Shown in pieces: positions 1-64,000 of a stretch of DNA of 64,000 nucleotides. The notes below the pieces were generated by a model. It searched no databases. It was not told where the DNA came from and saw nothing but the letters and a program-made list of their open reading frames with translations. The position numbers were made by a program, and so were the translations under genes. The DNA is from Caenorhabditis remanei (lineage: Eukaryota > Nematoda > Chromadorea > Rhabditida > Rhabditidae). The stretch covers positions 4,154,001 through 4,218,000 of the forward strand of contig NC_071331.1 in the NCBI RefSeq assembly GCF_010183535.1. The letters are read 5' to 3'. Positions within the stretch are counted from its first letter, which is position 1, and the number at the start of each line of letters is the position of its first letter.

Positions 1-97
1 GCGACAGCCTCTAGTAGAACGACAGCCTTTAATAGAACGACAACAAAAACCTGTTCGAAAAAAAAAGCGACATGTCGCTCTAATACAGTTTTTACGG
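1..97. repeat. Right end of a TIR element cut by the window edge
   Basis: Repeated short units of the type TAGAACGACAG are followed by an end that reads TCTAATACAGTTTTTACGG and then TA. This matches the right end of the complete element at 53519-53790, so it is probably the same or a sister Tc1/mariner-type MITE family with TA target duplication. The left end lies outside the window. Confidence 0.5.
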
Positions 98-200
98 TAG
101 CTGGAAAAACCTTTGAAACAGAAAAAGCTACGTCCGAACAAAATGTTCTGCTGAAATCATGGAAAACGGCGTTTTAGAACATTTCTGAATAACAATTTTA

Positions 201-267
201 CTGTTTCTATGCGGTCATTAACCAGTATTTGTCATCAGTAGTTTACTATATTCTTTACAATATATGT
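201..267 (+). ncRNA. Candidate 21U-RNA (piRNA) gene
   Basis: In Caenorhabditis, type I piRNA genes are autonomous units with an upstream Ruby motif (core CTGTTTCA), about 40 nt of spacer, and a YRNT whose T is the first U of the 21-nt RNA. Each candidate below spans the core to the end of the predicted 21-mer; spacing is counted from the last base of the 8-nt core. Here the core is CTGTTTCT at 201-208 and TACT puts U1 at 247, spacing 39. No transcript evidence is available. Confidence 0.55.
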
Positions 268-600
268 GAGCTAGATCTTAGTAGAAAATAAAAAATCTAC
301 AGTTTTTAATTGTGTTCAAGAAGGAAACCCGCATTATGACTTGTTTAAAATGTTGAACAAGTTTTAATTTCTCTTAATTTTTAATCCTCACCAATTTTTA
401 ACATCTGATATTTGCATGGACACCATTGACCCCAACAAAAATACATGGTATTACAGAAAACGTGACACAGTAATATATGTATCTCATCATGCTTGAAATT
501 TTTTTGAAATTTCTGTGTTTTAAAATTAATTTGGAAAATGTGAACGATATGAGAAGCATCATAAAACATTAAAACCAAATTTTGATTTCGAGAAACATTC

Positions 601-668
601 CTGTTTCACACTGCCATTCTATATTGGTGGCTGGGAAAGATAAGCAATTTCAGCATTAATCTACTGTG
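601..668 (+). ncRNA. Candidate 21U-RNA (piRNA) gene
   Basis: Perfect core CTGTTTCA at 601-608; CAAT puts U1 at 648, spacing 40. Confidence 0.7.
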
Positions 669-1301
669 AATGATTATACTGTATCCTGTTTTTTTTTCAT
701 TTGAAATTTCTGATAAATTAAATTAAAAATTAGCAAAGAAAAATGAGAACATTCTCTTGGCAATACAGTTTCACGTGCGCGAGACCAGATTTTTCTTTGC
801 AACGCATTTTTTGACCCCTTTGTTGTGAATGACTTCTCCGAGGCCGATTTTCAGACTTACCTCGAAAAAGAAAGAATTTTAATTTTTATAACCTCTTGTT
901 TTTTTCTGAATGTTTTTAGAAGAATAAACGTTGTTTTTCAAAAAAATGGAGAAAATGTGACGCCGGAATTGCACAAGGACTGTTCAAAGGTCGTAGTTCA
1001 AAAGATGAAAAGTACGAAAGTTGCAAAACAGTCTGCTTTTGAGTATCGTAACCAATCGATATTTTTTTTTTCTAGTAAATAAGTTATAAATCGGACATCA
1101 AAATTATTACAGATTTTTGTTAGCAATTACGAACGGATTGATCAATTTTTGAAAAGTGATGCTTTTTTATGCTTCTAAAACAGAAATTTTCCAAAGGTAT
1201 CTTACTAGATAGCAGAGAAACTCAACTGATCATTTTTGTGAATTTCTAACTACAAATATCATTTTCTATTAGAAGAAACTATCAGAACGTTTCAAGATTG
1301 C

Positions 1302-1368
1302 GGGATCGTAAGAATGGTACGACTGAAGCAGAAAGACATGCTGCAAAATAAAAATGTTACTGAAACAG
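1302..1368 (-). ncRNA. Candidate 21U-RNA (piRNA) gene
   Basis: Perfect core at 1361-1368 (TGAAACAG on the plus strand); CAGT puts U1 at 1322, spacing 39. Confidence 0.7.
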
Positions 1369-1520
1369 AGAAAATTCTCCTTTGATACAAGTTATTAATT
1401 AAATATATTTTTCGCTTTCAAATTATTGTGTTCAATGACCCGATAACTAGAATGAATAGTAATACCTGTTTTTCAGAGAAACTTTGACTAGAGACAGCAT
1501 TTGTAGCAGAAAGTTGTAGT

Positions 1521-1586
1521 GAACTGAACCGTCAAGAAGAAACAATAAAACAATAAAAAATTGTATTTTAAACATTCATGAAACAG
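1521..1586 (-). ncRNA. Candidate 21U-RNA (piRNA) gene
   Basis: Perfect core at 1579-1586; TGTT puts U1 at 1541, spacing 38. Confidence 0.65.
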
Positions 1587-1746
1587 AAAATATCCAATTC
1601 AGAGATTGGTTTGATTGACTGTTTTACTCAAACATTTGTTTGTGGTTGTTTTAAGTGTAGAGAGAGGGCCCAGAAAAGAAGATAAAAGGAACGGGAGTTG
1701 GGAATGTGGTGAGTAGGAAAAATTGTAAATCCCCCTTTTAAAATTC

Positions 1747-1814
1747 TCCTATCTTCATATTTATGAAATGAATAAACTGAAAATAAACCAAATATGCTTA
1801 CCATTTCGAAACAG
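1747..1814 (-). ncRNA. Candidate 21U-RNA (piRNA) gene
   Basis: Core CTGTTTCG at 1807-1814; CATT puts U1 at 1767, spacing 40. Confidence 0.6.
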
Positions 1815-2000
1815 TGACAAAAATGAAAATAGTAATGAAGAAACAATGTTTTGGTAGTTGTCGACCTTTTTGTTTTTCTTACCTTTTTCTGGGGAACTAG
1901 TTTTACACAAGACAATATCGTCGTTTAATTATTCTCTGGGATTCAAAAATCACATTAAAAAACGGATGAAACTGAGAATTCTGGTTGGACACAATAGGCT

Positions 2001-2060
2001 ATACTCAGCCTTGTCACGGGCCGGACCAAACAAAAAAAATTCCTGCCCGGCCCGATATGA
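2001..2060. repeat. Degenerate fragment of the GGCCCGG repeat family
   Basis: The text CCTTGTCACGGGCCGG followed by CCTGCCCGGCCCG resembles the end of the GC-rich TIR family seen complete at 3217-3879. No matching second end was found nearby. Confidence 0.4.
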
Positions 2061-2233
2061 ACAATTTTTCATAGTTTTCGACTAATAATTATAAATTCAA
2101 TCAAAAGGCGAATAAGTTAGAGAATCACAATTACAATTAATCAGCTGTCTCAAGGTATGAAACCTAATCTGATTTTTTGTGACTGCATAGTTTTAATTTT
2201 TCTTTTGGCAGAAGTCGAGAATATACAGTAAAA

Positions 2234-2302
2234 ATTAGCGGGGAACTGAAATGACCAACACCAGAAAAATAATGCTTCATTTTTAAGTGTTATCTGAAAC
2301 AG
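2234..2302 (-). ncRNA. Candidate 21U-RNA (piRNA) gene
   Basis: Perfect core at 2295-2302; TGGT puts U1 at 2254, spacing 41. Confidence 0.65.
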
Positions 2303-2319
2303 ACAATATTTTTTTAATA

Positions 2320-2386
2320 CTGTTTCTCATCTGCATTATAGGAAAAAATTATTTTCTAATGCCGTTGCTCGCAATTCATTCCGTAG
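2320..2386 (+). ncRNA. Candidate 21U-RNA (piRNA) gene
   Basis: Core CTGTTTCT at 2320-2327; CGTT puts U1 at 2366, spacing 39. It diverges from the minus-strand core at 2295-2302, only 17 bases away, so the two would form a back-to-back pair. Confidence 0.6.
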
Positions 2387-2625
2387 TGATTTAAAAAAAT
2401 GATATACCATTCGTTAATATGTAGTACAGGTAAATTTTGCAAAACAAATTTAAAAAATTTCAAAACAGTAACTTTATCACAAAGAATAACAAAATATCCT
2501 AATCGTGAGCTTGAAAATAATCAGGTTTATAACGCATGATTCTTCTTTACCGTAATCCAAAATCAAATCCTATCACGCTCTTCATTTAGGTTGATTCTTT
2601 TAACCACACTCACTGGGACTAGAAA

Positions 2626-2692
2626 ATTAGAAAAAAAATCAATCTAACATCTAAAACGGCACCTGAAAACTTTTATCATGATTGCGAAACAG
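2626..2692 (-). ncRNA. Candidate 21U-RNA (piRNA) gene
   Basis: Core CTGTTTCG at 2685-2692; TGTT puts U1 at 2646, spacing 39. Confidence 0.55.
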
Positions 2693-2929
2693 GTGTTCCC
2701 ACCGAGTTAAAAAAAAGAGAAAACTCAGCGCCTATTGAAAGAAATTTGTTTTTGAATAAATTTTTCAAAGCGCTATAAAACGAGTAAATTTCCACCAAAG
2801 TGATTTTGAAAAAATACGGAGGAGTCGTTCGTAAGATTTCAAAATGAGCAAGTACCGGTGATAAAAATGAGATAAGGATATAAATTTTTATAAAACAGGC
2901 TTTGGTTGATTAATTTCCAATCAAAGTGC

Positions 2930-3073
2930 TAAACCACTTTTTCAAAAATTAACGCTGAAAAAAACATGTTTTTCGAAAAAAAGTCGCTTCACCCGGGCCG
3001 ACCGGGCCGGGCCGGGCCGAGCCGGGCCGGGCCGACCAGGGTGACCGGGCCGGGCCGGCCCGTGACAAGTATG
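2930..3073. repeat. GC-rich TIR element, right portion
   Basis: A run of CCGGGCCGACCGGGCCGG units ends in CGTGACAAGTATG. The stretch from about 2935, including AACGCTGAAAAAAACATG and TCGAAAAAAAGTCGCTTC, matches the reverse complement of 36942-37075, so it is the same family in the opposite orientation. A left TIR was not found; the copy is truncated or its left end has decayed. Confidence 0.7.
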
Positions 3074-3133
3074 GTTTTGGGCAATGAAACACAACAAATT
3101 AACGAAAAAAGTCTTCTGGTTGTACTGAAACAG
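3068..3133 (-). ncRNA. Candidate 21U-RNA (piRNA) gene
   Basis: Perfect core at 3126-3133; TGTT puts U1 at 3088, spacing 38. The predicted 21-mer runs up to the edge of the GC-rich repeat, which lowers confidence slightly. Confidence 0.55.
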
Positions 3134-3216
3134 GTGCTTGTAATTTTTTAAAGCGTTGACGTTCTATTAAAATATTGCATAAAATCGAGTTTTCCAGCAA
3201 TACTGACATCTTATAA

Positions 3217-3879
3217 CATACTTGTCAAGGGCCGGGCCGGGCTTTTTTTTCAAAACTTCCGGCCCGGCCCGGCTCCTCAGGCCCGTCTTTTGGGGGGTAT
3301 TTTTTTTTCAATTAAAAAAAAATTTTTTTTTCGAATTTAGGTAACGGTGGACTAAGTTCAATTCTGATTTTTTCATAGAATAATGTATGTGTGTCTGAGT
3401 ATATTTTCATATCGAAAGAAAATTTTCAAGTAATTTTTTTTCAAGTTTTATAATATAATTACTTTCGCCATTTTTTATTGTTTTCTTCCACGGCTACAGA
3501 AATGCCCAAACTGTTTCGCCGCTCGATCTCAAGGGGGTTTCGACCAAATTTTTATATTCTTTTGATATGAAAATGAACTCACGAAAACACCTAGATTATT
3601 CTGGGAAAAATTTGATTTGACCATAGTACAACTTCAAGTTTTTTATTGCCAGAGGCGTCTCGCAAAAAAATTTAGTCAATCTTTCGAAAAATATACTAAA
3701 TCATCATTAAATAAGTGTAAAAAATGAGCAAATTGGGAAATTTTTCCCCCTGAAAAATTGAATTTTTGGAAAAAATTTGAAAATTTTTCTCAATAATCCC
3801 ATATCCCTGAAAAGAGGGGCCTGAGGGGCCGGGCCCGGGCCAAAGCTTTTCAGGCCCGGCCCCTCATTTGACAAGTATG
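3217..3879. mobile_element. GC-rich TIR element (MITE-like), 663 bp
   Basis: The terminal inverted repeats are CATACTTGTCAAGGGCCGGG on the left and the inverse, ending TTGACAAGTATG, on the right. Blocks of GGCCCGG follow inside each end and the middle is AT-rich. There is no coding capacity. Copies or relatives lie at 2930-3073, 36939-37245, 42463-42687, 51247-51621 and 60058-60311, so this is a dispersed non-autonomous family. No clear target duplication was seen. Confidence 0.7.
3511..3578 (+). ncRNA. Candidate 21U-RNA (piRNA) gene
   Basis: Core CTGTTTCG at 3511-3518; TATT puts U1 at 3558, spacing 40. It sits inside the 3217-3879 repeat element, so it may be fortuitous. Confidence 0.45.
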
Positions 3880-4673
3880 TTTTATAAAACACGATAATGT
3901 TTTGTTACGGCAAAAGCTAACTTTTGTGTTTTAAAAAACAAAGAACACTGGAAAGTCTATATTATGCAGACAGTCGTCATAAATATAAAAGTTGAAACAT
4001 AGAAAAAATTAATAGTATTTTCAGACAAAAGTTTGAAATTCTATCACCAGGTGGGATTTGAGAATCAATTGGTTTATTTTGGTTATATATCAGTTAGATT
4101 TTTTTAGTGAATCAATCCAAAATCTGTTTGAAATCGGCTGTTCACATAAGCTTGAAGTTCCTCAATCGTATGTGTGGTTCAAGAATATCACGTGTATGAA
4201 TCAATCACCATCGGATCAGACACTCGATAAAACATTTCTGAAGCAGATAAATGTATGTTTCATGTGGTTGTGTTGACTGACTACAGATTCAATAATTCGT
4301 TGGTTCAGAGGGGTTAAACTGTTATTCAAAGCTTTCTTTTAAAAAACCTTCAAGATTTTAAAAATCCGCAAAGTGAAGGTTTTAAAATAGTTATAACAAT
4401 AAAACATGAAAAAAATGGCGAAGAATGAAGGAAAGGCATAGACTCACATCGCCCACCGAAAAGCGTTCGAAGTCAAAACGAAAGGTGGCCAAGTTTTCCT
4501 TATGCTGCGATTTTCGCGCCCGGACGCTGGTAAACTGATAATAGTAGAACAATTCAATAAAACCGTTTTTGACCACAATCTAGGCCGCTTTTCATTTTTC
4601 CGAGATGAAAACGTTGAGTGATCCTCTTCCTCAGCTTCGAAATCTTCAAAGAGAAACCTAAAGTAAAAAAAAA

Positions 4674-4739
4674 CTGTTTCAGCATGTGTACATGAGGAAG
4701 GTTTTTTACAAAGTATACTTTCAACATCATCCTTACTAT
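4674..4739 (+). ncRNA. Candidate 21U-RNA (piRNA) gene
   Basis: Perfect core at 4674-4681; TACT puts U1 at 4719, spacing 38. The end of the predicted 21-mer reaches the Helitron-like boundary at 4730. Confidence 0.55.
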
Positions 4740-4870
4740 TAACAAACGCAAACGGATGTATGTTTGTTTGTCTGTCGCCGATCCTACCGCCCTTCTTACT
4801 AAACCGATTTTCTTCAAATTTGGACCAAAAATTCAGAAATTTTCTCTTAATGATGCCCGTCTATTTTTTT
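4730..4870 (+). mobile_element. Helitron-like 5' end fragment
   Basis: It begins TCCTTACTATTAACAAACGC after an A/T and continues with TTTGTTTGTCTGTCGCC. It aligns over about 130 bp with 37900-38035 and more weakly with 63185-63362. A TC-T-TACTA start followed by TGTCTGT runs is typical of nematode Helitron 5' ends (family knowledge). No 3' hairpin and CTRR end was identified, so the assignment is tentative. Confidence 0.4.
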
Positions 4871-4890
4871 AGTTAGAATAGGTCTCGACC

Positions 4891-5240
4891 AGAGTTGCAT
4901 GGAAGTGAAAATTTCTTATCCGGAAGTCGGAAGTCGGAAGTCGGAAGTCGGAAGTCGGAATTAGATTTTTTCGCGAATATTCAAAAACTCCAAGAGAAAA
5001 GATCATAAAATTGACGGAAAACAGTGGAAAATTAGGTTTTGGATGAAGAAAAGCCAATTTTCTCTCCTTTTAGACCATTTTTTCAAGTATTTCTGCGAAA
5101 TATACTTTTCGGAAATTCCACAGTTATGGGATGTCGGAAGTCGGAAGTAAAATTCCTTATCCGGAAGTCGGAAGTCGGAAGTACAATTCCTTATCCGGAA
5201 GTCGGAAGTCGGAAGTCGGAAGTTATTTTTCTTATCCGGA
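4891..5240. repeat. GGAAGTC minisatellite TIR element, copy 1
   Basis: It starts AGAGTTGCATGGAAGTG and has tandem 7-bp GGAAGTC units at 4921-4961, 5134-5150, 5161-5182 and 5198-5222, separated by AT-rich DNA. The inner segment (reading TTTTTCGCGAATATTC, TTTCTGCGAAATATAC) is shared with 6306-6665, showing two insertions of one element rather than simple repeat expansion. Confidence 0.65.
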
Positions 5241-5247
5241 TACGTCA

Positions 5248-6305
5248 TAATGTTTTATCGGAAGCAATTGCATAAAACCTCTTTCAAGCTGAATAAATGG
5301 TTGAAAATAATAAGTCAAAACCGCAAAAACACCGTTTCATGTTTGTTTAATAGGTTTTCTGAGCAAAAGTAATTAATTGTAGTCAAATAAATTACGGATC
5401 ATTAAAAAACAATAAGTTGCCCGCGTACGAATACGGGGTGATAGGGTCCTTATACAATATGACGCCAAATACACAGTTTCTTACAATAAATTTACTTTAT
5501 TGCAAGAAAATAAATAAAGAGAGCGATAAACTTACAAAACAACCAACGCTAAAACTAGAACTAACTCTGAAAGCCAACCGACTCCAGAAACTACTTGTTG
5601 CCACGTGGAGTACACGTGTCCACGTGAACTGACGCGCTGAGGTTACGGTAGGCGCGTGAGCTTTTGGCGGAGTGTCGTTGCGTATTTATTGTGGGGACTC
5701 GGAGAACTACAGGGTTATGAGGGTACCTTGCCACCGTCAACTAATAACTATTCCAACAATAACATTCTGCCAAAACAGTGGGTTTTGTTAGTTTTTCAAA
5801 ATTCGATGATTAGCATTAAAGGGCACGGGATTAATATTTGCAAAGAATATATAATATAAAAACATAAAACGAAACAGGTAAACTGGGACGCTGTAGGACA
5901 ACAAAGCAGTGATTCAGCAAATACACTTCTGGCAATTGCAAAAAATTAAGAAGGCCATTTGTTGCCCGTTTTTCATTCTTGAATGAAAATTAATAAAGAA
6001 ACATCAAGAAAATCTGCGTTTGACCCAAGTTCAGTGAGAATACTGGTGAGAGAAGCAACTCTCGATAAGTAAATAAGCCAACTGGTCGCCGCCAGTAACA
6101 AGCCTAAAAATTGCAGTTATAACTAATCAACATAATGTCAAAAACCCAGATGGGTTATTCGACAATAGGTAAACAGAGCTGTGGTGCAAGGTCTAATATG
6201 ATGCCAAACTAAAATGAATTTTAAAATAAAAGTTGTTTAAGTTACTTAAAATTATCTTAATGGTTTGACGGTTGTGGGGCTCATCGGTTTCTGTTATCCT
6301 TGCAA
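5248..6305. other. Non-coding spacer with a GC-richer block at 5410-5720
   Basis: I see no gene. The block at 5410-5720 is less AT-rich than its surroundings, holds AATAAA-type signals and a CACGTGTCCACGTG palindromic segment at about 5612, and could be an old solo LTR, but no TG...CA boundaries or target duplication are clear. A variant piRNA core (CCGTTTCA) lies at 5332-5339 with a YRNT 38 nt downstream. Confidence 0.4.
5810..5877 (-). ncRNA. Candidate 21U-RNA (piRNA) gene
   Basis: Core CTGTTTCG at 5870-5877; TAAT puts U1 at 5830, spacing 40. Confidence 0.6.
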
Positions 6306-6665
6306 CAGAGTTGTGCGGAAGTGATTTTTTCTAAAACAGAAGTCGGAAGTCGGAAGTAAAATTTCTAATCCGGAAGTCGGAATTGAAAAAACGCCCGGAA
6401 GTCGGGAGTAGCTTTTTTTCGCAAATATTCCAGATTTCAAGAGAAAAATCATGAAACTAGCTAAAATCATTGGAAAGTTGGTTTTTGGCTGTAGAAAAGC
6501 TTATTTTCTATCCTATTTGATCATGTTTTCATGTATTTCTGCAAAATTTATTCTTCCTAAATTTCACAGTGTTCGAATGACGGAAGTCGGAAGTAAAACT
6601 CCTTATCCGGAAGTCGGAAGACGGAAGTGAAAAATTCCCGGAAGTCGGAATTCCGCGCAACTCTG
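6306..6665. repeat. GGAAGTC minisatellite TIR element, copy 2
   Basis: It begins CAGAGTTGTGCGGAAGTG and ends GGAATTCCGCGCAACTCTG, which is an imperfect terminal inverted repeat. GGAAGTC units lie inside both ends and the core matches copy 1 (4891-5240). It is non-coding and probably a MITE. Confidence 0.65.
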
Positions 6666-8108
6666 CCTTGCAATATTGCAGGTGTTCACTAGAGAAATGA
6701 AAAAAAACCTTTCAGTTTCATAAAAATTATATCCGAGATATATGGCAGAGTCAATAATGCATACACCGTTATTTTTGTTTATATTAAACGTCATGATATT
6801 CCCATTACCCCGATCATCTTAATCCTTTCCTCTTTCATGTTCCAAGTTTCTCATGTATCGATCGATATTGCATACAAGACAGTGTGAATAAGTGTGACAT
6901 CACCTTGTAAGCGTTCCCATCTAATCCCTTATTCCAAAGTATCTTCTCATATTTACTGCGTTTCGCGCGGAGAGCACGCAGTCACACTGTCATTCTCACG
7001 CATTTTTGCGACATTATACCGTGAGCAGTCCCTTTATATTGGTCGGTTATTGTTCTCTCACTTCCGTCTATCGATTGTAAATTTGTATTGTGCTAGTTGT
7101 AAATCTAGGTAGTATTTAGTTGAATTCGACTATCTTTGAGAGTTAGTCAAGACACAGTGTCATAGAAAACTATATGCAGCATCTCCGCGCCAAAATGTTT
7201 TTGATGATTTCGATATTTTTTGTGCGGGGTTTAACCGAAAAAGAAAGAACAACAAGCTTCATTCAAAAAATTCAACTCCCTATTGTCCGTTCACGCTACA
7301 AGCACGCGATTTGGCTGAGCGGCGACTCACCAACTGGTGTGCAAACGCGCTTCACTAGAGTTCCGGCTTCGCGGGAAAATAATTTGAATTCACATGGATT
7401 AAAAATGACCCTGTGCCACGGTGTCTGAGTGTCCCATACAGGGTTGAGCGGAATTCAGCCATCCGACCCCGTCATTTTAAGATTTTTTTCGTCTTCCGTC
7501 TAGAGGTTGCCAGCTTGAAAAATTTGTGCGCCGCCTACTCGAATTTACTGATATTTTTAAGATTTTTTGCAGCAAAGCTATCAGTTTCAGTTTTTCCGAA
7601 AAAACGGAATTTAGCACCAGTATAACCATCTTAAGAGCTTTTTACCACTAAATTAGACCAAATCGTATTTCTACACTGACCAAACATCTTTAAAAGCGCA
7701 TATGCCTAACTTAAGTGGGCGGAGCTAACAACTTTCCGCCATTTCAAAAAAACCCGCATTTTGCTCAACTCTGGTCCCATAAACTGATTTTCTGTAGTTC
7801 ACCGCCAATAACGAAAGTCCCATTATTTTCCACTGAAAAAATTTGCTAAACTTATAGACCTGCAACAGTAATATATCGCCCTAGCAAAATGCTTTTTTGT
7901 TTTGATCTACCGGTTTCTTGTTGCCCGCTAATTATTGACTCTAGTTTGGCTACGTCGAGTCTTTTTGCGCACGCGTTGCACGTCAGGGGTTCACAGGCAA
8001 TATATTTTTTTTTGAAAATAAAAGATTGTTTCATGTCGATGATATCAGCTTTTCCACTTTATTAATTTTTTAATGACGTCTTGCCGTTCCTCAACTATAC
8101 ATAACAAT
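6666..8108. other. Upstream region of the T-box gene
   Basis: No supported gene. The stretch 6890-7640 is richer in GC than the surroundings and holds short ORFs that show no recognisable domain. TCAACCCTG/CAACTCTGG-like words at 7440 and 7770 may be remnants of the TIR repeat family above. The last 250 bases probably hold the T-box promoter. Confidence 0.4.
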
Positions 8109-8116
8109 TTTCAGTA

Positions 8117-9746
8117 ATGTACCCCAACTACTACCAAAACTCACACAACTACCCAGTGGCGGCTCAAAATCAGCAGACAGATGCCAACGGGCAGCACGGT
8201 AACCAGGACTACTTACAGTATGCCGCAAATCAGTATTGGACACAGACAGGATATATGAATAGTGAGTTTATCTGGATTTTGGGGCTTTATTAGCACCAAA
8301 ACTAACATTTTTCATTGGGGATTTCGGTGGAGCGAAGTTGTAAAAGCTACGTCAAACCAGTAAGTACAAATATGTTTCAGACTACAATCCACCCGCGCCT
8401 CCCGTCCAGACCCCATTCGAGCCAGTCAACCCGGATTCCATTAAGGTCACTCTGCACGACTCAAAACTGTGGAAAGCGTTTCATGTACTGGATAACGAGA
8501 TGGTCACCGTCCCCAACGGACGCCAAATCTTCCCCACTCTCCACTACAGCGTATCCGGTCTCCCATACTCAGCAAATTACATTTTTGGGCTGAAACTCCA
8601 ACGAGTTAACAAGAGCTAGGATCCAGAGCGTCAGAAGATATAATACAAGAGGAAAGGATAAGGAAGAACCAGAAAAACCGAAGGCAGATCAAAACAAAGA
8701 TATTTCGGTAAGTCATCCTCTTTTCTTGACTCCCCTTTCCACCTGTTCTCATCAGGCAAAGGTTTGGTGTAGTGGTTAACAATTTTGTTTATGACTTTGG
8801 TCTACCCGTGTTCGAATTTTTTTGCGGCAAACTTTTTTTTTCTTTTTTTTTTCTGACAAAATTTGGATTAGACAATGTGAAACAGTGCAAAAAACAGAAG
8901 ATGAAGTACTTTGGAAATTATGGGTCTCGCCACGAAAATTTAGATGTTTGGGGTACTGTAACTTTTCGTTGTGGGATCCAACCGGTTTAAAATTTATGTA
9001 TTCGTGATCAGTGCGTCAAGACCAATCAGAGAAGTATAATCATGAGTATATTTCGTGCATTCTGAGTCTCGACGCGAAAATACAAAATTACTGTGGCATT
9101 TCGTGGCGAGACCCAATTTCTTCCAAACTACGTCATGATTATACTTTTATGAAAGCTCTCAACGTGCTGAATACGATTCTGTACCTAAATTCACGAAATC
9201 TTAAATTTGTATTTTTTTTTAGCTCTTCGTCACCAGCCACTGCCGTTACACCCCCATACTATCCGTCTATTATATGCAAGCCAACGAAAAGAAATTCCTA
9301 AAATCATTTGTGTTTAAGGAGACACAATTCGTTGCGGTCACTGGTTACAAGGTAAAATTTATTTTTAATTTTCAGATTTCAAAGAATATTTTTTGTTTTA
9401 GAACGACGCTGTCAGAAAATTAAAAACAAACAAGAATCCATTCGCTCGACCGGATTATAAGGAGGATTATAAGGAAGATTATAAGGAAGATGTTGTGGTG
9501 AATTCAGAAAAGGATTCAACATTGGATTCTGGAATTTCGTCGATGAATAGCACTGTGGCGTCGTCAATTGAGTCACCAACTTCTAGAAGGGATTCAGGAG
9601 TCTCTTCCCATTCTCAGAATCAATATCAGTTTTGGGCCTCATCGATGACTCCAGGACCATTCATTAAAGCACGTTGCAAGTTTAAAGCACGTTGCAAGCT
9701 TTTGAAATTTTCACCACAGAATGCATTTTATGAGCCTCTGCTATGA
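8117..9746 (+). CDS. T-box transcription factor gene, apparently frameshifted
   Basis: Exons read as 8117-8261, 8381-8707, 9223-9351 and 9402-9746. The ATG lies 2 nt after TTTTCAG, a trans-splice-like acceptor. T-box hallmarks are visible: LHDSKLW and NEMVTVPNGRQIFP in exon 2, HCRYTPILSV and FKETQFVAVTGYKN in exons 3-4, and NPFARP after that. Two defects are seen. In exon 2 the frame runs into TAG at 8617-8619; the frame that fits the strong GTAAGT donor at 8708 and exon 3 is offset by one base. The segment between the GLPYSANY block and NKDIS is also much shorter than in a normal T-box, which removes part of the DNA-contacting region. A weak donor GTTAAC at 8605 would bypass the stop in frame. 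The C-terminus is acidic and serine-rich, with DYKEDYKED repeats. T-box proteins are nuclear DNA-binding regulators; this one may be a pseudogene. Confidence 0.7.
8757..8825 (+). repeat. tRNA-derived (SINE-like) fragment in a T-box intron
   Basis: GGTGTAGTGGTTAAC resembles a tRNA A box and GTGTTCGAAT, about 35 nt later, a B box; a T-rich tail follows. The stems do not form a good cloverleaf, so this is more likely a decayed tRNA pseudogene or SINE than a working tRNA. Confidence 0.4.
9526..9663 (+). repeat. Duplicated T-box C-terminal segment, copy 1
   Basis: This part of exon 4 encodes GISSMNSTVASSIESPTS and continues to SSMTPGP. It is over 90 percent identical by eye to 10724-10861, about 1.2 kb downstream. 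After the match ends at FIK, the exon reads into unrelated sequence and stops at 9744-9746. Confidence 0.85.
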
Positions 9747-10582
9747 ATTGGAAACTGATCAGGGAACATTCAAACTTCTTGATACAGGTTTTAAAAGTTT
9801 GTGGTTATTAATTTCTTTGAATATACTAACGTTTTCAGAGCTTAAACAGAAGAAATGACATATAACCCATCAAAATCTTGAAAAATCAAAATTTTCAACA
9901 AAATTTATTTCTTTTTTTTTCGCGATTACCCCCAAATTTTTTTTTGAAAAATTTGTTTGCATGAGTTTTTCTATTTTTTTAAGCATTTTAAAACAGCCTA
10001 ACAACTTCACAGAAAAAATTATTTTTTTTGACTCTCAGTTTTCGGGGGTCTGGTCAAAGTAGGAACATGATCAAAAAAATTTTCATAGCCTATCAAAAAG
10101 CCTATGAAATTCTCTACTTTTTACTTGTTTTGCTTTGTTCGCCAGATGGAAGAACATTGAGAAAAAAAATGATGAAAAAAAAATTTTGAAAAAAAAATGA
10201 AAAAAATTGATTTTCTAAAAATCTGAAAATCTCGAAAATTAGGTCCAGTCACCGGAAAAGCTCATTAGATTGGTCATTTTTTTCGCAGAATCTATCAAAT
10301 GAGCCAAAAAATCACAAATTTTGTGGAGCCAGTCGGGAGTCATTCCATGTTAATTTTCTATATGTTTGCTCTGAACTAGTGTTATTATCATCTTTTCAAA
10401 GACATTTTTTGCCAATAATGTTTTTTTTCTCACAAAAAAACTTCATTTTCTCATTATTACGTGGTTTTCTGCACTTAAAAACTATTTTATATCATTTTCG
10501 GGTTACTGTATACACTAGTCCGCAATCACCGTGTGAAGTGTACACAACTTTTTCGACTGAGTATTTGATGCGGACTTTTCTA
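9747..10582. other. Non-coding spacer between the duplicated T-box ends
   Basis: It is very AT-rich with long A and T runs (9900-10230). No gene, piRNA core or complete repeat was recognised. Confidence 0.4.
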
Positions 10583-10723
10583 TTTCAAAAGTGTTGACTT
10601 CACAATAAAAATTGTTTTCGCTTTAATCTTCCTCTGTTTTTTTAGAGAAAAAGGGGTCTGACTATAAGCCGTACTGATTGTAGAAATGAAAATCTTCAAA
10701 GTTACAAATACAATTTGAGACAG
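10583..10723. repeat. Dispersed repeat, copy A
   Basis: It reads TTTCAAAAGTGTTGAC through CTTTAATCTTCC to CAATTTGAGACAGGG. It matches 11890-12038 at roughly 80 percent. Its right end meets the duplicated T-box C-terminal segment exactly, so the element and the duplication probably share history. Confidence 0.6.
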
Positions 10724-11157
10724 GGATTTCGTCGATGAATAGCACAGTGGCGTCGTCAATTGAGTCACCAACTTCTAGAAGGGATTCAGGAGTCTCTTCT
10801 CATTCTCAGAATCCATATCAGTTTTGGGGCTCATCGATGACTCCAGGACCGTTAATTAAAAAGGAACCCACTCCCGAAAATTCTAGATTCGATATGAATT
10901 ACACTTCCGGAGGAGCGTCTACTTCTGATTCTCAGAATCAATATCAGTTTTGGAACTCATCAATGACTCCAGGACCATCCAGCGGTGTTAAAATGGAACC
11001 CATTTCTTTTAATATGGATCTGAATACTCAATACAATAATCTACCACCATTACACTCATGGCAACCGGACCCATACCCGCTCACGGCCACTCCAGGGCCA
11101 TCGAATCAGCCATGGAATGAGAACAGCTTCGGACAGAAGCAGAACTATAAGTTTTGA
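10724..11157 (+). CDS. T-box gene 3' exon: likely ancestral C-terminus (second copy)
   Basis: Reading from GG-ATT-TCG at 10724 (ATG in frame at 10735), this exon encodes the same serine-rich segment as 9526-9663, then a longer tail with two more copies of the QYQFW-SSMTPGP unit and ends ...KQNYKF at TGA 11155-11157. An AATAAA lies at 11213-11218. CAG at 10721-10723 could act as acceptor but its polypyrimidine tract is poor. It may be an alternative last exon of the T-box gene or a stranded 3' end left by the duplication. There is no DNA-binding domain in this piece. Confidence 0.55.
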
Positions 11158-11159
11158 GT

Positions 11160-12095
11160 TAATTGAGTTAATTGAATAATTGGTTTAATTTCGATTAATT
11201 TGGATTTCTTTGAATAAAAATAATAGAAATGAAAAATGATTTTTAGTAAAATCGAAAATTGTTCGGTTTTAAAACAACGCAATTATTCAGAAAAATTTTG
11301 TTTTGTTCGTTGATTACTAAAAATGATGCAGCTTACGGTTTCAAAAATGTGACTTTTCGAGTAATTATCACAACCAATAATGTAGCATTTGGATTAGAGG
11401 AATTGAACAGAAAACTTGTCCGAGAGGACTACACAATTGAAGCATTTCATTTATACTCCAATTTCAAAAGTTTCTTAGTTTAATCATCTGAAGTATTGGA
11501 ATCTGAAGTAAAAATTATGGCTTCAGAACTCCTGTATATTGTAAAACCAAAAGAGAACAAATACATTTTATGCGCGTTTTTAACAGTTTCTCTTTTCTCC
11601 TTTCATTTCGAATATTTTTTCATTGAGTCAATCGTAATGTGGACCATTTTTGCCGTTAAAAAAATTCCGCCCTGAATAGTACACCTGTAAACAGATAATA
11701 GACAATCAACCAGTTATAATTGAAAAGTTATACATTTGATGATTCTTTTCTGTTTAATGAAACCGCCAAAATCTGTTTCTTTCTTTCAGAGTAGTAGAGG
11801 AAGATTGAAATTTTTGTCTGCCACGGTTCTGAATGTTCAATGAAAAATTATGATAACTGTGTCAAGCTTATCATAAGTGACCATTCTTATTTCAAAAGTG
11901 TTGATACACAAGAAAAATTAGTTGACGCTTTAATCATCCTTTTTTATTGAGGAAAAGCTCTGACTATGAGCAATGACTGGTAAGCTGTGATTGCAGAAAT
12001 AAAAGTCTTCAAAGTTACAAATACAGTTTGAGACAGGGAAAAATGAGTCACGGAGAAAAATGAACAAAAAAAGCTATTCAAATTTTTTAAAGTCT
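11160..12095. other. Spacer downstream of the T-box gene
   Basis: No supported gene. It contains repeat copy B at 11890-12038 (see 10583-10723). A CTGTTTC core at 11773 lacks a YRNT at the expected distance. The last four bases, GTCT (12092-12095), are the target duplication of the retrotransposon that follows. Confidence 0.5.
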
Positions 12096-12529
12096 TGTGA
12101 AAGGGTAGAACTCAGACTATGTCTGCCTTCTTCATTTTCTCTAAACCTCTCTTCTCTAGGCGTCTCAACACAAAGAGGAAGAGTCGGAGAAGACTGGCTC
12201 CGCCCCTTTTCACCAAGAGAAGGGCGTCGCCTCTCTTCAGTGAGTCTAGCTGGATCCTGGCCCATGCATGTCACCTAGCATGGGGTGAGTCCCTTTCCTA
12301 CTGTATCTCAATAGGACTGGGCCTCACAAGGATCCTTAGGCCCTATATATATTACTCCCATTATTCATTACCTATTATTACTCACTTATCATATTCTCTT
12401 ATATAATCTCCATACCTAAATCCATATACCCATACACATATAATCAACACTACTCCACTCTCTGTAAGCCCGAGGAATCAGGTGAAGGTTGAGAATTCAG
12501 AAGGGGTTCTGGAGCGATCCCCCTTCACA
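12096..12529 (+). repeat. 5' LTR of the gypsy-like element
   Basis: It begins TGTGAAAGGG and ends CCCTTCACA, a short terminal inverted repeat with TG...CA ends. A TATATATA stretch lies near 12346 and may be the promoter region. The next bases, TGGAGGTCCCACC from 12530, begin with TGG as a tRNA primer-binding site would, but I could not match the tRNA. Confidence 0.9.
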
Positions 12530-15349
12530 TGGAGGTCCCACCAATCTTTTCTTTACTCTTCCTATTTGAAAGAGATACTAATATTCATACTATTTCTACT
12601 GTGAACTAATATTTTACTACACCAACCGGAAACTCGTGTCGCTATCAGAGTTCAAATCGATGTTCAAGTAGGTCTCATCGACTTTCTAGGAGTATGGTTC
12701 GAAACATATTCCGAGAAAGGTCCATCAGCTATGGTGAGGCACAGGTATGCGAATTAGATAAGGACGATATCAATCGTCACAACTCCCTTTTAATCCTGAA
12801 ACAGTGGCTTAGGAGTATTTTCTGTAGCTCCAGTTTAAGATCAGGAAATATAGTTACTATGTGTGTATTTATTGGAAAATCATACTATATTGGGAAAGAA
12901 GTATATTGAAGTACATTCTTTTAAATCTCTCTTTAAAATCTCTCTATTAAATCTCTCGTTTAAAATCTCTCTATTCAAAATCTGTCATAAAATCTCGTTT
13001 CTTATACTAACATAGTTAACTGGTCGTTAGGTAATTTAAGAGTATTAGGAAGTAGATAAAATAAGCATTTTATCAAGATTGAGAAGTTCCTAACTAGTGA
13101 CTAAAACAAACCCAACTTCCCACCCGAAATTCCAAATCTACCAAAGAAAAGTCCAGTCAGAGAACAACATTGAGACCATAACATTATAGTACAGGTGTGG
13201 ATTGTAAGAGGGCTTAATTCAATCGGTTCAGAGACGAGTGAACATAGCAATCTTTAACGTTAAATTCACACCACGAGACACGTCTAGATATAGTAAGAAG
13301 ATAAGAATCAGACGTTGCCGGTTATGCTCCATAAAACGAAATGAACTAACCAAGTCTCGGAGTTACTGTAATCTACTGAGTGTAGTCATTAAGAATGGAA
13401 AAATGACATATATCTCAGGCTGAAAGTGAGGTCAATATATCCTTAACCAATCCAGACCGTGACAAAATGGGTCATAGAAATCTAGAATCTTAGAATTGTT
13501 AGACCAAAGAACAGTGCTATCATGCTATATAAAAGGAAATAAAGTAAATTGTTATGGGAAGGTTAGAGATGCATTTCCGTCGTCGAAGTTATCGACAATT
13601 TTTATATAAAGCTATTGCTCACCGAAGTACCATAATACTCTCCTTGATAGCACCCGGAGACCTCTAGACAGGGATGACGGAAACATTAATTTGTATGACC
13701 TGGAAGGAAATTACTGCCTGGCTTGACTCAGACTCGCAGGAAAAGCATTTCGCTAGAGTGATAGAAGGGCCCGCATACCATGTAGTGATAACCTGTCACG
13801 GCCGTCAGGCTCACTAAAGTAACATGGATGTTTAGAATTGAAGAATAAAATAAAATGGTTAATTTCTCCATGTTCTTTGAAGGGTCTGACCAAGAAAGGA
13901 AATCCATGAATCCTAGGCAGACTATATGATTAGCAGAATTCATCTGCCCTTACTTTTTCGCCACAAGCGCGACAGCTACAAAGCTATATTAATGATAAAA
14001 AACAGTTTGATTATAGATTCTAGATAGGAGTAGATTCTGGGAGAGTCAGAAACTACTAGGTTACATACGCACGAAATAGTGTTGCGAATCCGGAGACATG
14101 TTGCTGACTAGAAGAAGAAGAAGGACTACGGTAGAAAGATCAAAAGTGCAGCCCGTGGGGCATAAATAATACATCGTCACGAACAAAACCTACAGTAGGA
14201 CGTCGAAAGGATGCGAAACGAAATTAGGAGGAATTCGAGTGTAATTCCCCGGAGTGTGCAACAACTGTGAATAGCAGATGACGGGAAAAGGGGGGAAGCG
14301 GAAAGAAATAACAGGCGGGTCGGAGAGGCGTAGATTATAATTTATTTATAGTTGTCAGGCGCTATACGAAAATTGTACACAATTGTATACGCGACAGCCG
14401 TCGACATCTGGCATTAAGGCAGACAGCCGCTATGAAATTGAGGAGCAATGAGACACTGGGGGGCAAGACTTTCAAATTTACCATAGGAGAGTAAGCCACG
14501 CCCACGGACTACGGTAGAAGGGAAGGAGTAGAAAAGGGTGACCAGTCTATGGGAAAGGTCATTTATCCCTCTCCTTTATAGAACCCTTACCACCCAAATC
14601 CATAAATTTCCAGAAAACTTGGAATTTAAAGCTTTTGGCACTGACCTGCCATCAACGCCCACGTGCACCCAGCTCACACAGCTCATACAGCTCAACGCTC
14701 GACAACTGCCCAGCCATCTCACCGACCCAAGAGAATCGTCCAACAGAAGTTGAAGTTAGTTTCTTTTCCATTGGTTAGTGGGGCTAGTCACAATTAGAAT
14801 TAGTTTAGGAAAACTTCTCAATCCAAATCAAATCAATCAAATCAAATCAATATCAAATCAATATCAAATCAATATCAAATCAAAATCTCTCAAATCTTGT
14901 GAGCACCTTGCTCAACTCTCTCAATCTCTCTCTCTCTCTCTCAACGTTTCTCTCTCTCTCTCACTCTCATCTTCATCACCTAGTTGGTCTATCAACGTCG
15001 GAAAAACATTAAGTCTCTCGCTCATCACACGCAAATTCATCTTCATAATCATACGTTTCATTCAAAACTTGTTAAACTTATTTGTCTTTTTTGCTCTATA
15101 TACTCTGCACAAGACCAGCTATCGCGCCAAAATAGTTCCCTCCGTTCAAGAAGTAGTAACCAACCACTGCTAAGGAGCGTAACTACATCGGCACCGACAG
15201 TAGAAACATCCCTAGCGGCGCGTCAATCACAAGGTCTTCATCCAACCCGCTAGTAGACACGTCCCGGGCCATAGATTTTTTTTTCCGTTATCTCCTACAA
15301 ATCCTTCGTAGAAGTTACTTCCTTAAGAGTAATCAACTTTCAAAGAGCC
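12530..15349 (+). other. Long untranslated leader of the gypsy-like element
   Basis: The 2.8 kb between LTR and gag has no long ORF and no domain that I recognise. It contains an AATC-type simple repeat at 14820-14885 (ATCAAATCAAT units) and a CT microsatellite at 14920-14965. Such a long leader is unusual and may hold RNA packaging signals or be leftover sequence from recombination. Confidence 0.6.
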
Positions 15350-15616
15350 TTGAACCTAAATTTTTTTTTTGAGAACCAACCGGTTACAAGTAGTCAATCA
15401 ACAGGAATAGTACCACAGAGTTCTCAAAACTCCGAGATAGTGATTAAGGAAGAACCTAGAGAATCGGAACCAGAAATGGCTAAGAAAGAGTTAGCGGAGG
15501 ATCTGAAGTGGACGAATCAAGCCATACCGGCAGAAACGGACACTCAGAAAGCGCTCAGAGCGGTATCAGGTCACATCCCGAAATTTAGCGAAGGCAATAC
15601 ATCGACCCTGCGCTGA
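15350..15616 (+). CDS. Gag N-terminal part, ended by an in-frame TGA
   Basis: The frame is open from 15275; the first ATG is at 15476. It encodes a charged, glutamate-rich stretch (IVIKEEPRESEPE) and then stops at TGA 15614-15616. The frame continues on the other side at 15617 with sequence that fits the same domain, so a single-base change from an arginine codon is the simplest explanation, with stop readthrough as an alternative. The ORF has no ATG before 15476, so its start is uncertain. Confidence 0.6.
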   Translation: MNLNFFFENQPVTSSQSTGIVPQSSQNSEIVIKEEPRESEPEMAKKELAEDLKWTNQAIPAETDTQKALRAVSGHIPKFSEGNTSTLR

Positions 15617-18600
15617 TGGCTAGTCGAATATCGAGGTGCCTTGCATAGCCTTAACATCAAACAGGAGGCGGGCGCTAAGATCATGCCATTCTTTCTCGAG
15701 GGGCTAGCAAAGAGTAGATTCATCCAGCTAAGTCAAAACCAAACTAACACCTGGGATAAACTAGTTGAGAATCTTATCGCTGCTTTTGAAGTCCCAGGAG
15801 ACCGCGAACTCGTCCAGCAAGAGATAACGACTCTTAAACAAGGTCAGCTGTCAATTGCGGAATACGCGCAAAAGCTGAAAACGTTAGGTGAGTATGCCTA
15901 CGAAGGCATACCGGAGACTGTGCGGGATGGGTTGCTCGTGAATCATTTTATGCATCACGCAGCCAGCCACATCCGCAGGAAGCTCCTTAGGATGGAAAAT
16001 ACACCAAAAACGTTAGAGGAAGTTATCCGCAGAGCGGAAAGATTCCAAAGGCTTCATGACCTAGACGAGGATGAAAAGGAAGAGGAGCTAATTGCAGCTA
16101 TGACGCAACTGATGCGTACTAGGGAAGATAGACCAGATGAACTAGACTCCCGTTCCTCTTATTCTCCATCACCACCTCCATCACGGGAAGAAGAGTGGGA
16201 TTGGCCGCAGAGACAACATAATTGTCAAGAAGAGCCTCGAGAAGAATCATATCGTAGTCCTCGAGGAGAGAGAAGCGCAGTCCAGCGTCTTCTCGCTTAT
16301 TTGACAATAGCCATGATGTTAGCTGTACCAGCATGGGCAGGCAAACCACAAATATGTGGATTCCAACAGGGAGGAAACACGTCCGTTCCACCCTCTATTC
16401 TTCCTTGCGAATCCCCGCGTACGTCCATTGTTTCCACCCGGGCGGACTTATTTGAACTCCGCACGGACCCAATGCGACAATTTGCGCACGCCTGCTATAG
16501 ACAAGGGTTTAAAGTGTCCACTTTTTCAATCTTTAGAATCTATTCCACCGCTAAAATGACTGATCGAGGTTCGAATACGTTCCAACAGGTTCGAACTCAA
16601 GAATGTCGTGAAGCAGTTAGATCTAAACAGGACGCTGGTAAGGACATGACGGAAGGTCCGAAAGGAGTATACCGCTCAGCTAGTCTTGGTGAAAATGCCG
16701 AAAATTATACGGCATGGTTTGGAGGAAAAGAGGTCGAGCACGACGAATTCACAATAGTTGTCGGAGAGGTTGCATCATTTGACGGCGATGCTACCATTTC
16801 AACGTTAGGAGATACCTCAAAATGCTCGTACTCGTCTGGAAATTGCAAAACGGCTGAATCCACCATAGTATGGACGGAGAGTTCCCCATACAGAGCCTGC
16901 AAATACCAGAAAATGATCTCAGTTGATGCGTTTATTACTGATAAACATATAGCAGTTCCCGAACTTAAGATGTTCTCCACCATCTCTCAGGATATGCGAT
17001 TTACGCAGTTAGAGTCAAAAGGTTGTTTAGCGGGTAATGTATATTTTACGGATGACGGGAAGATGTTATCATTCCCAGAATTACCCTCGGATCTCGGGAT
17101 CCCGGATTATGTGCGGATGAAACAAGAACACCACCGACAGAAACGGGTAGCCTATTTCAAATTAGGAGGTCCAAACAACACAACCATATCCATTAGCCTC
17201 GGAGAAAAGTTCGCGACTCCACTAATCTACAAATATTTTAAAGTAGATTCCCTAGAAAAGATACCCCGATTTGACACGGATCCCATCACAGATCCGGCTA
17301 TCCTAGCTAATATAAAAGCGTTTGGAGTAACAAACGAGTTACTCAGGGATAGGGCTAAGAAATACGATCAAGAACGTAGAAACTCACTAGGTTCACAATT
17401 GATAGTATTAAAATGCATTCGGATTCGTCAATATTGGTATCGAGAATTCACGAGAATTCAAAAGCTATTTGGGGAAAGAACGGAGAAGGATGCAGAACTG
17501 CTGATCGCGATGGGGGAGGAGTTGGTAAATGTATTCGATTCACTTCTGGATTTGGATCTTGGGAAAAGTGAACGAAAACCAGGAAGTCTTCCTGCGGGTT
17601 ATCAAGAACCACGGTTTGACGAAAACAAGGTACAGAGTATGGAATACATCGAACCATACATCGAGACTCCATACCAACCACCACCACCTTCCACGTCAAC
17701 CACCACAACCACAACAACCACGACAACGACAACAACGACGACGACAACGATGAAACCAAGGACGGTACCACCAGCAGCAACGACAAAAAGCACACCTACT
17801 ACTACCACGACTCAAGCACCCACCACCACTAGAAGAACAGTTGTCATTCCACCTACCATCACGGCAATTGAGAAACCAATTCCCTATTATGAGGGCATAG
17901 TACCACCAGAAAACCGAAACGTTTATTTCGAGAAACCTCATAGTAATCCATTCCATAGTCCAGCCAAAGATATTTTTATGCAAACTTGCGCAAGTCAACA
18001 GGAATCAACCATTCTGTTTCTCACTTTGCTAATTATCGATCCGACAGCGGCTATTAGACAGTTATTCAGAAGAACTGACATCGCTGCTAGGAAAGCCGGC
18101 CAGGGTTTACTAATTTCACAATGTAGACCTGTTGAACCAGAAGAAGTTTACTGGAATAGAAGGATTAATGACACCTGTTTTGACCTAGTTCCAATGATGG
18201 TCGAAGGGAAAATTTGGTTCTTATTAGAGGGTACTGATGATTTAGTAGCCGATTCAGGCTCAGTAGAGTGCAAGCGTCCTATGATCACTGGAAAGATTCA
18301 CGTAGAAGGCGAAACTTGGAAAAATGAGCAAGGTACCGAAATGTGGGTACAAACGCTCAATAGACCAATCCAAAAGACCGCCAGCCAATTTTGGTTCCAA
18401 GCTCCGGCAGTGATAGGAAATGATCTTCTTGGCCCAGGAACATCTTCAGCGGCCAATGAAGAATTAAATAAAATCTATCGTAGGAGGGTAAATAATATTA
18501 CTTTCCGTCTGTTGGAAGAGAACATTGTTAAGGCGAAAGACTATATAACCACAAAAGTCAAAATCCATAAGGATAAGGTAGCAAACACCTTAGACGAATT

Positions 18601-20260
18601 GTGGAATAGCACGGGAAAGAAGGTGTTTTCAGCAATCAAACATGTGATTTTCAATGTTTGGATGTTTATTCTGGTAATCATTGCCCCAGTGTTATTTGTA
18701 GTCATCTTAGTGATAATCCTCTATGTTTATTGCAAATTCCGCTGGTCTAGAAGAGCAGCATCTGCGACTGCAAATCGATTAATCGAAATGGCAACTAGAC
18801 AGTTAAGAGGAATTAACCACGTAGATTACGAGGGGGGTCAGCGAGTCTACATGGCAGCGGATATCAATGATGAATACCCCATCCCAGGAGTTTACTCCGT
18901 TCTTCATCGTAGAAATAGAGGACACTTACCAGTGATAAAGATAGAGATGAATGGAAAAATAGTTCATGCATTACTGGATACGGGAGCAGGTATCAGCTAT
19001 CTTCCTGTTTCCCAGATTAGGTCAGAAGACTTGGATGTAGGAAAAGAACAACAAGCCCGAGCGGCTAATGGTTCAGTTATCAGATTCCTAGGAACAACAT
19101 CGCAGAGCATAAAGATAGGAGAAATTGAGGTAGACCAAACTCTTTTGGTATCCCATGAGGAGGACTGTCCTTCAGAAATTCTTCTAGGAGTAGATTTCAT
19201 TCGGAACATGAACAAATTAGGACATCCAGTGTCATTCGACATGTTAAAGAAGGAAGTTCAAATTGGAACGGAAATTTCTCTAGTCTGCAAGGTTGAATTA
19301 GCTCCTGAAAGGGAAGAGATTAAAGTAGCGGTTAGTCATAATTGCACGGTTAATCAAACTTCGGAGGCAATTATTCCAGTCAAATTAGTGAACTATAGGA
19401 AGGAGTTCGGTACTGAATTCATGATTTCGGACAACAAAAAGGAATCAGAGCAAATCTACGCTATTGCCAGATCAGTTGTTTTAACAGATCAGGAAGGGAA
19501 AACGTTTTTACAATTAGTTAACCCATCCGCAACCCCAATAAAATTATTTGCGGGGCAGGCTCTAGCCACGGCAACGATCTACGAACAGATTTGGGAAGAC
19601 AGCTATACGCCACCAGAAGCAGACTGGACAGCTAAACTCCCTATCATGCCAAAACCGACACCTCCTGACTACGAACCATCAAACGAAATTGATCTTAAAG
19701 ATTCAATCTTTACCGAAGAGCAGAAAAGTAGACTTAGAGATATAATTGATAGACACCCGAAGGCATTCGTAGGTCCGGATGGCGTTTTAGGATGTTACAA
19801 TGAAACGATACGACATCGGATAGATTTTGTCAAAGATGCGAAAATGCCAGCGTCTAGAAATTATAGAGTTCCACTTGAGAGAAGAGGTGAATTAGGAAAA
19901 CAAATTAGGGTAATCGAATCCCAAGGAGTAACATGCCCACCACCATCTCCATTGGCGGATCCTGTTGTAATGGTTTGGAAATCAGAAAGGATCAAAAATA
20001 CTAAAACCCATGAGAGAGTAACAGAGGTATTATGGAAAAATACCAATGAGAGATATAGAGAACTCGACCAGAAACCCACTATGAATAATTTTGAAATGAA
20101 CAGCAGCAAGAAATCCCAGACAAAAGAAAGAAAATTGGATGAATTAAGGCCAAATTCACCGAACCGTTTCGAACTATGGAAGTTCGAGAGTCTTATAGGG
20201 ATATTGAACAGCTACTTCCATGAGTGGATCATGAAATTTAGTGGGAAACTATTTAAATAG
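15617..20260 (+). CDS. Gag / envelope-like glycoprotein / protease polyprotein, RT truncated
   Basis: The order along the ORF is as follows. A gag-type alpha-helical domain (about 15620-16100) contains the TWDKLVENLIAAF block. A glutamate-rich linker follows. A hydrophobic signal-like segment (about 16274-16343) precedes a cysteine-containing ectodomain with a basic RQKR processing-type site at about 17137-17148, a threonine-rich mucin-like stretch (17695-17840), and a second cysteine-containing part. A strong membrane segment (about 18640-18740) is followed by a short tail. An aspartic protease with LLDTGAG lies at about 18970-18990. The start of an RT domain (YRVPLERRGEL, 19861-19893, and SPLADPVVMVW to 19980) then gives way to unrelated sequence and a stop. 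The glycoprotein lies between gag and protease, which is unusual; retroviral-type envelopes follow pol. Its second part has features like class III type viral glycoproteins, but I cannot confirm the family. Confidence 0.75.
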   Translation, partial: WLVEYRGALHSLNIKQEAGAKIMPFFLEGLAKSRFIQLSQNQTNTWDKLVENLIAAFEVPGDRELVQQEITTLKQGQLSIAEYAQKLKTLGEYAYEGIPETVRDGLLVNHFMHHAASHIRRKLLRMENTPKTLEEVIRRAERFQRLHDLDEDEKEEELIAAMTQLMRTREDRPDELDSRSSYSPSPPPSREEEWDWPQRQHNCQEEPREESYRSPRGERSAVQRLLAYLTIAMMLAVPAWAGKPQICGFQQGGNTSVPPSILPCESPRTSIVSTRADLFELRTDPMRQFAHACYRQGFKVSTFSIFRIYSTAKMTDRGSNTFQQVRTQECREAVRSKQDAGKDMTEGPKGVYRSASLGENAENYTAWFGGKEVEHDEFTIVVGEVASFDGDATISTLGDTSKCSYSSGNCKTAESTIVWTESSPYRACKYQKMISVDAFITDKHIAVPELKMFSTISQDMRFTQLESKGCLAGNVYFTDDGKMLSFPELPSDLGIPDYVRMKQEHHRQKRVAYFKLGGPNNTTISISLGEKFATPLIYKYFKVDSLEKIPRFDTDPITDPAILANIKAFGVTNELLRDRAKKYDQERRNSLGSQLIVLKCIRIRQYWYREFTRIQKLFGERTEKDAELLIAMGEELVNVFDSLLDLDLGKSERKPGSLPAGYQEPRFDENKVQSMEYIEPYIETPYQPPPPSTSTTTTTTTTTTTTTTTTTMKPRTVPPAATTKSTPTTTTTQAPTTTRRTVVIPPTITAIEKPIPYYEGIVPPENRNVYFEKPHSNPFHSPAKDIFMQTCASQQESTILFLTLLIIDPTAAIRQLFRRTDIAARKAGQGLLISQCRPVEPEEVYWNRRINDTCFDLVPMMVEGKIWFLLEGTDDLVADSGSVECKRPMITGKIHVEGETWKNEQGTEMWVQTLNRPIQKTASQFWFQAPAVIGNDLLGPGTSSAANEELNKIYRRRVNNITFRLLEENIVKAKDYITTKVKIHKDKVANTLDELWNSTGKKVFSAIKHVIFNVWMFILVIIAPVLFVVILVIILYVYCKFRWSRRAASATANRLIEMATRQLRGINHVDYEGGQRVYMAADINDEYPIPGVYSVLHRRNRGHLPVIKIEMNGKIVHALLDTGAGISYLPVSQIRSEDLDVGKEQQARAANGSVIRFLGTTSQSIKIGEIEVDQTLLVSHEEDCPSEILLGVDFIRNMNKLGHPVSFDMLKKEVQIGTEISLVCKVELAPEREEIKVAVSHNCTVNQTSEAIIPVKLVNYRKEFGTEFMISDNKKESEQIYAIARSVVLTDQEGKTFLQLVNPSATPIKLFAGQALATATIYEQIWEDSYTPPEADWTAKLPIMPKPTPPDYEPSNEIDLKDSIFTEEQKSRLRDIIDRHPKAFVGPDGVLGCYNETIRHRIDFVKDAKMPASRNYRVPLERRGELGKQIRVIESQGVTCPPPSPLADPVVMVWKSERIKNTKTHERVTEVLWKNTNERYRELDQKPTMNNFEMNSSKKSQTKERKLDELRPNSPNRFELWKFESLIGILNSYFHEWIMKFSGKLFK

Positions 20261-20725
20261 TTATGATAAAATTCGAGAGAGGAAACCTAAACTTTCGTCA
20301 TGCAGAGAAATTTTTAAACTTAAATTAATCTTCTGATATGCTAAACTATACTCTTAGATTAGAATTTTACTTTCCCTATGGTAAAAACACCAAAGTACCT
20401 AATAAACCGTAATTTAAAAATACGCGTTAAAAGACCAGTGTTAGTTCAGGGAAAAAATAAGAAATACGAGTGACAGTTGGAAGTGGAAAAGATGCTAAAC
20501 ATCCAACATCAATAATTCGAAAGATCTTCCATAATTTTTTTTTGAGAGTAGAGAGTAGAGAGTAGAGAGTCAGCGAAACGCGTCTGAAAGACCGGAAAAG
20601 AGAGTCTAATCAATCGTCGAGATTAACAAGACTTCGAGAACTGAACAATTATACCAGAGAGAAGAGAGAAAGAAGACCTAGGAGAAATTGTTAGAAAGAA
20701 AAATCGTAATTGTTTTCTCTGCAGA
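20261..20725 (+). other. Non-coding gap in the gypsy-like element
   Basis: AT-rich DNA without a recognised domain. A short tandem repeat of AGAGAGT units lies at 20545-20571. The missing RT, RNase H and integrase would be expected in this region, so this is probably the deletion scar plus 3' sequence. Confidence 0.5.
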
Positions 20726-21169
20726 ATGGACCGGTCAAGGATATCGTTCCCGGAGAAGGAAAAGCAGAAGAAGTCAAAACGGAAGTTCAGCCCGAGGAGG
20801 AAGGGTCCGAAGCGCCAACACAGTCCAATCCGGAACAGACGACTACCGAAACGCGAAGTCAACCGCTGGAAGGCGAACGGGAAGAAGAAGGACAGGAGGC
20901 AGTGGAAGAGGAACAGCAACAACAATGGACAACGTCAAGGAGGTGGCCGAGGAATGCAGCAGGAATCGGGAAGCTGGAGAGCCGAAAGTCAACGAGCAGG
21001 GACTCCACAGCCAGGCTATGCGCCGATAATGGTAATTAGTCCCATCCCTTACCCTAGCCTAAACCCATCGTTTATTTCCCCTCCCCACCCGATGCAATAT
21101 ATACCTCATCCAACCATGCCCCAATATTTCCCACACCCTACCCCACCGATGCAGCAATATCGTTATTAA
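20726..21169 (+). CDS. Small basic ORF of unknown function in the gypsy-like element
   Basis: It encodes 147 residues. The first 100 are rich in Lys, Arg, Gln and Gly; the rest is rich in Pro, His and Tyr (IPHPTMPQYFPHPTPP). All three frames are open over much of this region, so the coding frame is uncertain. An RNA-binding role would suit the composition, but there are no zinc knuckles and no family match that I recognise. Confidence 0.4.
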   Translation: MDRSRISFPEKEKQKKSKRKFSPRRKGPKRQHSPIRNRRLPKREVNRWKANGKKKDRRQWKRNSNNNGQRQGGGRGMQQESGSWRAESQRAGTPQPGYAPIMVISPIPYPSLNPSFISPPHPMQYIPHPTMPQYFPHPTPPMQQYRY

Positions 21170-21341
21170 TATTATTAATTCATGTATTGTATGCTCTGTT
21201 TATTTTTCCCTCCCAGGACCCGTACCCTTCTACTATTGTACTTTCAGATATCTTCCCCAAATAACTAACTTTTAAGGCCTAAGGTAAATAATTTTTAAGA
21301 AATTACGTCTTCTCCTCTTAGTGTCCGGGACGGCCACATTT

Positions 21342-21355
21342 TAAACCGGGGGGGA
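21342..21355 (+). promoter_or_regulatory. Polypurine tract of the gypsy-like element
   Basis: AAACCGGGGGGGA abuts the 3' LTR, the position at which plus-strand DNA synthesis is primed in LTR elements. Confidence 0.65.
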
Positions 21356-21789
21356 TGTGAAAGGGTAGAACTCAGACTATGTCTGCCTTCTTCATTTTCT
21401 CTAAACCTCTCTTCTCTAGGCGTCTCAACACAAAGAGGAAGAGTCGGAGAAGACTGGCTCCGCCCCTTTTCACCAAGAGAAGGGCGTCGCCTCTCTTCAG
21501 TGAGTCTAGCTGGATCCTGGCCCATGCATGTCACCTAGCATGGGGTGAGTCCCTTTCCTACTGTATCTCAATAGGACTGGGCCTCACAAGGATCCTTAGG
21601 CCCTATATATATTACTCCCATTATTCATTACCTATTATTACTCACTTATCATATTCTCTTATATAATCTCCATACATAAATCCATATACCCATACACATA
21701 TAATCAACACTACTCCACTCTCTGTAAGCCCGAGGAATCAGGTGAAGGTTGAGAATTCAGAAGGGGTTCTGGAGCGATCCCCCTTCACA
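21356..21789 (+). repeat. 3' LTR of the gypsy-like element
   Basis: Identical by eye to 12096-12529 except at 21676. It ends CCCTTCACA and is followed by GTCT, the target duplication. Confidence 0.9.
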
Positions 21790-22072
21790 GTCTGTTCTCG
21801 TTCCTCCTATTTTGAATTATTTTTCCCACTTTACAGATGCATTTCTTTACTGTTTTGAATGTGTTTTCTAATTCTAGTTTTTGGAAAATTTTTCAATAGC
21901 ATTCTTTCAATACCTTTTCTTGAATGTGCTAAAACAGAATATGATTTTAAAAACATCACTCGAACATTTATTCCTATACGTAACTGGATTATTCGGAAAA
22001 CTTTTAAAATAGTCTCAAAACTGGTGGAAATTTATTATTGATTTCTTGAAACAACAAGTTTTTGACAACTAT

Positions 22073-22140
22073 CTTGACCAAAACTCGATACCATCAAAAA
22101 AGTATTTAATTTACGAAAATTTTGGATTTATCTGAAACAG
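22073..22140 (-). ncRNA. Candidate 21U-RNA (piRNA) gene
   Basis: Perfect core at 22133-22140; TGAT puts U1 at 22093, spacing 40. Confidence 0.7.
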
Positions 22141-22270
22141 TTTTTAATAACTTTATTTTGAATATATTTGGTCCTGAAAATAAAAAAGAAGCTCTAGGAA
22201 ACGAGACATTTGAAATTAAGAGAAAAAAACATTATTTTTTGAAAACAATTGAATATGAGTACAGCTAGAA

Positions 22271-22337
22271 TTACATTGCATGTCAAGGGAATTACATTGC
22301 ACAGTCGAGCGGTAACAAAATGGACCTACAGAAACAG
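22271..22337 (-). ncRNA. Candidate 21U-RNA (piRNA) gene
   Basis: Core CTGTTTCT at 22330-22337; TAAT puts U1 at 22291, spacing 39. Confidence 0.6.
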
Positions 22338-22414
22338 AATTCTTAATCAAGGGATAATCAATAAAAAAAAGTTATGATAGCAAATTGTTATTAGACATCT
22401 CGGATAGCTGCATT

Positions 22415-22480
22415 ACATCACACGCCTATTCTGAAACACAGTGAAATACAAATAGAATACTAGTCGACGTTCGGAAACAG
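22415..22480 (-). ncRNA. Candidate 21U-RNA (piRNA) gene
   Basis: Core CTGTTTCC at 22473-22480; TGTT puts U1 at 22435, spacing 38. Confidence 0.55.
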
Positions 22481-22583
22481 ACGGTAAAACTTTGAGAAAA
22501 GTAAACTGACTAATATTCATTGTTGAGCACGTTTTTCAATTTGAATATTTATCCGGAGTTATGCTGGGATATTCCTGAAACGC

Positions 22584-22650
22584 TATTGAAAAAATAGTCA
22601 ATAACTGAACATAATGAAAACACAATTAACATAAAACGTCCGTGAAACAG
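22584..22650 (-). ncRNA. Candidate 21U-RNA (piRNA) gene
   Basis: Perfect core at 22643-22650; CAGT puts U1 at 22604, spacing 39. The minus-strand cores at 22133, 22330, 22473 and 22643 follow each other at 140-200 bp. Confidence 0.7.
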
Positions 22651-23328
22651 ATAGGGTTTATGTTAAATGTTCAGTTTCCGAATAATTATTGTACACCTCG
22701 TATTATTTACACATTTAATGTTAGCCAACGAAGAAACACAAATAAATTTCTCGAAAGTTGAAATGTTCAAGGCTTTCGTAGGCTTTCGATAAACAGTGAA
22801 CTAGTTTTATCATAAAAATCACTGTATCAGTAATATAACATAAATGAGAATCATTTGAAACGGGATTATTACTTCATGTTTGGCTGAATTTCAAACTTAT
22901 AACAATTAATTTCTCTAATTTGAAATGTATTGAAAGCTTTGTGAACAACTTGGCATAGTTCGGAATAGTAAGAGTTTATATTTAAACCGATAATAAGTTC
23001 AGAACAAAAAACCTTACAATCCGGTCAATAAACGTTTCTAGAAATACATAAACTCTCATGAAAACTCAACAAGTCAATACTCCTAGAACATGTTCCAGGA
23101 AAAATGTGTAATTTTTTGGTGGCATGAAAAAATTCGATATGAAGTTCTTTTTCAGGTTTTGTGGAAGTGAAGATAATATGTAGAATCCTAACATCGAAGT
23201 AAACCCTATTGATGAAAAAGTTATGCATTTCTCAAAATAGGGAAACCGTAAACTTTTCCTTTTTTGCTTGAATCCATTTTAAATAGATTTTTGTTTCAAG
23301 AAATCAAGAGTGATCTACTAGGAAATTG

Positions 23329-23396
23329 CTGTTTCTCTACTTTGTTTTGTGTATTCTGAAAACGAAATTTGACAATTTTTAGGAGTGTTGCGACAT
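23329..23396 (+). ncRNA. Candidate 21U-RNA (piRNA) gene
   Basis: Core CTGTTTCT at 23329-23336; CAAT puts U1 at 23376, spacing 40. Confidence 0.6.
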
Positions 23397-23447
23397 TGTA
23401 TTTCAGCTATTTCACAGAGTCATTTTAAAAACGGAGACCTCGAAATC

Positions 23448-23940
23448 GGGGGTACTCGATTTTAGAACTCGGAAAAATAGAACTGCGACAAAATAAAACT
23501 GTAACAATATAAAACTGACTAAAATAGAACTGCTACAAAATGGAACTGAACACAATGGAACTGTTACAAAATAGAACTCCGCGAAATAGAACAGAACGAA
23601 ATGGAACTGCTACAAAATAGAACTGCTACAAAATAGAACTCTTCCACTGGTTTTGAAAAGGCTTATTGGGCCGATCGAAGATAATTTTATACAGTTTTTT
23701 GTTGACTATTAAACAGACAAATACTTTATCTTCATAAAATGTGTTTTTAGTCGACTTTTCTCCTCGAAAACTGGTTATAATTCTTCTAAAAAGTTACGAA
23801 TGCAAACGCGCTCCAATCGAACTAGAGTTCTATTTTGTAGCAGTTCTATTTTGTTCAGTTTTATTTTTGTCAGTTCTATATTGTTACAGTTTTATTTTGT
23901 TGCAGTTCTATCTTTCCGAGTTCTAAAATCGAGTACCCCC
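23448..23940. mobile_element. hAT-like MITE, 493 bp, built of AAAATAGAACTG repeats
   Basis: The terminal inverted repeats are GGGGGTACTCGATTTTAGAA and its inverse. An exact 8-bp duplication TCGAAATC flanks it (23440-23447 and 23941-23948), the length typical of hAT transposons. Inside, each arm carries variable copies of a unit like CTACAAAATAGAA, inverted in the right arm; the middle is unique. There is no transposase. A diverged relative is at 59635-59957. Confidence 0.8.
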
Positions 23941-23964
23941 TCGAAATCTGTTATTGTGATTTTT

Positions 23965-24034
23965 TTTGTTCTATGAAAATCGATAACAGTACAACAGCGC
24001 TTTCATAACAGGGCACATTCCAAATCAGAAACAG
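23965..24034 (-). ncRNA. Candidate 21U-RNA (piRNA) gene
   Basis: Core CTGTTTCT at 24027-24034; TGTT puts U1 at 23985, spacing 42, at the edge of the accepted range. Confidence 0.45.
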
Positions 24035-24589
24035 AAAATAATATTTGTATCCTCGGTTTTTGAATCGAATATTTTTTCACATTAAAGTTTTGTAACAGTA
24101 ACCCGGAGCTGCGAGCCAATATTGTGTATATGTGCTACCCAAGACCCAGAGTACATGTTTATATAACAAACTTTCCCTAGTACCTCTGTTGCTCGTGTCT
24201 TACAGAGAACGCGTTATATAAAATATAGAACTGTAGTTCTCTGAACTAAAATTAGCTGCAAAGTTAATAAAAAGTACACTCCATCTAATCAGGGGAAACA
24301 ATACATTGAAAACACGAATAAATGTGAGAATCTATTATACACATCCTAAAACAGATATTTTCAGTAAACGTTTTTTAGGATCTTTTTTGGAGTCTAATAT
24401 TTATAGCATTGGACTTATCGTCTATTATTGAGCAGAGCACATTGAGAGTCAAAATTTTCAAAAGTTTTTGGAACAGTGGATTAATGTATCTCTCACGATT
24501 TGAATCTGGAGCTTCGTTCATTTCATGTGAAGACAGTAATTACATTTCCTCTAGCGCACAGTGTTATGAGATGTAATCAGAAAAACTAA
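24035..24589. other. Spacer upstream of the BEL/Pao element
   Basis: AT-rich DNA without a gene or repeat that I recognise. Its last bases AACAG (24590-24594) are the target duplication of the next element. Confidence 0.5.
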
Positions 24590-24594
24590 AACAG

Positions 24595-24884
24595 TATAAT
24601 AATTTCTCTCTTCCTTGACTTGCAGCGGATAATAAACAGTCAATATTATAACTATTTATTATAAAGAAGAAAGAATATAAACTTAAATATATATGGGCGA
24701 AATAGTACGAATGGGGGAGAAATTGGAGAGTAAAGGTCTCTCTTGTTCCAAGTGCCCCCTGTCCCCTCGGACAGGCTTCTGCCCGAGGGACTCTGAGACG
24801 CAGACATAAGAAACAATAACAGGGGGCGGGGACTCCTAGTTAAACAAGGGTATGATAATTTACTAGGATAGGAGATATCATACA
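24595..24884 (-). repeat. 3' LTR of the BEL/Pao element
   Basis: In element sense it begins TGTATGATATC and ends AAATTATTATA. It differs from the other LTR near 24655 and 24722. The element-sense end lacks the usual CA, so the outer boundary could be off by a base or two, but the AACAG duplications fit this placement. Confidence 0.85.
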
Positions 24885-25181
24885 CTCCCGGCAGACAAGT
24901 GAATTGGAGGAAAAGAGGGTTAAATTAGTTTCCATTATTATTTGTCGTGGGAGTTGAGGTGATTGTTGAAGCGAGTCCATTGGTGGAGAATTATGAATAG
25001 CGGATCGATCCGGATGGCGTGGAGAAGTGAATGATGGAGCGATCCAATTGAAGTGGAGAATTGAATGGTGTGATTGTGGAGCGATCCAAGTTGAGATGCG
25101 ATCCGAGTGATGTCGTTGATGATGAAGATATGGGAATGGTGGTGCGATCTGGAGGAGTAGAGATGTTGGTGTGGAGCGATC
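24885..25181 (-). other. 3' untranslated region of the BEL/Pao element
   Basis: It carries repeated GGATCGC words in element sense (plus-strand GCGATCC at about 25040, 25082, 25099 and 25177), spaced 17-80 bp apart and with GTGGAGCGATCC context. The purine-rich CCGGGAG directly before the LTR could be the polypurine tract. Confidence 0.55.
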
Positions 25182-26174
25182 CTAATCGATGATTGTTTGT
25201 GGTAAAGAGCAGAGTGCCGAATGATGGTTTGTTGTCTCGCAGTAATAGCACGTTCTTTCTTTACATCCACACGGCTCTTTCGTCTTCACCAGAAGACAAT
25301 GTTCACAGAGGCGATCTCTCTTTACGATTTCCTTGCGATCCGCGATTGACGGGTGTTGTGGGCACTGATTGCTGAAGTGCCCTCCACCACAAAAGGAGCA
25401 CTTCATATTTGGCTTATCTTCACCGAAGCTGGTGATTCTTCTGATCTTCCGTTGGCGTTTGATCTCATTCGTTTTGATCTCCCGGGACGGTGCTGGTCTT
25501 TTTGTAGGCTTGCTCACGACGCTTTGGAGCGTATGCTTGTGCTCCATTGGGTCTGCCGTGCGATCCTTGAGATCTTTCTCTTGGCGTTGAGTCGTCTTGA
25601 TCGCTTTCTCGGTCCTAGGATCCTTTTCCACTTGGGGAACTTCCCCGCCCTGAGTTCTTGCGAGGAACTGAGCATGGGATTCGTCGGGTTTTTTCCCCGT
25701 GCGGTGGAATTCGAAGGTGGCGTTAAGAGTCCACTTCTCCACGAGTTTGAGCACGTCGTTCTTGAAGCCTATCATGGCTTCAATGTCGCCGATGACCGCG
25801 TTGGCCATGTTGACTTGCTTCTCCAACTCGTCGGATTCTTTGTTCAGTTCCTCAGCTCGTTTGACTGTCAAATTTTCTATCTTTTTCATTTTTGACGTAT
25901 CCAAGTGGGTCACATATTTTTGATGTGCCAGTTTTTCCTCCTCTTTTGCGGATTCCAAGTCCTTCTGGAATTCTGCGCCTTCTTCTTTCAGTTGGGCTAT
26001 GAACTGCTCCATCTCATCCAGAGTGGATTTTGTGGGGTCGATACCCCATTTGGGAGCGAGATGGATTTCGATTTCCTTTCCTTTGTCCGCGGCTTTCTCG
26101 TTCTCGATTTTCTCGAGGATTTTGGCATGCTTCTTGATGGTAGAAGCTGCCCGGAGAATTTCTTGGATGTCCAT
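25182..26174 (-). CDS. Accessory coiled-coil zinc-knuckle protein of the BEL/Pao element
   Basis: I choose the ATG at 26172-26174, because the sequence TTGTTTTCAGCA precedes it directly, a near-perfect splice acceptor. The open frame extends upstream to 26474 but overlaps the envelope. The product is about 330 residues: helical, Lys/Glu-rich coiled coil over the first 200, basic linker, then a cysteine/histidine cluster near the C-terminus (CSFCGGGHFSNQC, CEHCLL, CYYCETTNHHSALC) that looks like the knuckles at the end of BEL/Pao gag. It is not part of the standard BEL gene set. A spliced subgenomic mRNA would be needed to express it. An RNA-binding or particle role is an inference. Confidence 0.7.
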   Translation of the reverse strand: MDIQEILRAASTIKKHAKILEKIENEKAADKGKEIEIHLAPKWGIDPTKSTLDEMEQFIAQLKEEGAEFQKDLESAKEEEKLAHQKYVTHLDTSKMKKIENLTVKRAEELNKESDELEKQVNMANAVIGDIEAMIGFKNDVLKLVEKWTLNATFEFHRTGKKPDESHAQFLARTQGGEVPQVEKDPRTEKAIKTTQRQEKDLKDRTADPMEHKHTLQSVVSKPTKRPAPSREIKTNEIKRQRKIRRITSFGEDKPNMKCSFCGGGHFSNQCPQHPSIADRKEIVKRDRLCEHCLLVKTKEPCGCKERTCYYCETTNHHSALCSLPQTIID

Positions 26175-26242
26175 TGCTGAAAACAATTTGAATTGTTTAA
26201 CGATCTTGGATGGGACACGTAGAGTTGCCGATGTCACGACCC

Positions 26243-28270
26243 TCAAACAAGTTGTTTGTCCGTCTTTTGACGGGATGGTCGGCATCGGCGCAGGACAAAA
26301 AAATAGATCATGCGACATAGAATAAGCGGGATGGCGAAAAAGAAAAGCGTCCATTTGGCAGTCTTCTTGAATCCAATCAGAAAAACTGAGATAACGAGCG
26401 TTCCTGTAGTGGCGACAATCACTGCAACCGTGATGATAATGGCCATCATGGATTTCATGAACTGCAGGTACCACTGAGCGAGATGGCTCAAATCTGGCCA
26501 GGCGATTTCGTTCATCAATGTTGTTTTTCCTTCAATGATTCTGTAGATAGAAGTCCACATGGATCCAGTGAATTTCAGCGTTCCTGTGATCTTGAAGTAC
26601 TCAGTGTATCTTCCTCCACAGTTGATTGAGCACACTTTTCTGAATCCGGCATATTGAGCAAAGAATGTGATGTTTGTGGATTTTCCATTGGGCGAGCATG
26701 GTACGGTAAACATGTCTTTGTCGCAGACAATGTTTCCAATGACTTCTTTCATAGAAGAGGTGCACTTGATCTCCGCTTGTCCTCCAGATGCACAATTGTA
26801 GCATCCTTGGATTTGTTTTGCTTTGATGTAGCATTTGTCGGATGAAATCAGGATAGAGGTAGTGACATTGTCTTCCAATGTGAGCACTAGTCCCCCCCTG
26901 AGTTTCCAGATCGTCCTCTTCGCATGTGCAAACCATGGAATCTTCGGCTGGCTCACAAGTGCATCTTTCGTTGAGTTGGCACGTCTCGTCCCCTTCTTTT
27001 CTTTTGCATTGGATGCTTGGCAAACGATATGGTTGCCACAAGGCGACTTGTGACTTGTCGTTTCTGATTAACCAGTTTTCCAGAATTGGCGATACTGGTT
27101 TGTTAATCCAAGCGGCGGTGACACTGATGTCTTGAAGCGATCCAGGAAAACTGACTGGCAATGTCATGGTTTCTGTTTTTTGATGACGATCGCCATTCAA
27201 TCTTGTTACCGACATTTCGATGACCAGTCTTTCTCTCCATTCGGCACATTGAGAGATCTCGAGCGTTCCGTTGTTCTTTTCTTTTCCGTAGATTCTGTAG
27301 AAGAGACATCCTGGAGACGGGAAGAAACATGAACAACCTAGTCCTCCACAGCTTTCGGTACAGTAGGTGTTCCCAATGTGATTGTTGGCTTCACCGAGTT
27401 CTGGTACCATTGAATTTTGTGTAATGTTGAGGCACTTGTCTGCTACACATGATCCTGTATGGGCGCAGCGTTTAGCACTCCATACATGAATTTGAGCGTC
27501 CTTTGTGAAGGTGATTGTGTTTTTCAGGCATTCCATTCTGATCTCGAGAAATCTGATTCTGATTTCTTTTGTGGTCATTCCATTCTGCTCGATCCGGAGG
27601 CATGCTTCCTTGTTGAAAGATCCAATGGTCAGATGCTCTTGGGTTACCAATTTGCATGTTTTTGGTTCTTCTTTGGTGCAAATCTTTTCTCCTTGAGACA
27701 GAAGATTAACTTCCTGACAGGCGTTGCTCGAGTGGATCATTGAGGAGAACATCAGGATAGTCACCATTATTTCCCAATTGATTTTTCCGCGTCGGGAAGA
27801 TTTGCGAGGAATGAATCCACGGCACTTCGAGATGATCATTTGGAGCAATTTGTAGATCATGATCAGTGGTGCTCCCATGGATATTTTCACCTTGAATATG
27901 CAGTACACTATCATCGCAATGATATAGAGGATGATTGCAAATCCACCGAGAGCCATGTACGGATGACACTCCGGATTGAGGACATTTGTTGTGCAGATCA
28001 CACAGTCGATGCTGTCACATGTAGAAACAGCATGGCAATTCAGTTCATATACTGTGACCGCGTTGGCCATCAGTATTTTTGCAGTTGCATGATGATCCGT
28101 AATTTTCAGAGCAGGTGGGATCCAAACATCTGCGTAGTTGCTGTTCCAGGTCATTCGAGGTCTTGATGTGCAATAGTTCTGTACGCACATTTCGAAGCTT
28201 TCATATTCCACATTGACACGAATCCCAGTTGGCGTGCATTCTAACGGCGAGATAGCCATCGTTGGTCCAA
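26243..28270 (-). CDS. Envelope glycoprotein of the BEL/Pao element, frameshifted
   Basis: It follows integrase in the same open frame. A hydrophobic signal-like segment starts near 28280; a second membrane segment lies near 27900; cysteine-rich blocks (TESCGGLGCSC at about 27330-27360; CQLNERCTCE at about 26960) are typical of phlebovirus Gc-type fusion proteins carried by nematode BEL elements. A run of seven C on the plus strand (26892-26898) shifts the frame: the first frame goes on without meaning to 26601, the continuing part lies in the frame that ends at 26243 and carries the C-terminal membrane anchor (about 26380-26470) and a second hydrophobic stretch. This is a one-base change in a homopolymer, either a real mutation or an assembly error. 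Confidence 0.75.
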
Positions 28271-30962
28271 TGATGATTGACAGAATCACCATAATCATGA
28301 ACTTTGACCATGGGAAGTTCACCAATGTAGAGATTGCAGAAGCGACTTGAAAGCGATCTTCGTGTTGGTCTTCGTTGTAGTTGACTCTTTTCTGCTTTCT
28401 CAAGTTATACCTCTTGACCATGTCCTTTGTTTGGATTTCAGGAGCATCTGGAACTTGCTCTTCTGGAAGAGAAACCCCGTTGGTTTCGTTCTTCCGTTGG
28501 GTGTCTTCACCATCAAGCTCCAATGGGACAACCAAATTGATGGGGCGTTTGATTATGTTTCCTTTGCTGGTTCTCAAGTGTACTTCACGGAGAACACCAT
28601 CCGATGATGGATCAGCTTTGACAATTTCTCCCAGTTTCCAGTAGTTTCGTGGAAGATCCGGGTCTGTGATGAGGATTACCTGACCAACTGCTGGAGTCTC
28701 GGATTTTCCTCTTTTGTTGTTCATTCGCAGCTTGTGGGTGCTTCTCAATTCAGCCAAATAAGTTGTTTTCCACGTTTGCCAGACGGTTTCGACAACTTTG
28801 GCGACAGATTTGATGGCAGCGATAGCCTCATCTTTAGCGAGCGAAATTTCTCCTGGTGGAGCGTAGTCCTCATTCATTTCCAATGTGGAATCCATTGGAT
28901 AGTTGACTTGAATGTTCGGGTAGACAAAATCGATAGGTCTCAGAACAAATCCGCTGTCCAGATTTTGTCCAACGTATGTGAGGGGTCTGGAGTTGAGAGC
29001 TGCAGCGACCTCAGTGAATGTTGTGTGGATATCGTCCAAAGATAAGATGCTCCGCCCAATGCCTTTGAACATTGATTGTTTGATTGAGCGCATCATTCTT
29101 TCATACATTCCTCCTTGCCAGGGGGCGTATGGCGTGATAAATTTCCACTCGATCTTTGCGTCTCCAAGAAATTTCTTCACCTCATTGTTGAAATTGCAGT
29201 TTTTTGTTGTGGTTTCTGCAATGTCTTGGAGGATCTTGTCGGCTAAAATGAAATGTGGAGCGTTATCACTGACGATAGCATTTGGTTTTCCACAGAGGCT
29301 GACAAAGCGTTGAAAGGCTTTCAAAAAACAGCTTGTATCCGGTCGAACTATCAATTGGATGTGGACTAATCTTGTTGTGGCACAGATGAATAGGCATCCC
29401 CAGCACGAAGCGACAGTGTTGTCTTCTTTTCGGTAGGAGATCGGACCAAAATAATCGAGTCCTGTGTGTTGGAAAGGCGCTGTTTCTTTCACTCGGTGCT
29501 CTGGCAGATCCACCATGTCTGGGTATTTGAATGGCGGCTTATTGTATCTTTGACAGGCTACACACTTTGACAAGAGCGATTTCACTTGTTGGCGAAGATT
29601 TGGGATCCAGAATTTCTTCCTGACCTCCGTCATCGTTTGCTGTTCATTGCAGTGCCATTTTCCATGAGCTTCTCGTATGATCAGCTTTGCCAGTTGGGTT
29701 TTTGGTTCGATCAATATTGGAAATCTTGCCATTTTCGCATTGTCCATGTGTTTGAGTCTTCCACGACAGATGATGATCTTGTTGTCATCAAGTTCCAGAT
29801 TCAGATCATTCCAGGAATGTTTCTTCCTTAAGCTGATTTGAGCTTGATGCTCTCGAATGATCCGTATTTCCGCTGCGCTTTGTTCTGATGCGGAAATTGG
29901 TGGATTTCCTTCTGGAACTTCTTTGAGCTCAGCGATGGTTGTCCGCAGCCGTTCTTTCACGTCTTGTGAAAGAGGATTAGCGAATTTAGCGATGGCTCTC
30001 ATTGTGTACGCGATCACACGTCTCTTTCGGAGTAGCGAACTCGCACTGATCGAATCGAAGATTTCAGCATTGACATTGTCTTCGAGACTGTTGCAGATGT
30101 TGATTCTCGCATTATCTTCTTCGGATTCCTTGATCTCGAACGTTTGGTAAGTGTCCCAAACACTTGGATCTTTCTGACAGAAGCTGGGTCCTGTCCACCA
30201 GAAGCTGTTTGAAAATTCATCCTTTGTTATGCCACGCGTTCCAAGATCGGCTGGATTGTCTTCTGAACAAATGTGTCCGAATCTGACTTTGACTCCAGTT
30301 TCAGCGATCTCCTGATTGGCGAGGCGGATGCTTTCGAGCCGGTTGGTAATGAGAACTCCAACTTCCTTCTTTCCTGGTGTTGATTTTATCCAGCTGAGAG
30401 CGATTTCACTATCAGTGAGGATGATAGCTTCCGATACTCCGATGTCTCCTTTTTGAAGACATTGGACCACTGACAGCATTCTTTGCGTTCCCATGGTTAG
30501 CGCGTGCAGTTCCAATTTTGGAATTGTCCATTTTTCCTTCAAGGATTTGACTTTGGATTTTCCAAGGAAAATGTTCATTCCATATTTGTTGTGCGCGTAG
30601 AAGCAGTAAGCCGTTGCGTTTTGGCTGGCGTCACAAAAACAAATAATCTTGTTTTTGTTTGATTGGTCGAGGATGTTGCGAGGCAACTTCTTGATGAATC
30701 CTTCCGTCTGGTCCAGCAGTTCTTTCCATTGGATCTCATGATTCTTGTTCAATGGGGTGTCCCATTTGTAAGCGAACTCATCTTGCCATAGCACACGTTG
30801 GAATAGTTTCGATGTGAGCATCAATGGGGTCATTAGTCCTTGAGGATCGAAGTCGCTTCCGATTTTTCTGGACACGGTACGTCTGCTGTACTTCTCATCA
30901 GTAGACACGAAGCATTCCAATTGGATGGTGTCCTTGTCTGGATCATATGGGATTCCTAGCAT
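28271..30962 (-). CDS. BEL/Pao pol: RNase H (peptidase A17 region) and integrase
   Basis: The frame opens with ATG at 30960-30962 and overlaps the upstream ORF by 20 nt in another frame. It begins with the A17/RNase H part: FCDAS (Asp 111), KLELHAL (Glu 151) and LTDSE (Asp 184). The integrase zinc-binding H433, H437, C467, C470 follow, then a DDE core with Asp 503 (GLDYFGP), Asp 566 (VSDNAPHF) and Glu 622 (GGMYERM). The DUF5641-type C-terminal domain (about residues 740-860, with GQVILITDPDLPRNYWKLG) is the usual end of BEL/Pao pol. All expected catalytic residues are present. Confidence 0.9.
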
Positions 30963-33918
30963 TCAAGTCGGACTTTTGAGCTTTGTCGACTTCTGGAATG
31001 TTGTCGTTGAACTCGTCAGAGTTTCCCATGAATTCACGCAGATTCATGTTTGCATCAGCGAAAATAGCTTTGAACTCCTTGTATAACTCGAGCGCTTCTC
31101 TTGCCGAACCATCGAATGTGAATATGAGATTGTCCACATAGAGATTCTCATTAATCTTGGAAGCGAGTTTGGAGTTGGCATGATTTTCGAGATGGAGCAT
31201 GATCGTGGCTGCGAGTAAGAACGGACTAGCGTTTAGACCAAAAAGAACGCGAGTGAAGCGATAGACTTCGACATTGTCTGGTGTAGCTGGTAGATTGATA
31301 TCTTTGATCCAGAGAATCCGAGTCAAATCTCTATCTTCTTCGTTCAGTCTGACTTGAAGAAAAGCTTTCTCCACATCTGCCAAGATGACTGTTTCTCCTG
31401 ATCTGAAGCGAATCAGGATGTCCAAAATGTCCGGCAGCAATGTCGGGCCTTGCTCGATTGCATCATTGAGGGAGTCGTTCCCTTTGTAATGAGCGGATGC
31501 GTCCACGACGACACGGCATTTTGTGGTGGCCTTGTGTGGAGTCAGGACTGGCTGAATCGGACTATAGTGTGTCCATTCTCCTTTTGGAGTTTGAGCAGTG
31601 ACAATCTCCAGAATGTTCTTTTTGACCTGATCCTCGAAAATTTCTTGGATCATTTTCTTCACTTCCAGCGGTGTCGTTTTCACTATACCTATTAATCTTT
31701 TCAAGGTAAGACGGTAATTGTCTGGAAGAGTGGCGATCTTATTCGTCTTGAGGGGGAGTTTGACAAAATATCCTTCGATCCGTTTTTGAACTGTGTCTCG
31801 AAAAAACTGGAGGATTTGTTTGTCTTTTTCCTTTCTTTCTTCAGCAGAAGATCCAGCGAATTCGTCTCCATTGCATTTGAGCACGTCTTGTTTTTGGAGA
31901 TATTCGAATGGCTCATCTTCTTGGATTGAGTTGATGATCATGACAGAGTTGACGTTTGAGCGATCCCGCGATGTCTTTTTGCGTCCCATTGTTGTGTATC
32001 CGAACTTTGTGTTCAGAAGTAGGATGCCGGATGGTAAGGTGATCGTGTCACCAATCCAGATTGTGGACATCTGATCCATTCCGATCAAAACATCAGGTTC
32101 TACTTCATCCTCGAACGCGTCCGTATTGACGTCGATCTTGTTGCGCTGGATGAATCGTATGTCTTCTCTTGACATTTCAGCTTTCGGGATGTTTCCTACC
32201 ACACATGATCTCAGTAGAACATCGATTTCAGCTGACTCTTTTTCTGTGAAGACGACTATGGAGGCTTCTTTGTACTTCTCTGGTCCCTTCGCTGTAGGCG
32301 ATCCAAAGGTTTTCAGTCGTAGAGTGGGTCCATCCGGTGTTTCGAGATTGAGGGTTTTTGCCACAGATTCTTTTATAAAACTTCTGTCGGCCCCCGTATC
32401 AATCATCATCGAAATTGTTGTCCATTCTCCCGACACCTTGTTTCTCGCTTTTGCTTGAATTGTCGGCACGAAGGCTTTTGAAGTGGTCGTCGGCGCTCTC
32501 TCTGTTGTCTGCGTCTCACACTGGACAGCTTCTTCTACTTCTTCGGTGTGAGTCACGTTGGTAGTCGCCGTCTTGACCTTTGTCTTGGCTTGCTGATTGT
32601 GTTTGCTATCTCTCAATGAGTTAGCAGAAGATGGCGAAGATGATTCACCTCGATTTGTGCAAAGGACACTTGAATGTCGACCTTTACAGAAGTAGCACGG
32701 CCTGGTACTGTAAAATTCTGCAGTTTTGTGTGCATTACTATGACAGTTTAAACAGCGTCCTTCGCGATTCAAAAAATCTTTGCGATCCTTGATTGAACCG
32801 AATTTTGTGCATTTGCTGGAATGGTGCTCGGAGTCCTTACAAAACAGACACAATCTGGTTTTCTTCTGTTTTTCAGAGCGATCCGACTTATTGGACTGGT
32901 TTCTGTCCTTCTTTGGATTATCGGCTTTCTCCTTTGGCTCGTTTTTGCCCTTCATCAATAGTTCCAGATCTTCTTCTAGCGTTATGTTCTCTTCAATGTC
33001 AGTGAACATTTTGCTGATTGTCCAGTCCTCCGTAGAAGCAATTTTCTTCTTGAAGGTGGCTCTTCTGATCTTGTCGTTGAACTTTTCCATGATGAGTTCC
33101 TTCATCATCCGATTGTCTACGGGTTCTTGAAGGCGTTCCAGTTGCTTTATCGCGACCATCAATCTTTCGAATAGGAGTCTTTGCTCTCGGGTGCTGCTGT
33201 CTTTGGCACAATCTTTGCGAACTTTTTCATTCAGTTCCAGAATGGTAGTCTCAGTGTCCGCGTATTTGTTTTTGAGAAGTTTGACGGCGATGTCATAATT
33301 CTCTGGCGTGATCTGGAATTGATCCAGTAGTTCTTTCGCTCCTCCTTGAAGATGATTGAGAAGATGAGTGAATTTTAGGATATTTGAGATTTCCGCTTTG
33401 TGGATTATCTCTTCGTAGAGCGACCAGAATTTTTGGAATTCCCATCTTTTCCCAGAGAAGACTGGGAGTTTGACTGGTGGGAGGTTGGAAACCTGACGTT
33501 CCATTTCCATGCTTAGTCGTCTTTGCGAAAACTCCTTGATATTCTGCTTGTTATCCACAGGCTCGACATTCTCTGATCGGATTCTTTTCAGTACTGCGTG
33601 GTACGAATCCCTGAGATTAATGGCGTCCTGGTTGAGCTGAATCAATAGCGGGAGTTTTTCTTCATAATTTTTCACATTGGCATCTTCTTCATCTCCAATT
33701 TGTTCGATTTGCTCTGACAATTTGATCGTGGTTGCTTCAAGCGTTTGGATTTTTGAATCCAGGAGGTCGATCACTTCTACAATTTGTCCAATGTCTTGTT
33801 TTGGGATTGGCAACGTCGCGTTCTTCAGTTTGCTGAGCTCATTCTGATACTTCTTCACGAATGTCGACAATGCGGTCGATTGGCTCGTGGTACTCAAGAA
33901 GTATAATTGAAGACTCAT
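30943..33918 (-). CDS. BEL/Pao gag, protease and reverse transcriptase
   Basis: The product has 991 residues. Residues 1-330 are DUF1759-type gag (LPVFSGKRWEFQKFWSLYEE is diagnostic). Two or three zinc knuckles lie at about 357-420 (CLFCKDSEHHSSKC, CYFCKGRHSSVLC). A DUF1758-type aspartic protease has MIDTGAD at about 505-511. RT starts near 785 (KCRVVVDASA, ILADVEKAFLQVRL) and carries YVDN at 927-930 where most families have YVDD. The frame ends shortly after RT at TGA 30943-30945; RNase H continues in a different frame from 30962, so a single shift within 20 nt separates them. The start codon is the first ATG in the frame. Confidence 0.9.
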   Translation of the reverse strand: MSLQLYFLSTTSQSTALSTFVKKYQNELSKLKNATLPIPKQDIGQIVEVIDLLDSKIQTLEATTIKLSEQIEQIGDEEDANVKNYEEKLPLLIQLNQDAINLRDSYHAVLKRIRSENVEPVDNKQNIKEFSQRRLSMEMERQVSNLPPVKLPVFSGKRWEFQKFWSLYEEIIHKAEISNILKFTHLLNHLQGGAKELLDQFQITPENYDIAVKLLKNKYADTETTILELNEKVRKDCAKDSSTREQRLLFERLMVAIKQLERLQEPVDNRMMKELIMEKFNDKIRRATFKKKIASTEDWTISKMFTDIEENITLEEDLELLMKGKNEPKEKADNPKKDRNQSNKSDRSEKQKKTRLCLFCKDSEHHSSKCTKFGSIKDRKDFLNREGRCLNCHSNAHKTAEFYSTRPCYFCKGRHSSVLCTNRGESSSPSSANSLRDSKHNQQAKTKVKTATTNVTHTEEVEEAVQCETQTTERAPTTTSKAFVPTIQAKARNKVSGEWTTISMMIDTGADRSFIKESVAKTLNLETPDGPTLRLKTFGSPTAKGPEKYKEASIVVFTEKESAEIDVLLRSCVVGNIPKAEMSREDIRFIQRNKIDVNTDAFEDEVEPDVLIGMDQMSTIWIGDTITLPSGILLLNTKFGYTTMGRKKTSRDRSNVNSVMIINSIQEDEPFEYLQKQDVLKCNGDEFAGSSAEERKEKDKQILQFFRDTVQKRIEGYFVKLPLKTNKIATLPDNYRLTLKRLIGIVKTTPLEVKKMIQEIFEDQVKKNILEIVTAQTPKGEWTHYSPIQPVLTPHKATTKCRVVVDASAHYKGNDSLNDAIEQGPTLLPDILDILIRFRSGETVILADVEKAFLQVRLNEEDRDLTRILWIKDINLPATPDNVEVYRFTRVLFGLNASPFLLAATIMLHLENHANSKLASKINENLYVDNLIFTFDGSAREALELYKEFKAIFADANMNLREFMGNSDEFNDNIPEVDKAQKSDLNARNPI

Positions 33919-34147
33919 GGTTCTTCACCGAATTAGCGATCCGAAGTGATTGGAGAGCGAAAAAATTCGAAAATTTTGAGATTTTACTCAGCGTTAGAGT
34001 AAAACTCGAGCGAATTTGGTGGTTAGTATCAGTTAGTCAAGAAAGGACGGACAAGAATATTATCAAAATAAACTCGTACCTTTCTCAAAAAAAGCGATCC
34101 TCGTTGTTCCTGCCACGCGGGCTTTCAGAATTTGGTCGTATGCACCA
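33919..34147 (-). promoter_or_regulatory. BEL/Pao leader and primer-binding site
   Basis: Directly inside the 5' LTR the element-sense sequence starts TGGTGCATACGACCAAATTC, beginning with the TGG expected of a primer-binding site for a tRNA 3' CCA end. I did not identify the tRNA. Two GGATCGC words lie in the leader (about 33938 and 34096). Confidence 0.6.
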
Positions 34148-34437
34148 TATAATAATTTCTCTCTTCCTTGACTTGCAGCGGATAATAAACAGTCAATATT
34201 ATACCTATTTATTATAAAGAAGAAAGAATATAAACTTAAATATATATGGGCGAAATAGTACGAATGGGGGAGAATTTGGAGAGTAAAGGTCTCTCTTGTT
34301 CCAAGTGCCCCCTGTCCCCTCGGACAGGCTTCTGCCCGAGGGACTCTGAGACGCAGACATAAGAAACAATAACAGGGGGCGGGGACTCCTAGTTAAACAA
34401 GGGTATGATAATTTACTAGGATAGGAGATATCATACA
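34148..34437 (-). repeat. 5' LTR of the BEL/Pao element
   Basis: 290 bp, two differences from 24595-24884. It is flanked outside by AACAG. Confidence 0.85.
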
Positions 34438-34616
34438 AACAGTAATCAAAAAACATCTTAAGCAAGAAATCTTAGAAAGTTTTTCAAACTGTTCGTGCTT
34501 TCCGTCGTCGTTATAGGAAGGATTGTAATATCTTATTACGACTCGCTGAAGAAAAATGGTGAAACACGATTATTTAGTAGCACATGCTGTTTTCTGAAGT
34601 TTTCTATGTACATATT

Positions 34617-34681
34617 CTGTTTCACACCATCCGTAAGGTACATTAGTCTGCAAACATTATTACGACTGATGATTTTTAGAA
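34617..34681 (+). ncRNA. Candidate 21U-RNA (piRNA) gene
   Basis: Perfect core at 34617-34624; TATT puts U1 at 34661, spacing 37. Confidence 0.55.
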
Positions 34682-34716
34682 AGAAGTACAGTTTGGAGTA
34701 TGCAAAAATTCTGCTA

Positions 34717-34782
34717 CCTTCATACCACAATTTCCAATTATTTTATGTTGCCCGAACCACTTACATGTTCTCAGCGAAACAG
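34717..34782 (-). ncRNA. Candidate 21U-RNA (piRNA) gene
   Basis: Core CTGTTTCG at 34775-34782; TAAT puts U1 at 34737, spacing 38. Confidence 0.55.
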
Positions 34783-34784
34783 AA

Positions 34785-36938
34785 CTTTGAGCGAGTTCTT
34801 TTCGAAATTTTTGTTTGTGAATTTTTTGTAAAGTCGGTAATGTTATTCTGAGGAAATATTTTTTATCAACCAGAAAAATGACAAAAAAACAATTCGTACC
34901 CAATAAATCTTTCTAAATATTAGCATAAGCGTATCTACAAATTACTAATAAAGAACTTAACTGAAGAGAGCATAACAATACGATAGATAAGCGCTCATAT
35001 ATTTTACCCTAAATTTGAAACAAAAATAAGTTTTTTTCTTTGAAACAAAACTCTCATTTTCTCTAGTTTCCGTTTTCTCTAAAAAAAATTGTGATATTTC
35101 AAAATTATATAAATTAAAAATTAAAATGAGTGGGTGGAATTTGCAGTATAATGAATTAAAAACTTCATTTCATATGAAACCAAAGAAACCGCAAGTTATA
35201 GTTTTGATAGAAGATATTTTATGTTCTGTTCAATGTCAGTTCTGAAAACTTAACTTCACTGGTTCTACGAGGCTTGTTTAGTAGGTTTTTTGTAAAAAAC
35301 ACTGATTATTCTTCCCAAAAAATTGGAATCAGTCCAGAGTCTACCGGTTGTCTATATTTTGGTTGAAAATATAATGTTTCACCTTAGAGACTTTAAAACT
35401 TTCGTCTCATTGATTTTGTTTATTGCAGACTTTGAATTAATACTGTTCTTGTGTTACAAGCTGAAATGGTCAAAATATGTAAACTTGTATTATAACTTTT
35501 GAAGTTCCTACTTTTTTTTGAAAAATCTACTTTAGAGCGTCAGGATATTCGATTGATAGTAAATTCAACAGACACTTTCTAATCTTTCAAAAATATTGAG
35601 AAACAGGTAATTGAAGTTTGAATATTGATCAGTCGTTGCCACCGTATTTCATACATCTGTGTGGGCGGAGCCATATTCTCAAAGATCTCGGCGCATTGAA
35701 AGGAAAAAGTAAGCAGCATCTTCAGAAACAAGAAAGAAACATAATGAAGAGTAGATGAAAAGTCAAGTGTGCTTGTGTTCTGAATCGAAATGAAATTGGT
35801 ATCAAAAAACAAATTTTTTAAAGGGAGTCCTTTACCGTCAGATTTATCGACCAACTTTTGCAAATGAATATTCAACAAGAGTTTGAAGCGGGCACATGTG
35901 TTCTCATACACACAAACTTCAGTTTTGAAATAAAAATGACACCATGTCTGTCTAATCAGTAAAATTGAAAAATTAATGGAAAGTAGACTATAACAAATAA
36001 TGTTTTTTGGAACACCGGAGTCAGTTAACTTAGATTTTTGAAATAAGAAAAAAGGAAGTGATGTAAACGAATTGTGCAACGTACATAAACAATTTGATTT
36101 TTCTAAAAGGGCCTTTAAAAATGCTCTTCGGACTGGAAAAGTTGTTGTTCGATTGAAAAGTGCGAACCATTGAAGAGTAGATCACAAGATACGTTTTTTA
36201 ATATCCATGAAACGTAATCTTTCATTAACATCGCTTTTGTATACTGATTCATTATTACTTCATTAAAAATTTGTGGAGTCATGAAAACATAAATATTGTT
36301 ATTTATTACTATTTATTAAACATCAGAGAGCTTTCGAACTAAAGGGTTGAAGGCTGCAGACATTAAATGCCACCATAGAAACTGTATTTCAAAAAAGCCC
36401 CTGAAGATTCTTTTCAAAGATAGTTTCTTATTTATAATTTCAAAATTGTTTGAGACTTTCATACATTTTCTTTGCGGCGACATCTCAATAGATTATTGGT
36501 GAACCTTCAACAAAAGCACTACAATCTACAATTTTAAAATAGTCCGATTTCACAAGAGCAATAAAACATGCTCAAAACAGAAGCAGTTTCTTGGTTTTGT
36601 GCAACAGAATATTCATGAAGTCCACTGGGCTCACTCTATATTTCTACTTGCAAATAAAAGTTGATAAAAAGAAATTATAACTATTTCTTCCCATTCAGTG
36701 ACATTTAAACTGAGTAACAGTTTTTTTAATCTTATCTGTATAACAGGTTTAACTTGTACAAGCATTTCTGAGGCTTCTTTGTGTTTTTTCTTTCAATTGT
36801 TCAAGTTAAAAGTAAGTTTACTGTTATCTGACAATTTTCAATTTTGGGTAAAAGAAGACTTTCAATGTTCTCAAAAAACTTGAAGTGATGAACTTGAGTT
36901 CTTGAAACAAGAAAAACGTTTTGCAGTGTGCGGTAAAC
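34785..36938. other. AT-rich spacer
   Basis: No supported gene. The longest frame (35579-36079, minus) has no recognisable domain and an AT-driven composition. One CTGTTTC core at 35600 lacks a YRNT at the right distance. Confidence 0.5.
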
Positions 36939-37245
36939 CATACTTGTCACGTGCCGGGCCGGGCCGATTTCCAAATTTTCACCGGCCCGGCCCGGTCGGC
37001 CCGGGTGGAGCGACTTTTTTTCGAAAAACATGTTTTTTTTCAGCGTTAATTTTTGAAAAGGTGGTTTTTGGGGCATTTTCTTCAAAAATTCGACTAAATT
37101 GATTATTTTCATTAGTTCTACAGTGAATTTAGTGATAAAAAAGCACTTGAAAATTATTTTTGGGATGCAAAAATTTTAAAAAAAATTCCACCCGGGCCGA
37201 CCGGCAAAATTTTTCCTCGGCCCGGCCCGTCAAATGACAAGTATG
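36939..37245. mobile_element. GC-rich TIR element (MITE-like), 307 bp
   Basis: It starts CATACTTGTCACGTGCCGGG and ends CAAATGACAAGTATG. GGCCCGG blocks lie inside both ends. Its left half is the reverse complement of 2930-3073. Confidence 0.75.
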
Positions 37246-37449
37246 CGGTAAACAGATTGATAAACCCGTGATGATAGCTTAAAACATTTCTACGTTTACG
37301 CATTTTTATAATGCACTAGGCTAGAGCAAAATGTACACAACCGGGGAAATATATGAGTAGAATTTAAAATAGCTAACGAAACTGTAAAGTTATTGATGGT
37401 CGGAAAACAAAACACCCACAAAAATCGTTGTTGAAACTTTCAATTTTAA

Positions 37450-37518
37450 CTGTTTCTTAACTTCTTTCAGTTAACTGTTTCATTTTTATTTTTTCAATTT
37501 GCTCATTTTATAATTGAG
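37450..37518 (+). ncRNA. Candidate 21U-RNA (piRNA) gene
   Basis: Core CTGTTTCT at 37450-37457; CAAT puts U1 at 37498, spacing 41. It overlaps the next candidate, whose core starts 25 bases downstream. Confidence 0.55.
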
Positions 37519-37542
37519 TATTCGATTTTCTCTTTTGTTTTT
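37475..37542 (+). ncRNA. Candidate 21U-RNA (piRNA) gene
   Basis: Perfect core at 37475-37482; TATT puts U1 at 37522, spacing 40. The surrounding 37370-37560 sequence is partly repeated at 37625-37830 (AACGAAACWGTAAA, GGTCGGAAAA, CAACTGTTT), a local duplication of a piRNA-bearing unit. Confidence 0.65.
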
Positions 37543-37586
37543 GAAACAATTCCATAAATTTTTCGATTTGTTAATGTTATTATTTT

Positions 37587-37652
37587 CCGTACATATATGC
37601 TGATCCATTATATAAAGAAACACAATAAAAATTCAAGTTGCTAACGAAACAG
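37587..37652 (-). ncRNA. Candidate 21U-RNA (piRNA) gene
   Basis: Core CTGTTTCG at 37645-37652; TAAT puts U1 at 37607, spacing 38. Confidence 0.55.
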
Positions 37653-37899
37653 TAAAACTAGTAATGGTCGGAAAATAAACACAATAAATAGTTGTTGAAA
37701 TCAACCTTCGATGGACTTTTTTTCAATCAACTGTTTTATTTGTGTCTTTTCAATCTGCTCTTTTCACATTTAAGTATTCATTTTTCTCATGTTTTTGAAA
37801 CAATGCCATAATTTTTTCGGTTTCCAAATAATATTATTTTCCTGTATATGCTGAAAAATCATTCACTGAGATAAATTATTAAGATATTTATGATTGACA

Positions 37900-38072
37900 T
37901 CTTTACTATTAACAAACGCAAACGGCTGTATGTTTGTTTGTCTGTCGCCGATCCTACCGCCCTTCCAACAGAACCGATTTTCATCAGGTTTGGACCAAAA
38001 TATCAGAAATTTTCTCTAAATGGTGTCCATCTTTTTCTTTTTTCAAAATTCTCAAAATGACGTCTTCTAAGA
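37900..38072 (+). mobile_element. Helitron-like 5' end
   Basis: It begins TCTTTACTATTAACAAACGC after an A, followed by GTATGTTTGTTTGTCTGTCG. It is about 85 percent identical to 4730-4860 by eye, and its tail TTTTTCAAAATTCTCAAAAT plus GACGTCTTCT is shared with 63326-63360. A 9-bp stem (GGAGAGACG / CGTCTCTCC) lies at about 38114-38146, but no CTRR end was recognised. Confidence 0.45.
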
Positions 38073-38497
38073 TAGAAACACAGATAAAGCATATGGGAAT
38101 CGACAAAAAAAAGGGGAGAGACGGTAGGCAAAGCGTCGTCTCTCCTTTCCTCGCCCCTGTCGCCGTTTCGCTTGGGCCGCCGCATGGATCAGGTGGATGC
38201 GTCGCAGCGTTCGATCTGGCAAGTTAAGCAACGTTGACTACAGTTAGTTGGTTTGAACCCATGTCAGGACGTGAAGGATTTTTGATATCGTCGGATTCAG
38301 AAAAAAGTAGATGATTCCAAACGTGTTGTCCGTTTCCGGATTGGTACACGTCATAAAAAGTTATGGGCCGTTTTCTTAAAAGTGATGACGTTAAGGATTT
38401 TTTGATAACATCGGATTCAAAAAAGGCGACGTGAACCGACTGGTTATTTTAAGATACAAATTTTTTTCTGCTTCATTGGTGCGACAAACGTTTTCAA

Positions 38498-38564
38498 CTG
38501 TTTCTGAAATAGTCATCCATCTGACTCAGACATATAGATATGATTTTTTGGTAAAGTTTAACTA
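38498..38564 (+). ncRNA. Candidate 21U-RNA (piRNA) gene
   Basis: Core CTGTTTCT at 38498-38505; TGAT puts U1 at 38544, spacing 39. Confidence 0.6.
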
Positions 38565-38774
38565 GTGTGTCTATGTGCACCTAGAATTTGTGTTCGTTAC
38601 CCTCTTTTCAATGTTCAACGACTCTTCAAGCCCCAGTTTTTGTTGAAAAATGAATCATATACTATCCATTAAAACTCTGTAGATTCCATTTCTGCTATTG
38701 AAATTGCTACATTCGAACAAGGAACATAGTTGTAGGAACTAACCATGAAAACGATGCTCAGAAGAAAGGAGAAT

Positions 38775-38840
38775 CTGTTTCAAGTTGATTATTATTGTCG
38801 GCGTTTTCGAAAGGTTTAATCATACTATTCCAACGTATTA
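38775..38840 (+). ncRNA. Candidate 21U-RNA (piRNA) gene
   Basis: Perfect core at 38775-38782; TAAT puts U1 at 38820, spacing 38. Confidence 0.65.
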
Positions 38841-39021
38841 TAATTCCATCTGCGACTAACATCTGTAGCTTCAAACTGTTGTCAGTAGTGTTCAACCCAA
38901 TATTCTTCAGGATCTATGTATTCATTCACGTTCAAAATGTTTTTTCGGTGTTCAAAAATATGTATTTTTTGTTTCTACCACGCTGACAATAGTTTGAAAC
39001 CATGCTTGTCGCTCGCAGATA

Positions 39022-39091
39022 AATTGAAAAAAAAATCAATAACCGATTTTCGCAAATACTGCCCTTGGTGCTCATCATCAATTCGAAACAG
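39022..39091 (-). ncRNA. Candidate 21U-RNA (piRNA) gene
   Basis: Core CTGTTTCG at 39084-39091; CGGT puts U1 at 39042, spacing 42. Confidence 0.45.
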
Positions 39092-39477
39092 AATTGTTTT
39101 TCGCGAATTGGAAATTTGCGTTTTTTGAAAATGAGCGACGAGATCCTAAAGAATATGGAATCGAAAACTTCTGACAAGAGTCTGAATCTACAGATGTTAG
39201 TCGCAGATGAAATTCTAACTGAATTTAAATGAGCGTTATTACAACTTTACGAACACGCCGACAATAATCATCAACTTGAAACGGGTCATTATTTTTTTAC
39301 ATTGTTCTTGAAGCCACAACGTCTTGCTGTTGAAAGTGTAGCGATTTCAATGGAAGAAAAGGAATCTACAGAGTTGAAATGGAATATGATTCATTTTTCA
39401 ACAAAAACTGCATTCCCCCCGAGACTTTCTCAAACCATCTCTACACCATGATCGTCCGTCCTCTCCACATAAATGTA

Positions 39478-39545
39478 CTGTTTCACATTGTAATTTTTTG
39501 GGCGAAACGTTTTTTGTTTATCAATATAAGATGCAAATATACAAC
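39478..39545 (+). ncRNA. Candidate 21U-RNA (piRNA) gene
   Basis: Perfect core at 39478-39485; CAAT puts U1 at 39525, spacing 40. Confidence 0.7.
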
Positions 39546-39672
39546 GGCCATGCCACTCATGCTACACCAGAATTAAAGAGATATGACACGAATACGAGAT
39601 AGGGAGTTGAGTAAAATTTATAGAGCAAAAAGGGGAACATAATATGGCGGAAGGGAGTGGATGTGTCAAGTG

Positions 39673-39739
39673 ATCAATGAAATAGTAGTATGAATAAAAA
39701 CTTTCCAACACGGTGACAGTAATCATTAACTTGAAACAG
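39673..39739 (-). ncRNA. Candidate 21U-RNA (piRNA) gene
   Basis: Perfect core at 39732-39739; TATT puts U1 at 39693, spacing 39. Confidence 0.7.
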
Positions 39740-40018
39740 GACCAATTTCTCTTCTGCGTCTTGTTTCAGTGTTAGTTGGCTACCCCACACAATGGTAAGG
39801 TCCGCAACTAAAAGATTTGAGTTTTTACGAGCCGCGTTGCGTGCGCGTCGCGGTTAAAATTGGAAGATACGACAAATAAACGTCAAATTTGAATTTGGCA
39901 CCGTGCCAACCATAGTGCGACGGAGCGCGGACATACTCCTCCCATTGCTGTGCTACTAATGTGTAACATCTTCTCTAGAAATGTGCCGTTTTTAATTGCA
40001 AACATAGAATCCACAGCA

Positions 40019-40372
40019 TCACCGCGGTCGGCCGCGGTCGAAACAATAAAAAAGCAGCGGTTTTTTTTTCAATGTTGCAAAACTTGGTCATTTTTGAAGA
40101 AAATTTTGTTGGCTTATTTATTTTTTGATACTAATCTGACAACCAGGGTTCGAACCCCACTGGTGCCCAAACTTTTTGTTTTCTTCGATGTAGATCTTTT
40201 TCGGAAAGGGGCAGTTCTGAGAAGAGACACTTGTAATCTAGAACAGATTTAAAATGTTTTTCGGTGGAGTCGAACTCTGGTTGTCAGATTGGTACCAAAA
40301 AGTCAAAAGGATATCAAGTCATGTTTTCAGTTTTTATTCTAAAAAGCCGCGACCTCGGCCGGCCACGATTTC
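40019..40372. repeat. Imperfect inverted-repeat element with tRNA B-box-like words
   Basis: The left arm has CCGCGGTCGGCCGCGG and later ATCTGACAACCAGGGTTCGA; the right arm has the inverse of both (GGTTGTCAGATTGG, CGACCTCGGCCGGCC). Each arm holds GGGTTCGAACCCC or GAGTTCGACTCC, which resembles a tRNA T-arm/B box. It is probably a foldback element derived partly from a tRNA. Confidence 0.5.
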
Positions 40373-40454
40373 TGACAACCTTGCTATAGGGTAAATTGTT
40401 TCCCACAGAACCAAAGGCGCACAGTCTCATAAGCAATTCTCACATACATACAAA

Positions 40455-40462
40455 TGACGTCA
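40455..40462. promoter_or_regulatory. CRE-like TGACGTCA palindrome upstream of the NHR gene
   Basis: A perfect 8-bp cAMP-response-element palindrome lies 155 bases before the chosen NHR start codon, followed by a pyrimidine-rich stretch (40490-40615). Position fits a promoter element; function is inferred. Confidence 0.4.
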
Positions 40463-40616
40463 TCATGGCCTCTCAACACCACGACCGCCCGTCGTCTCTA
40501 TCTAACGCGCGCTCTCTCACCGTCCATCTCTCCGTTCGACCCACCCTCCTCCTCCTCTCTTTGGCCCAGGTCAGTCAGTCATCCCTTCTTTTCTTTTCTT
40601 GTGCACTTTTCTCCCT

Positions 40617-43600
40617 ATGGATCCGCTCGACCTCGTTATCAACTCCGTAGCATCCCAGGCACAACTGTCGGATAACGTTATCAGCTCCGTAGCATCCCCG
40701 TTACAACTGTCGGATAAAGTTATCAACTCCGTGGTATCCCCGGCACAACTTTTGGATAACGTTATCGATTCCGTGGTATCCCCGAAACCACCCGTAGAAA
40801 AGCCAGTACGGTATTGTCTGATTTGCGGCGACAAATCGTCTGGATGTCACTATGGCGTTTTGACCTGTGAAGGATGCAAGGTATCGATTTTTCTCTGATT
40901 CTGAATATCAAACACATAAAATTTCAGAAATTCTTCTGCCGTGCGTACGACAAGGAGTATCAATGCAGATACAAGACACCATGTGCGATCACCCCGAAAA
41001 CTCGAAACGACTGTAAAGCGTGTCGACTCAAAAAGTGTAGAGAAGTGGGAATGCATAAACAGTCTCGTGAGTATTCTGGAAAAAAAGTTTTCTTCGAAAA
41101 AGAAATTTCAGAGCCTCCGAAACCAGCCAACAACCGCCAACAACCAATCGACACCATTCAACGTGAGCATTCTGGACAAGCCTTCAAAAAAGTTTTCACA
41201 AAAAAAGAATTTTCAGAATCTCTGCTCCCAGCCATCAACAACGTATCTCTGCAACCAGCCAACAACAGCCAGCAACCAATCGACCCCATTCAACGTGAGT
41301 ACTCTGGGTAAACCTTCAAAAAAAGTTTCCACAAAAAAATAAATTTCAGAACCTCTAGAACCAGCCATCAACGGCCAACAACCATTCAATCCTACTCAAA
41401 AGGAAAAGTTAGAATTCGCATGGGTATGCTGACTATAATAGACATGGTTTAAGAAAAATTTTGAATGAGAATTTCAGATCACCCAACATATTCATCAATT
41501 TCATTTGCCGACTTATGGCTACTCGAATGAGAGAATGATGATGATGACGATCAAGGATGTTGAACTGGTGAGTTATTGATTTTTGGCAGAAGGGCGACCT
41601 GGGAAGGTTAGGGAATAGGCCCTGTGGGAAAAATTGCTATGATTGTCATTGTAGATACAGTATTTTCTGGAAGCAAGAAATGTTAGTGATGATACCATAC
41701 CCAGAGCTGTCACAGGTTTAGCGGACTAGCTGTCTTCTGGCTCACTGGATTTTTGAAACACGTCAAGGGAGGCAATGGCCTCAAATTTGTCTACGTTAGC
41801 ATGTTCAGCTCGATCCTTAACCAGCGTGATCTAGGCCATTAAAAATATCAATAAGATAATAATCTTTTGTTAAGAAATTCTATTATACAGTACTGTTGAA
41901 ACGGTCACCCACAGAGGGAGCGACCGCCGTCCCACGTAATTTTTCGGTCTGCATGCGCTATATTCGACGACAATCTTTGAAAAAGAAATCCGCTGGAAAC
42001 TGACATTTTTCCGAATGAGATTGACAAAAAAGAAATAAATTGGGAATAATTTGAATAGAATTAGTACCTAATCCAATTTTGAATCCGAATTTTGGTTATT
42101 GCGAAGTTTTTAATGAGCACAGGTTTATTATTTCGATTTTCAAAAATTACTCGAAATTCGTTAAATTTTTCAGAGTGAATTATGTTTTGACATCATTGGT
42201 AGTGGACAGAAATTGCATTTTGGAAAATTCTGAAATTTGTAAAAAAAAATTTAAACTTCCGTCGATAAATACGCAAACACTTCACACACAATTGCGAACC
42301 TTGGTCTGCTAATACGGTAGCTCATAGATTTCTAAACTCTACAACTTGATACGGTAGCGAAACAGTATATGCGGTTCATGTCTAACGGTTCAGCTGCCTT
42401 CTGGTTGACTGCTTCACTGCCTCGACAAAGTTTAGCTTGCCCACTAACCAACCTATCCCAAACAGACTTGCAAGCCCGCCGGCCCGGCCTGGCCCGGCCC
42501 GGCCGGCCCGGATTTGAATTTTTGAATTTTTTTCACTACAATTTTTTGTCCAAAAATTTATTTTCTGAAAATTTTTCATATTTTTCCTCAAGTATATTTT
42601 TCAAAAACCTTCGAAACCTACAAAAAATTGTTTTTAAGAAAAATTTTTCAAAAAAAAACCGGCCCGGCCCGGCCCGTTGCAAGTCTGATCCCAAAATAGA
42701 ACAAGCGCAAACCATAATCGACTAAAAGATGTTTAAACGTTATACTAAAGTCAGTAGACCTAGATTTGAAGGTATGAAAAAATTCAGTTGGAAGTTTTAA
42801 CATTAAAAATGAGAATGTATCACTACTTTTTTTGAGCTCCTCAATTTGACAACATACTTGTGAAACAGTATCTTAATACAAACAAAAGTCGCTTTTTTTC
42901 AGAAGACCAACACGGAAACTCTTCAACACTTTATCAACGAAATCGACTCCGACATCAAATCCTTCATCCCCTTCACCAGAAACGTTCCAATTCTCAACGA
43001 CATATCCTCCGAAGACAAAATCATTCTCCTGAAGAGACACGCATTCTCCATTTATCTTGTTCGATCCGCACCAGCTTTCACTGACTGCGGATTCCTTCTC
43101 AGGAATGGTGGCATCATTGCCTGGGAGAAGTTCCACAAACTCTTCTACGGGGGGTTGGGCATAAAAATGAAGTCATTTGCGACTGCAATTGAATTGATGC
43201 ACTTTAGCGAGGCCGAACTCGGAGTGTTCTTGATGCTTATCATGCTCCAACCGATTTTAATGAAAGACGTCGTGAAGACGGGATTCGATAATGTGTTTAT
43301 GCTGATTGAAAATTACGCTCTAATCTCCAGAACCTTGTATTATAAATTGTCAACTCGAGATCAGGAAGAACGATTGTTCGACAGGATTCAGGGACTCCTC
43401 GAGCAGGTTAACACTATTAGTGAGTTCTATTACCATATTCCAAAAAAAATTTAATTTTTTGTTCAGATAATCTCCACAATCAAACCCTTGATTTGATTAA
43501 AAAAAACCTCATCTGCTTTTCTGTTCCTCGCCTATTCTCTGAAATCTTCGGTGTCCCACGGACCGTATTGGATGAAGAAGTAGCCGAGCATATAAGACGA

Positions 43601-43654
43601 ATTAAAGAATCACAAGAATATTTGAAGTCTCGTGGGTTATTGAATATTCTGTGA
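40617..43654 (+). CDS. Nuclear hormone receptor (nematode NHR family)
   Basis: Eight exons join in frame to 466 residues: 40617-40880, 40928-41066, 41112-41162, 41217-41294, 41350-41423, 41478-41567, 42903-43419, 43467-43654. All junctions are GT...TTTCAG type. The N-terminus holds four 14-residue repeats ([14 protein letters not shown] type). The two C4 zinc fingers run from [15 protein letters not shown] through CEGCKKFFCR (P box CEGCK) to [14 protein letters not shown]. The hinge is made of repeated short exons with PAxNxQQP. The ligand-binding domain (exons 7-8) has the helical features of the family ([11 protein letters not shown]). An AATAAA lies at 43709-43714. These receptors bind DNA in the nucleus and regulate transcription, often with lipid-like ligands. 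Intron 6 (1.3 kb) holds a MITE and a candidate piRNA gene. The individual family member cannot be named. Confidence 0.9.
40629..40793 (+). repeat. Tandem 42-bp coding repeat in the NHR N-terminus
   Basis: Four units begin GTTATCAACTCCGT or a close variant and end in GGATAAC, each 42 bp, so the reading frame is kept (14 residues per unit). The spread is internal to exon 1, before the zinc fingers. Confidence 0.8.
41067..41423 (+). repeat. Tandem duplication of an intron-exon unit in the NHR gene
   Basis: Three successive units each consist of a 45-55-bp intron (GTGAGYATTCTGG at the start, AAGTTTTC and AAATTTCAG at the end) plus a mini-exon coding PAxNxQQPIxxIQ. Exon lengths are 51, 78 and 74 bp and all share splice phase 1 at the start, so copies add residues without breaking the frame. 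Confidence 0.85.
42463..42687. mobile_element. GC-rich TIR element in an NHR intron, 225 bp
   Basis: It starts CAGACTTGCAAGCCCGCCGG and ends CCCGTTGCAAGTCTG, with GGCCCGG runs inside both ends. The TIR differs from CATACTTGTCA elements, so it is a sub-family. Confidence 0.7.
42802..42868 (-). ncRNA. Candidate 21U-RNA (piRNA) gene in an NHR intron
   Basis: Perfect core at 42861-42868; TAGT puts U1 at 42822, spacing 39. It is antisense to the host gene and its core lies 35 bases before exon 7. Confidence 0.65.
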
Positions 43655-44376
43655 CCCGAAATATTTGAAATTATTTTCATGAATTTTTGCTGAAATTTTT
43701 GAGAAGAGAATAAACTTTTGTTTAATTATTTCAAATGATAATTTTAGAAAGAAGATCACAAAATCTATAGGTACTATTAGAAACAGAAAAAATACAGTTT
43801 CATAACTTGCTTGTCTTCAAAAATTATGAAAGTTGCTAATTTGATATAATTTTATGAAACAATAAGACTCAAAACAAAGCAAAATTCATCTGGACGAAGT
43901 GTAAAACCAGAAGAAGGAAAATGTTTTTTTTTTCACAAATAGCGCACAAAAGTTGTTTTTAATTGATTTACTATCCCGGTCCATTCTTCCTTACCTATAC
44001 TACATGTAGGAACCATAAATCTCATTTTCATAAGCTAGAATTTTATATTACCAGCATTCCTCTAGGGTCAACTCATTACCATGAAACTGTAGTTATCCAA
44101 AAGCATTCCGAATTATACTCGGTTGTACTTGGTTTTCTTTTTTATGATTTTTTATCGTTTCACATAATGACAGTGGATATTCAAAAACCACTTGTGTTAT
44201 GAAACAAACTTGTATCAGAAAATTTTCAGTGTCTATCTATTAAGTACCCATTGATCGAGACATGTGGTCAAAATATTTACAATGATTTTGAAACTGTAAC
44301 AAGTGAGAATTCACAATGTGATAGCGAAAGTTGTTAATACGATCCTATTTTGAATAATCGAAAATTACTGTTCAAA

Positions 44377-44443
44377 TTCATTTTATTAATGAAACCAATG
44401 AATATTTGAGCAAAACTTGTAATGAGTCCTTTGAGTGAAACAG
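44377..44443 (-). ncRNA. Candidate 21U-RNA (piRNA) gene
   Basis: Perfect core at 44436-44443; CATT puts U1 at 44397, spacing 39. Confidence 0.7.
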
Positions 44444-45011
44444 TATTTTTATTCTGTCATGGTAAATCTGAAGATGAAGAAATAAGTGCTTCTTTATCAC
44501 TAAATTTTTTTTTAAATCACTAAAGAACTAATAAAAATCATCAATTCAGTCGAATTTTTGCAGAAAATGCCCCAAAAACCAAAATGAAGTGTAATATGAA
44601 CCGAACTCTTATGAACAATGAATTTTCTACACAGTTTCAGTTTCTTTATGTCTTTAATAAAAAAATGTGTCTGTACTAGTCCATCGAATCCAAACCTGAA
44701 TACTTTGCAAACAAACTTTAGGTCGACAATATGAACAGTAACCATCAAATGTCACAGAATTTAGTTGACCAACTAGAAAAGAGTAGGAAAGAGAGGACTA
44801 GAAAGATGAATAAAAAAAAATCAAAAGTTTATAAAAATGAATTTCCTGAAACCGTAAGTTTATTTATTGTAATTGCGATACGTCACTCATTTTCGTATAG
44901 CCAAGATTAAAATAGGCATTTTACTTTATTTGAAAGCTTATTATGCCAAAAACTACCGGAGTATTTAAAACAAGTTATATATTCTCGGGTTAATGAAATT
45001 GCAAAGTTTTT

Positions 45012-45081
45012 TATATGTATTCAATACTCTGATTAAGTTTCCTGAGAACAACATAGATTTCTTGTTGTAGATATGAAACAG
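45012..45081 (-). ncRNA. Candidate 21U-RNA (piRNA) gene
   Basis: Perfect core at 45074-45081; TAAT puts U1 at 45032, spacing 42. Confidence 0.5.
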
Positions 45082-45183
45082 GTTTTTTTGATCGGCACAG
45101 AAAATCGGATGGTGTCGGCAGCCCGGTCCCTGCAGCTTGGAACTCGCATAATCTGTTTTTTTTAAATTTCAAAATTACTGTAC

Positions 45184-45250
45184 TTGAAAACAACAATCTC
45201 ATTACTATCCCAATATTTCAGATGTAGTATTCACTAGGTTTCTGAAACAG
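45184..45250 (-). ncRNA. Candidate 21U-RNA (piRNA) gene
   Basis: Perfect core at 45243-45250; TAGT puts U1 at 45204, spacing 39. The flank after the core (CAGTAACTTAATTCCAACTA and on to CAGTTTCACTTAGAATG) resembles 51066-51175, suggesting a duplicated piRNA unit. Confidence 0.7.
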
Positions 45251-45808
45251 TAACTTAATTCCAACTATTTGAGAGCACGTCCCAGTGAGAAGTGAAAAAT
45301 GAAGACCCCTTAGCCAGACTTGAAATTTTACAGTTTCACTTAGAATGGGTACTATGATGTCCATTTTCGCTAATCTCACCTGTGTCATCAATTCAGAAAC
45401 TAAAAGTAAATGGACCTAATGCTGAGAAACCGCTGAGTTTAACGATTGAATGAAGTCAGTTTTTTGGAAGGTTGTGATTTGAGATGTTTTGGATTTAGCA
45501 CCGATTTGCATAATAATAAGCAGCTGTCAAGTTGTTTTTACGCCGTCAAACGAAGAAATTAGGTGCAGGTAAGTACATATGGTCTCGGTGCAACATGATT
45601 TATGTATATTTTTGAGAGGGAGAAAAGAGGGGAAGGAGAAAAAAAAACGTAGGGAAGTGCCGTTGCGAGAAGAGGCCAGCATTGGGCAAAAATGCCGCGC
45701 GCCGCCTGCACATCCAATTCCGCGACGAACGGGGTACTGTAGATAAATGCGCGCGCCGTTTAAATAATGAGGCGCGGCAATAAATTAGTAGAATTCGGTA
45801 GAATCGAC

Positions 45809-45884
45809 CGCACGGCCTCCCACAGAAACCCTCTCAAAGTACTGCGAACAGTACTTTGAGAGGGTCTCTGTGGGAGGCCGTGCG
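45809..45884. ncRNA. Long near-perfect hairpin (possible structured RNA)
   Basis: Arms 45809-45844 and 45849-45884 (36 nt each, one mismatch) enclose the tetraloop CGAA. The arms are GC-rich for this window and contain GCACGGCCTCCCACAGA. It may be a pre-miRNA-like or a foldback element; strand is not determinable. Confidence 0.45.
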
Positions 45885-46432
45885 ACCGTTTTTAAGTAGA
45901 ACAGAAAGGGAATATGAAGTAGAGGAGCAGAGATAAATGCCTAGAAGAGTTGGAACTATAATTTCGGGGGATTTTGCTGGGAAAATCGGTGTGACCCGGA
46001 ATTATGGGGCCGTTAAGTTGGCAGGTTGAATTTTAGAGGTGTCAAACTGACAACAGAATACATATGATTACTGATGAGCGTACATGTATGTACCCAACTA
46101 AAAATTAACAGAAAACATTGAAAAGAATTGTATAAATGAGTTATAAGAATCGATAGTGATGTTCCAATGTTGCACGAGTAAATTTTATTTCCAGAAACAA
46201 ACCTGATTTAGGTCGTCACGAAAGGGCTCAATAACCGTGTCAACTTAAACCACAAACATAAAGTTAATACCAAATCAGTTTTTGAAAGGATTTGAGTTGG
46301 CAAATTTCTTATTATTTATTTTTACTTGTTTATTCAAACATTTTATGAAATACATCTACGGAAACTATGTCTGATGACAATAACTGGAGAAAAGATGAAC
46401 AATAAAAACTCTACATCAAAATTCTGTTGATA

Positions 46433-46502
46433 CATTTGAAAATGGTGTTTCTATCAAGCACTCGGTTCCGAATTTTCAAAATTTCTGAAGTTTGTGAAAC
46501 AG
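46433..46502 (-). ncRNA. Candidate 21U-RNA (piRNA) gene
   Basis: Perfect core at 46495-46502; TGAT puts U1 at 46453, spacing 42. Confidence 0.5.
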
Positions 46503-46543
46503 TTACACAGCCAATCGAAATGAGATTGTGTAAAAACTGAATA

Positions 46544-48499
46544 TGACGCACTCTCTGACTCGTTCGATCACCCATGTTCACCCGAAAAAAGTTGACCATC
46601 TCCGATTTGTCAATCCTTTTGATCAAAGACACTATCAAGTGTTCTCAGCAGAATGGGGTACTTTTTGGCCAGGTCTGTCACCTGGGTACCAAGAAAAATC
46701 AAAAAATCGATACTTTTCGAAAAATTTTCCTGAAGTAGTTAGCTATGAAATCTCAACGAGAAATTAATGTAGACACTATTTGAAGCATTTTTTGTGTTCA
46801 GAAGAAAATTCCAGCTCAACACCTTCATAGTGAAAATTTTGAAAATTCATGATTTTTTTAGGTTTTTTTCATGAAATCGTTTTTATCTCGGTAGCGACAC
46901 AAGAAGACAGCGTTTTTTATTTAAAATTCAAAATCTACATAAAATTTGGTATCGGAAACATGTTGTCCCTACTTGTAACTCGGGGACCAAAGAACGGTTT
47001 TTTGGGGAAGTATAAGAAAAACACGGGTTTTAATTTTCGAGGCCTTCCGGTAAATCATTTTTGATGTTCCAAAACAAAGATTTTTTTGAATTTTTTTATT
47101 TAGTTATGTCATTTTATTACATTCCCAACACGATTTTCGATCATACCACAAAAAAATTTTCGAAAAAATTCAATTTTTTGAATTTTTGAAATTTTTTCTT
47201 GATATGAATCATTTGAACAGAAATATGAAGGATATCAGTACAAAATTAGGAGAACGTGACTGGAACATAATTTAAGTTTATGAAAAAACTGATTTCCACT
47301 ATCGGGTCATCTGCAATTTACGTTTTCAAGATAAAATTAACCAAAATGTTCAACTAGGAAAGTTGGTGCTATGGTACGTCATACTTGCATCTTTATTTGA
47401 CAGAGGACTGTGTTGAAAATAACAGTAAACATAAGAAAACTGCAAAAATTAATTGATATAGCAAAATTTTCAAAAAAAAATGAAAAAAAGAGACTCATAC
47501 ATGTTTAATGTTCTGACCTTTTTTTGGAAGTCCGAAAAGAGTTTTTTTCATTTTTTTTGTTGAAAACTTTGCTATATCAATCAATTTTTGCAGTTTTCTT
47601 ATGTTTATTGTCACTTTCAACACCGTCCTTTGCCAAAAAACGTTGCAAGTACAAAGTTCCTTTGCATCAATTACCCTAGTTGAACATTTTGGTTAATTTT
47701 ATCTTGAAAACGTAAATTGCAGATGACCCGATAGTGGAAATCAGTTTTTTCATAAACTTAAATTATGTTCCAGTCACGTTCTCCTAATTTTATACTGATA
47801 TCCTTCATATTTCTGTTCAAATGATTCATATCAAGAAAAAATTTCAAAAATTCAAAAAATTGAATTTTTTCGAAAATTTTTTTGTGGTATGATCGAAAAT
47901 CGTGTTGGGAATGTAATAAAATGACATAACTAAATAAAAAAATTCAAAAAATCTTTGTTTTGGAACATCAAAAATGATTTACCGGAAGGCCTCGAAAATT
48001 AAAACCCGTGTTTTTCTTATACTTCCCCAAAAAACCGTTCTTTGGTCCCCGAGTTACAAGTAGGGACAACATGTTTCCGATACCAAATTTTATGTAGATT
48101 TTGAATTTTAAATAAAAAACGCTGTCTTCTTGTGTCGCTACCGAGATAAAAACGATTTCATGAAAAAAACCTAAAAAAATCATGAATTTTCAAAATTTTC
48201 ACTATGAAGGTGTTGAGCTGGAATTTTCTTCTGAACACAAAAAATGCTTCAAATAGTGTCTACATTAATTTCTCGTTGAGATTTCATAGCTAACTACTTC
48301 AGGAAAATTTTTCGAAAAGTATCGATTTTTTTATTTTTCTTGGTACCCAGGTGACAGACCTGGCCAAAAAGTGCCCCATTCTGCTGAGAACACTTGATAC
48401 TATCTTTGATCAAAAGGATTGACAAATCGGAGATGGTCAACTTTTTTCGGGTGAACATGGTCTGTTGATCGATGCTCGATCGACTCGGAGAGTGCGTCA
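46544..48499. mobile_element. 1.96-kb palindromic (foldback) element with TA duplication
   Basis: The arms 46544-47495 and 47540-48499 are reverse complements with only scattered differences, around a loop of about 45 bases. The ends are TGACGCACTCTC and GAGAGTGCGTCA, flanked by TA on each side (46542-46543 and 48500-48501), as in Tc1/mariner-type insertions. Each arm carries the same 71-codon open frame in mirror orientation, which is a by-product of the palindrome. There is no transposase. Transcription through it would make a roughly 950-bp double-stranded RNA. Confidence 0.85.
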
Positions 48500-49217
48500 T
48501 ATATCCTTAAATACTAACATTCATTCTCATCAAATAGAAGTTCTGTCAGAATTTTGGGAACCCTATTCCAGTTTTTATGGTTTTGATTGAGATTTTTTTT
48601 GCCGAACTGTGTTTTTGAAAAACTTAATTTCTGGAACAGTTTCTATTTTTATAGAAGCAAAAGTCGCTTAATAATAAAATTATGATACTAAAAAACAGGA
48701 AACTAAAATGCTGAGAAATTACACTCTTACCGTACAATCATATCATTAGTTTGAGATGTTTTGAGCATTTCCTTGTTCCATGAAACGGAAATATTTAGCA
48801 TTATTTTTTTAATAAATAAGTAAATATATGTACATATGTACAGTCAGATTGGGATGGGAATAAGAATAGAATAGAGAAAAAAATTAGGATCTATATGGGG
48901 ATTTTCTAGAATGTTCTTTTATTCTTGTTTTCAGTATTTAGGAACTGATTGTAACAGTGTATGCACAATTTAATGTTTTGATAAATCAATAAACCGTTTT
49001 ATAATTTAAATAGTAATCGTAAAATAATAATATTGTGCTCATTAACTTATAAATAATTCGTGTTACATATTATTTTTATTTATCTCGGTTTTCAAGCTCA
49101 ATTTATTGTTTTTTTGACCTATTTTTATAGAAATGCTCTAATTTCCTTTGTTATTGTTTTAAATAAATAAAGTTTTCACTAGTCTCAGTTTCAAAATGTT
49201 TTTTTTTGATGTATTAA

Positions 49218-49282
49218 AATTAGTAATCTTTGCAGAAACTATGAGTCAAAAAAACATCAGTTTCAAAAATATTCTGAAACAG
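49218..49282 (-). ncRNA. Candidate 21U-RNA (piRNA) gene
   Basis: Perfect core at 49275-49282; TAGT puts U1 at 49238, spacing 37. Confidence 0.55.
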
Positions 49283-49395
49283 AAATAATATACTGGGAGT
49301 GGATGTTGGATCAAATGACAATCATAACCCTTGAAAAAGAAATTTAAAAAGACAATTGTAATTTCATTTGTATTTATTAGACGACACACAAACTT

Positions 49396-49464
49396 CTGTT
49401 TCGACTTGTAACCATTTATTTTCACAAATATCTCAATCTTTGATTCCCAAAATCGGCGATTTCG
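49396..49464 (+). ncRNA. Candidate 21U-RNA (piRNA) gene
   Basis: Core CTGTTTCG at 49396-49403; TGAT puts U1 at 49444, spacing 41. Confidence 0.5.
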
Positions 49465-50325
49465 TGCCTGTTTGTTCAAAACTAATTGTGTTTCGGATTT
49501 TCAATAGTTGGATAGCATTAGCAGCATGTATGTACGATAGGTGACAACAACTTTAGATTCCATTAATTGCTCAAATCCAACAACCCCAAATGGAAGTCAA
49601 ATTTAGTTTTAGTGGGCTCGAATAGTTAAGCAGTGCGAGCAGAAAATTTAAACTGTATCTACGAAAGGACAAATACATTTTTTATTTCAAAAATCAATAA
49701 GCGGCGTCTATCCAACGCATTACTCTTTACTCTATTTTACGTTTCTATGTTCACGTGGTGCTGAAGAATAGTTCGATTAGTGTGAAAGACTAACCTATGT
49801 AGTGAATTGGAACCCATTGGAACTGAACTGAAGAGAACAGTAATAATGATTTTTGATGATTGGGAATTTTTTTTAAGTTATCACGATTTGCAGAAAATGA
49901 AAATATGGAAAACATCAGATTCAAGAGCGCATTCACAAGTTTCTGCAGTTTATGAAACCGAAATATTTCCTAATATGTTCAGATGACATGTAATGTGAAT
50001 GGCCTTCTCAACAACTTTAAAAAATTGTTACTCAATTTTCTTTGGTTGTTGAAATCGGTTAAAATCAACAGCAACTCTGTTGCATACATTTTGAAAACTA
50101 TGTGATGCAGTTGAAACTTAAAAAATGAATAACAGTTTACCGCAAACAAATCTTCTTCATCTTTTTGAAACTGTATATATATGTAGTTTTAGAAATGTTT
50201 TTGAAACTTTCGGCAAACAGGCCAGCTTTATGAGACTGGTACAGATAGTAGCGTGGTACTATTTGGGAAATTCTCTTTGTCAATAAACTTAAAGAAGCTG
50301 TATTAAAAATTCGTGTTAAAAATTT

Positions 50326-50391
50326 CTGTTTCTCTAGGTTTTGAAACATTACTAGGCGAGTTATTCTCGATGACATCCGGGGTCTCAAAGG
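50326..50391 (+). ncRNA. Candidate 21U-RNA (piRNA) gene
   Basis: Core CTGTTTCT at 50326-50333; CGAT puts U1 at 50371, spacing 38. Confidence 0.55.
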
Positions 50392-51006
50392 ATTTCATTA
50401 CTTGTTTTCTTTATCTTATTGATGTAAATGGATTCATCTTTTTACAAGTTCCACTAGTCAAAAATATTCATACTGTTACACAACCTGCACTTTTGGATTC
50501 TAACTATTTCGAAATAGTGTCATTTTGGTAAAATAGTTTTTCTGGAACTTCCTATACATATGCCAATGACCCACTGCATTAATTATTATAATGAATTAAA
50601 TTCGTCTGTTTTCTAATACTTCAAATTTCCCTATACACAAATGATCAAGAAAAAGTATATTCATTCCAAATATGAATTGTTTTCAAGTATTGGTTGATAA
50701 TAATAATCATGAGAAATAGTAAAATTTCTGTAAGAATATCGTTTTGATTCACATTCTCCTGAAAAGCTAACTGGGAAACTCCAATATCAGATGAGAATTT
50801 CAATTGTACACGAGGTAATCTTATCATATCTGAATCCCTTCTTTCTGTACATAGAAGAGTTTCAAGTTTTTACCCTGGGTTTCTAAAGATGCATTAACTT
50901 TTCTATGTTCCAACTGTTAATTGCTACAGTTTGAAAAAATAAATAATTCAACTTAATCATGAAAATTTAATCAATACGAGTTAAGGGAAAGTGTGGCTTA
51001 TTGTGA

Positions 51007-51073
51007 AAGAATGATAGGATTATCATATTATCTCAACATTACATATGTCATTTTTACTATTTTCCTGAAACAG
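51007..51073 (-). ncRNA. Candidate 21U-RNA (piRNA) gene
   Basis: Perfect core at 51066-51073; TAAT puts U1 at 51027, spacing 39. It diverges from the plus-strand core at 51157, giving a back-to-back pair. Confidence 0.7.
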
Positions 51074-51156
51074 TAACTTCATTATTTATTATTTAAGCGC
51101 ACATCCTAGGTACGCGTAGGAAATAAAGACCCCATTGGACAGACTTTGAAAATTTA

Positions 51157-51224
51157 CTGTTTCATTAAGAATGCATTTTGTATTTTTTAAAAGATTTGGC
51201 TACTAGGACAGCTGTCGCGGTAAT
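51157..51224 (+). ncRNA. Candidate 21U-RNA (piRNA) gene
   Basis: Perfect core at 51157-51164; TACT puts U1 at 51204, spacing 40. Confidence 0.7.
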
Positions 51225-51246
51225 TATATTGAATTTTACGGTTCAG

Positions 51247-51621
51247 CATACTTGCAACCGGGCCATGAGCGGGCCTTGAGATAACTAGCTTTAAAATGAA
51301 AATTGTGAGTCGATCAACCTGTAAAATTGTAGATATCGGTAAGGTCTTCTTAAACCTATTTCATTTTCACTGTGAGTTTAGTGAGAGCCGCAGTACAATC
51401 CATTTAGTGACCGGGCCATGAAGAGCCCGGCTCTGAATCATGGCCCGGCCACTAAATGGATTGTACTGCGGCTCTCACTAAACTCACAGTGAAAATGAAA
51501 TAGGTTTAAGAAGACCTTACCGATATCTACAATTTTACAGGTTGATCGACTCACAATTTTCATTTTAAAGCGTTATTCTAAGGCCCGCTCACGGCCCGGA
51601 CTCGGCCCGGTTGCAAGTATG
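51247..51621. mobile_element. Palindromic GC-end element, 375 bp
   Basis: It is almost a perfect palindrome: CATACTTGCAACCGGGCC at the left, the inverse GGTTGCAAGTATG at the right, and a centre near 51435 (GAAGAGCCCGGCTCTGAAT). The AT-rich arms match over most of their length. It is related to the CATACTTGTCA family. Confidence 0.8.
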
Positions 51622-51755
51622 CGGTTAATTTTGAGCGTATCAAACAATGGAATTTTCATGTCAGATCATCAGTTTCACAACAATCAAAGTGAATAGTCAA
51701 AGATTTGTGCTACTTTTGGAACAGTGATTTGTGGTTTTACGACATTCTGATTCAT

Positions 51756-51821
51756 AAAAGATCAACAATCTTGAAATCACTCTGTTTCAAGATTTCAGAC
51801 TTTCTGTTATTTTTGAAACAG
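51756..51821 (-). ncRNA. Candidate 21U-RNA (piRNA) gene
   Basis: Perfect core at 51814-51821; TGAT puts U1 at 51776, spacing 38. The 40 bases 51782-51823 recur at 52483-52522 with a few changes, including the core. Confidence 0.6.
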
Positions 51822-52606
51822 TAGAGGACCGTGTTTTTTCGTGTTGACCAAGCAGTTTGTTAATGATCAGTTCACATCAAAAACTGAAGTCTTGAGAAAA
51901 AAATTACTAGCCAGTCAGAGCAACCTCTCTTCCGTATTATTTTCGGTTTTATTTCTCTCGCAGTACTAGTTGCATCTCCAGTTTATTTTCATAAAACAAG
52001 TCCAAGAAACTGACAAAATACGTTTTTTCAAACGATGCTCTATTTAATGTTCGGGTGTCGAGTTGAACATTTGGTAGTCTAAAATCAGCTAATGTAAGTT
52101 GAGAAATTAGGTAACAAAAGTCCCAATAGTTTTGGTTGGAAAACGCTCATTTTGTTAAAATTTTATTAATATACTATAATATTTCTGGAACACATCTCTA
52201 ATTGTAAATAAAAATAGGTAAACTATTTTGAATGCTTGGAATTTTGATTTTTTGAAACTAGAATCAACTATAAAATAACACATTTATAAGTACATACATA
52301 GATCCTCACGGTTATCCGAAATTTTGCAACTCTATCAAAAATTGAACTATTTTTTCTGTTTCTAGATGTTTATTCAAAACTTTCTAAAGGATCTACAGAG
52401 ATTTACTCATTGTTACACCTTCCAGAAATAAGGAAAAAAAGTAAAAGTAGCCTAAAAACCGAGTGAATCTTCCTAGCACTATGTTTCAAGGTTTCAGGCT
52501 TTCTGTTATTTTTGAAACAGTAGCATACGTTTTTCGATTTCCAGCACACAAAGTTAAACTAGAATTTCAATGTACAAATGAAGAGAGTAAGGAAACGTGT
52601 ATTCTA

Positions 52607-52672
52607 TAATGTACCTCTCGAGCAAAAACAGAAAATGATGTAAACGCATGAATTATGGCAGGTTCGAAACAG
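52607..52672 (-). ncRNA. Candidate 21U-RNA (piRNA) gene
   Basis: Core CTGTTTCG at 52665-52672; TGTT puts U1 at 52627, spacing 38. Confidence 0.5.
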
Positions 52673-52759
52673 TATGTTGAACATTTTCTACAATTGTTTT
52701 CAATAATTTGAAAACGACAACGCTAGGAAACTTATTTTTGCTTTCAAAAAATTACATCT

Positions 52760-52825
52760 AGGTGGATAACAGAAGAGCCATTACAGATAAATATTCATTA
52801 ATATTTTAGAAAACGTGGGAAACAG
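52760..52825 (-). ncRNA. Candidate 21U-RNA (piRNA) gene
   Basis: Core CTGTTTCC at 52818-52825; TAAT puts U1 at 52780, spacing 38. Confidence 0.5.
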
Positions 52826-53516
52826 AGATTTCGGTCAATATCTGTAATGATGAACTATCGGTTCACACACAAAAGTTCACAATTTGCCGCGCATAACACT
52901 CTGCAAACTACTGTCCAATTATATCAGGTAGTTGTAACAGAGATCTTGGTTTTAAATAACTTATGCAATCAAATATGATACTTTCAACTTTCTAAATAAA
53001 TCACGGTTACAGAAAATGTGTTTAAAATTTGGATGATTATTTCCAGAGAAAAAAAATGAATAAAAGGATCACTTTTGTTAAAAAACGATAGGTACTTTAC
53101 GTTCTCATCAAAACAGTATTATGAGTTTTTTCATTTTAGAAATCCGATTCCAAGTTTTTTTGGTTTCAGTTTAGTATGTTCAACAATGAATTTTACAAAA
53201 CTGAATTTTCCAGTTCCAAGTTGTTAACACAAAACCTAAAGCATGTTGAGATTGATAACTTATGAATGGTGGTGAATGCGAAAGAAATAAAATAGATAAC
53301 CGGTTTCATCGACATTGTATGGTCTATCCAATAACTTTTGAAAACTGATTCTTCGATTTTCTTTCGTATTTATTTCTGAATACTTGATGCTTTGAATATT
53401 CTATGCGCTTAATGATTCTCCCATTTTTGAGCCGTGTTTTTTATAATTCAGCGTCACGGGTTTCAACAACTTGCAACATAAAACTTGTCCAACATTATTG
53501 AATTTGGTTCGAGAAC
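52826..53516. other. AT-rich spacer
   Basis: I see no gene, complete repeat or CTGTTTC core here. Confidence 0.5.
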
Positions 53517-53518
53517 TA

Positions 53519-53790
53519 CCGTAAATACTGTATTATAACGGCACCTGTAATAGAACGGCACCTGTATTATAACGGCACCCCATCTACACTCAGAATTCAT
53601 GAATATGATAAGGCCGGTGTTTTTTCTTGGTTCTGATTAGAAGCAGCGTGATTGATAACGTCTTGATCAACGAAAAGAATGCCCAAAAAAGGTTTTTCGT
53701 TTAATTTCAAGGAGTTTTTGAAACTACAAAGTTTCTCTCGGATGCAGTTGAAAAATATAACGGCATGCCGTTATAATACAGTATATACGG
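53519..53790. mobile_element. Tc1/mariner-type MITE, 272 bp, with ATAACGGCACC repeats
   Basis: The ends are CCGTAAATACTGTATTATAA and the inverse TTATAATACAGTATATACGG, flanked by TA on each side. Inside the left end, three units of TATTATAACGGCACC type are repeated. It matches the truncated element at 1-97. No coding capacity. Confidence 0.75.
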
Positions 53791-53792
53791 TA

Positions 53793-54664
53793 TATGATGT
53801 TGTTGAAACTTTTTAAAAAGTTTGCCGCAAACATTGGGGGAAACCCTTGTCACACAATTGAATGTCATCAAATAACCTTTATCTCGAAAATTCGAAACAG
53901 GAGTGTTTTCAATAGCACAGAAATGTTTCCAAGTGCTGTCAGGATAGTGAGATTTATACAAAATACGATATTGCATAGTAAGACAAAATCTTGGCATCCT
54001 CACAATCAGCAACATAAAAATTTTAAAATTGAATGCACGTCAAGGTGAAATTGAAATAAAAAAGTCTAACATTATTGAATTTGGTTCGAAAACTATATAA
54101 TGTGGTTGAAACTTTAAAAAAAAAGTTTGCCGCAAAATCTTGACATCCTCAGCAACATAAAGATTTTTAACAGAAAAACTCAAACCAGATTGTTTGGATA
54201 ATCAACAAATTCTGAAAGCATTCCATTTCGTTCTGTTACATAACATTCATGAAACTGAATATTATTTTAGTTTTACGTTACTCACAAGGTGTAAAGGTGT
54301 CATGTGGTGTAATATATATTCATCAAAACGTTAAAAGTACTCCTATTGAAATGAAAACATCAAACAGCAATTGGGAAATTATAAATCCAACTATCAACAC
54401 TCACTATAAGGTTCTGAAGCAGAAAACATATCGGAACGTAGGACCACTGGAAGTATACATGACAGTTTTTATTAAAATTTATAAAATTTAGAAAGGGTTC
54501 ATTTAAAACAGCTATCGGCATAATAAATAAACTTGATGAGAATGTGTTTGGTAGTAAATCAAAAGAACTGTTTGGAACAAACAATTTGAAAGAAATTGTT
54601 CTAAAATTTTCTAAAGATTTGTATTTCTTTTGGTTTTAAAATATTAACCCGCAATGAGTTTATC
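53793..54664. other. AT-rich spacer
   Basis: No supported gene. Two similar segments (53793-53850 and 54085-54150, sharing GTTGAAACTTT and AGTTTGCCGCAAA) show a local duplication. Confidence 0.5.
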
Positions 54665-54732
54665 CTGTTTCACAACCTGCACATCAGCATTTCTTTTTCC
54701 TGTGATACCGTTAACCCAACCTTTTATATATA
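54665..54732 (+). ncRNA. Candidate 21U-RNA (piRNA) gene
   Basis: Perfect core at 54665-54672; CGTT puts U1 at 54712, spacing 40. The predicted RNA runs into the AT microsatellite. Confidence 0.6.
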
Positions 54733-54749
54733 TATATATATATATATTC
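54725..54749. repeat. TA microsatellite
   Basis: About twelve TA dinucleotides in a row. Confidence 0.9.
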
Positions 54750-55023
54750 ATTTTCAGATACAGTGTATATATCTGATGTGGCTACGTAACGAGGATGACC
54801 ATATTGATCTGTATCCAAAAATTGTATTCTATAAATAAATCCCGTTTTTCGTGCTTTTTATCAGTGATATCACACAAAAAGCTCTCACCCTCGAGTAACC
54901 TCTTTACTATTCACTCAATTTCTTCATACGAAGATTTATAATATTTTTATTACATCTAGACAAATAAAATTTAACACAATTATAAAACGGTCAAAAATAA
55001 ATATATCCAAATCATCCTAAATA

Positions 55024-55665
55024 TCAACCAGAAAACCCGTCGGTGCCAATCTTCCAATCCTTCCTTCCATTTCTTCTTTTTTGATCTTTTTTCTTCTTTG
55101 ATCTGAATTTTTTTGGTTTGAATTCCCCGGACTTCTTCTTTGGCTCTGGTTTTGATCTCGACTCCTGAAGTCTCAATTCCTGCGCCAATCGTTTGTTTTC
55201 TTTCTTCAACCAGTGAATTGCAACTGTTTCTGGGCTCTTCTTGATTGGAAAGGATTGTTTTTCCAGCTCGGAATCCTGATCCTCATCTTCTTGCTCCTCG
55301 ATCTCCTCTTTGATATCCCTAAGAACTCTCGGCGTGTCTGGCTCAGGTATCTCTTGTTTCACAATACCAGTCAGACCCTTCTGCTCGCTCAGAGACTTGA
55401 TCAATTTGTTCGCATCGTCGAGTCTCTTCTTCAACTGCTCGCTCATTCGCTTTTCAGTTCGCAGGTTCCGAACGACTCTCTCCAGATTCTTGTGATATCT
55501 GGTCTTCATGGAGAGGAGTTCGAGTTGTCTGGAAATAATTCATTTGTTGGAAAATGTTAATTGTGGTAATTTCCCTTACTTCTCACGGTTTTCCCGTTCT
55601 TCCTTCAGAAATTTCTTCGTGAGGTTTGACGCCATGGTCTTATAGTGTTGGAGTTGGTAGTACAT
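55024..55665 (-). CDS. Small charged coiled-coil protein, function unknown
   Basis: There are two exons on the minus strand: 55665-55580 and 55528-55024, with a 51-bp intron, giving 196 residues. The start was chosen because TTTTTTCAG lies 22 bases upstream (around 55690), a good trans-splice acceptor. Residues 1-75 are predicted coiled coil (FLKEERENREKQLELL, EKRMSEQLKKRLDDANKLIK). An acidic stretch (KEEIEEQEDEDQDSELE) follows, then a second short helix and a very basic tail (KFRSKKKKDQKRRNGRK) suitable for nuclear localisation or nucleic-acid binding. No known domain. A TTTATT (AATAAA in sense) at about 54944 can serve as polyA signal. Confidence 0.8.
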
Positions 55666-56663
55666 TTTTCAGTTGAGTTTTGTTCTTCTGAAAAAATACA
55701 ACTGATATTCACCAAAAATAGGAAAAAAGGGAAAGAAGAAAACCAGAAAATGGTGTACAGACCCCTAGAATGAGGTAACTTGACAGTGGAGGATCAATAA
55801 GTCGTCCTCTTATTTAGGTGTCGTGTGCGCGCGCTTATTTTTGACCTATACTGGCATCCTCCGGGAGAATGCAGGTTTATAACATTTTTTTCGCTATATT
55901 ATCGAAATAAAAAAGTTCCGACATTTTTTCCTCGTCGGTGTTTGCGGACTCAAGCCAAAATTATCAAATTTTGGCTTGAGTCCGCAAACACGCAAACACA
56001 ATAGAATTGTTCAAGACCGGTTTCTTTCGAATCGATGTATTCCGCTATGAGACTAGTAAATGAAACTGTATGAAAGTTCTTTCAAAATATATATTAAACA
56101 GTAATTATCTCATTGATAACAATGCATTGAATCGCATTTGAGAATGACTCCGGGGCGTTTGAGAACAGGAAGCCACGAAGTTTCACCACTAAACATGAGA
56201 AAAATTACTGAAAAATGTCACGTAAATTGTTTTTAAAAAAACCTTATTGTGTAGATATTTTTTCACGTTTAGTTGGGAAATGTCAAGTTACCTGGTTTAC
56301 AAACGTCATGGACCAGAGAGAATTGACCACATCAGTTCAGTCAGGTTTTTTTGCTAACCACATTCAGAAAATTATTATTCTACAGTTTCAAGAGATAGAG
56401 AAATTTGTACACTGTGATAGACACCCAATATATATTTTGTTCTGTTTTAGCGATTTTCTTCATTAGCTTTTTATGCAAAAAAAATTATTGATTCATCATA
56501 ATCTTCGAAAAGAAACCACTCAATTTTTGAAAACATTCTCAAAAAAAATTATTGTTTTCAAGTATTGGTTGATAATAATAATAATGAGAAAAAGTAAAAA
56601 TTTCTGTTAGAATATCGTGATGTTATATACACTTCTGTATAAATTTGTTGAAGACGTAATTCA
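55666..56663. other. Upstream region of the coiled-coil gene and spacer
   Basis: It contains a 25-bp perfect hairpin at 55938-55991 and a GCGCGCGCTTATTTTT block at 55827. No further gene. Confidence 0.5.
55938..55991. repeat. Perfect 25-bp hairpin upstream of the coiled-coil gene
   Basis: Arms 55938-55962 and 55967-55991 (GTGTTTGCGGACTCAAGCC and on) are exact reverse complements around the loop ATCA. It may be a small foldback element or a regulatory structure 270 bases upstream of the start codon. Confidence 0.75.
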
Positions 56664-56731
56664 CCAGTCCAGAGAGAGATGGTATCAAGTGTTCCAAACC
56701 TACACACACATTAAAAAGATTTTTGAAACAG
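56664..56731 (-). ncRNA. Candidate 21U-RNA (piRNA) gene
   Basis: Perfect core at 56724-56731; TGAT puts U1 at 56684, spacing 40. Confidence 0.7.
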
Positions 56732-56920
56732 TTGCAAAAATGTGTTTCATGTTTTTCGGAAATAGCGACAAAACTATTAGAAATTAATATTGTAAAAGAA
56801 TTTTTGGAATCATTAATATTTTTAAAATTTTTAAGATTCCTGATTTTTTTCATGGTTAAAAAAGTTGGTAATTTGGCAGCCCGTTATTCTTATTGTGAAG
56901 GACTCCTAACAAAATCCATA

Positions 56921-56987
56921 CTGTTTCTATCTCTGCTAAAAAGGGTAAGGTTTTTTTTAGCATTGTTAACCAGATCCTTACGTTCGC
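56921..56987 (+). ncRNA. Candidate 21U-RNA (piRNA) gene
   Basis: Core CTGTTTCT at 56921-56928; TGTT puts U1 at 56967, spacing 39. Confidence 0.6.
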
Positions 56988-57085
56988 TAGAAATAACCGA
57001 TTTCAAATTTTCACAGTTCAAGTGTGCCTAGATTCCTATAAGTTGTTAACAATTTATCATTCTCATGATTTTTTAATTCAGACTT

Positions 57086-57152
57086 CTGTTTCAAATTTAA
57101 GTCTAATTCTTATTTGGTTTTAGTTGAACGCTACCGATTTAGCTGCGTCCAA
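57086..57152 (+). ncRNA. Candidate 21U-RNA (piRNA) gene
   Basis: Perfect core at 57086-57093; CGCT puts U1 at 57132, spacing 39. Confidence 0.65.
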
Positions 57153-58605
57153 AAAACTTCGGGCACTAAATAAATTACATTAACTTTTTATGAAAACTGG
57201 TTGAAACATATTTTTCTCGTTGTTAATTGAAACTTTTTCAGCTTCAGTAAGATTGTGTATCCCTGAGTTCGGCGGCTTCAAGAAATCAAACATCTTGGTC
57301 ATTCTCAACGTAGTTTTCTGATGTTTTTAGACTATATTTTCATTTTTGTCACTAGTATATTTTAGTTCTGAACTTTTCTAAAAGTGTATTTAGACTTTGG
57401 CACTCCAGGCATCTCCACATTGATAGGATACAGAAATATCAAAAAGTTCAAAAATCACCAAGCAGAGAAAAACGTGACTGGTAATTTTCTTTCTCAGAAA
57501 ATTGATGAAAACTTATGAAAAATGCAAAATCAAATAATATTCCAACAAATAAATTGATGAAAATCTGAAAAATATCTGATTTTTACAGATCCATCTGAAA
57601 ATAGTGATATTGCGTTTTTGAGATCTCATAACTTTAGAAAAAAAGCATTATATGTTTTTATACTTGGTGAACATATTAATTATTGTTAGGTGAACTCATA
57701 TACAAAGTTTCTTGAAATTTTGAGACTTTCACTTTTTTCACCATGGAGGGGGGTACGTGAAAATTTCGTGAAAAAACACACATTTTTGCTTATAGAAAAA
57801 AAAGGTCGCGGAATTTTGGGATAAAAATTGGCACAAAGTTGGACGGTCTAAAGACAATCAAACTGCAATAAAAAACTTTTTTAACCTAATGAAAAAAATA
57901 TTGGGGGTATGCAAAAAACTGTTCATTTTTTTCAAAAATCTATTTTTTCTGATTGATGCCAAAAGATTTTTCAAAAATTGTCAACACAAAAAATGTTCAA
58001 AAACATGCTTAAAACTCATTTCTGAACTTTTTTTTCAGATATCAGTTGAAGGGAAAAAATTAATTTTTTCACTCCCCCGATTTTTTTCTATATGTCAAAG
58101 GGGGCGGAGCCTAAAAAGCTGTACGGTTTTTTCATAAGGTCATCATATGGACCCATAATATCAAAAAACCAAATGGGCTAATCGCGTTTGGCCGATGTGT
58201 TCTATGGGCAGTTCGAGAAATACTGACATTGTCTCTTAAGTTTCAAGTGGCAGTTACTGATGTCAGCAGGCACTTTGAATAATTGCATTTCTTGTCCTCT
58301 TAATTCATACCTCCTTTTAATCGAAATATTTAAACTTTGTTCCCTTCATAATACCTTTATTTTTAGCCTGAACGTGTTATGAAACACTTCTCTCTATTTT
58401 ATTCCCCTTGGTTTTTGTGTTGTCATGCACCTGCCCTTCCCGTGGCACAACATCGTCAACATTTCAGTTTTAACCTGAATCATTCCAGCTGCAAAATTGG
58501 TCGATTTTTGAGCATAGAAGTGAGGAGACTAACCAGTTATTAAGGGTTGCACCTGTCTTCGAGTTAGAGAATTTGTGATTTATTCTGTTCATCTATCCGA
58601 TTTCA
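57153..58605. other. Spacer upstream of the sru gene
   Basis: No gene and no CTGTTTC core. The sru promoter is expected in the last few hundred bases. Confidence 0.5.
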
Positions 58606-58617
58606 AACTTCAGTTCC

Positions 58618-61600
58618 ATGTCCTTCAACTCAACTTTATGGCCGAATACTATCCATTTCAATGAGACTTATATGAATTACCGTATCCAATGGAACGGTTG
58701 GCCTCAAATATGTGCAGTCCTTCCCTGGGTTTACATACTTCCAAGTTTCCACGTCATCTGCAAGATATTCTCAGTCTACCTATCGGCTAACTGGACCCGA
58801 CCAGAGCCAGGATTGAATCAACATGTGTTTCTAGTGATTTCATTATCACAACTCACTGTTTTCATCTTTTTCTTATTCGATTGGTTTATGGTTCGACTTC
58901 CGTCTACCGGGTTGTTCACTTCATGGTGTGCTTCAATTGAGCCAAATCATTTTTTGAAGTTTATATTCATGATGGCGTATTACACAAATTATTGTGCAAT
59001 GATTTTTCCGTTTCTGATGCCTGTGGTGAGGTTGGTGGTGGTCTCGTTTCCAAGGAATCATTTTAAGGTGAGGATGACCCAGGGGGGAAGACCTGGAACA
59101 GTAGGTAATCATAGATCTGTTCATCTATAGAATTTCGTACCGACAGAAATTAACAGTATTGGCACTGTTGGACCAAAATTGTTTCTGTAACATAAATTTT
59201 CGGTTTCATTGAAATAACTTATGTGCTTGAAGTTTTCTAAAAGTGATTATTTTAGAACCAAAGTTTCAATTCGGTCCAGTCGGCTTTGGTCCGACCGCCG
59301 ACCGACCGAGCCGACCAAGGTCCGCATTTTGTGCGTGAAAAGTTTTTATGTATCTACGGAAGTTTTTTCCACAAATTTCAGAATTTTCCGAAATTCAATT
59401 TGTGTCTAAGCGCCTTATAATATTCAAAAATTAACTATAAGTACATATAAGCCGTTTTTGAAACAGAAAATTTATAACTTGGTGGTATTTTTCAAAAAAA
59501 AGCCGGGGATTCCGATTGTTACCAATGTAGATGAGTGATACATTAGACTAATTGTAAGACTGCTTTTGCAACAAAAATTGTCGGTTCCATTTTAAAAATT
59601 TATGTTTATGAAATTTTCTAAAAACGATTCGATCGGTGGTAGTCGACTTTAGAACTCGGAAAAATATATCTGTTACAAAATAAAGCTATGACAATACAGA
59701 ACAGACAATAATAGAACTGAACAGAGTGGAACTACGAAAAAATGGAACTGCTACAAAATAGAACCCATAAGCATTTTTAAAGCCAAAACTAGAGTTATAT
59801 TTTATAAAAGTTCCATTTTGTAACAGTTCCATTTTTGTCTGTTATATATTGGCACAGTTTTATTTTGTCACAGTTCTATTGTTGTTTGTTCTATATTGTT
59901 ACAGTTTTGTTTTGTCAAATTCTATTTTTTCCGAGTTCTAAAGTCAAACACCAACCAAAGACAATAATAATATCATTCAAAACGTTAACTAGAATAATAT
60001 CATTCAGAACGTTAACTAGAATTATAAGCCTTTTTGAAACAGAACATTAATGATTATCATACTTGTCAAAAATAGGTACCCATTTTTACCAATTTTTTTG
60101 TTTGGAATTTTTCGAAAAAAAAACAGTAAAAATGCTTAAATTATCATACATATTCACATTTTGATTCAATTTTAAATGTTTATTCGAAAACTATACTTTT
60201 TTCAAAAAATTTCCAAAAAAAGTTCAAAAACTCAAAATGTTTTGAAAAAATGTTTCAAAACGGGTCGAGATTTTTCCTGATTTCGGCCCGGCCCGGCCCG
60301 TGACAAGTATGATGATTATTATGACATTTTGGAAAAAAAACCCCCGGTGTTTCCGATTCTAGATGTGTGACAGTTTTTATTGTTTTTTCAACAAGAATTT
60401 TCGGTTTCATTTAATATATTTATCTTTATGAAATTTTCCACAACCAATTTTCTCATGGGATTTTCATAGTTCCAGTAGAGTCAGGTTCGGAAGCATTGAG
60501 GGTTTCATTTTCAGTCCTGCTGTAATATGGCTGGTGTCCATAATCTGAATCCCAACTCACACTAGAACAGACTAAAATATTTACGGTTCTGATTCGCTTT
60601 GATGAGATTAAGGACAGCACCGTGATATAAACTCTTTCAAAATGCTGTGCCTGATGAAAAATTTCAGTGACTTGAAATATAATTACTCTTTGTAACAGAA
60701 AAATATGAGTTGGAGACATTACGGACTCAATAAAAATATTGTTTTGAAATATAGAAAGCGCTTCTATTAGGGCATAAGAGTATCAGTTTATAATTGGACC
60801 TCATGAAACAGCTTTCGTTTTCCACTAACTATAATACTTTCCACGTTTAACGATTACAAGTATTTTTTATTCCAGTTTATAAACATATTGAAACAGTATT
60901 CTAAATCTTTTCAATTTTTTACGCTTTCAAAATACCCTTGAACAGATCACAAATCCCGCATAACTTAATTTCTTTTTATATTCAATTTGCAGATAAACTC
61001 AATTCTCCTGCGCGTCAGTGTGCCTCTCATCTGGCTCTATCCCCTCTGTTTCACCTTTTTCCTTATTCCAGCCGTTGGTGTTTGCCGTCAAATTAGTAGT
61101 CCATATCCGTTGGGCGCGATTCATATTTATTATGCAAATGCTGCGTTTGGGGTAAGTAGAAGTCATAGGCAAAAAAAAATATTCAAAAATTTATCCTCAA
61201 ATGTTTTGTGATCTCGTTGAAACCGGTGATGTTTGATAACTGTGATCATAGAAAGTGCTTCAAAACCCAGTAATTTTTAAAGAAAAGTTATAATTACCAC
61301 TTTCATAAAATTTTTTTGCAAATGAAAACTTAAAGAACAAATAGAGTCACCGCGCGCCAAAGACACCCCAGACCCAGATTTTCTATATTTCCAGCTCCGA
61401 AATTCATATTTCTACCTCTACAACACTATTGCATGGGTCACACTTGCTATTCTGGCCAATATTCTTTTATTCCTGAAAGTTGCAAAGGCTAGAGCGCAAC
61501 TCATCAGTTTCCAAAAAAGTGCAGTGTCTTACAAAGCGGAATTATCGATTACAATTACTACTGTGGTTATGATACTTTTCTATGTTATCAATGGAAGTTT

Positions 61601-61854
61601 TATAGTGAGTTTGTTACTTGATAATAGAAGTTTTTTGTTTAAATTTTTATTTCCAGATAATTTATGTCCTGTACTATGGTACAAGTTCCTATTTCTCGTT
61701 TTTGGTTATCGTGAAAGCGTTTGCAAACGACGCGGAGACTTGTGTTGTTCCGTGGATATTCTATTTGACTCATCCGGTATTCAAGAAAAAAGCAATCAGT
61801 TGTGATTTGGTATTCTCAACGAGTTCATTTAAAAGACGGATTAATAATAGTTGA
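58618..61854 (+). CDS. Serpentine chemoreceptor, class U (sru) family
   Basis: Four exons, 58618-59067, 60993-61151, 61395-61604 and 61657-61854, join in phase 0 to 338 residues, the usual size of the family. The ATG follows AACTTCAG by 4 nt, a trans-splice-like acceptor. Family features are NQHVFLVISLSQ, TSWCASIEPNHFLKF, YPLGAIHIYYANAAFG and ETCVVPWIFYLTHPVF near the C-terminus. Seven hydrophobic segments fit a GPCR: for example WPQICAVLPWVYILPSF, LTVFIFFLFDWF, CAMIFPFLMPVV, VPLIWLYPLCFTFF, IAWVTLAILANILLF, ITTVVMILFYVING and the last in exon 4. Such receptors sit in sensory-neuron membranes and detect chemicals; ligand unknown. No frame breaks are seen, so the gene looks intact. The first intron (1.9 kb) holds two MITEs and candidate piRNA genes. 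An AATAAA is at 62080-62085. Confidence 0.85.
59399..59466 (-). ncRNA. Candidate 21U-RNA (piRNA) gene in the sru intron
   Basis: Perfect core at 59459-59466; TATT puts U1 at 59419, spacing 40. Antisense to the host gene. Confidence 0.65.
59635..59957. mobile_element. MITE related to the AAAATAGAACTG family, in the sru intron
   Basis: The ends GGTGGTAGTCGACTTTAGAA and the inverse (TTCTAAAGTCAAACACCAACC) are inverted repeats with mismatches. The arms hold ACAAAATAGAAC and its inverse several times. It is a diverged relative of 23448-23940; no clean 8-bp duplication remains. Confidence 0.65.
59976..60042 (-). ncRNA. Candidate 21U-RNA (piRNA) gene in the sru intron
   Basis: Perfect core at 60035-60042; TATT puts U1 at 59996, spacing 39. 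Confidence 0.65.
60058..60311. mobile_element. GC-rich TIR element in the sru intron, 254 bp
   Basis: It starts CATACTTGTCAAAAATAGG and ends GGCCCGTGACAAGTATG. The left end has lost its GGCCCGG block; the right end keeps it. Confidence 0.65.
60746..60811 (-). ncRNA. Candidate 21U-RNA (piRNA) gene in the sru intron
   Basis: Perfect core at 60804-60811; TAAT puts U1 at 60766, spacing 38. Confidence 0.65.
60829..60896 (-). ncRNA. Candidate 21U-RNA (piRNA) gene in the sru intron
   Basis: Perfect core at 60889-60896; CGTT puts U1 at 60849, spacing 40. It lies 85 bases from the previous core. Confidence 0.7.
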
Positions 61855-62029
61855 TGTTATACTTTTTTTCGAATATAAATTGTGGAAGAACCCGATTGAA
61901 AATTAGGAAAATCAGTGGAATTTTACAATTTTCTAAAACAGAAAATTTTATTTTCAATAGCATTTTTTCCTACTGCTTGAGAATGAGATCATTCATTTCA
62001 AAATTTCAAAAAATGATGGATATAATTGT

Positions 62030-62665
62030 TTCTTTACATCTAACACTGTCATATTCAATCTCTGAAATGTAACCGTTTCAATAAATTATTAGTTTCACTA
62101 CAATGACTTTATTGCTTCAATTGTAGAAGCGCGGGATAGTTTGCAATAATGTGAATATATCAGATCATGATTTATCATGAAGTAAACAAAATAAAACTGT
62201 GATAAGGAATTAATAAGTTTAGCATGTTACTGAAATAAATCCTCAGGACAGGGCGGAAATTATTTGTATAGTTTGTAGTGTTCATTGTAATGAATTATCC
62301 AGTATGCGCACTGTTGAACTAATGATGTGCCTCTAATTTATCGAAATTCTAAAACAAATTTGATTACTTCATGTTTTTTACGTTTTTTCTCTGTTTCTCT
62401 GTTTTAACATTTTTATTTATAGAATAATAGTTTCGCTACGTCAAACACTGTCTTACTCGAACACTGAAACTGTGACTTTTTCAATATATTTATATTTTTA
62501 CTATATTTTTGTTTCCATAATGGTGAACTGCTAGGTTCGATTTTGTTCAAATCTATTATTAAGTTCAAAATGTTATTGAAATGAATCCTTAAGAGAATGC
62601 GGAAACTATTTGTATAGTTTGTAGTGTTCATTGAGATACATTATCCAGTATGCATTGAAAAACGG
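62030..62665. repeat. Local tandem duplication downstream of the sru gene
   Basis: The segment around 62220-62310 (TTGTATAGTTTGTAGTGTTC and the following ATTATCCAGTATGC) recurs at 62565-62655, and the flanking AACACTGTC and CTGAAA text also recurs. The unit is about 350 bp and diverged. Confidence 0.6.
62391..62459 (+). ncRNA. Candidate 21U-RNA (piRNA) gene
   Basis: Core CTGTTTCT at 62391-62398; CGCT puts U1 at 62439, spacing 41. Confidence 0.5.
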
Positions 62666-62819
62666 ATAAGCGGATAGCTGATTTGAAAACAAAAAGATCA
62701 TCCCTGAAAAATCTTGAAAAAAAACAAAAAATTCTCAGACAGGTTTGAACAGAATCGAACCTAGCAGTCACCGTTTCTAGTAATTCGTATCTTCGGTCTG
62801 AGACTATCAAAACTATTTT

Positions 62820-63187
62820 CCAACTTTCAAACAAGAATAGTTACTGTTACGGTAAACTAATGAAATCTGATTATTGTCTCAATTATCATAGGTTCATACA
62901 AAGTTCGTACTTTATAAAATCGATTATGAAACAAGAAACGAATAGTCCGTGAATGTGGGCAGAATACAATTTCACTGATTTTTTTCAACATATACAATGC
63001 GCGTATTAAAAAAAGACGTTCTATGAAGTTGAGTAAAAATGAATAAAACTAACGGATTGGGTCCGAATGAAAACCAATAAAGATGGGAGGAGTACAACAA
63101 TTCCGAAACGTATGCGATTCGAACTTTTAAACAAGAGTAGTTACTGTTACCGTAAACTAATAAAATCTGATCATTGACTTAACTATC
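62820..63187. repeat. Second local duplication
   Basis: ACAAGAATAGTTACTGTTAC and the following GGTAAACTAATGAAATCTGA at 62831-62875 recur as a close variant at 63131-63172, about 300 bp later. Confidence 0.6.
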
Positions 63188-63362
63188 TTTACTAATAATA
63201 TTCAACAGATTCCGCCTGTCTGTTTGTATGTTGCCAGCCATAACTCCCTCCATAGTTGGCCGATTTTCTTGAGACCTGGATAGATAGATTGGAAATTTGA
63301 CTTAGTTGATGCCCGAACTTTTCTTTTTTCAAAAATATCAAATCTGACGTCTTCTGGAGACG
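63185..63362 (+). mobile_element. Helitron-like 5' end, diverged
   Basis: It begins TCTTTACTAATAATATTC after an A and has CGCCTGTCTGTTTGTATG. The later part (TTTTTTCAAAAATATCAAAT, GACGTCTTCT) matches 38038-38070. The TCTTTACTAATA start is the form closest to known nematode Helitron ends. Confidence 0.5.
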
Positions 63363-64000
63363 ATGAGGTTTTTAGTGCTAAATTTCGTTGATGAGGATGT
63401 GTCCCGACAGGGTGGTAGAAAGCTCAAAGTATCAACCTAACACTACTGACTCGATGTTTCTTGGCTGCACTCTCGATAGGCGCTGGCCGCGCGTGTGTGG
63501 TGTGGTGGTCTACACAGATGACTCTTACGCATGGAGTGGCGAGTTCGTTCCCGTCAAATTGGAAAAAAATTTTTTTCTTTTTTGTCATGGGAAAATAATT
63601 TATTGAGGAGCTTTTGGATTTAAATGGAGGGAAAAGCATTGACTATGATTAAAAAAATTTGTCAATAAGTCTGCTCCGCATCTTGCATTTGAGAGAAAAT
63701 TGAATGAAAATTCGGTCAAGAGCCCGAAAACTCCCGTTGGCTACGGGTCAAAAGACTACCGTAATCTTAAAATTAATATTTCATCATGAACGCGCCAGAC
63801 CGATAGCATTCGGTATTTTTGGATTCGAAAGTTCGATTTGGGATTTGAATACCGCTCATCAGAGCTGTAACATTTTCGAAAAAGGAAGTCGGATGAAGGA
63901 AGAAGGAGTTAACCATTTCAAAAGGGGAGCCGGAAGAAGGAAGAGGGAAGAAAACTTTTGAAAAAGGAAGACGGAAGAAGGAAGTCAGTAGAAAATTCCA
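63363..64000. other. Window end: spacer with GGAAG repeats
   Basis: No supported gene. GGAAGAAGGAAG-type units at 63885-63990 may be a third, cut copy of the minisatellite element family at 4891 and 6306. Confidence 0.4.

Follow-up and report, generated by a model that had tools for sequence, protein, structure and literature searches.

The type I piRNA units of Caenorhabditis elegans are built on the core CTGTTTCA, which is followed by an A/T-rich spacer of ~35-42 nt and by an RNA that starts with U; thousands of these independent units are spread over megabase domains of chromosome IV (PMC3597512, PMC6436959). A downstream low-melting signature, associated with pausing, is less pronounced in C. 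elegans than in P. pacificus (PMC6436959). The C. elegans clusters occupy 4.75-7.5 and 13.5-17.5 Mb of chromosome IV, and those of C. briggsae 9.8-12.0 Mb of chromosome I together with 0.02-7.1 and 13-15 Mb of chromosome IV (PMC9683057). The 21U-RNAs of C. remanei were sequenced by Shi et al. 2013 and are 2-3 times more numerous than those of C. elegans (via PMC6468775). How new piRNA genes arise is left open in PMC9683057.

The window, by which is meant the whole 64-kb stretch of C. remanei PX506 chromosome IV analysed here (4,154,001-4,218,000), carries a cluster of this already known kind. It very probably belongs to the type I piRNA cluster on the left of chromosome IV and holds ~100-140 units, on both strands, in blocks that have been duplicated and in which the guides of a subset were replaced and the promoter kept. 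The core, the A/T-rich spacer, the U start and the organization into independent units in chromosome IV domains are common to C. elegans and C. remanei. However, the C. remanei domain extends in the sampled tiles from near 1.4 Mb to beyond 6.19 Mb, compared to the 4.75-7.5 and 13.5-17.5 Mb of the C. elegans clusters. C. remanei resembles C. briggsae in that a long cluster occupies the left part of chromosome IV and that there is a second one with strong A/T-rich motifs flanking the Ruby motif. Unlike in C. briggsae, no chromosome I cluster was seen in C. remanei by a single-word test, C1 having 2 of the 251 genomic places of the 14-mer TACTGTTTCAAAAT.

Motif, initiator and spacing

CTGTTTC is present in 68 copies in the window (28 on the plus and 40 on the minus strand), compared to 12.1 expected from dinucleotides, and CTGTTTCA in 35 compared to 4.1. 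The initial annotation had counted ~60 CTGTTTC by hand on both strands, and the excess is real; its expectation of ~5 copies, implying a 12-fold excess, was too low, the actual excess being 5.6-fold over 64 kb. At 54 of the 68 sites the T of a YRNT is found 37-42 nt past the 8-nt core (p = 1.7e-12, background 37.4%), and at 46 of them the distance is 38-40 nt (p = 1.3e-16, background 20.8%). This is in good agreement with the earlier reading of ~50 such cores, most at 38-40 nt, against a chance level of ~40%.

A weight-matrix scan with a shuffled control had been proposed beforehand. The matrix was trained on 15 other tiles of chromosome IV, with L026 left out because its 15-bp tandem repeat captured the first matrix. 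At a threshold of > 14 bits, 108 sites were found in the window (73 minus, 35 plus), and the previously described surplus on the minus strand was borne out (p = 3.3e-4). The 100 shuffled sequences gave a mean of 6.1 sites and a maximum of 14, the reversed window gave 2, and 50 kb sampled from five other chromosomes also gave 2. With an A+T content of 63% and a motif rich in T, base composition or chance might be thought to produce the excess; yet the dinucleotide expectation, the block shuffles, the reversed window and the DNA from other chromosomes all fall far below what is observed. These controls refute that explanation, the probability of which is negligible.

Only 48 of the 108 sites carry the exact CTGTTTC core, and 86 carry the central GTTTC, so an exact-core count overlooks about half of the sites. 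The earlier identification of a type I piRNA cluster stands with respect to motif, initiator, spacing and chromosome IV density, but the number of 50-60 genes was too low: we estimate ~100-140 predicted genes, about twice the first count. The predicted unit consists of a Ruby-type core, CTGTTTCA or a GTTTC-type variant, which lies in A/T-rich flanks and precedes the RNA start by ~40 nt, a spacer of ~38-40 nt, a YRNT initiator whose T is the first base of the RNA (U1), and a free guide. Type I piRNA genes as a class are further characterized by 21-nt 5'U RNAs that derive from short capped precursors and associate with PRG-1, by a requirement for PRDE-1, SNPC-4 and TOFU-4/5, and by H3K27me3 chromatin. 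The GC content is 33.6% in the guide and 31.2% just downstream (p = 8e-4), which is weak as a signature of Pol II pausing. Runs of sites on one strand do not exceed the length expected by chance (55 runs observed, 48.3 expected) and reveal no structure. An Rfam scan of the 64 kb had no matches above the gathering score, and a tRNA scan of the window was empty.

Distribution of the sites and of the repeats

The sites fall into three blocks separated by two LTR elements (Table 1). In the chromosome IV tiles there are 0-4 sites > 14 bits per 10 kb at 0.1-1.07 Mb and 10-39 at 1.38-6.19 Mb, the count of L026 being inflated by its tandem repeat. The 14-mer occurs at 251 places genome-wide and its reverse at 6. 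Among the first 100 matches listed, in contig order, two are on C1, none on C2 and none on C3. C4 has at least 98 places, which among the matches listed reach 23.45 Mb and include further ones between 7 and 13 Mb and a dense domain towards the right end, from 19 to 23.5 Mb. The sites are thus clustered in chromosome IV domains, with C5 and C6 covered by 20 kb of tiles only.

Table 1. Blocks, LTR elements and individual predicted piRNA genes in the window
Feature	Position	Strand	Score (bits)	U1	Remarks
Left block of predicted piRNA genes	201..12036	.			25/108 sites > 14 bits; parts have paralogues at 3.62 Mb and 4.59-4.63 Mb of chromosome IV
Ty3/gypsy-like LTR element inserted in cluster	12096..21789	+			gag and protease domains; 0/108 sites
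Predicted piRNA block between the two LTR elements	21850..24476	.			12/108 sites > 14 bits
BEL/Pao-like LTR element inserted in cluster	24595..34437	-			domain matches
Main block of predicted piRNA genes	34782..62771	.			70/108 sites > 14 bits; parts paralogous to chromosome IV 3.10-3.21, 3.65-3.67 and 4.65-4.67 Mb
Predicted piRNA gene	1302..1368	-	22.2	1322
Predicted piRNA gene	1521..1586	-	22.0	1541
Predicted piRNA gene	2237..2302	-	21.7	2257	guide much altered vs L020
Predicted piRNA gene	2626..2692	-	20.7	2646
Predicted piRNA gene	4674..4739	+	19.8	4719
Predicted piRNA gene	11336..11401	+	19.3	11381
Predicted piRNA gene	22798..22863	-	19.1	22818
Predicted piRNA gene	23329..23396	+	19.2	23376
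Predicted piRNA gene	37818..37883	+	19.3	37863
Predicted piRNA gene	39478..39545	+	20.6	39525
Predicted piRNA gene	39673..39739	-	19.1	39693
Predicted piRNA gene	42802..42868	-	19.7	42822
Predicted piRNA gene	44230..44296	-	22.9	44250
Predicted piRNA gene	44789..44854	-	20.5	44809
Predicted piRNA gene	45184..45250	-	21.7	45204
Predicted piRNA gene	46437..46502	-	22.5	46457
Predicted piRNA gene	48722..48788	-	16.9	48742
Predicted piRNA gene	49217..49282	-	20.6	49237
Predicted piRNA gene	49894..49960	-	19.8	49914
Predicted piRNA gene	50326..50391	+	20.0	50371
Predicted piRNA gene	51007..51073	-	22.5	51027
Predicted piRNA gene	51157..51224	+	19.7	51204
Predicted piRNA gene	51756..51821	-	19.3	51776	core faces inverted CTGTTTCA at 51782 (+)
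Predicted piRNA gene	52607..52672	-	18.2	52627
Predicted piRNA gene	54665..54732	+	21.3	54712
Predicted piRNA gene	56664..56731	-	19.9	56684
Predicted piRNA gene, top score	59399..59466	-	25.1	59419
Predicted piRNA gene	59976..60042	-	20.9	59996
Predicted piRNA gene	60402..60468	+	19.0	60448
Predicted piRNA gene	60829..60896	-	21.3	60849
Predicted piRNA gene	61875..61941	-	20.9	61895

Both LTR elements are young and serve as internal controls. The LTRs of the Ty3/gypsy-like element are 99.77% identical and those of the BEL/Pao-like element 99.31%; the ends are marked by the 4-bp repeat gtct and the 5-bp repeat aacag, respectively. Together the elements make up 19.5 of the 64 kb (31%) and contain one of the 108 sites (p = 5e-16). 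This site, at 30296 (+) in the BEL/Pao-like element with 15.1 bits, is probably a chance occurrence. Clusters were reportedly proposed by Bagijn 2012 to evolve towards mobile elements. The 471 predicted 21U-RNAs were compared with the window's two LTR elements and targeting was rejected: they gave one antisense match with 0 mismatches and two with 3, compared to three with 3 for shuffled ones. We attribute the 0-mismatch match to the predicted site that the element contains.

Alternatively, the motif could belong to a dispersed repeat or to a transposon family and not to piRNA genes. Some of the exact copies of CTGTTTCA outside chromosome IV do lie in repeats, and a tandem repeat such as that of L026 can imitate the motif. 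However, the units of the window have a common core, spacing and initiator but different guides, and none of the 108 cores lies in the window's four dispersed repeats or palindrome (36931-37256, 51258-51621, 53514-53797, 57306-58239, 46541-48502). A repeat origin is therefore extremely improbable. The sequence evidence that the sites are independent 21U-RNA genes is strong, because motif, initiator and spacing are as published and dense on chromosome IV, and because the sites are nearly absent from the LTR elements and have a core and U1, but not a guide, that are kept in duplicated copies.

Cores and guides in duplicated copies

Paralogous copies were compared in 75 pairs from 55 families, which derive from few duplicated segments; the guide was taken as +1 to +20. 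The Ruby core differs at 15 of 600 positions compared to 140 of 1552 in controls (p = 1.4e-8), and U1 differs in one of the 75 pairs compared to 20 of 194 (p = 0.011). The guide, in contrast, differs by 21.6%, whereas the flanks differ by 7.8%, the guides of random control sites by 9.7%, and random-site controls overall by 9-10%. The guide excess is significant in a permutation stratified by flank divergence (p = 2e-4), and the family-level guide/flank ratio is 2.80 (95% 2.17-3.56, 55 families, p = 1.3e-4). For window sites alone (43 pairs) the ratio is 2.40 (p = 0.014). The most likely fast segment runs from -1 to +22, ending ~22 nt after U1, with a bootstrap range of 17-28 for the end. The promoter is thus kept and the guide is not, the exception being L045, where 5 of 40 core positions differ, a rate that is not below the 12.3% of the surroundings; this count includes the pair at site 52520, which is excluded below. 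Duplication of units in excess of the background was considered and rejected: 135 of 452 units and 96 of 451 control sites have a paralogue within the sampled DNA, and the difference is modest because duplication affects whole segments.

Individual genes illustrate the changes. In 1302..1368, 13 of the 20 guide positions are changed relative to two paralogues that are mutually identical there and have flanks differing by 3.5%. The L045 paralogue of 52607..52672 has the same core and U1, and its guide contains a 25-nt insertion and is changed at 6 of 20 positions. Fifteen events separate window 48705-52890 from its young copy L043: one is a 12-column replacement, the sole multi-base one found, in the guide of 48722..48788, and the others are 14 single-base changes, of which two fall in guides.

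Many units might be relics, with promoters present but little or no 21U-RNA made. Scores do vary, 22 of the 75 second copies have 14 bits or less (5/17 and 17/58), and the L045 core is unconserved. Nevertheless, the core and U1 are kept far beyond the flanks across the 75 pairs, so that this reading is very unlikely. Of the 17 pairs whose guide excess is largest, 12 have a second copy that still exceeds 14 bits; in controls, none of 194 does.

The excess is confined to part of the pairs: the 45 with a guide difference < 0.3 have none (ratio 0.80, control 0.75). For sites of 9-14 bits the ratios are mixed and not significant in the four bins that had sufficient pairs, between 5 and 15 per bin, and a strong motif without an initiator was available in 5 pairs only. 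Where the flanks are < 5% diverged, strongly changed guides were found in 4 of 33 pairs and at 2 of 53 control sites (p = 0.20). Block replacement in the youngest pairs has p = 3.5e-4 against flanks and p = 0.20 against control guides; no claim is made for it, because anchoring depresses flank divergence and because of the latter value.

Sampling or alignment could itself make the guides appear to diverge fast. The duplicated segments are few, and anchoring in the flanks lowers flank divergence, as it does in control flank windows. Loci added once the effect had been noticed give marginal support only: all 42 pairs have guide 0.100 and flank 0.051 (11 above, 15 below, p = 0.42), the 24 that remain when L043 is omitted have 0.171 and 0.083 (9 above, 10 below, p = 0.20), and these with 4 usable L045 pairs, 28 in all, have 0.184 and 0.087 (12 above, 11 below, p = 0.059), which is the same direction. 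The L045 pair at site 52520 was excluded from the 28 because homology begins at window 52471, inside or before the guide, leaving the guide unanchored. On the other hand, random-site controls and decoys of 7-9 bits (31 pairs; core 0.089, guide 0.102, flank 0.097), handled identically, are flat. Furthermore, the bases adjoining the guide are equally unanchored, yet at baseline, and a separate analysis of BLAST alignments gave the same profile (guide 0.299, flanks ~0.13, control guide 0.145). An artefact is unlikely, although it retains an appreciable chance.

Possible origin of the changed guides

Comparison of the duplicated copies suggests that guides are often exchanged and their promoters kept. 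Segmental duplication would copy blocks holding many units, and in some copies the guide would then be replaced and the promoter left unchanged. Diversifying selection for new guides, acting on a promoter that accepts nearly any following 21 nt, would be the most likely cause.

A purely mutational cause is another candidate: transcription, pausing or break repair would bring complex replacements into the transcribed 22 nt, and selection would keep only core, initiator and U1. Of the 30 pairs with a guide difference >= 0.3, 22 have also gained or lost net length within +1 to +30, and the only multi-base event separating the window from L043 is inside a guide. However, control sites with block changes have length changes equally often (12/15), and the end of the fast segment is closer to that of the mature 21U-RNA than to that of the precursor, even if the bootstrap range spans both. 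Nor was a template found in the guides' own flanks or, for two guides, within 2 mismatches across the genome. In their own flanks, replaced guides have a longest match averaging 6.6 nt, compared to 6.9 for unreplaced guides and 7.1 at other loci (~6.9 after omitting 31 draws on the guide's own locus). Two guides from the 17 most changed pairs have no other place in the genome within 2 mismatches; one has two 3-mismatch places on C2. Mutation by itself is a rather doubtful explanation, without being a negligible one.

The guide divergence is new and less certain than the cluster, with selection, local mutation or a small-sample effect all possible. In the literature examined, neither a gene map for the window nor a guide-versus-flank comparison was found, and the matches listed, by their titles and abstract openings, included no report of 21U guides diverging faster than their flanks. 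We put at slightly below even the chance of a germline-encoded diversification, in which blocks are copied and the 21-22 nt guide alone is then replaced several times faster than neutral DNA, with core and U1 kept, through diversifying selection, local mutation linked to piRNA transcription, or both. Guides diverging faster than local neutral DNA would imply that new ones are either favoured or actively generated. Guide divergence would then be a test for genuine piRNA genes that needs no reads, and copying of a promoter block followed by a swap of the guide would give a partial answer to how piRNA genes are born.

Ruby-motif sites and other content of the window

The window contains 68 copies of CTGTTTC where 12.1 are expected, and 35 of CTGTTTCA against an expectation of 4.1. 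The T of a YRNT initiator lies 38-40 nt past the core in 46 of the 68 CTGTTTC copies (background 20.8%), and 37-42 nt past it in 54 (background 37.4%). The excess of this core with a spaced initiator, claimed in the initial annotation, is thus confirmed. A weight-matrix scan with a shuffled-sequence control, which had been proposed there as a check, gave a result of the same kind. The matrix comprises the core, its A/T-rich flanks, the spacing and the initiator, and was trained on 15 chromosome IV tiles with the window left out. Above 14 bits it finds 108 sites in the window, compared to a mean of 6.1 and a maximum of 14 in 100 shuffles, 2 in the reversed window and 2 in 50 kb from five other chromosomes. 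Above 16 bits the corresponding numbers are 77 in the window, 1.8 (shuffle mean), 0 and 1. When the shuffle counts are subtracted, the window is estimated to hold about 102 genes at 14 bits, 126 at 12 bits and 142 at 10 bits.

Two LTR elements, both young, are inserted in the cluster and together contain one of the 108 sites; the rest of the window has 2.4 sites above 14 bits per kb. The first base of the core is C in 94 of the 108 sites and A in 10. In C. elegans an initial C favours the male germline (PMC3597512). Because of this rule and the 94 cores starting with C, most window sites would be male-type, if the rule applies to C. remanei.

Features of the window other than the predicted piRNA genes
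Feature	Position	Strand	Description
CCGGG tandem array	2993-3062		short
CGGAAGT tandem array	4921-5240		short
LTR element, Ty3/gypsy-like	12096-21789	+	gag and protease; LTRs 99.77% identical
LTR element, BEL/Pao-like	24595-34437	-	Pao peptidase, reverse transcriptase, phlebovirus-type G2 domain; LTRs 99.31% identical
Dispersed repeat, ~530 bp	37893-38425		kin to a tandem array at C4:4724628-4728939 (unit spacing about 119 bp)
Nuclear-receptor-type gene	40506-43454		zf-C4 zinc finger across two frames at 40.8-41.1 kb
CCGGC tandem array	42479-42511		short
Palindrome, nearly perfect, 1.96 kb	46541-48502		93.5% self-complementary; found in L016 as well
Short imperfect palindrome, two copies	51782-51821, 52475-52520		inward-facing CTGTTTCA-like cores at both ends
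Sru-type chemoreceptor exons	58579-61805		

The Ty3/gypsy-like element has a weak match to Monjiviricetes_fusion, below Pfam's cut-off, and the BEL/Pao-like element a strong one to the Phlebovirus_G2 glycoprotein domain. Paralogues of the nuclear-receptor-type gene on chromosome C6 are about 75% identical. The frame downstream of its zinc finger is without a Pfam match, and we take it to resemble a receptor ligand-binding domain. For the 1.96-kb palindrome, a DNA element of the foldback type is the probable identity. Among all 7-mers, CCGGGCC shows the strongest over-representation in the window.

Domains and duplications of chromosome IV

Above 14 bits, the chromosome IV tiles at 0.1-1.07 Mb yield 0, 0, 4 and 1 sites, and those from 1.38 to 6.19 Mb yield 10-39 each, one of the latter (L026) being partly tandem repeat. 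The 14-mer TACTGTTTCAAAAT occurs at 251 places genome-wide; of the first 100 in contig order, 98 are on chromosome IV (C4), 2 on C1 and none on C2 or C3, so that any on C5 or C6 would be among the remaining 151. Among the matches listed, those on C4 are dense at 19.4-20.4 and 23.1-23.45 Mb. Locus L039 (C4:23364001-23374000), a 10-kb stretch of the latter interval, carries 38 sites above 14 bits; most are plus-strand sites, and their guides differ. L039 and the surrounding C4:23.1-23.45 Mb constitute a denser right-end domain that has a longer common motif, TTACTGTTTCAAAATTT-like.

The window region (C4:4,154,001-4,218,000) has been segmentally duplicated, and chromosome IV carries about four copies in all (3.1-3.2, 3.65, 4.2 and 4.65 Mb). 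The segments paralogous to the window lie at about 3.08-3.21, 3.62-3.67 and 4.59-4.67 Mb and are mostly 75-98% identical to it; one duplicate copy has 98% identity across 4.5 kb. Window positions 48705 to 52890 differ from the young copy L043 by 15 events in 4.2 kb. In the last 0.28 kb of this alignment (52890-53173) there is an abrupt switch to far higher divergence, like that seen where a gene-conversion tract stops. The existence of paralogous segments makes it possible to compare guides with their flanks without the use of reads.

Divergence of guides between paralogous copies

The pair input was drawn from all 515 sites above 14 bits in the window, in 15 tiles and in six additional loci, minus those lying in repeats known from the window or from L016. 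To locate each copy, anchors in its two flanks were used; the intervening stretch was then aligned, with no score demanded of the second copy. This resulted in 75 site pairs, and 194 control pairs of random sites were obtained by an identical procedure.

The core differs at 2.5% of positions in the 75 pairs, and U1, the first base of the RNA, in only one pair (1.3%). The upstream region (-60 to -6) differs at 8.3% and YRN at 9.8%, whereas the guide (+1 to +20) differs at 21.6% (substitutions 16.8%, gaps 4.8%). Past the guide the values are 12.5% (+21 to +25), 8.3% (+26 to +30) and 7.4% (downstream). Control pairs have 8.7-10.3% differences in all regions. At the sequence level, the motif, initiator, spacing and clustering, as well as the conservation of the core and U1, can be regarded as established.

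The guide exceeds its flanks in 37 pairs and is below them in 21 (p = 1.0e-5), compared to 61 and 110 control pairs (p = 0.067). By family (55 families) the counts are 27 and 13 (p = 1.3e-4), with a guide/flank ratio of 2.80 (2.17-3.56). Real and control guides differ by a Mann-Whitney test (p = 2.4e-7; p = 2e-4 when stratified by flank divergence), and a guide difference of at least 0.3 is found in 30 of 75 pairs versus 15 of 194 controls. When two rates are fitted, the fast segment runs from -1 to +22; the bootstrap medians are +1 and +22, with 95% ranges of -9 to 4 for the first and 17 to 28 for the second. In an earlier analysis based on BLAST alignments, with 39 pairs and 331 control sites, the values were 0.299 for the guide, about 0.13 for the flanks and 0.145 for the control guide. 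The ratio is 2.40 when all first copies come from the window (43 pairs, p = 0.014) and 2.50 with L017 and the window removed (60 pairs, p = 0.005). Decoy sites of 7-9 bits (31 pairs) show no contrast (core 0.089, guide 0.102, flank 0.097), and the guide effect is not significant in the bins between 9 and 14 bits, which hold 4 to 15 pairs each.

The effect was first noticed in the first pair set, which the second set overlaps. The 42 of 75 pairs with later-fetched loci have guide 0.100 and flank 0.051 (11 above, 15 below, p = 0.42), and 18 of them are supplied by L043. The other 24 have guide 0.171 and flank 0.083 (9 above, 10 below, p = 0.20). L045, the paralogue fetched last, has four usable pairs, in which 21 of 80 guide positions changed, the guide exceeds the flank in three and U1 is unchanged; over its five sites taken together, however, 5 of 40 core positions changed. 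The resulting 28 pairs (guide 0.184, flank 0.087; 12 above, 11 below) give p = 0.059, so the independent support from later-fetched loci is marginal. A small-sample artefact may still account for the fast guides. Faster divergence of the guide than of its own flanks is supported but not settled.

Pairs with a guide difference below 0.3 have no guide excess, which points to replacement of the guide in a subset of pairs rather than gradual wear in all. In the 17 pairs with the largest guide excess the second copy still scores above 14 bits in 12, which suggests that the promoter often survives the swap.

Presumed promoter tolerance and guide change

In C. elegans a minimal cassette requires no more than about 50 nt of upstream sequence and a 21-nt sequence (PMC3597512), and Pol II pausing signals have been established in other work (PMC6436959). 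The C. remanei units presumably work in the same way. Guides would be free to change because such a promoter tolerates any next 21 nt. This tolerance does not explain, however, why the guide should change faster than its flanks. The main alternative is that a local mutation process causes the fast divergence. The preferred cause is diversifying selection, which would drive the fast change of the guides.
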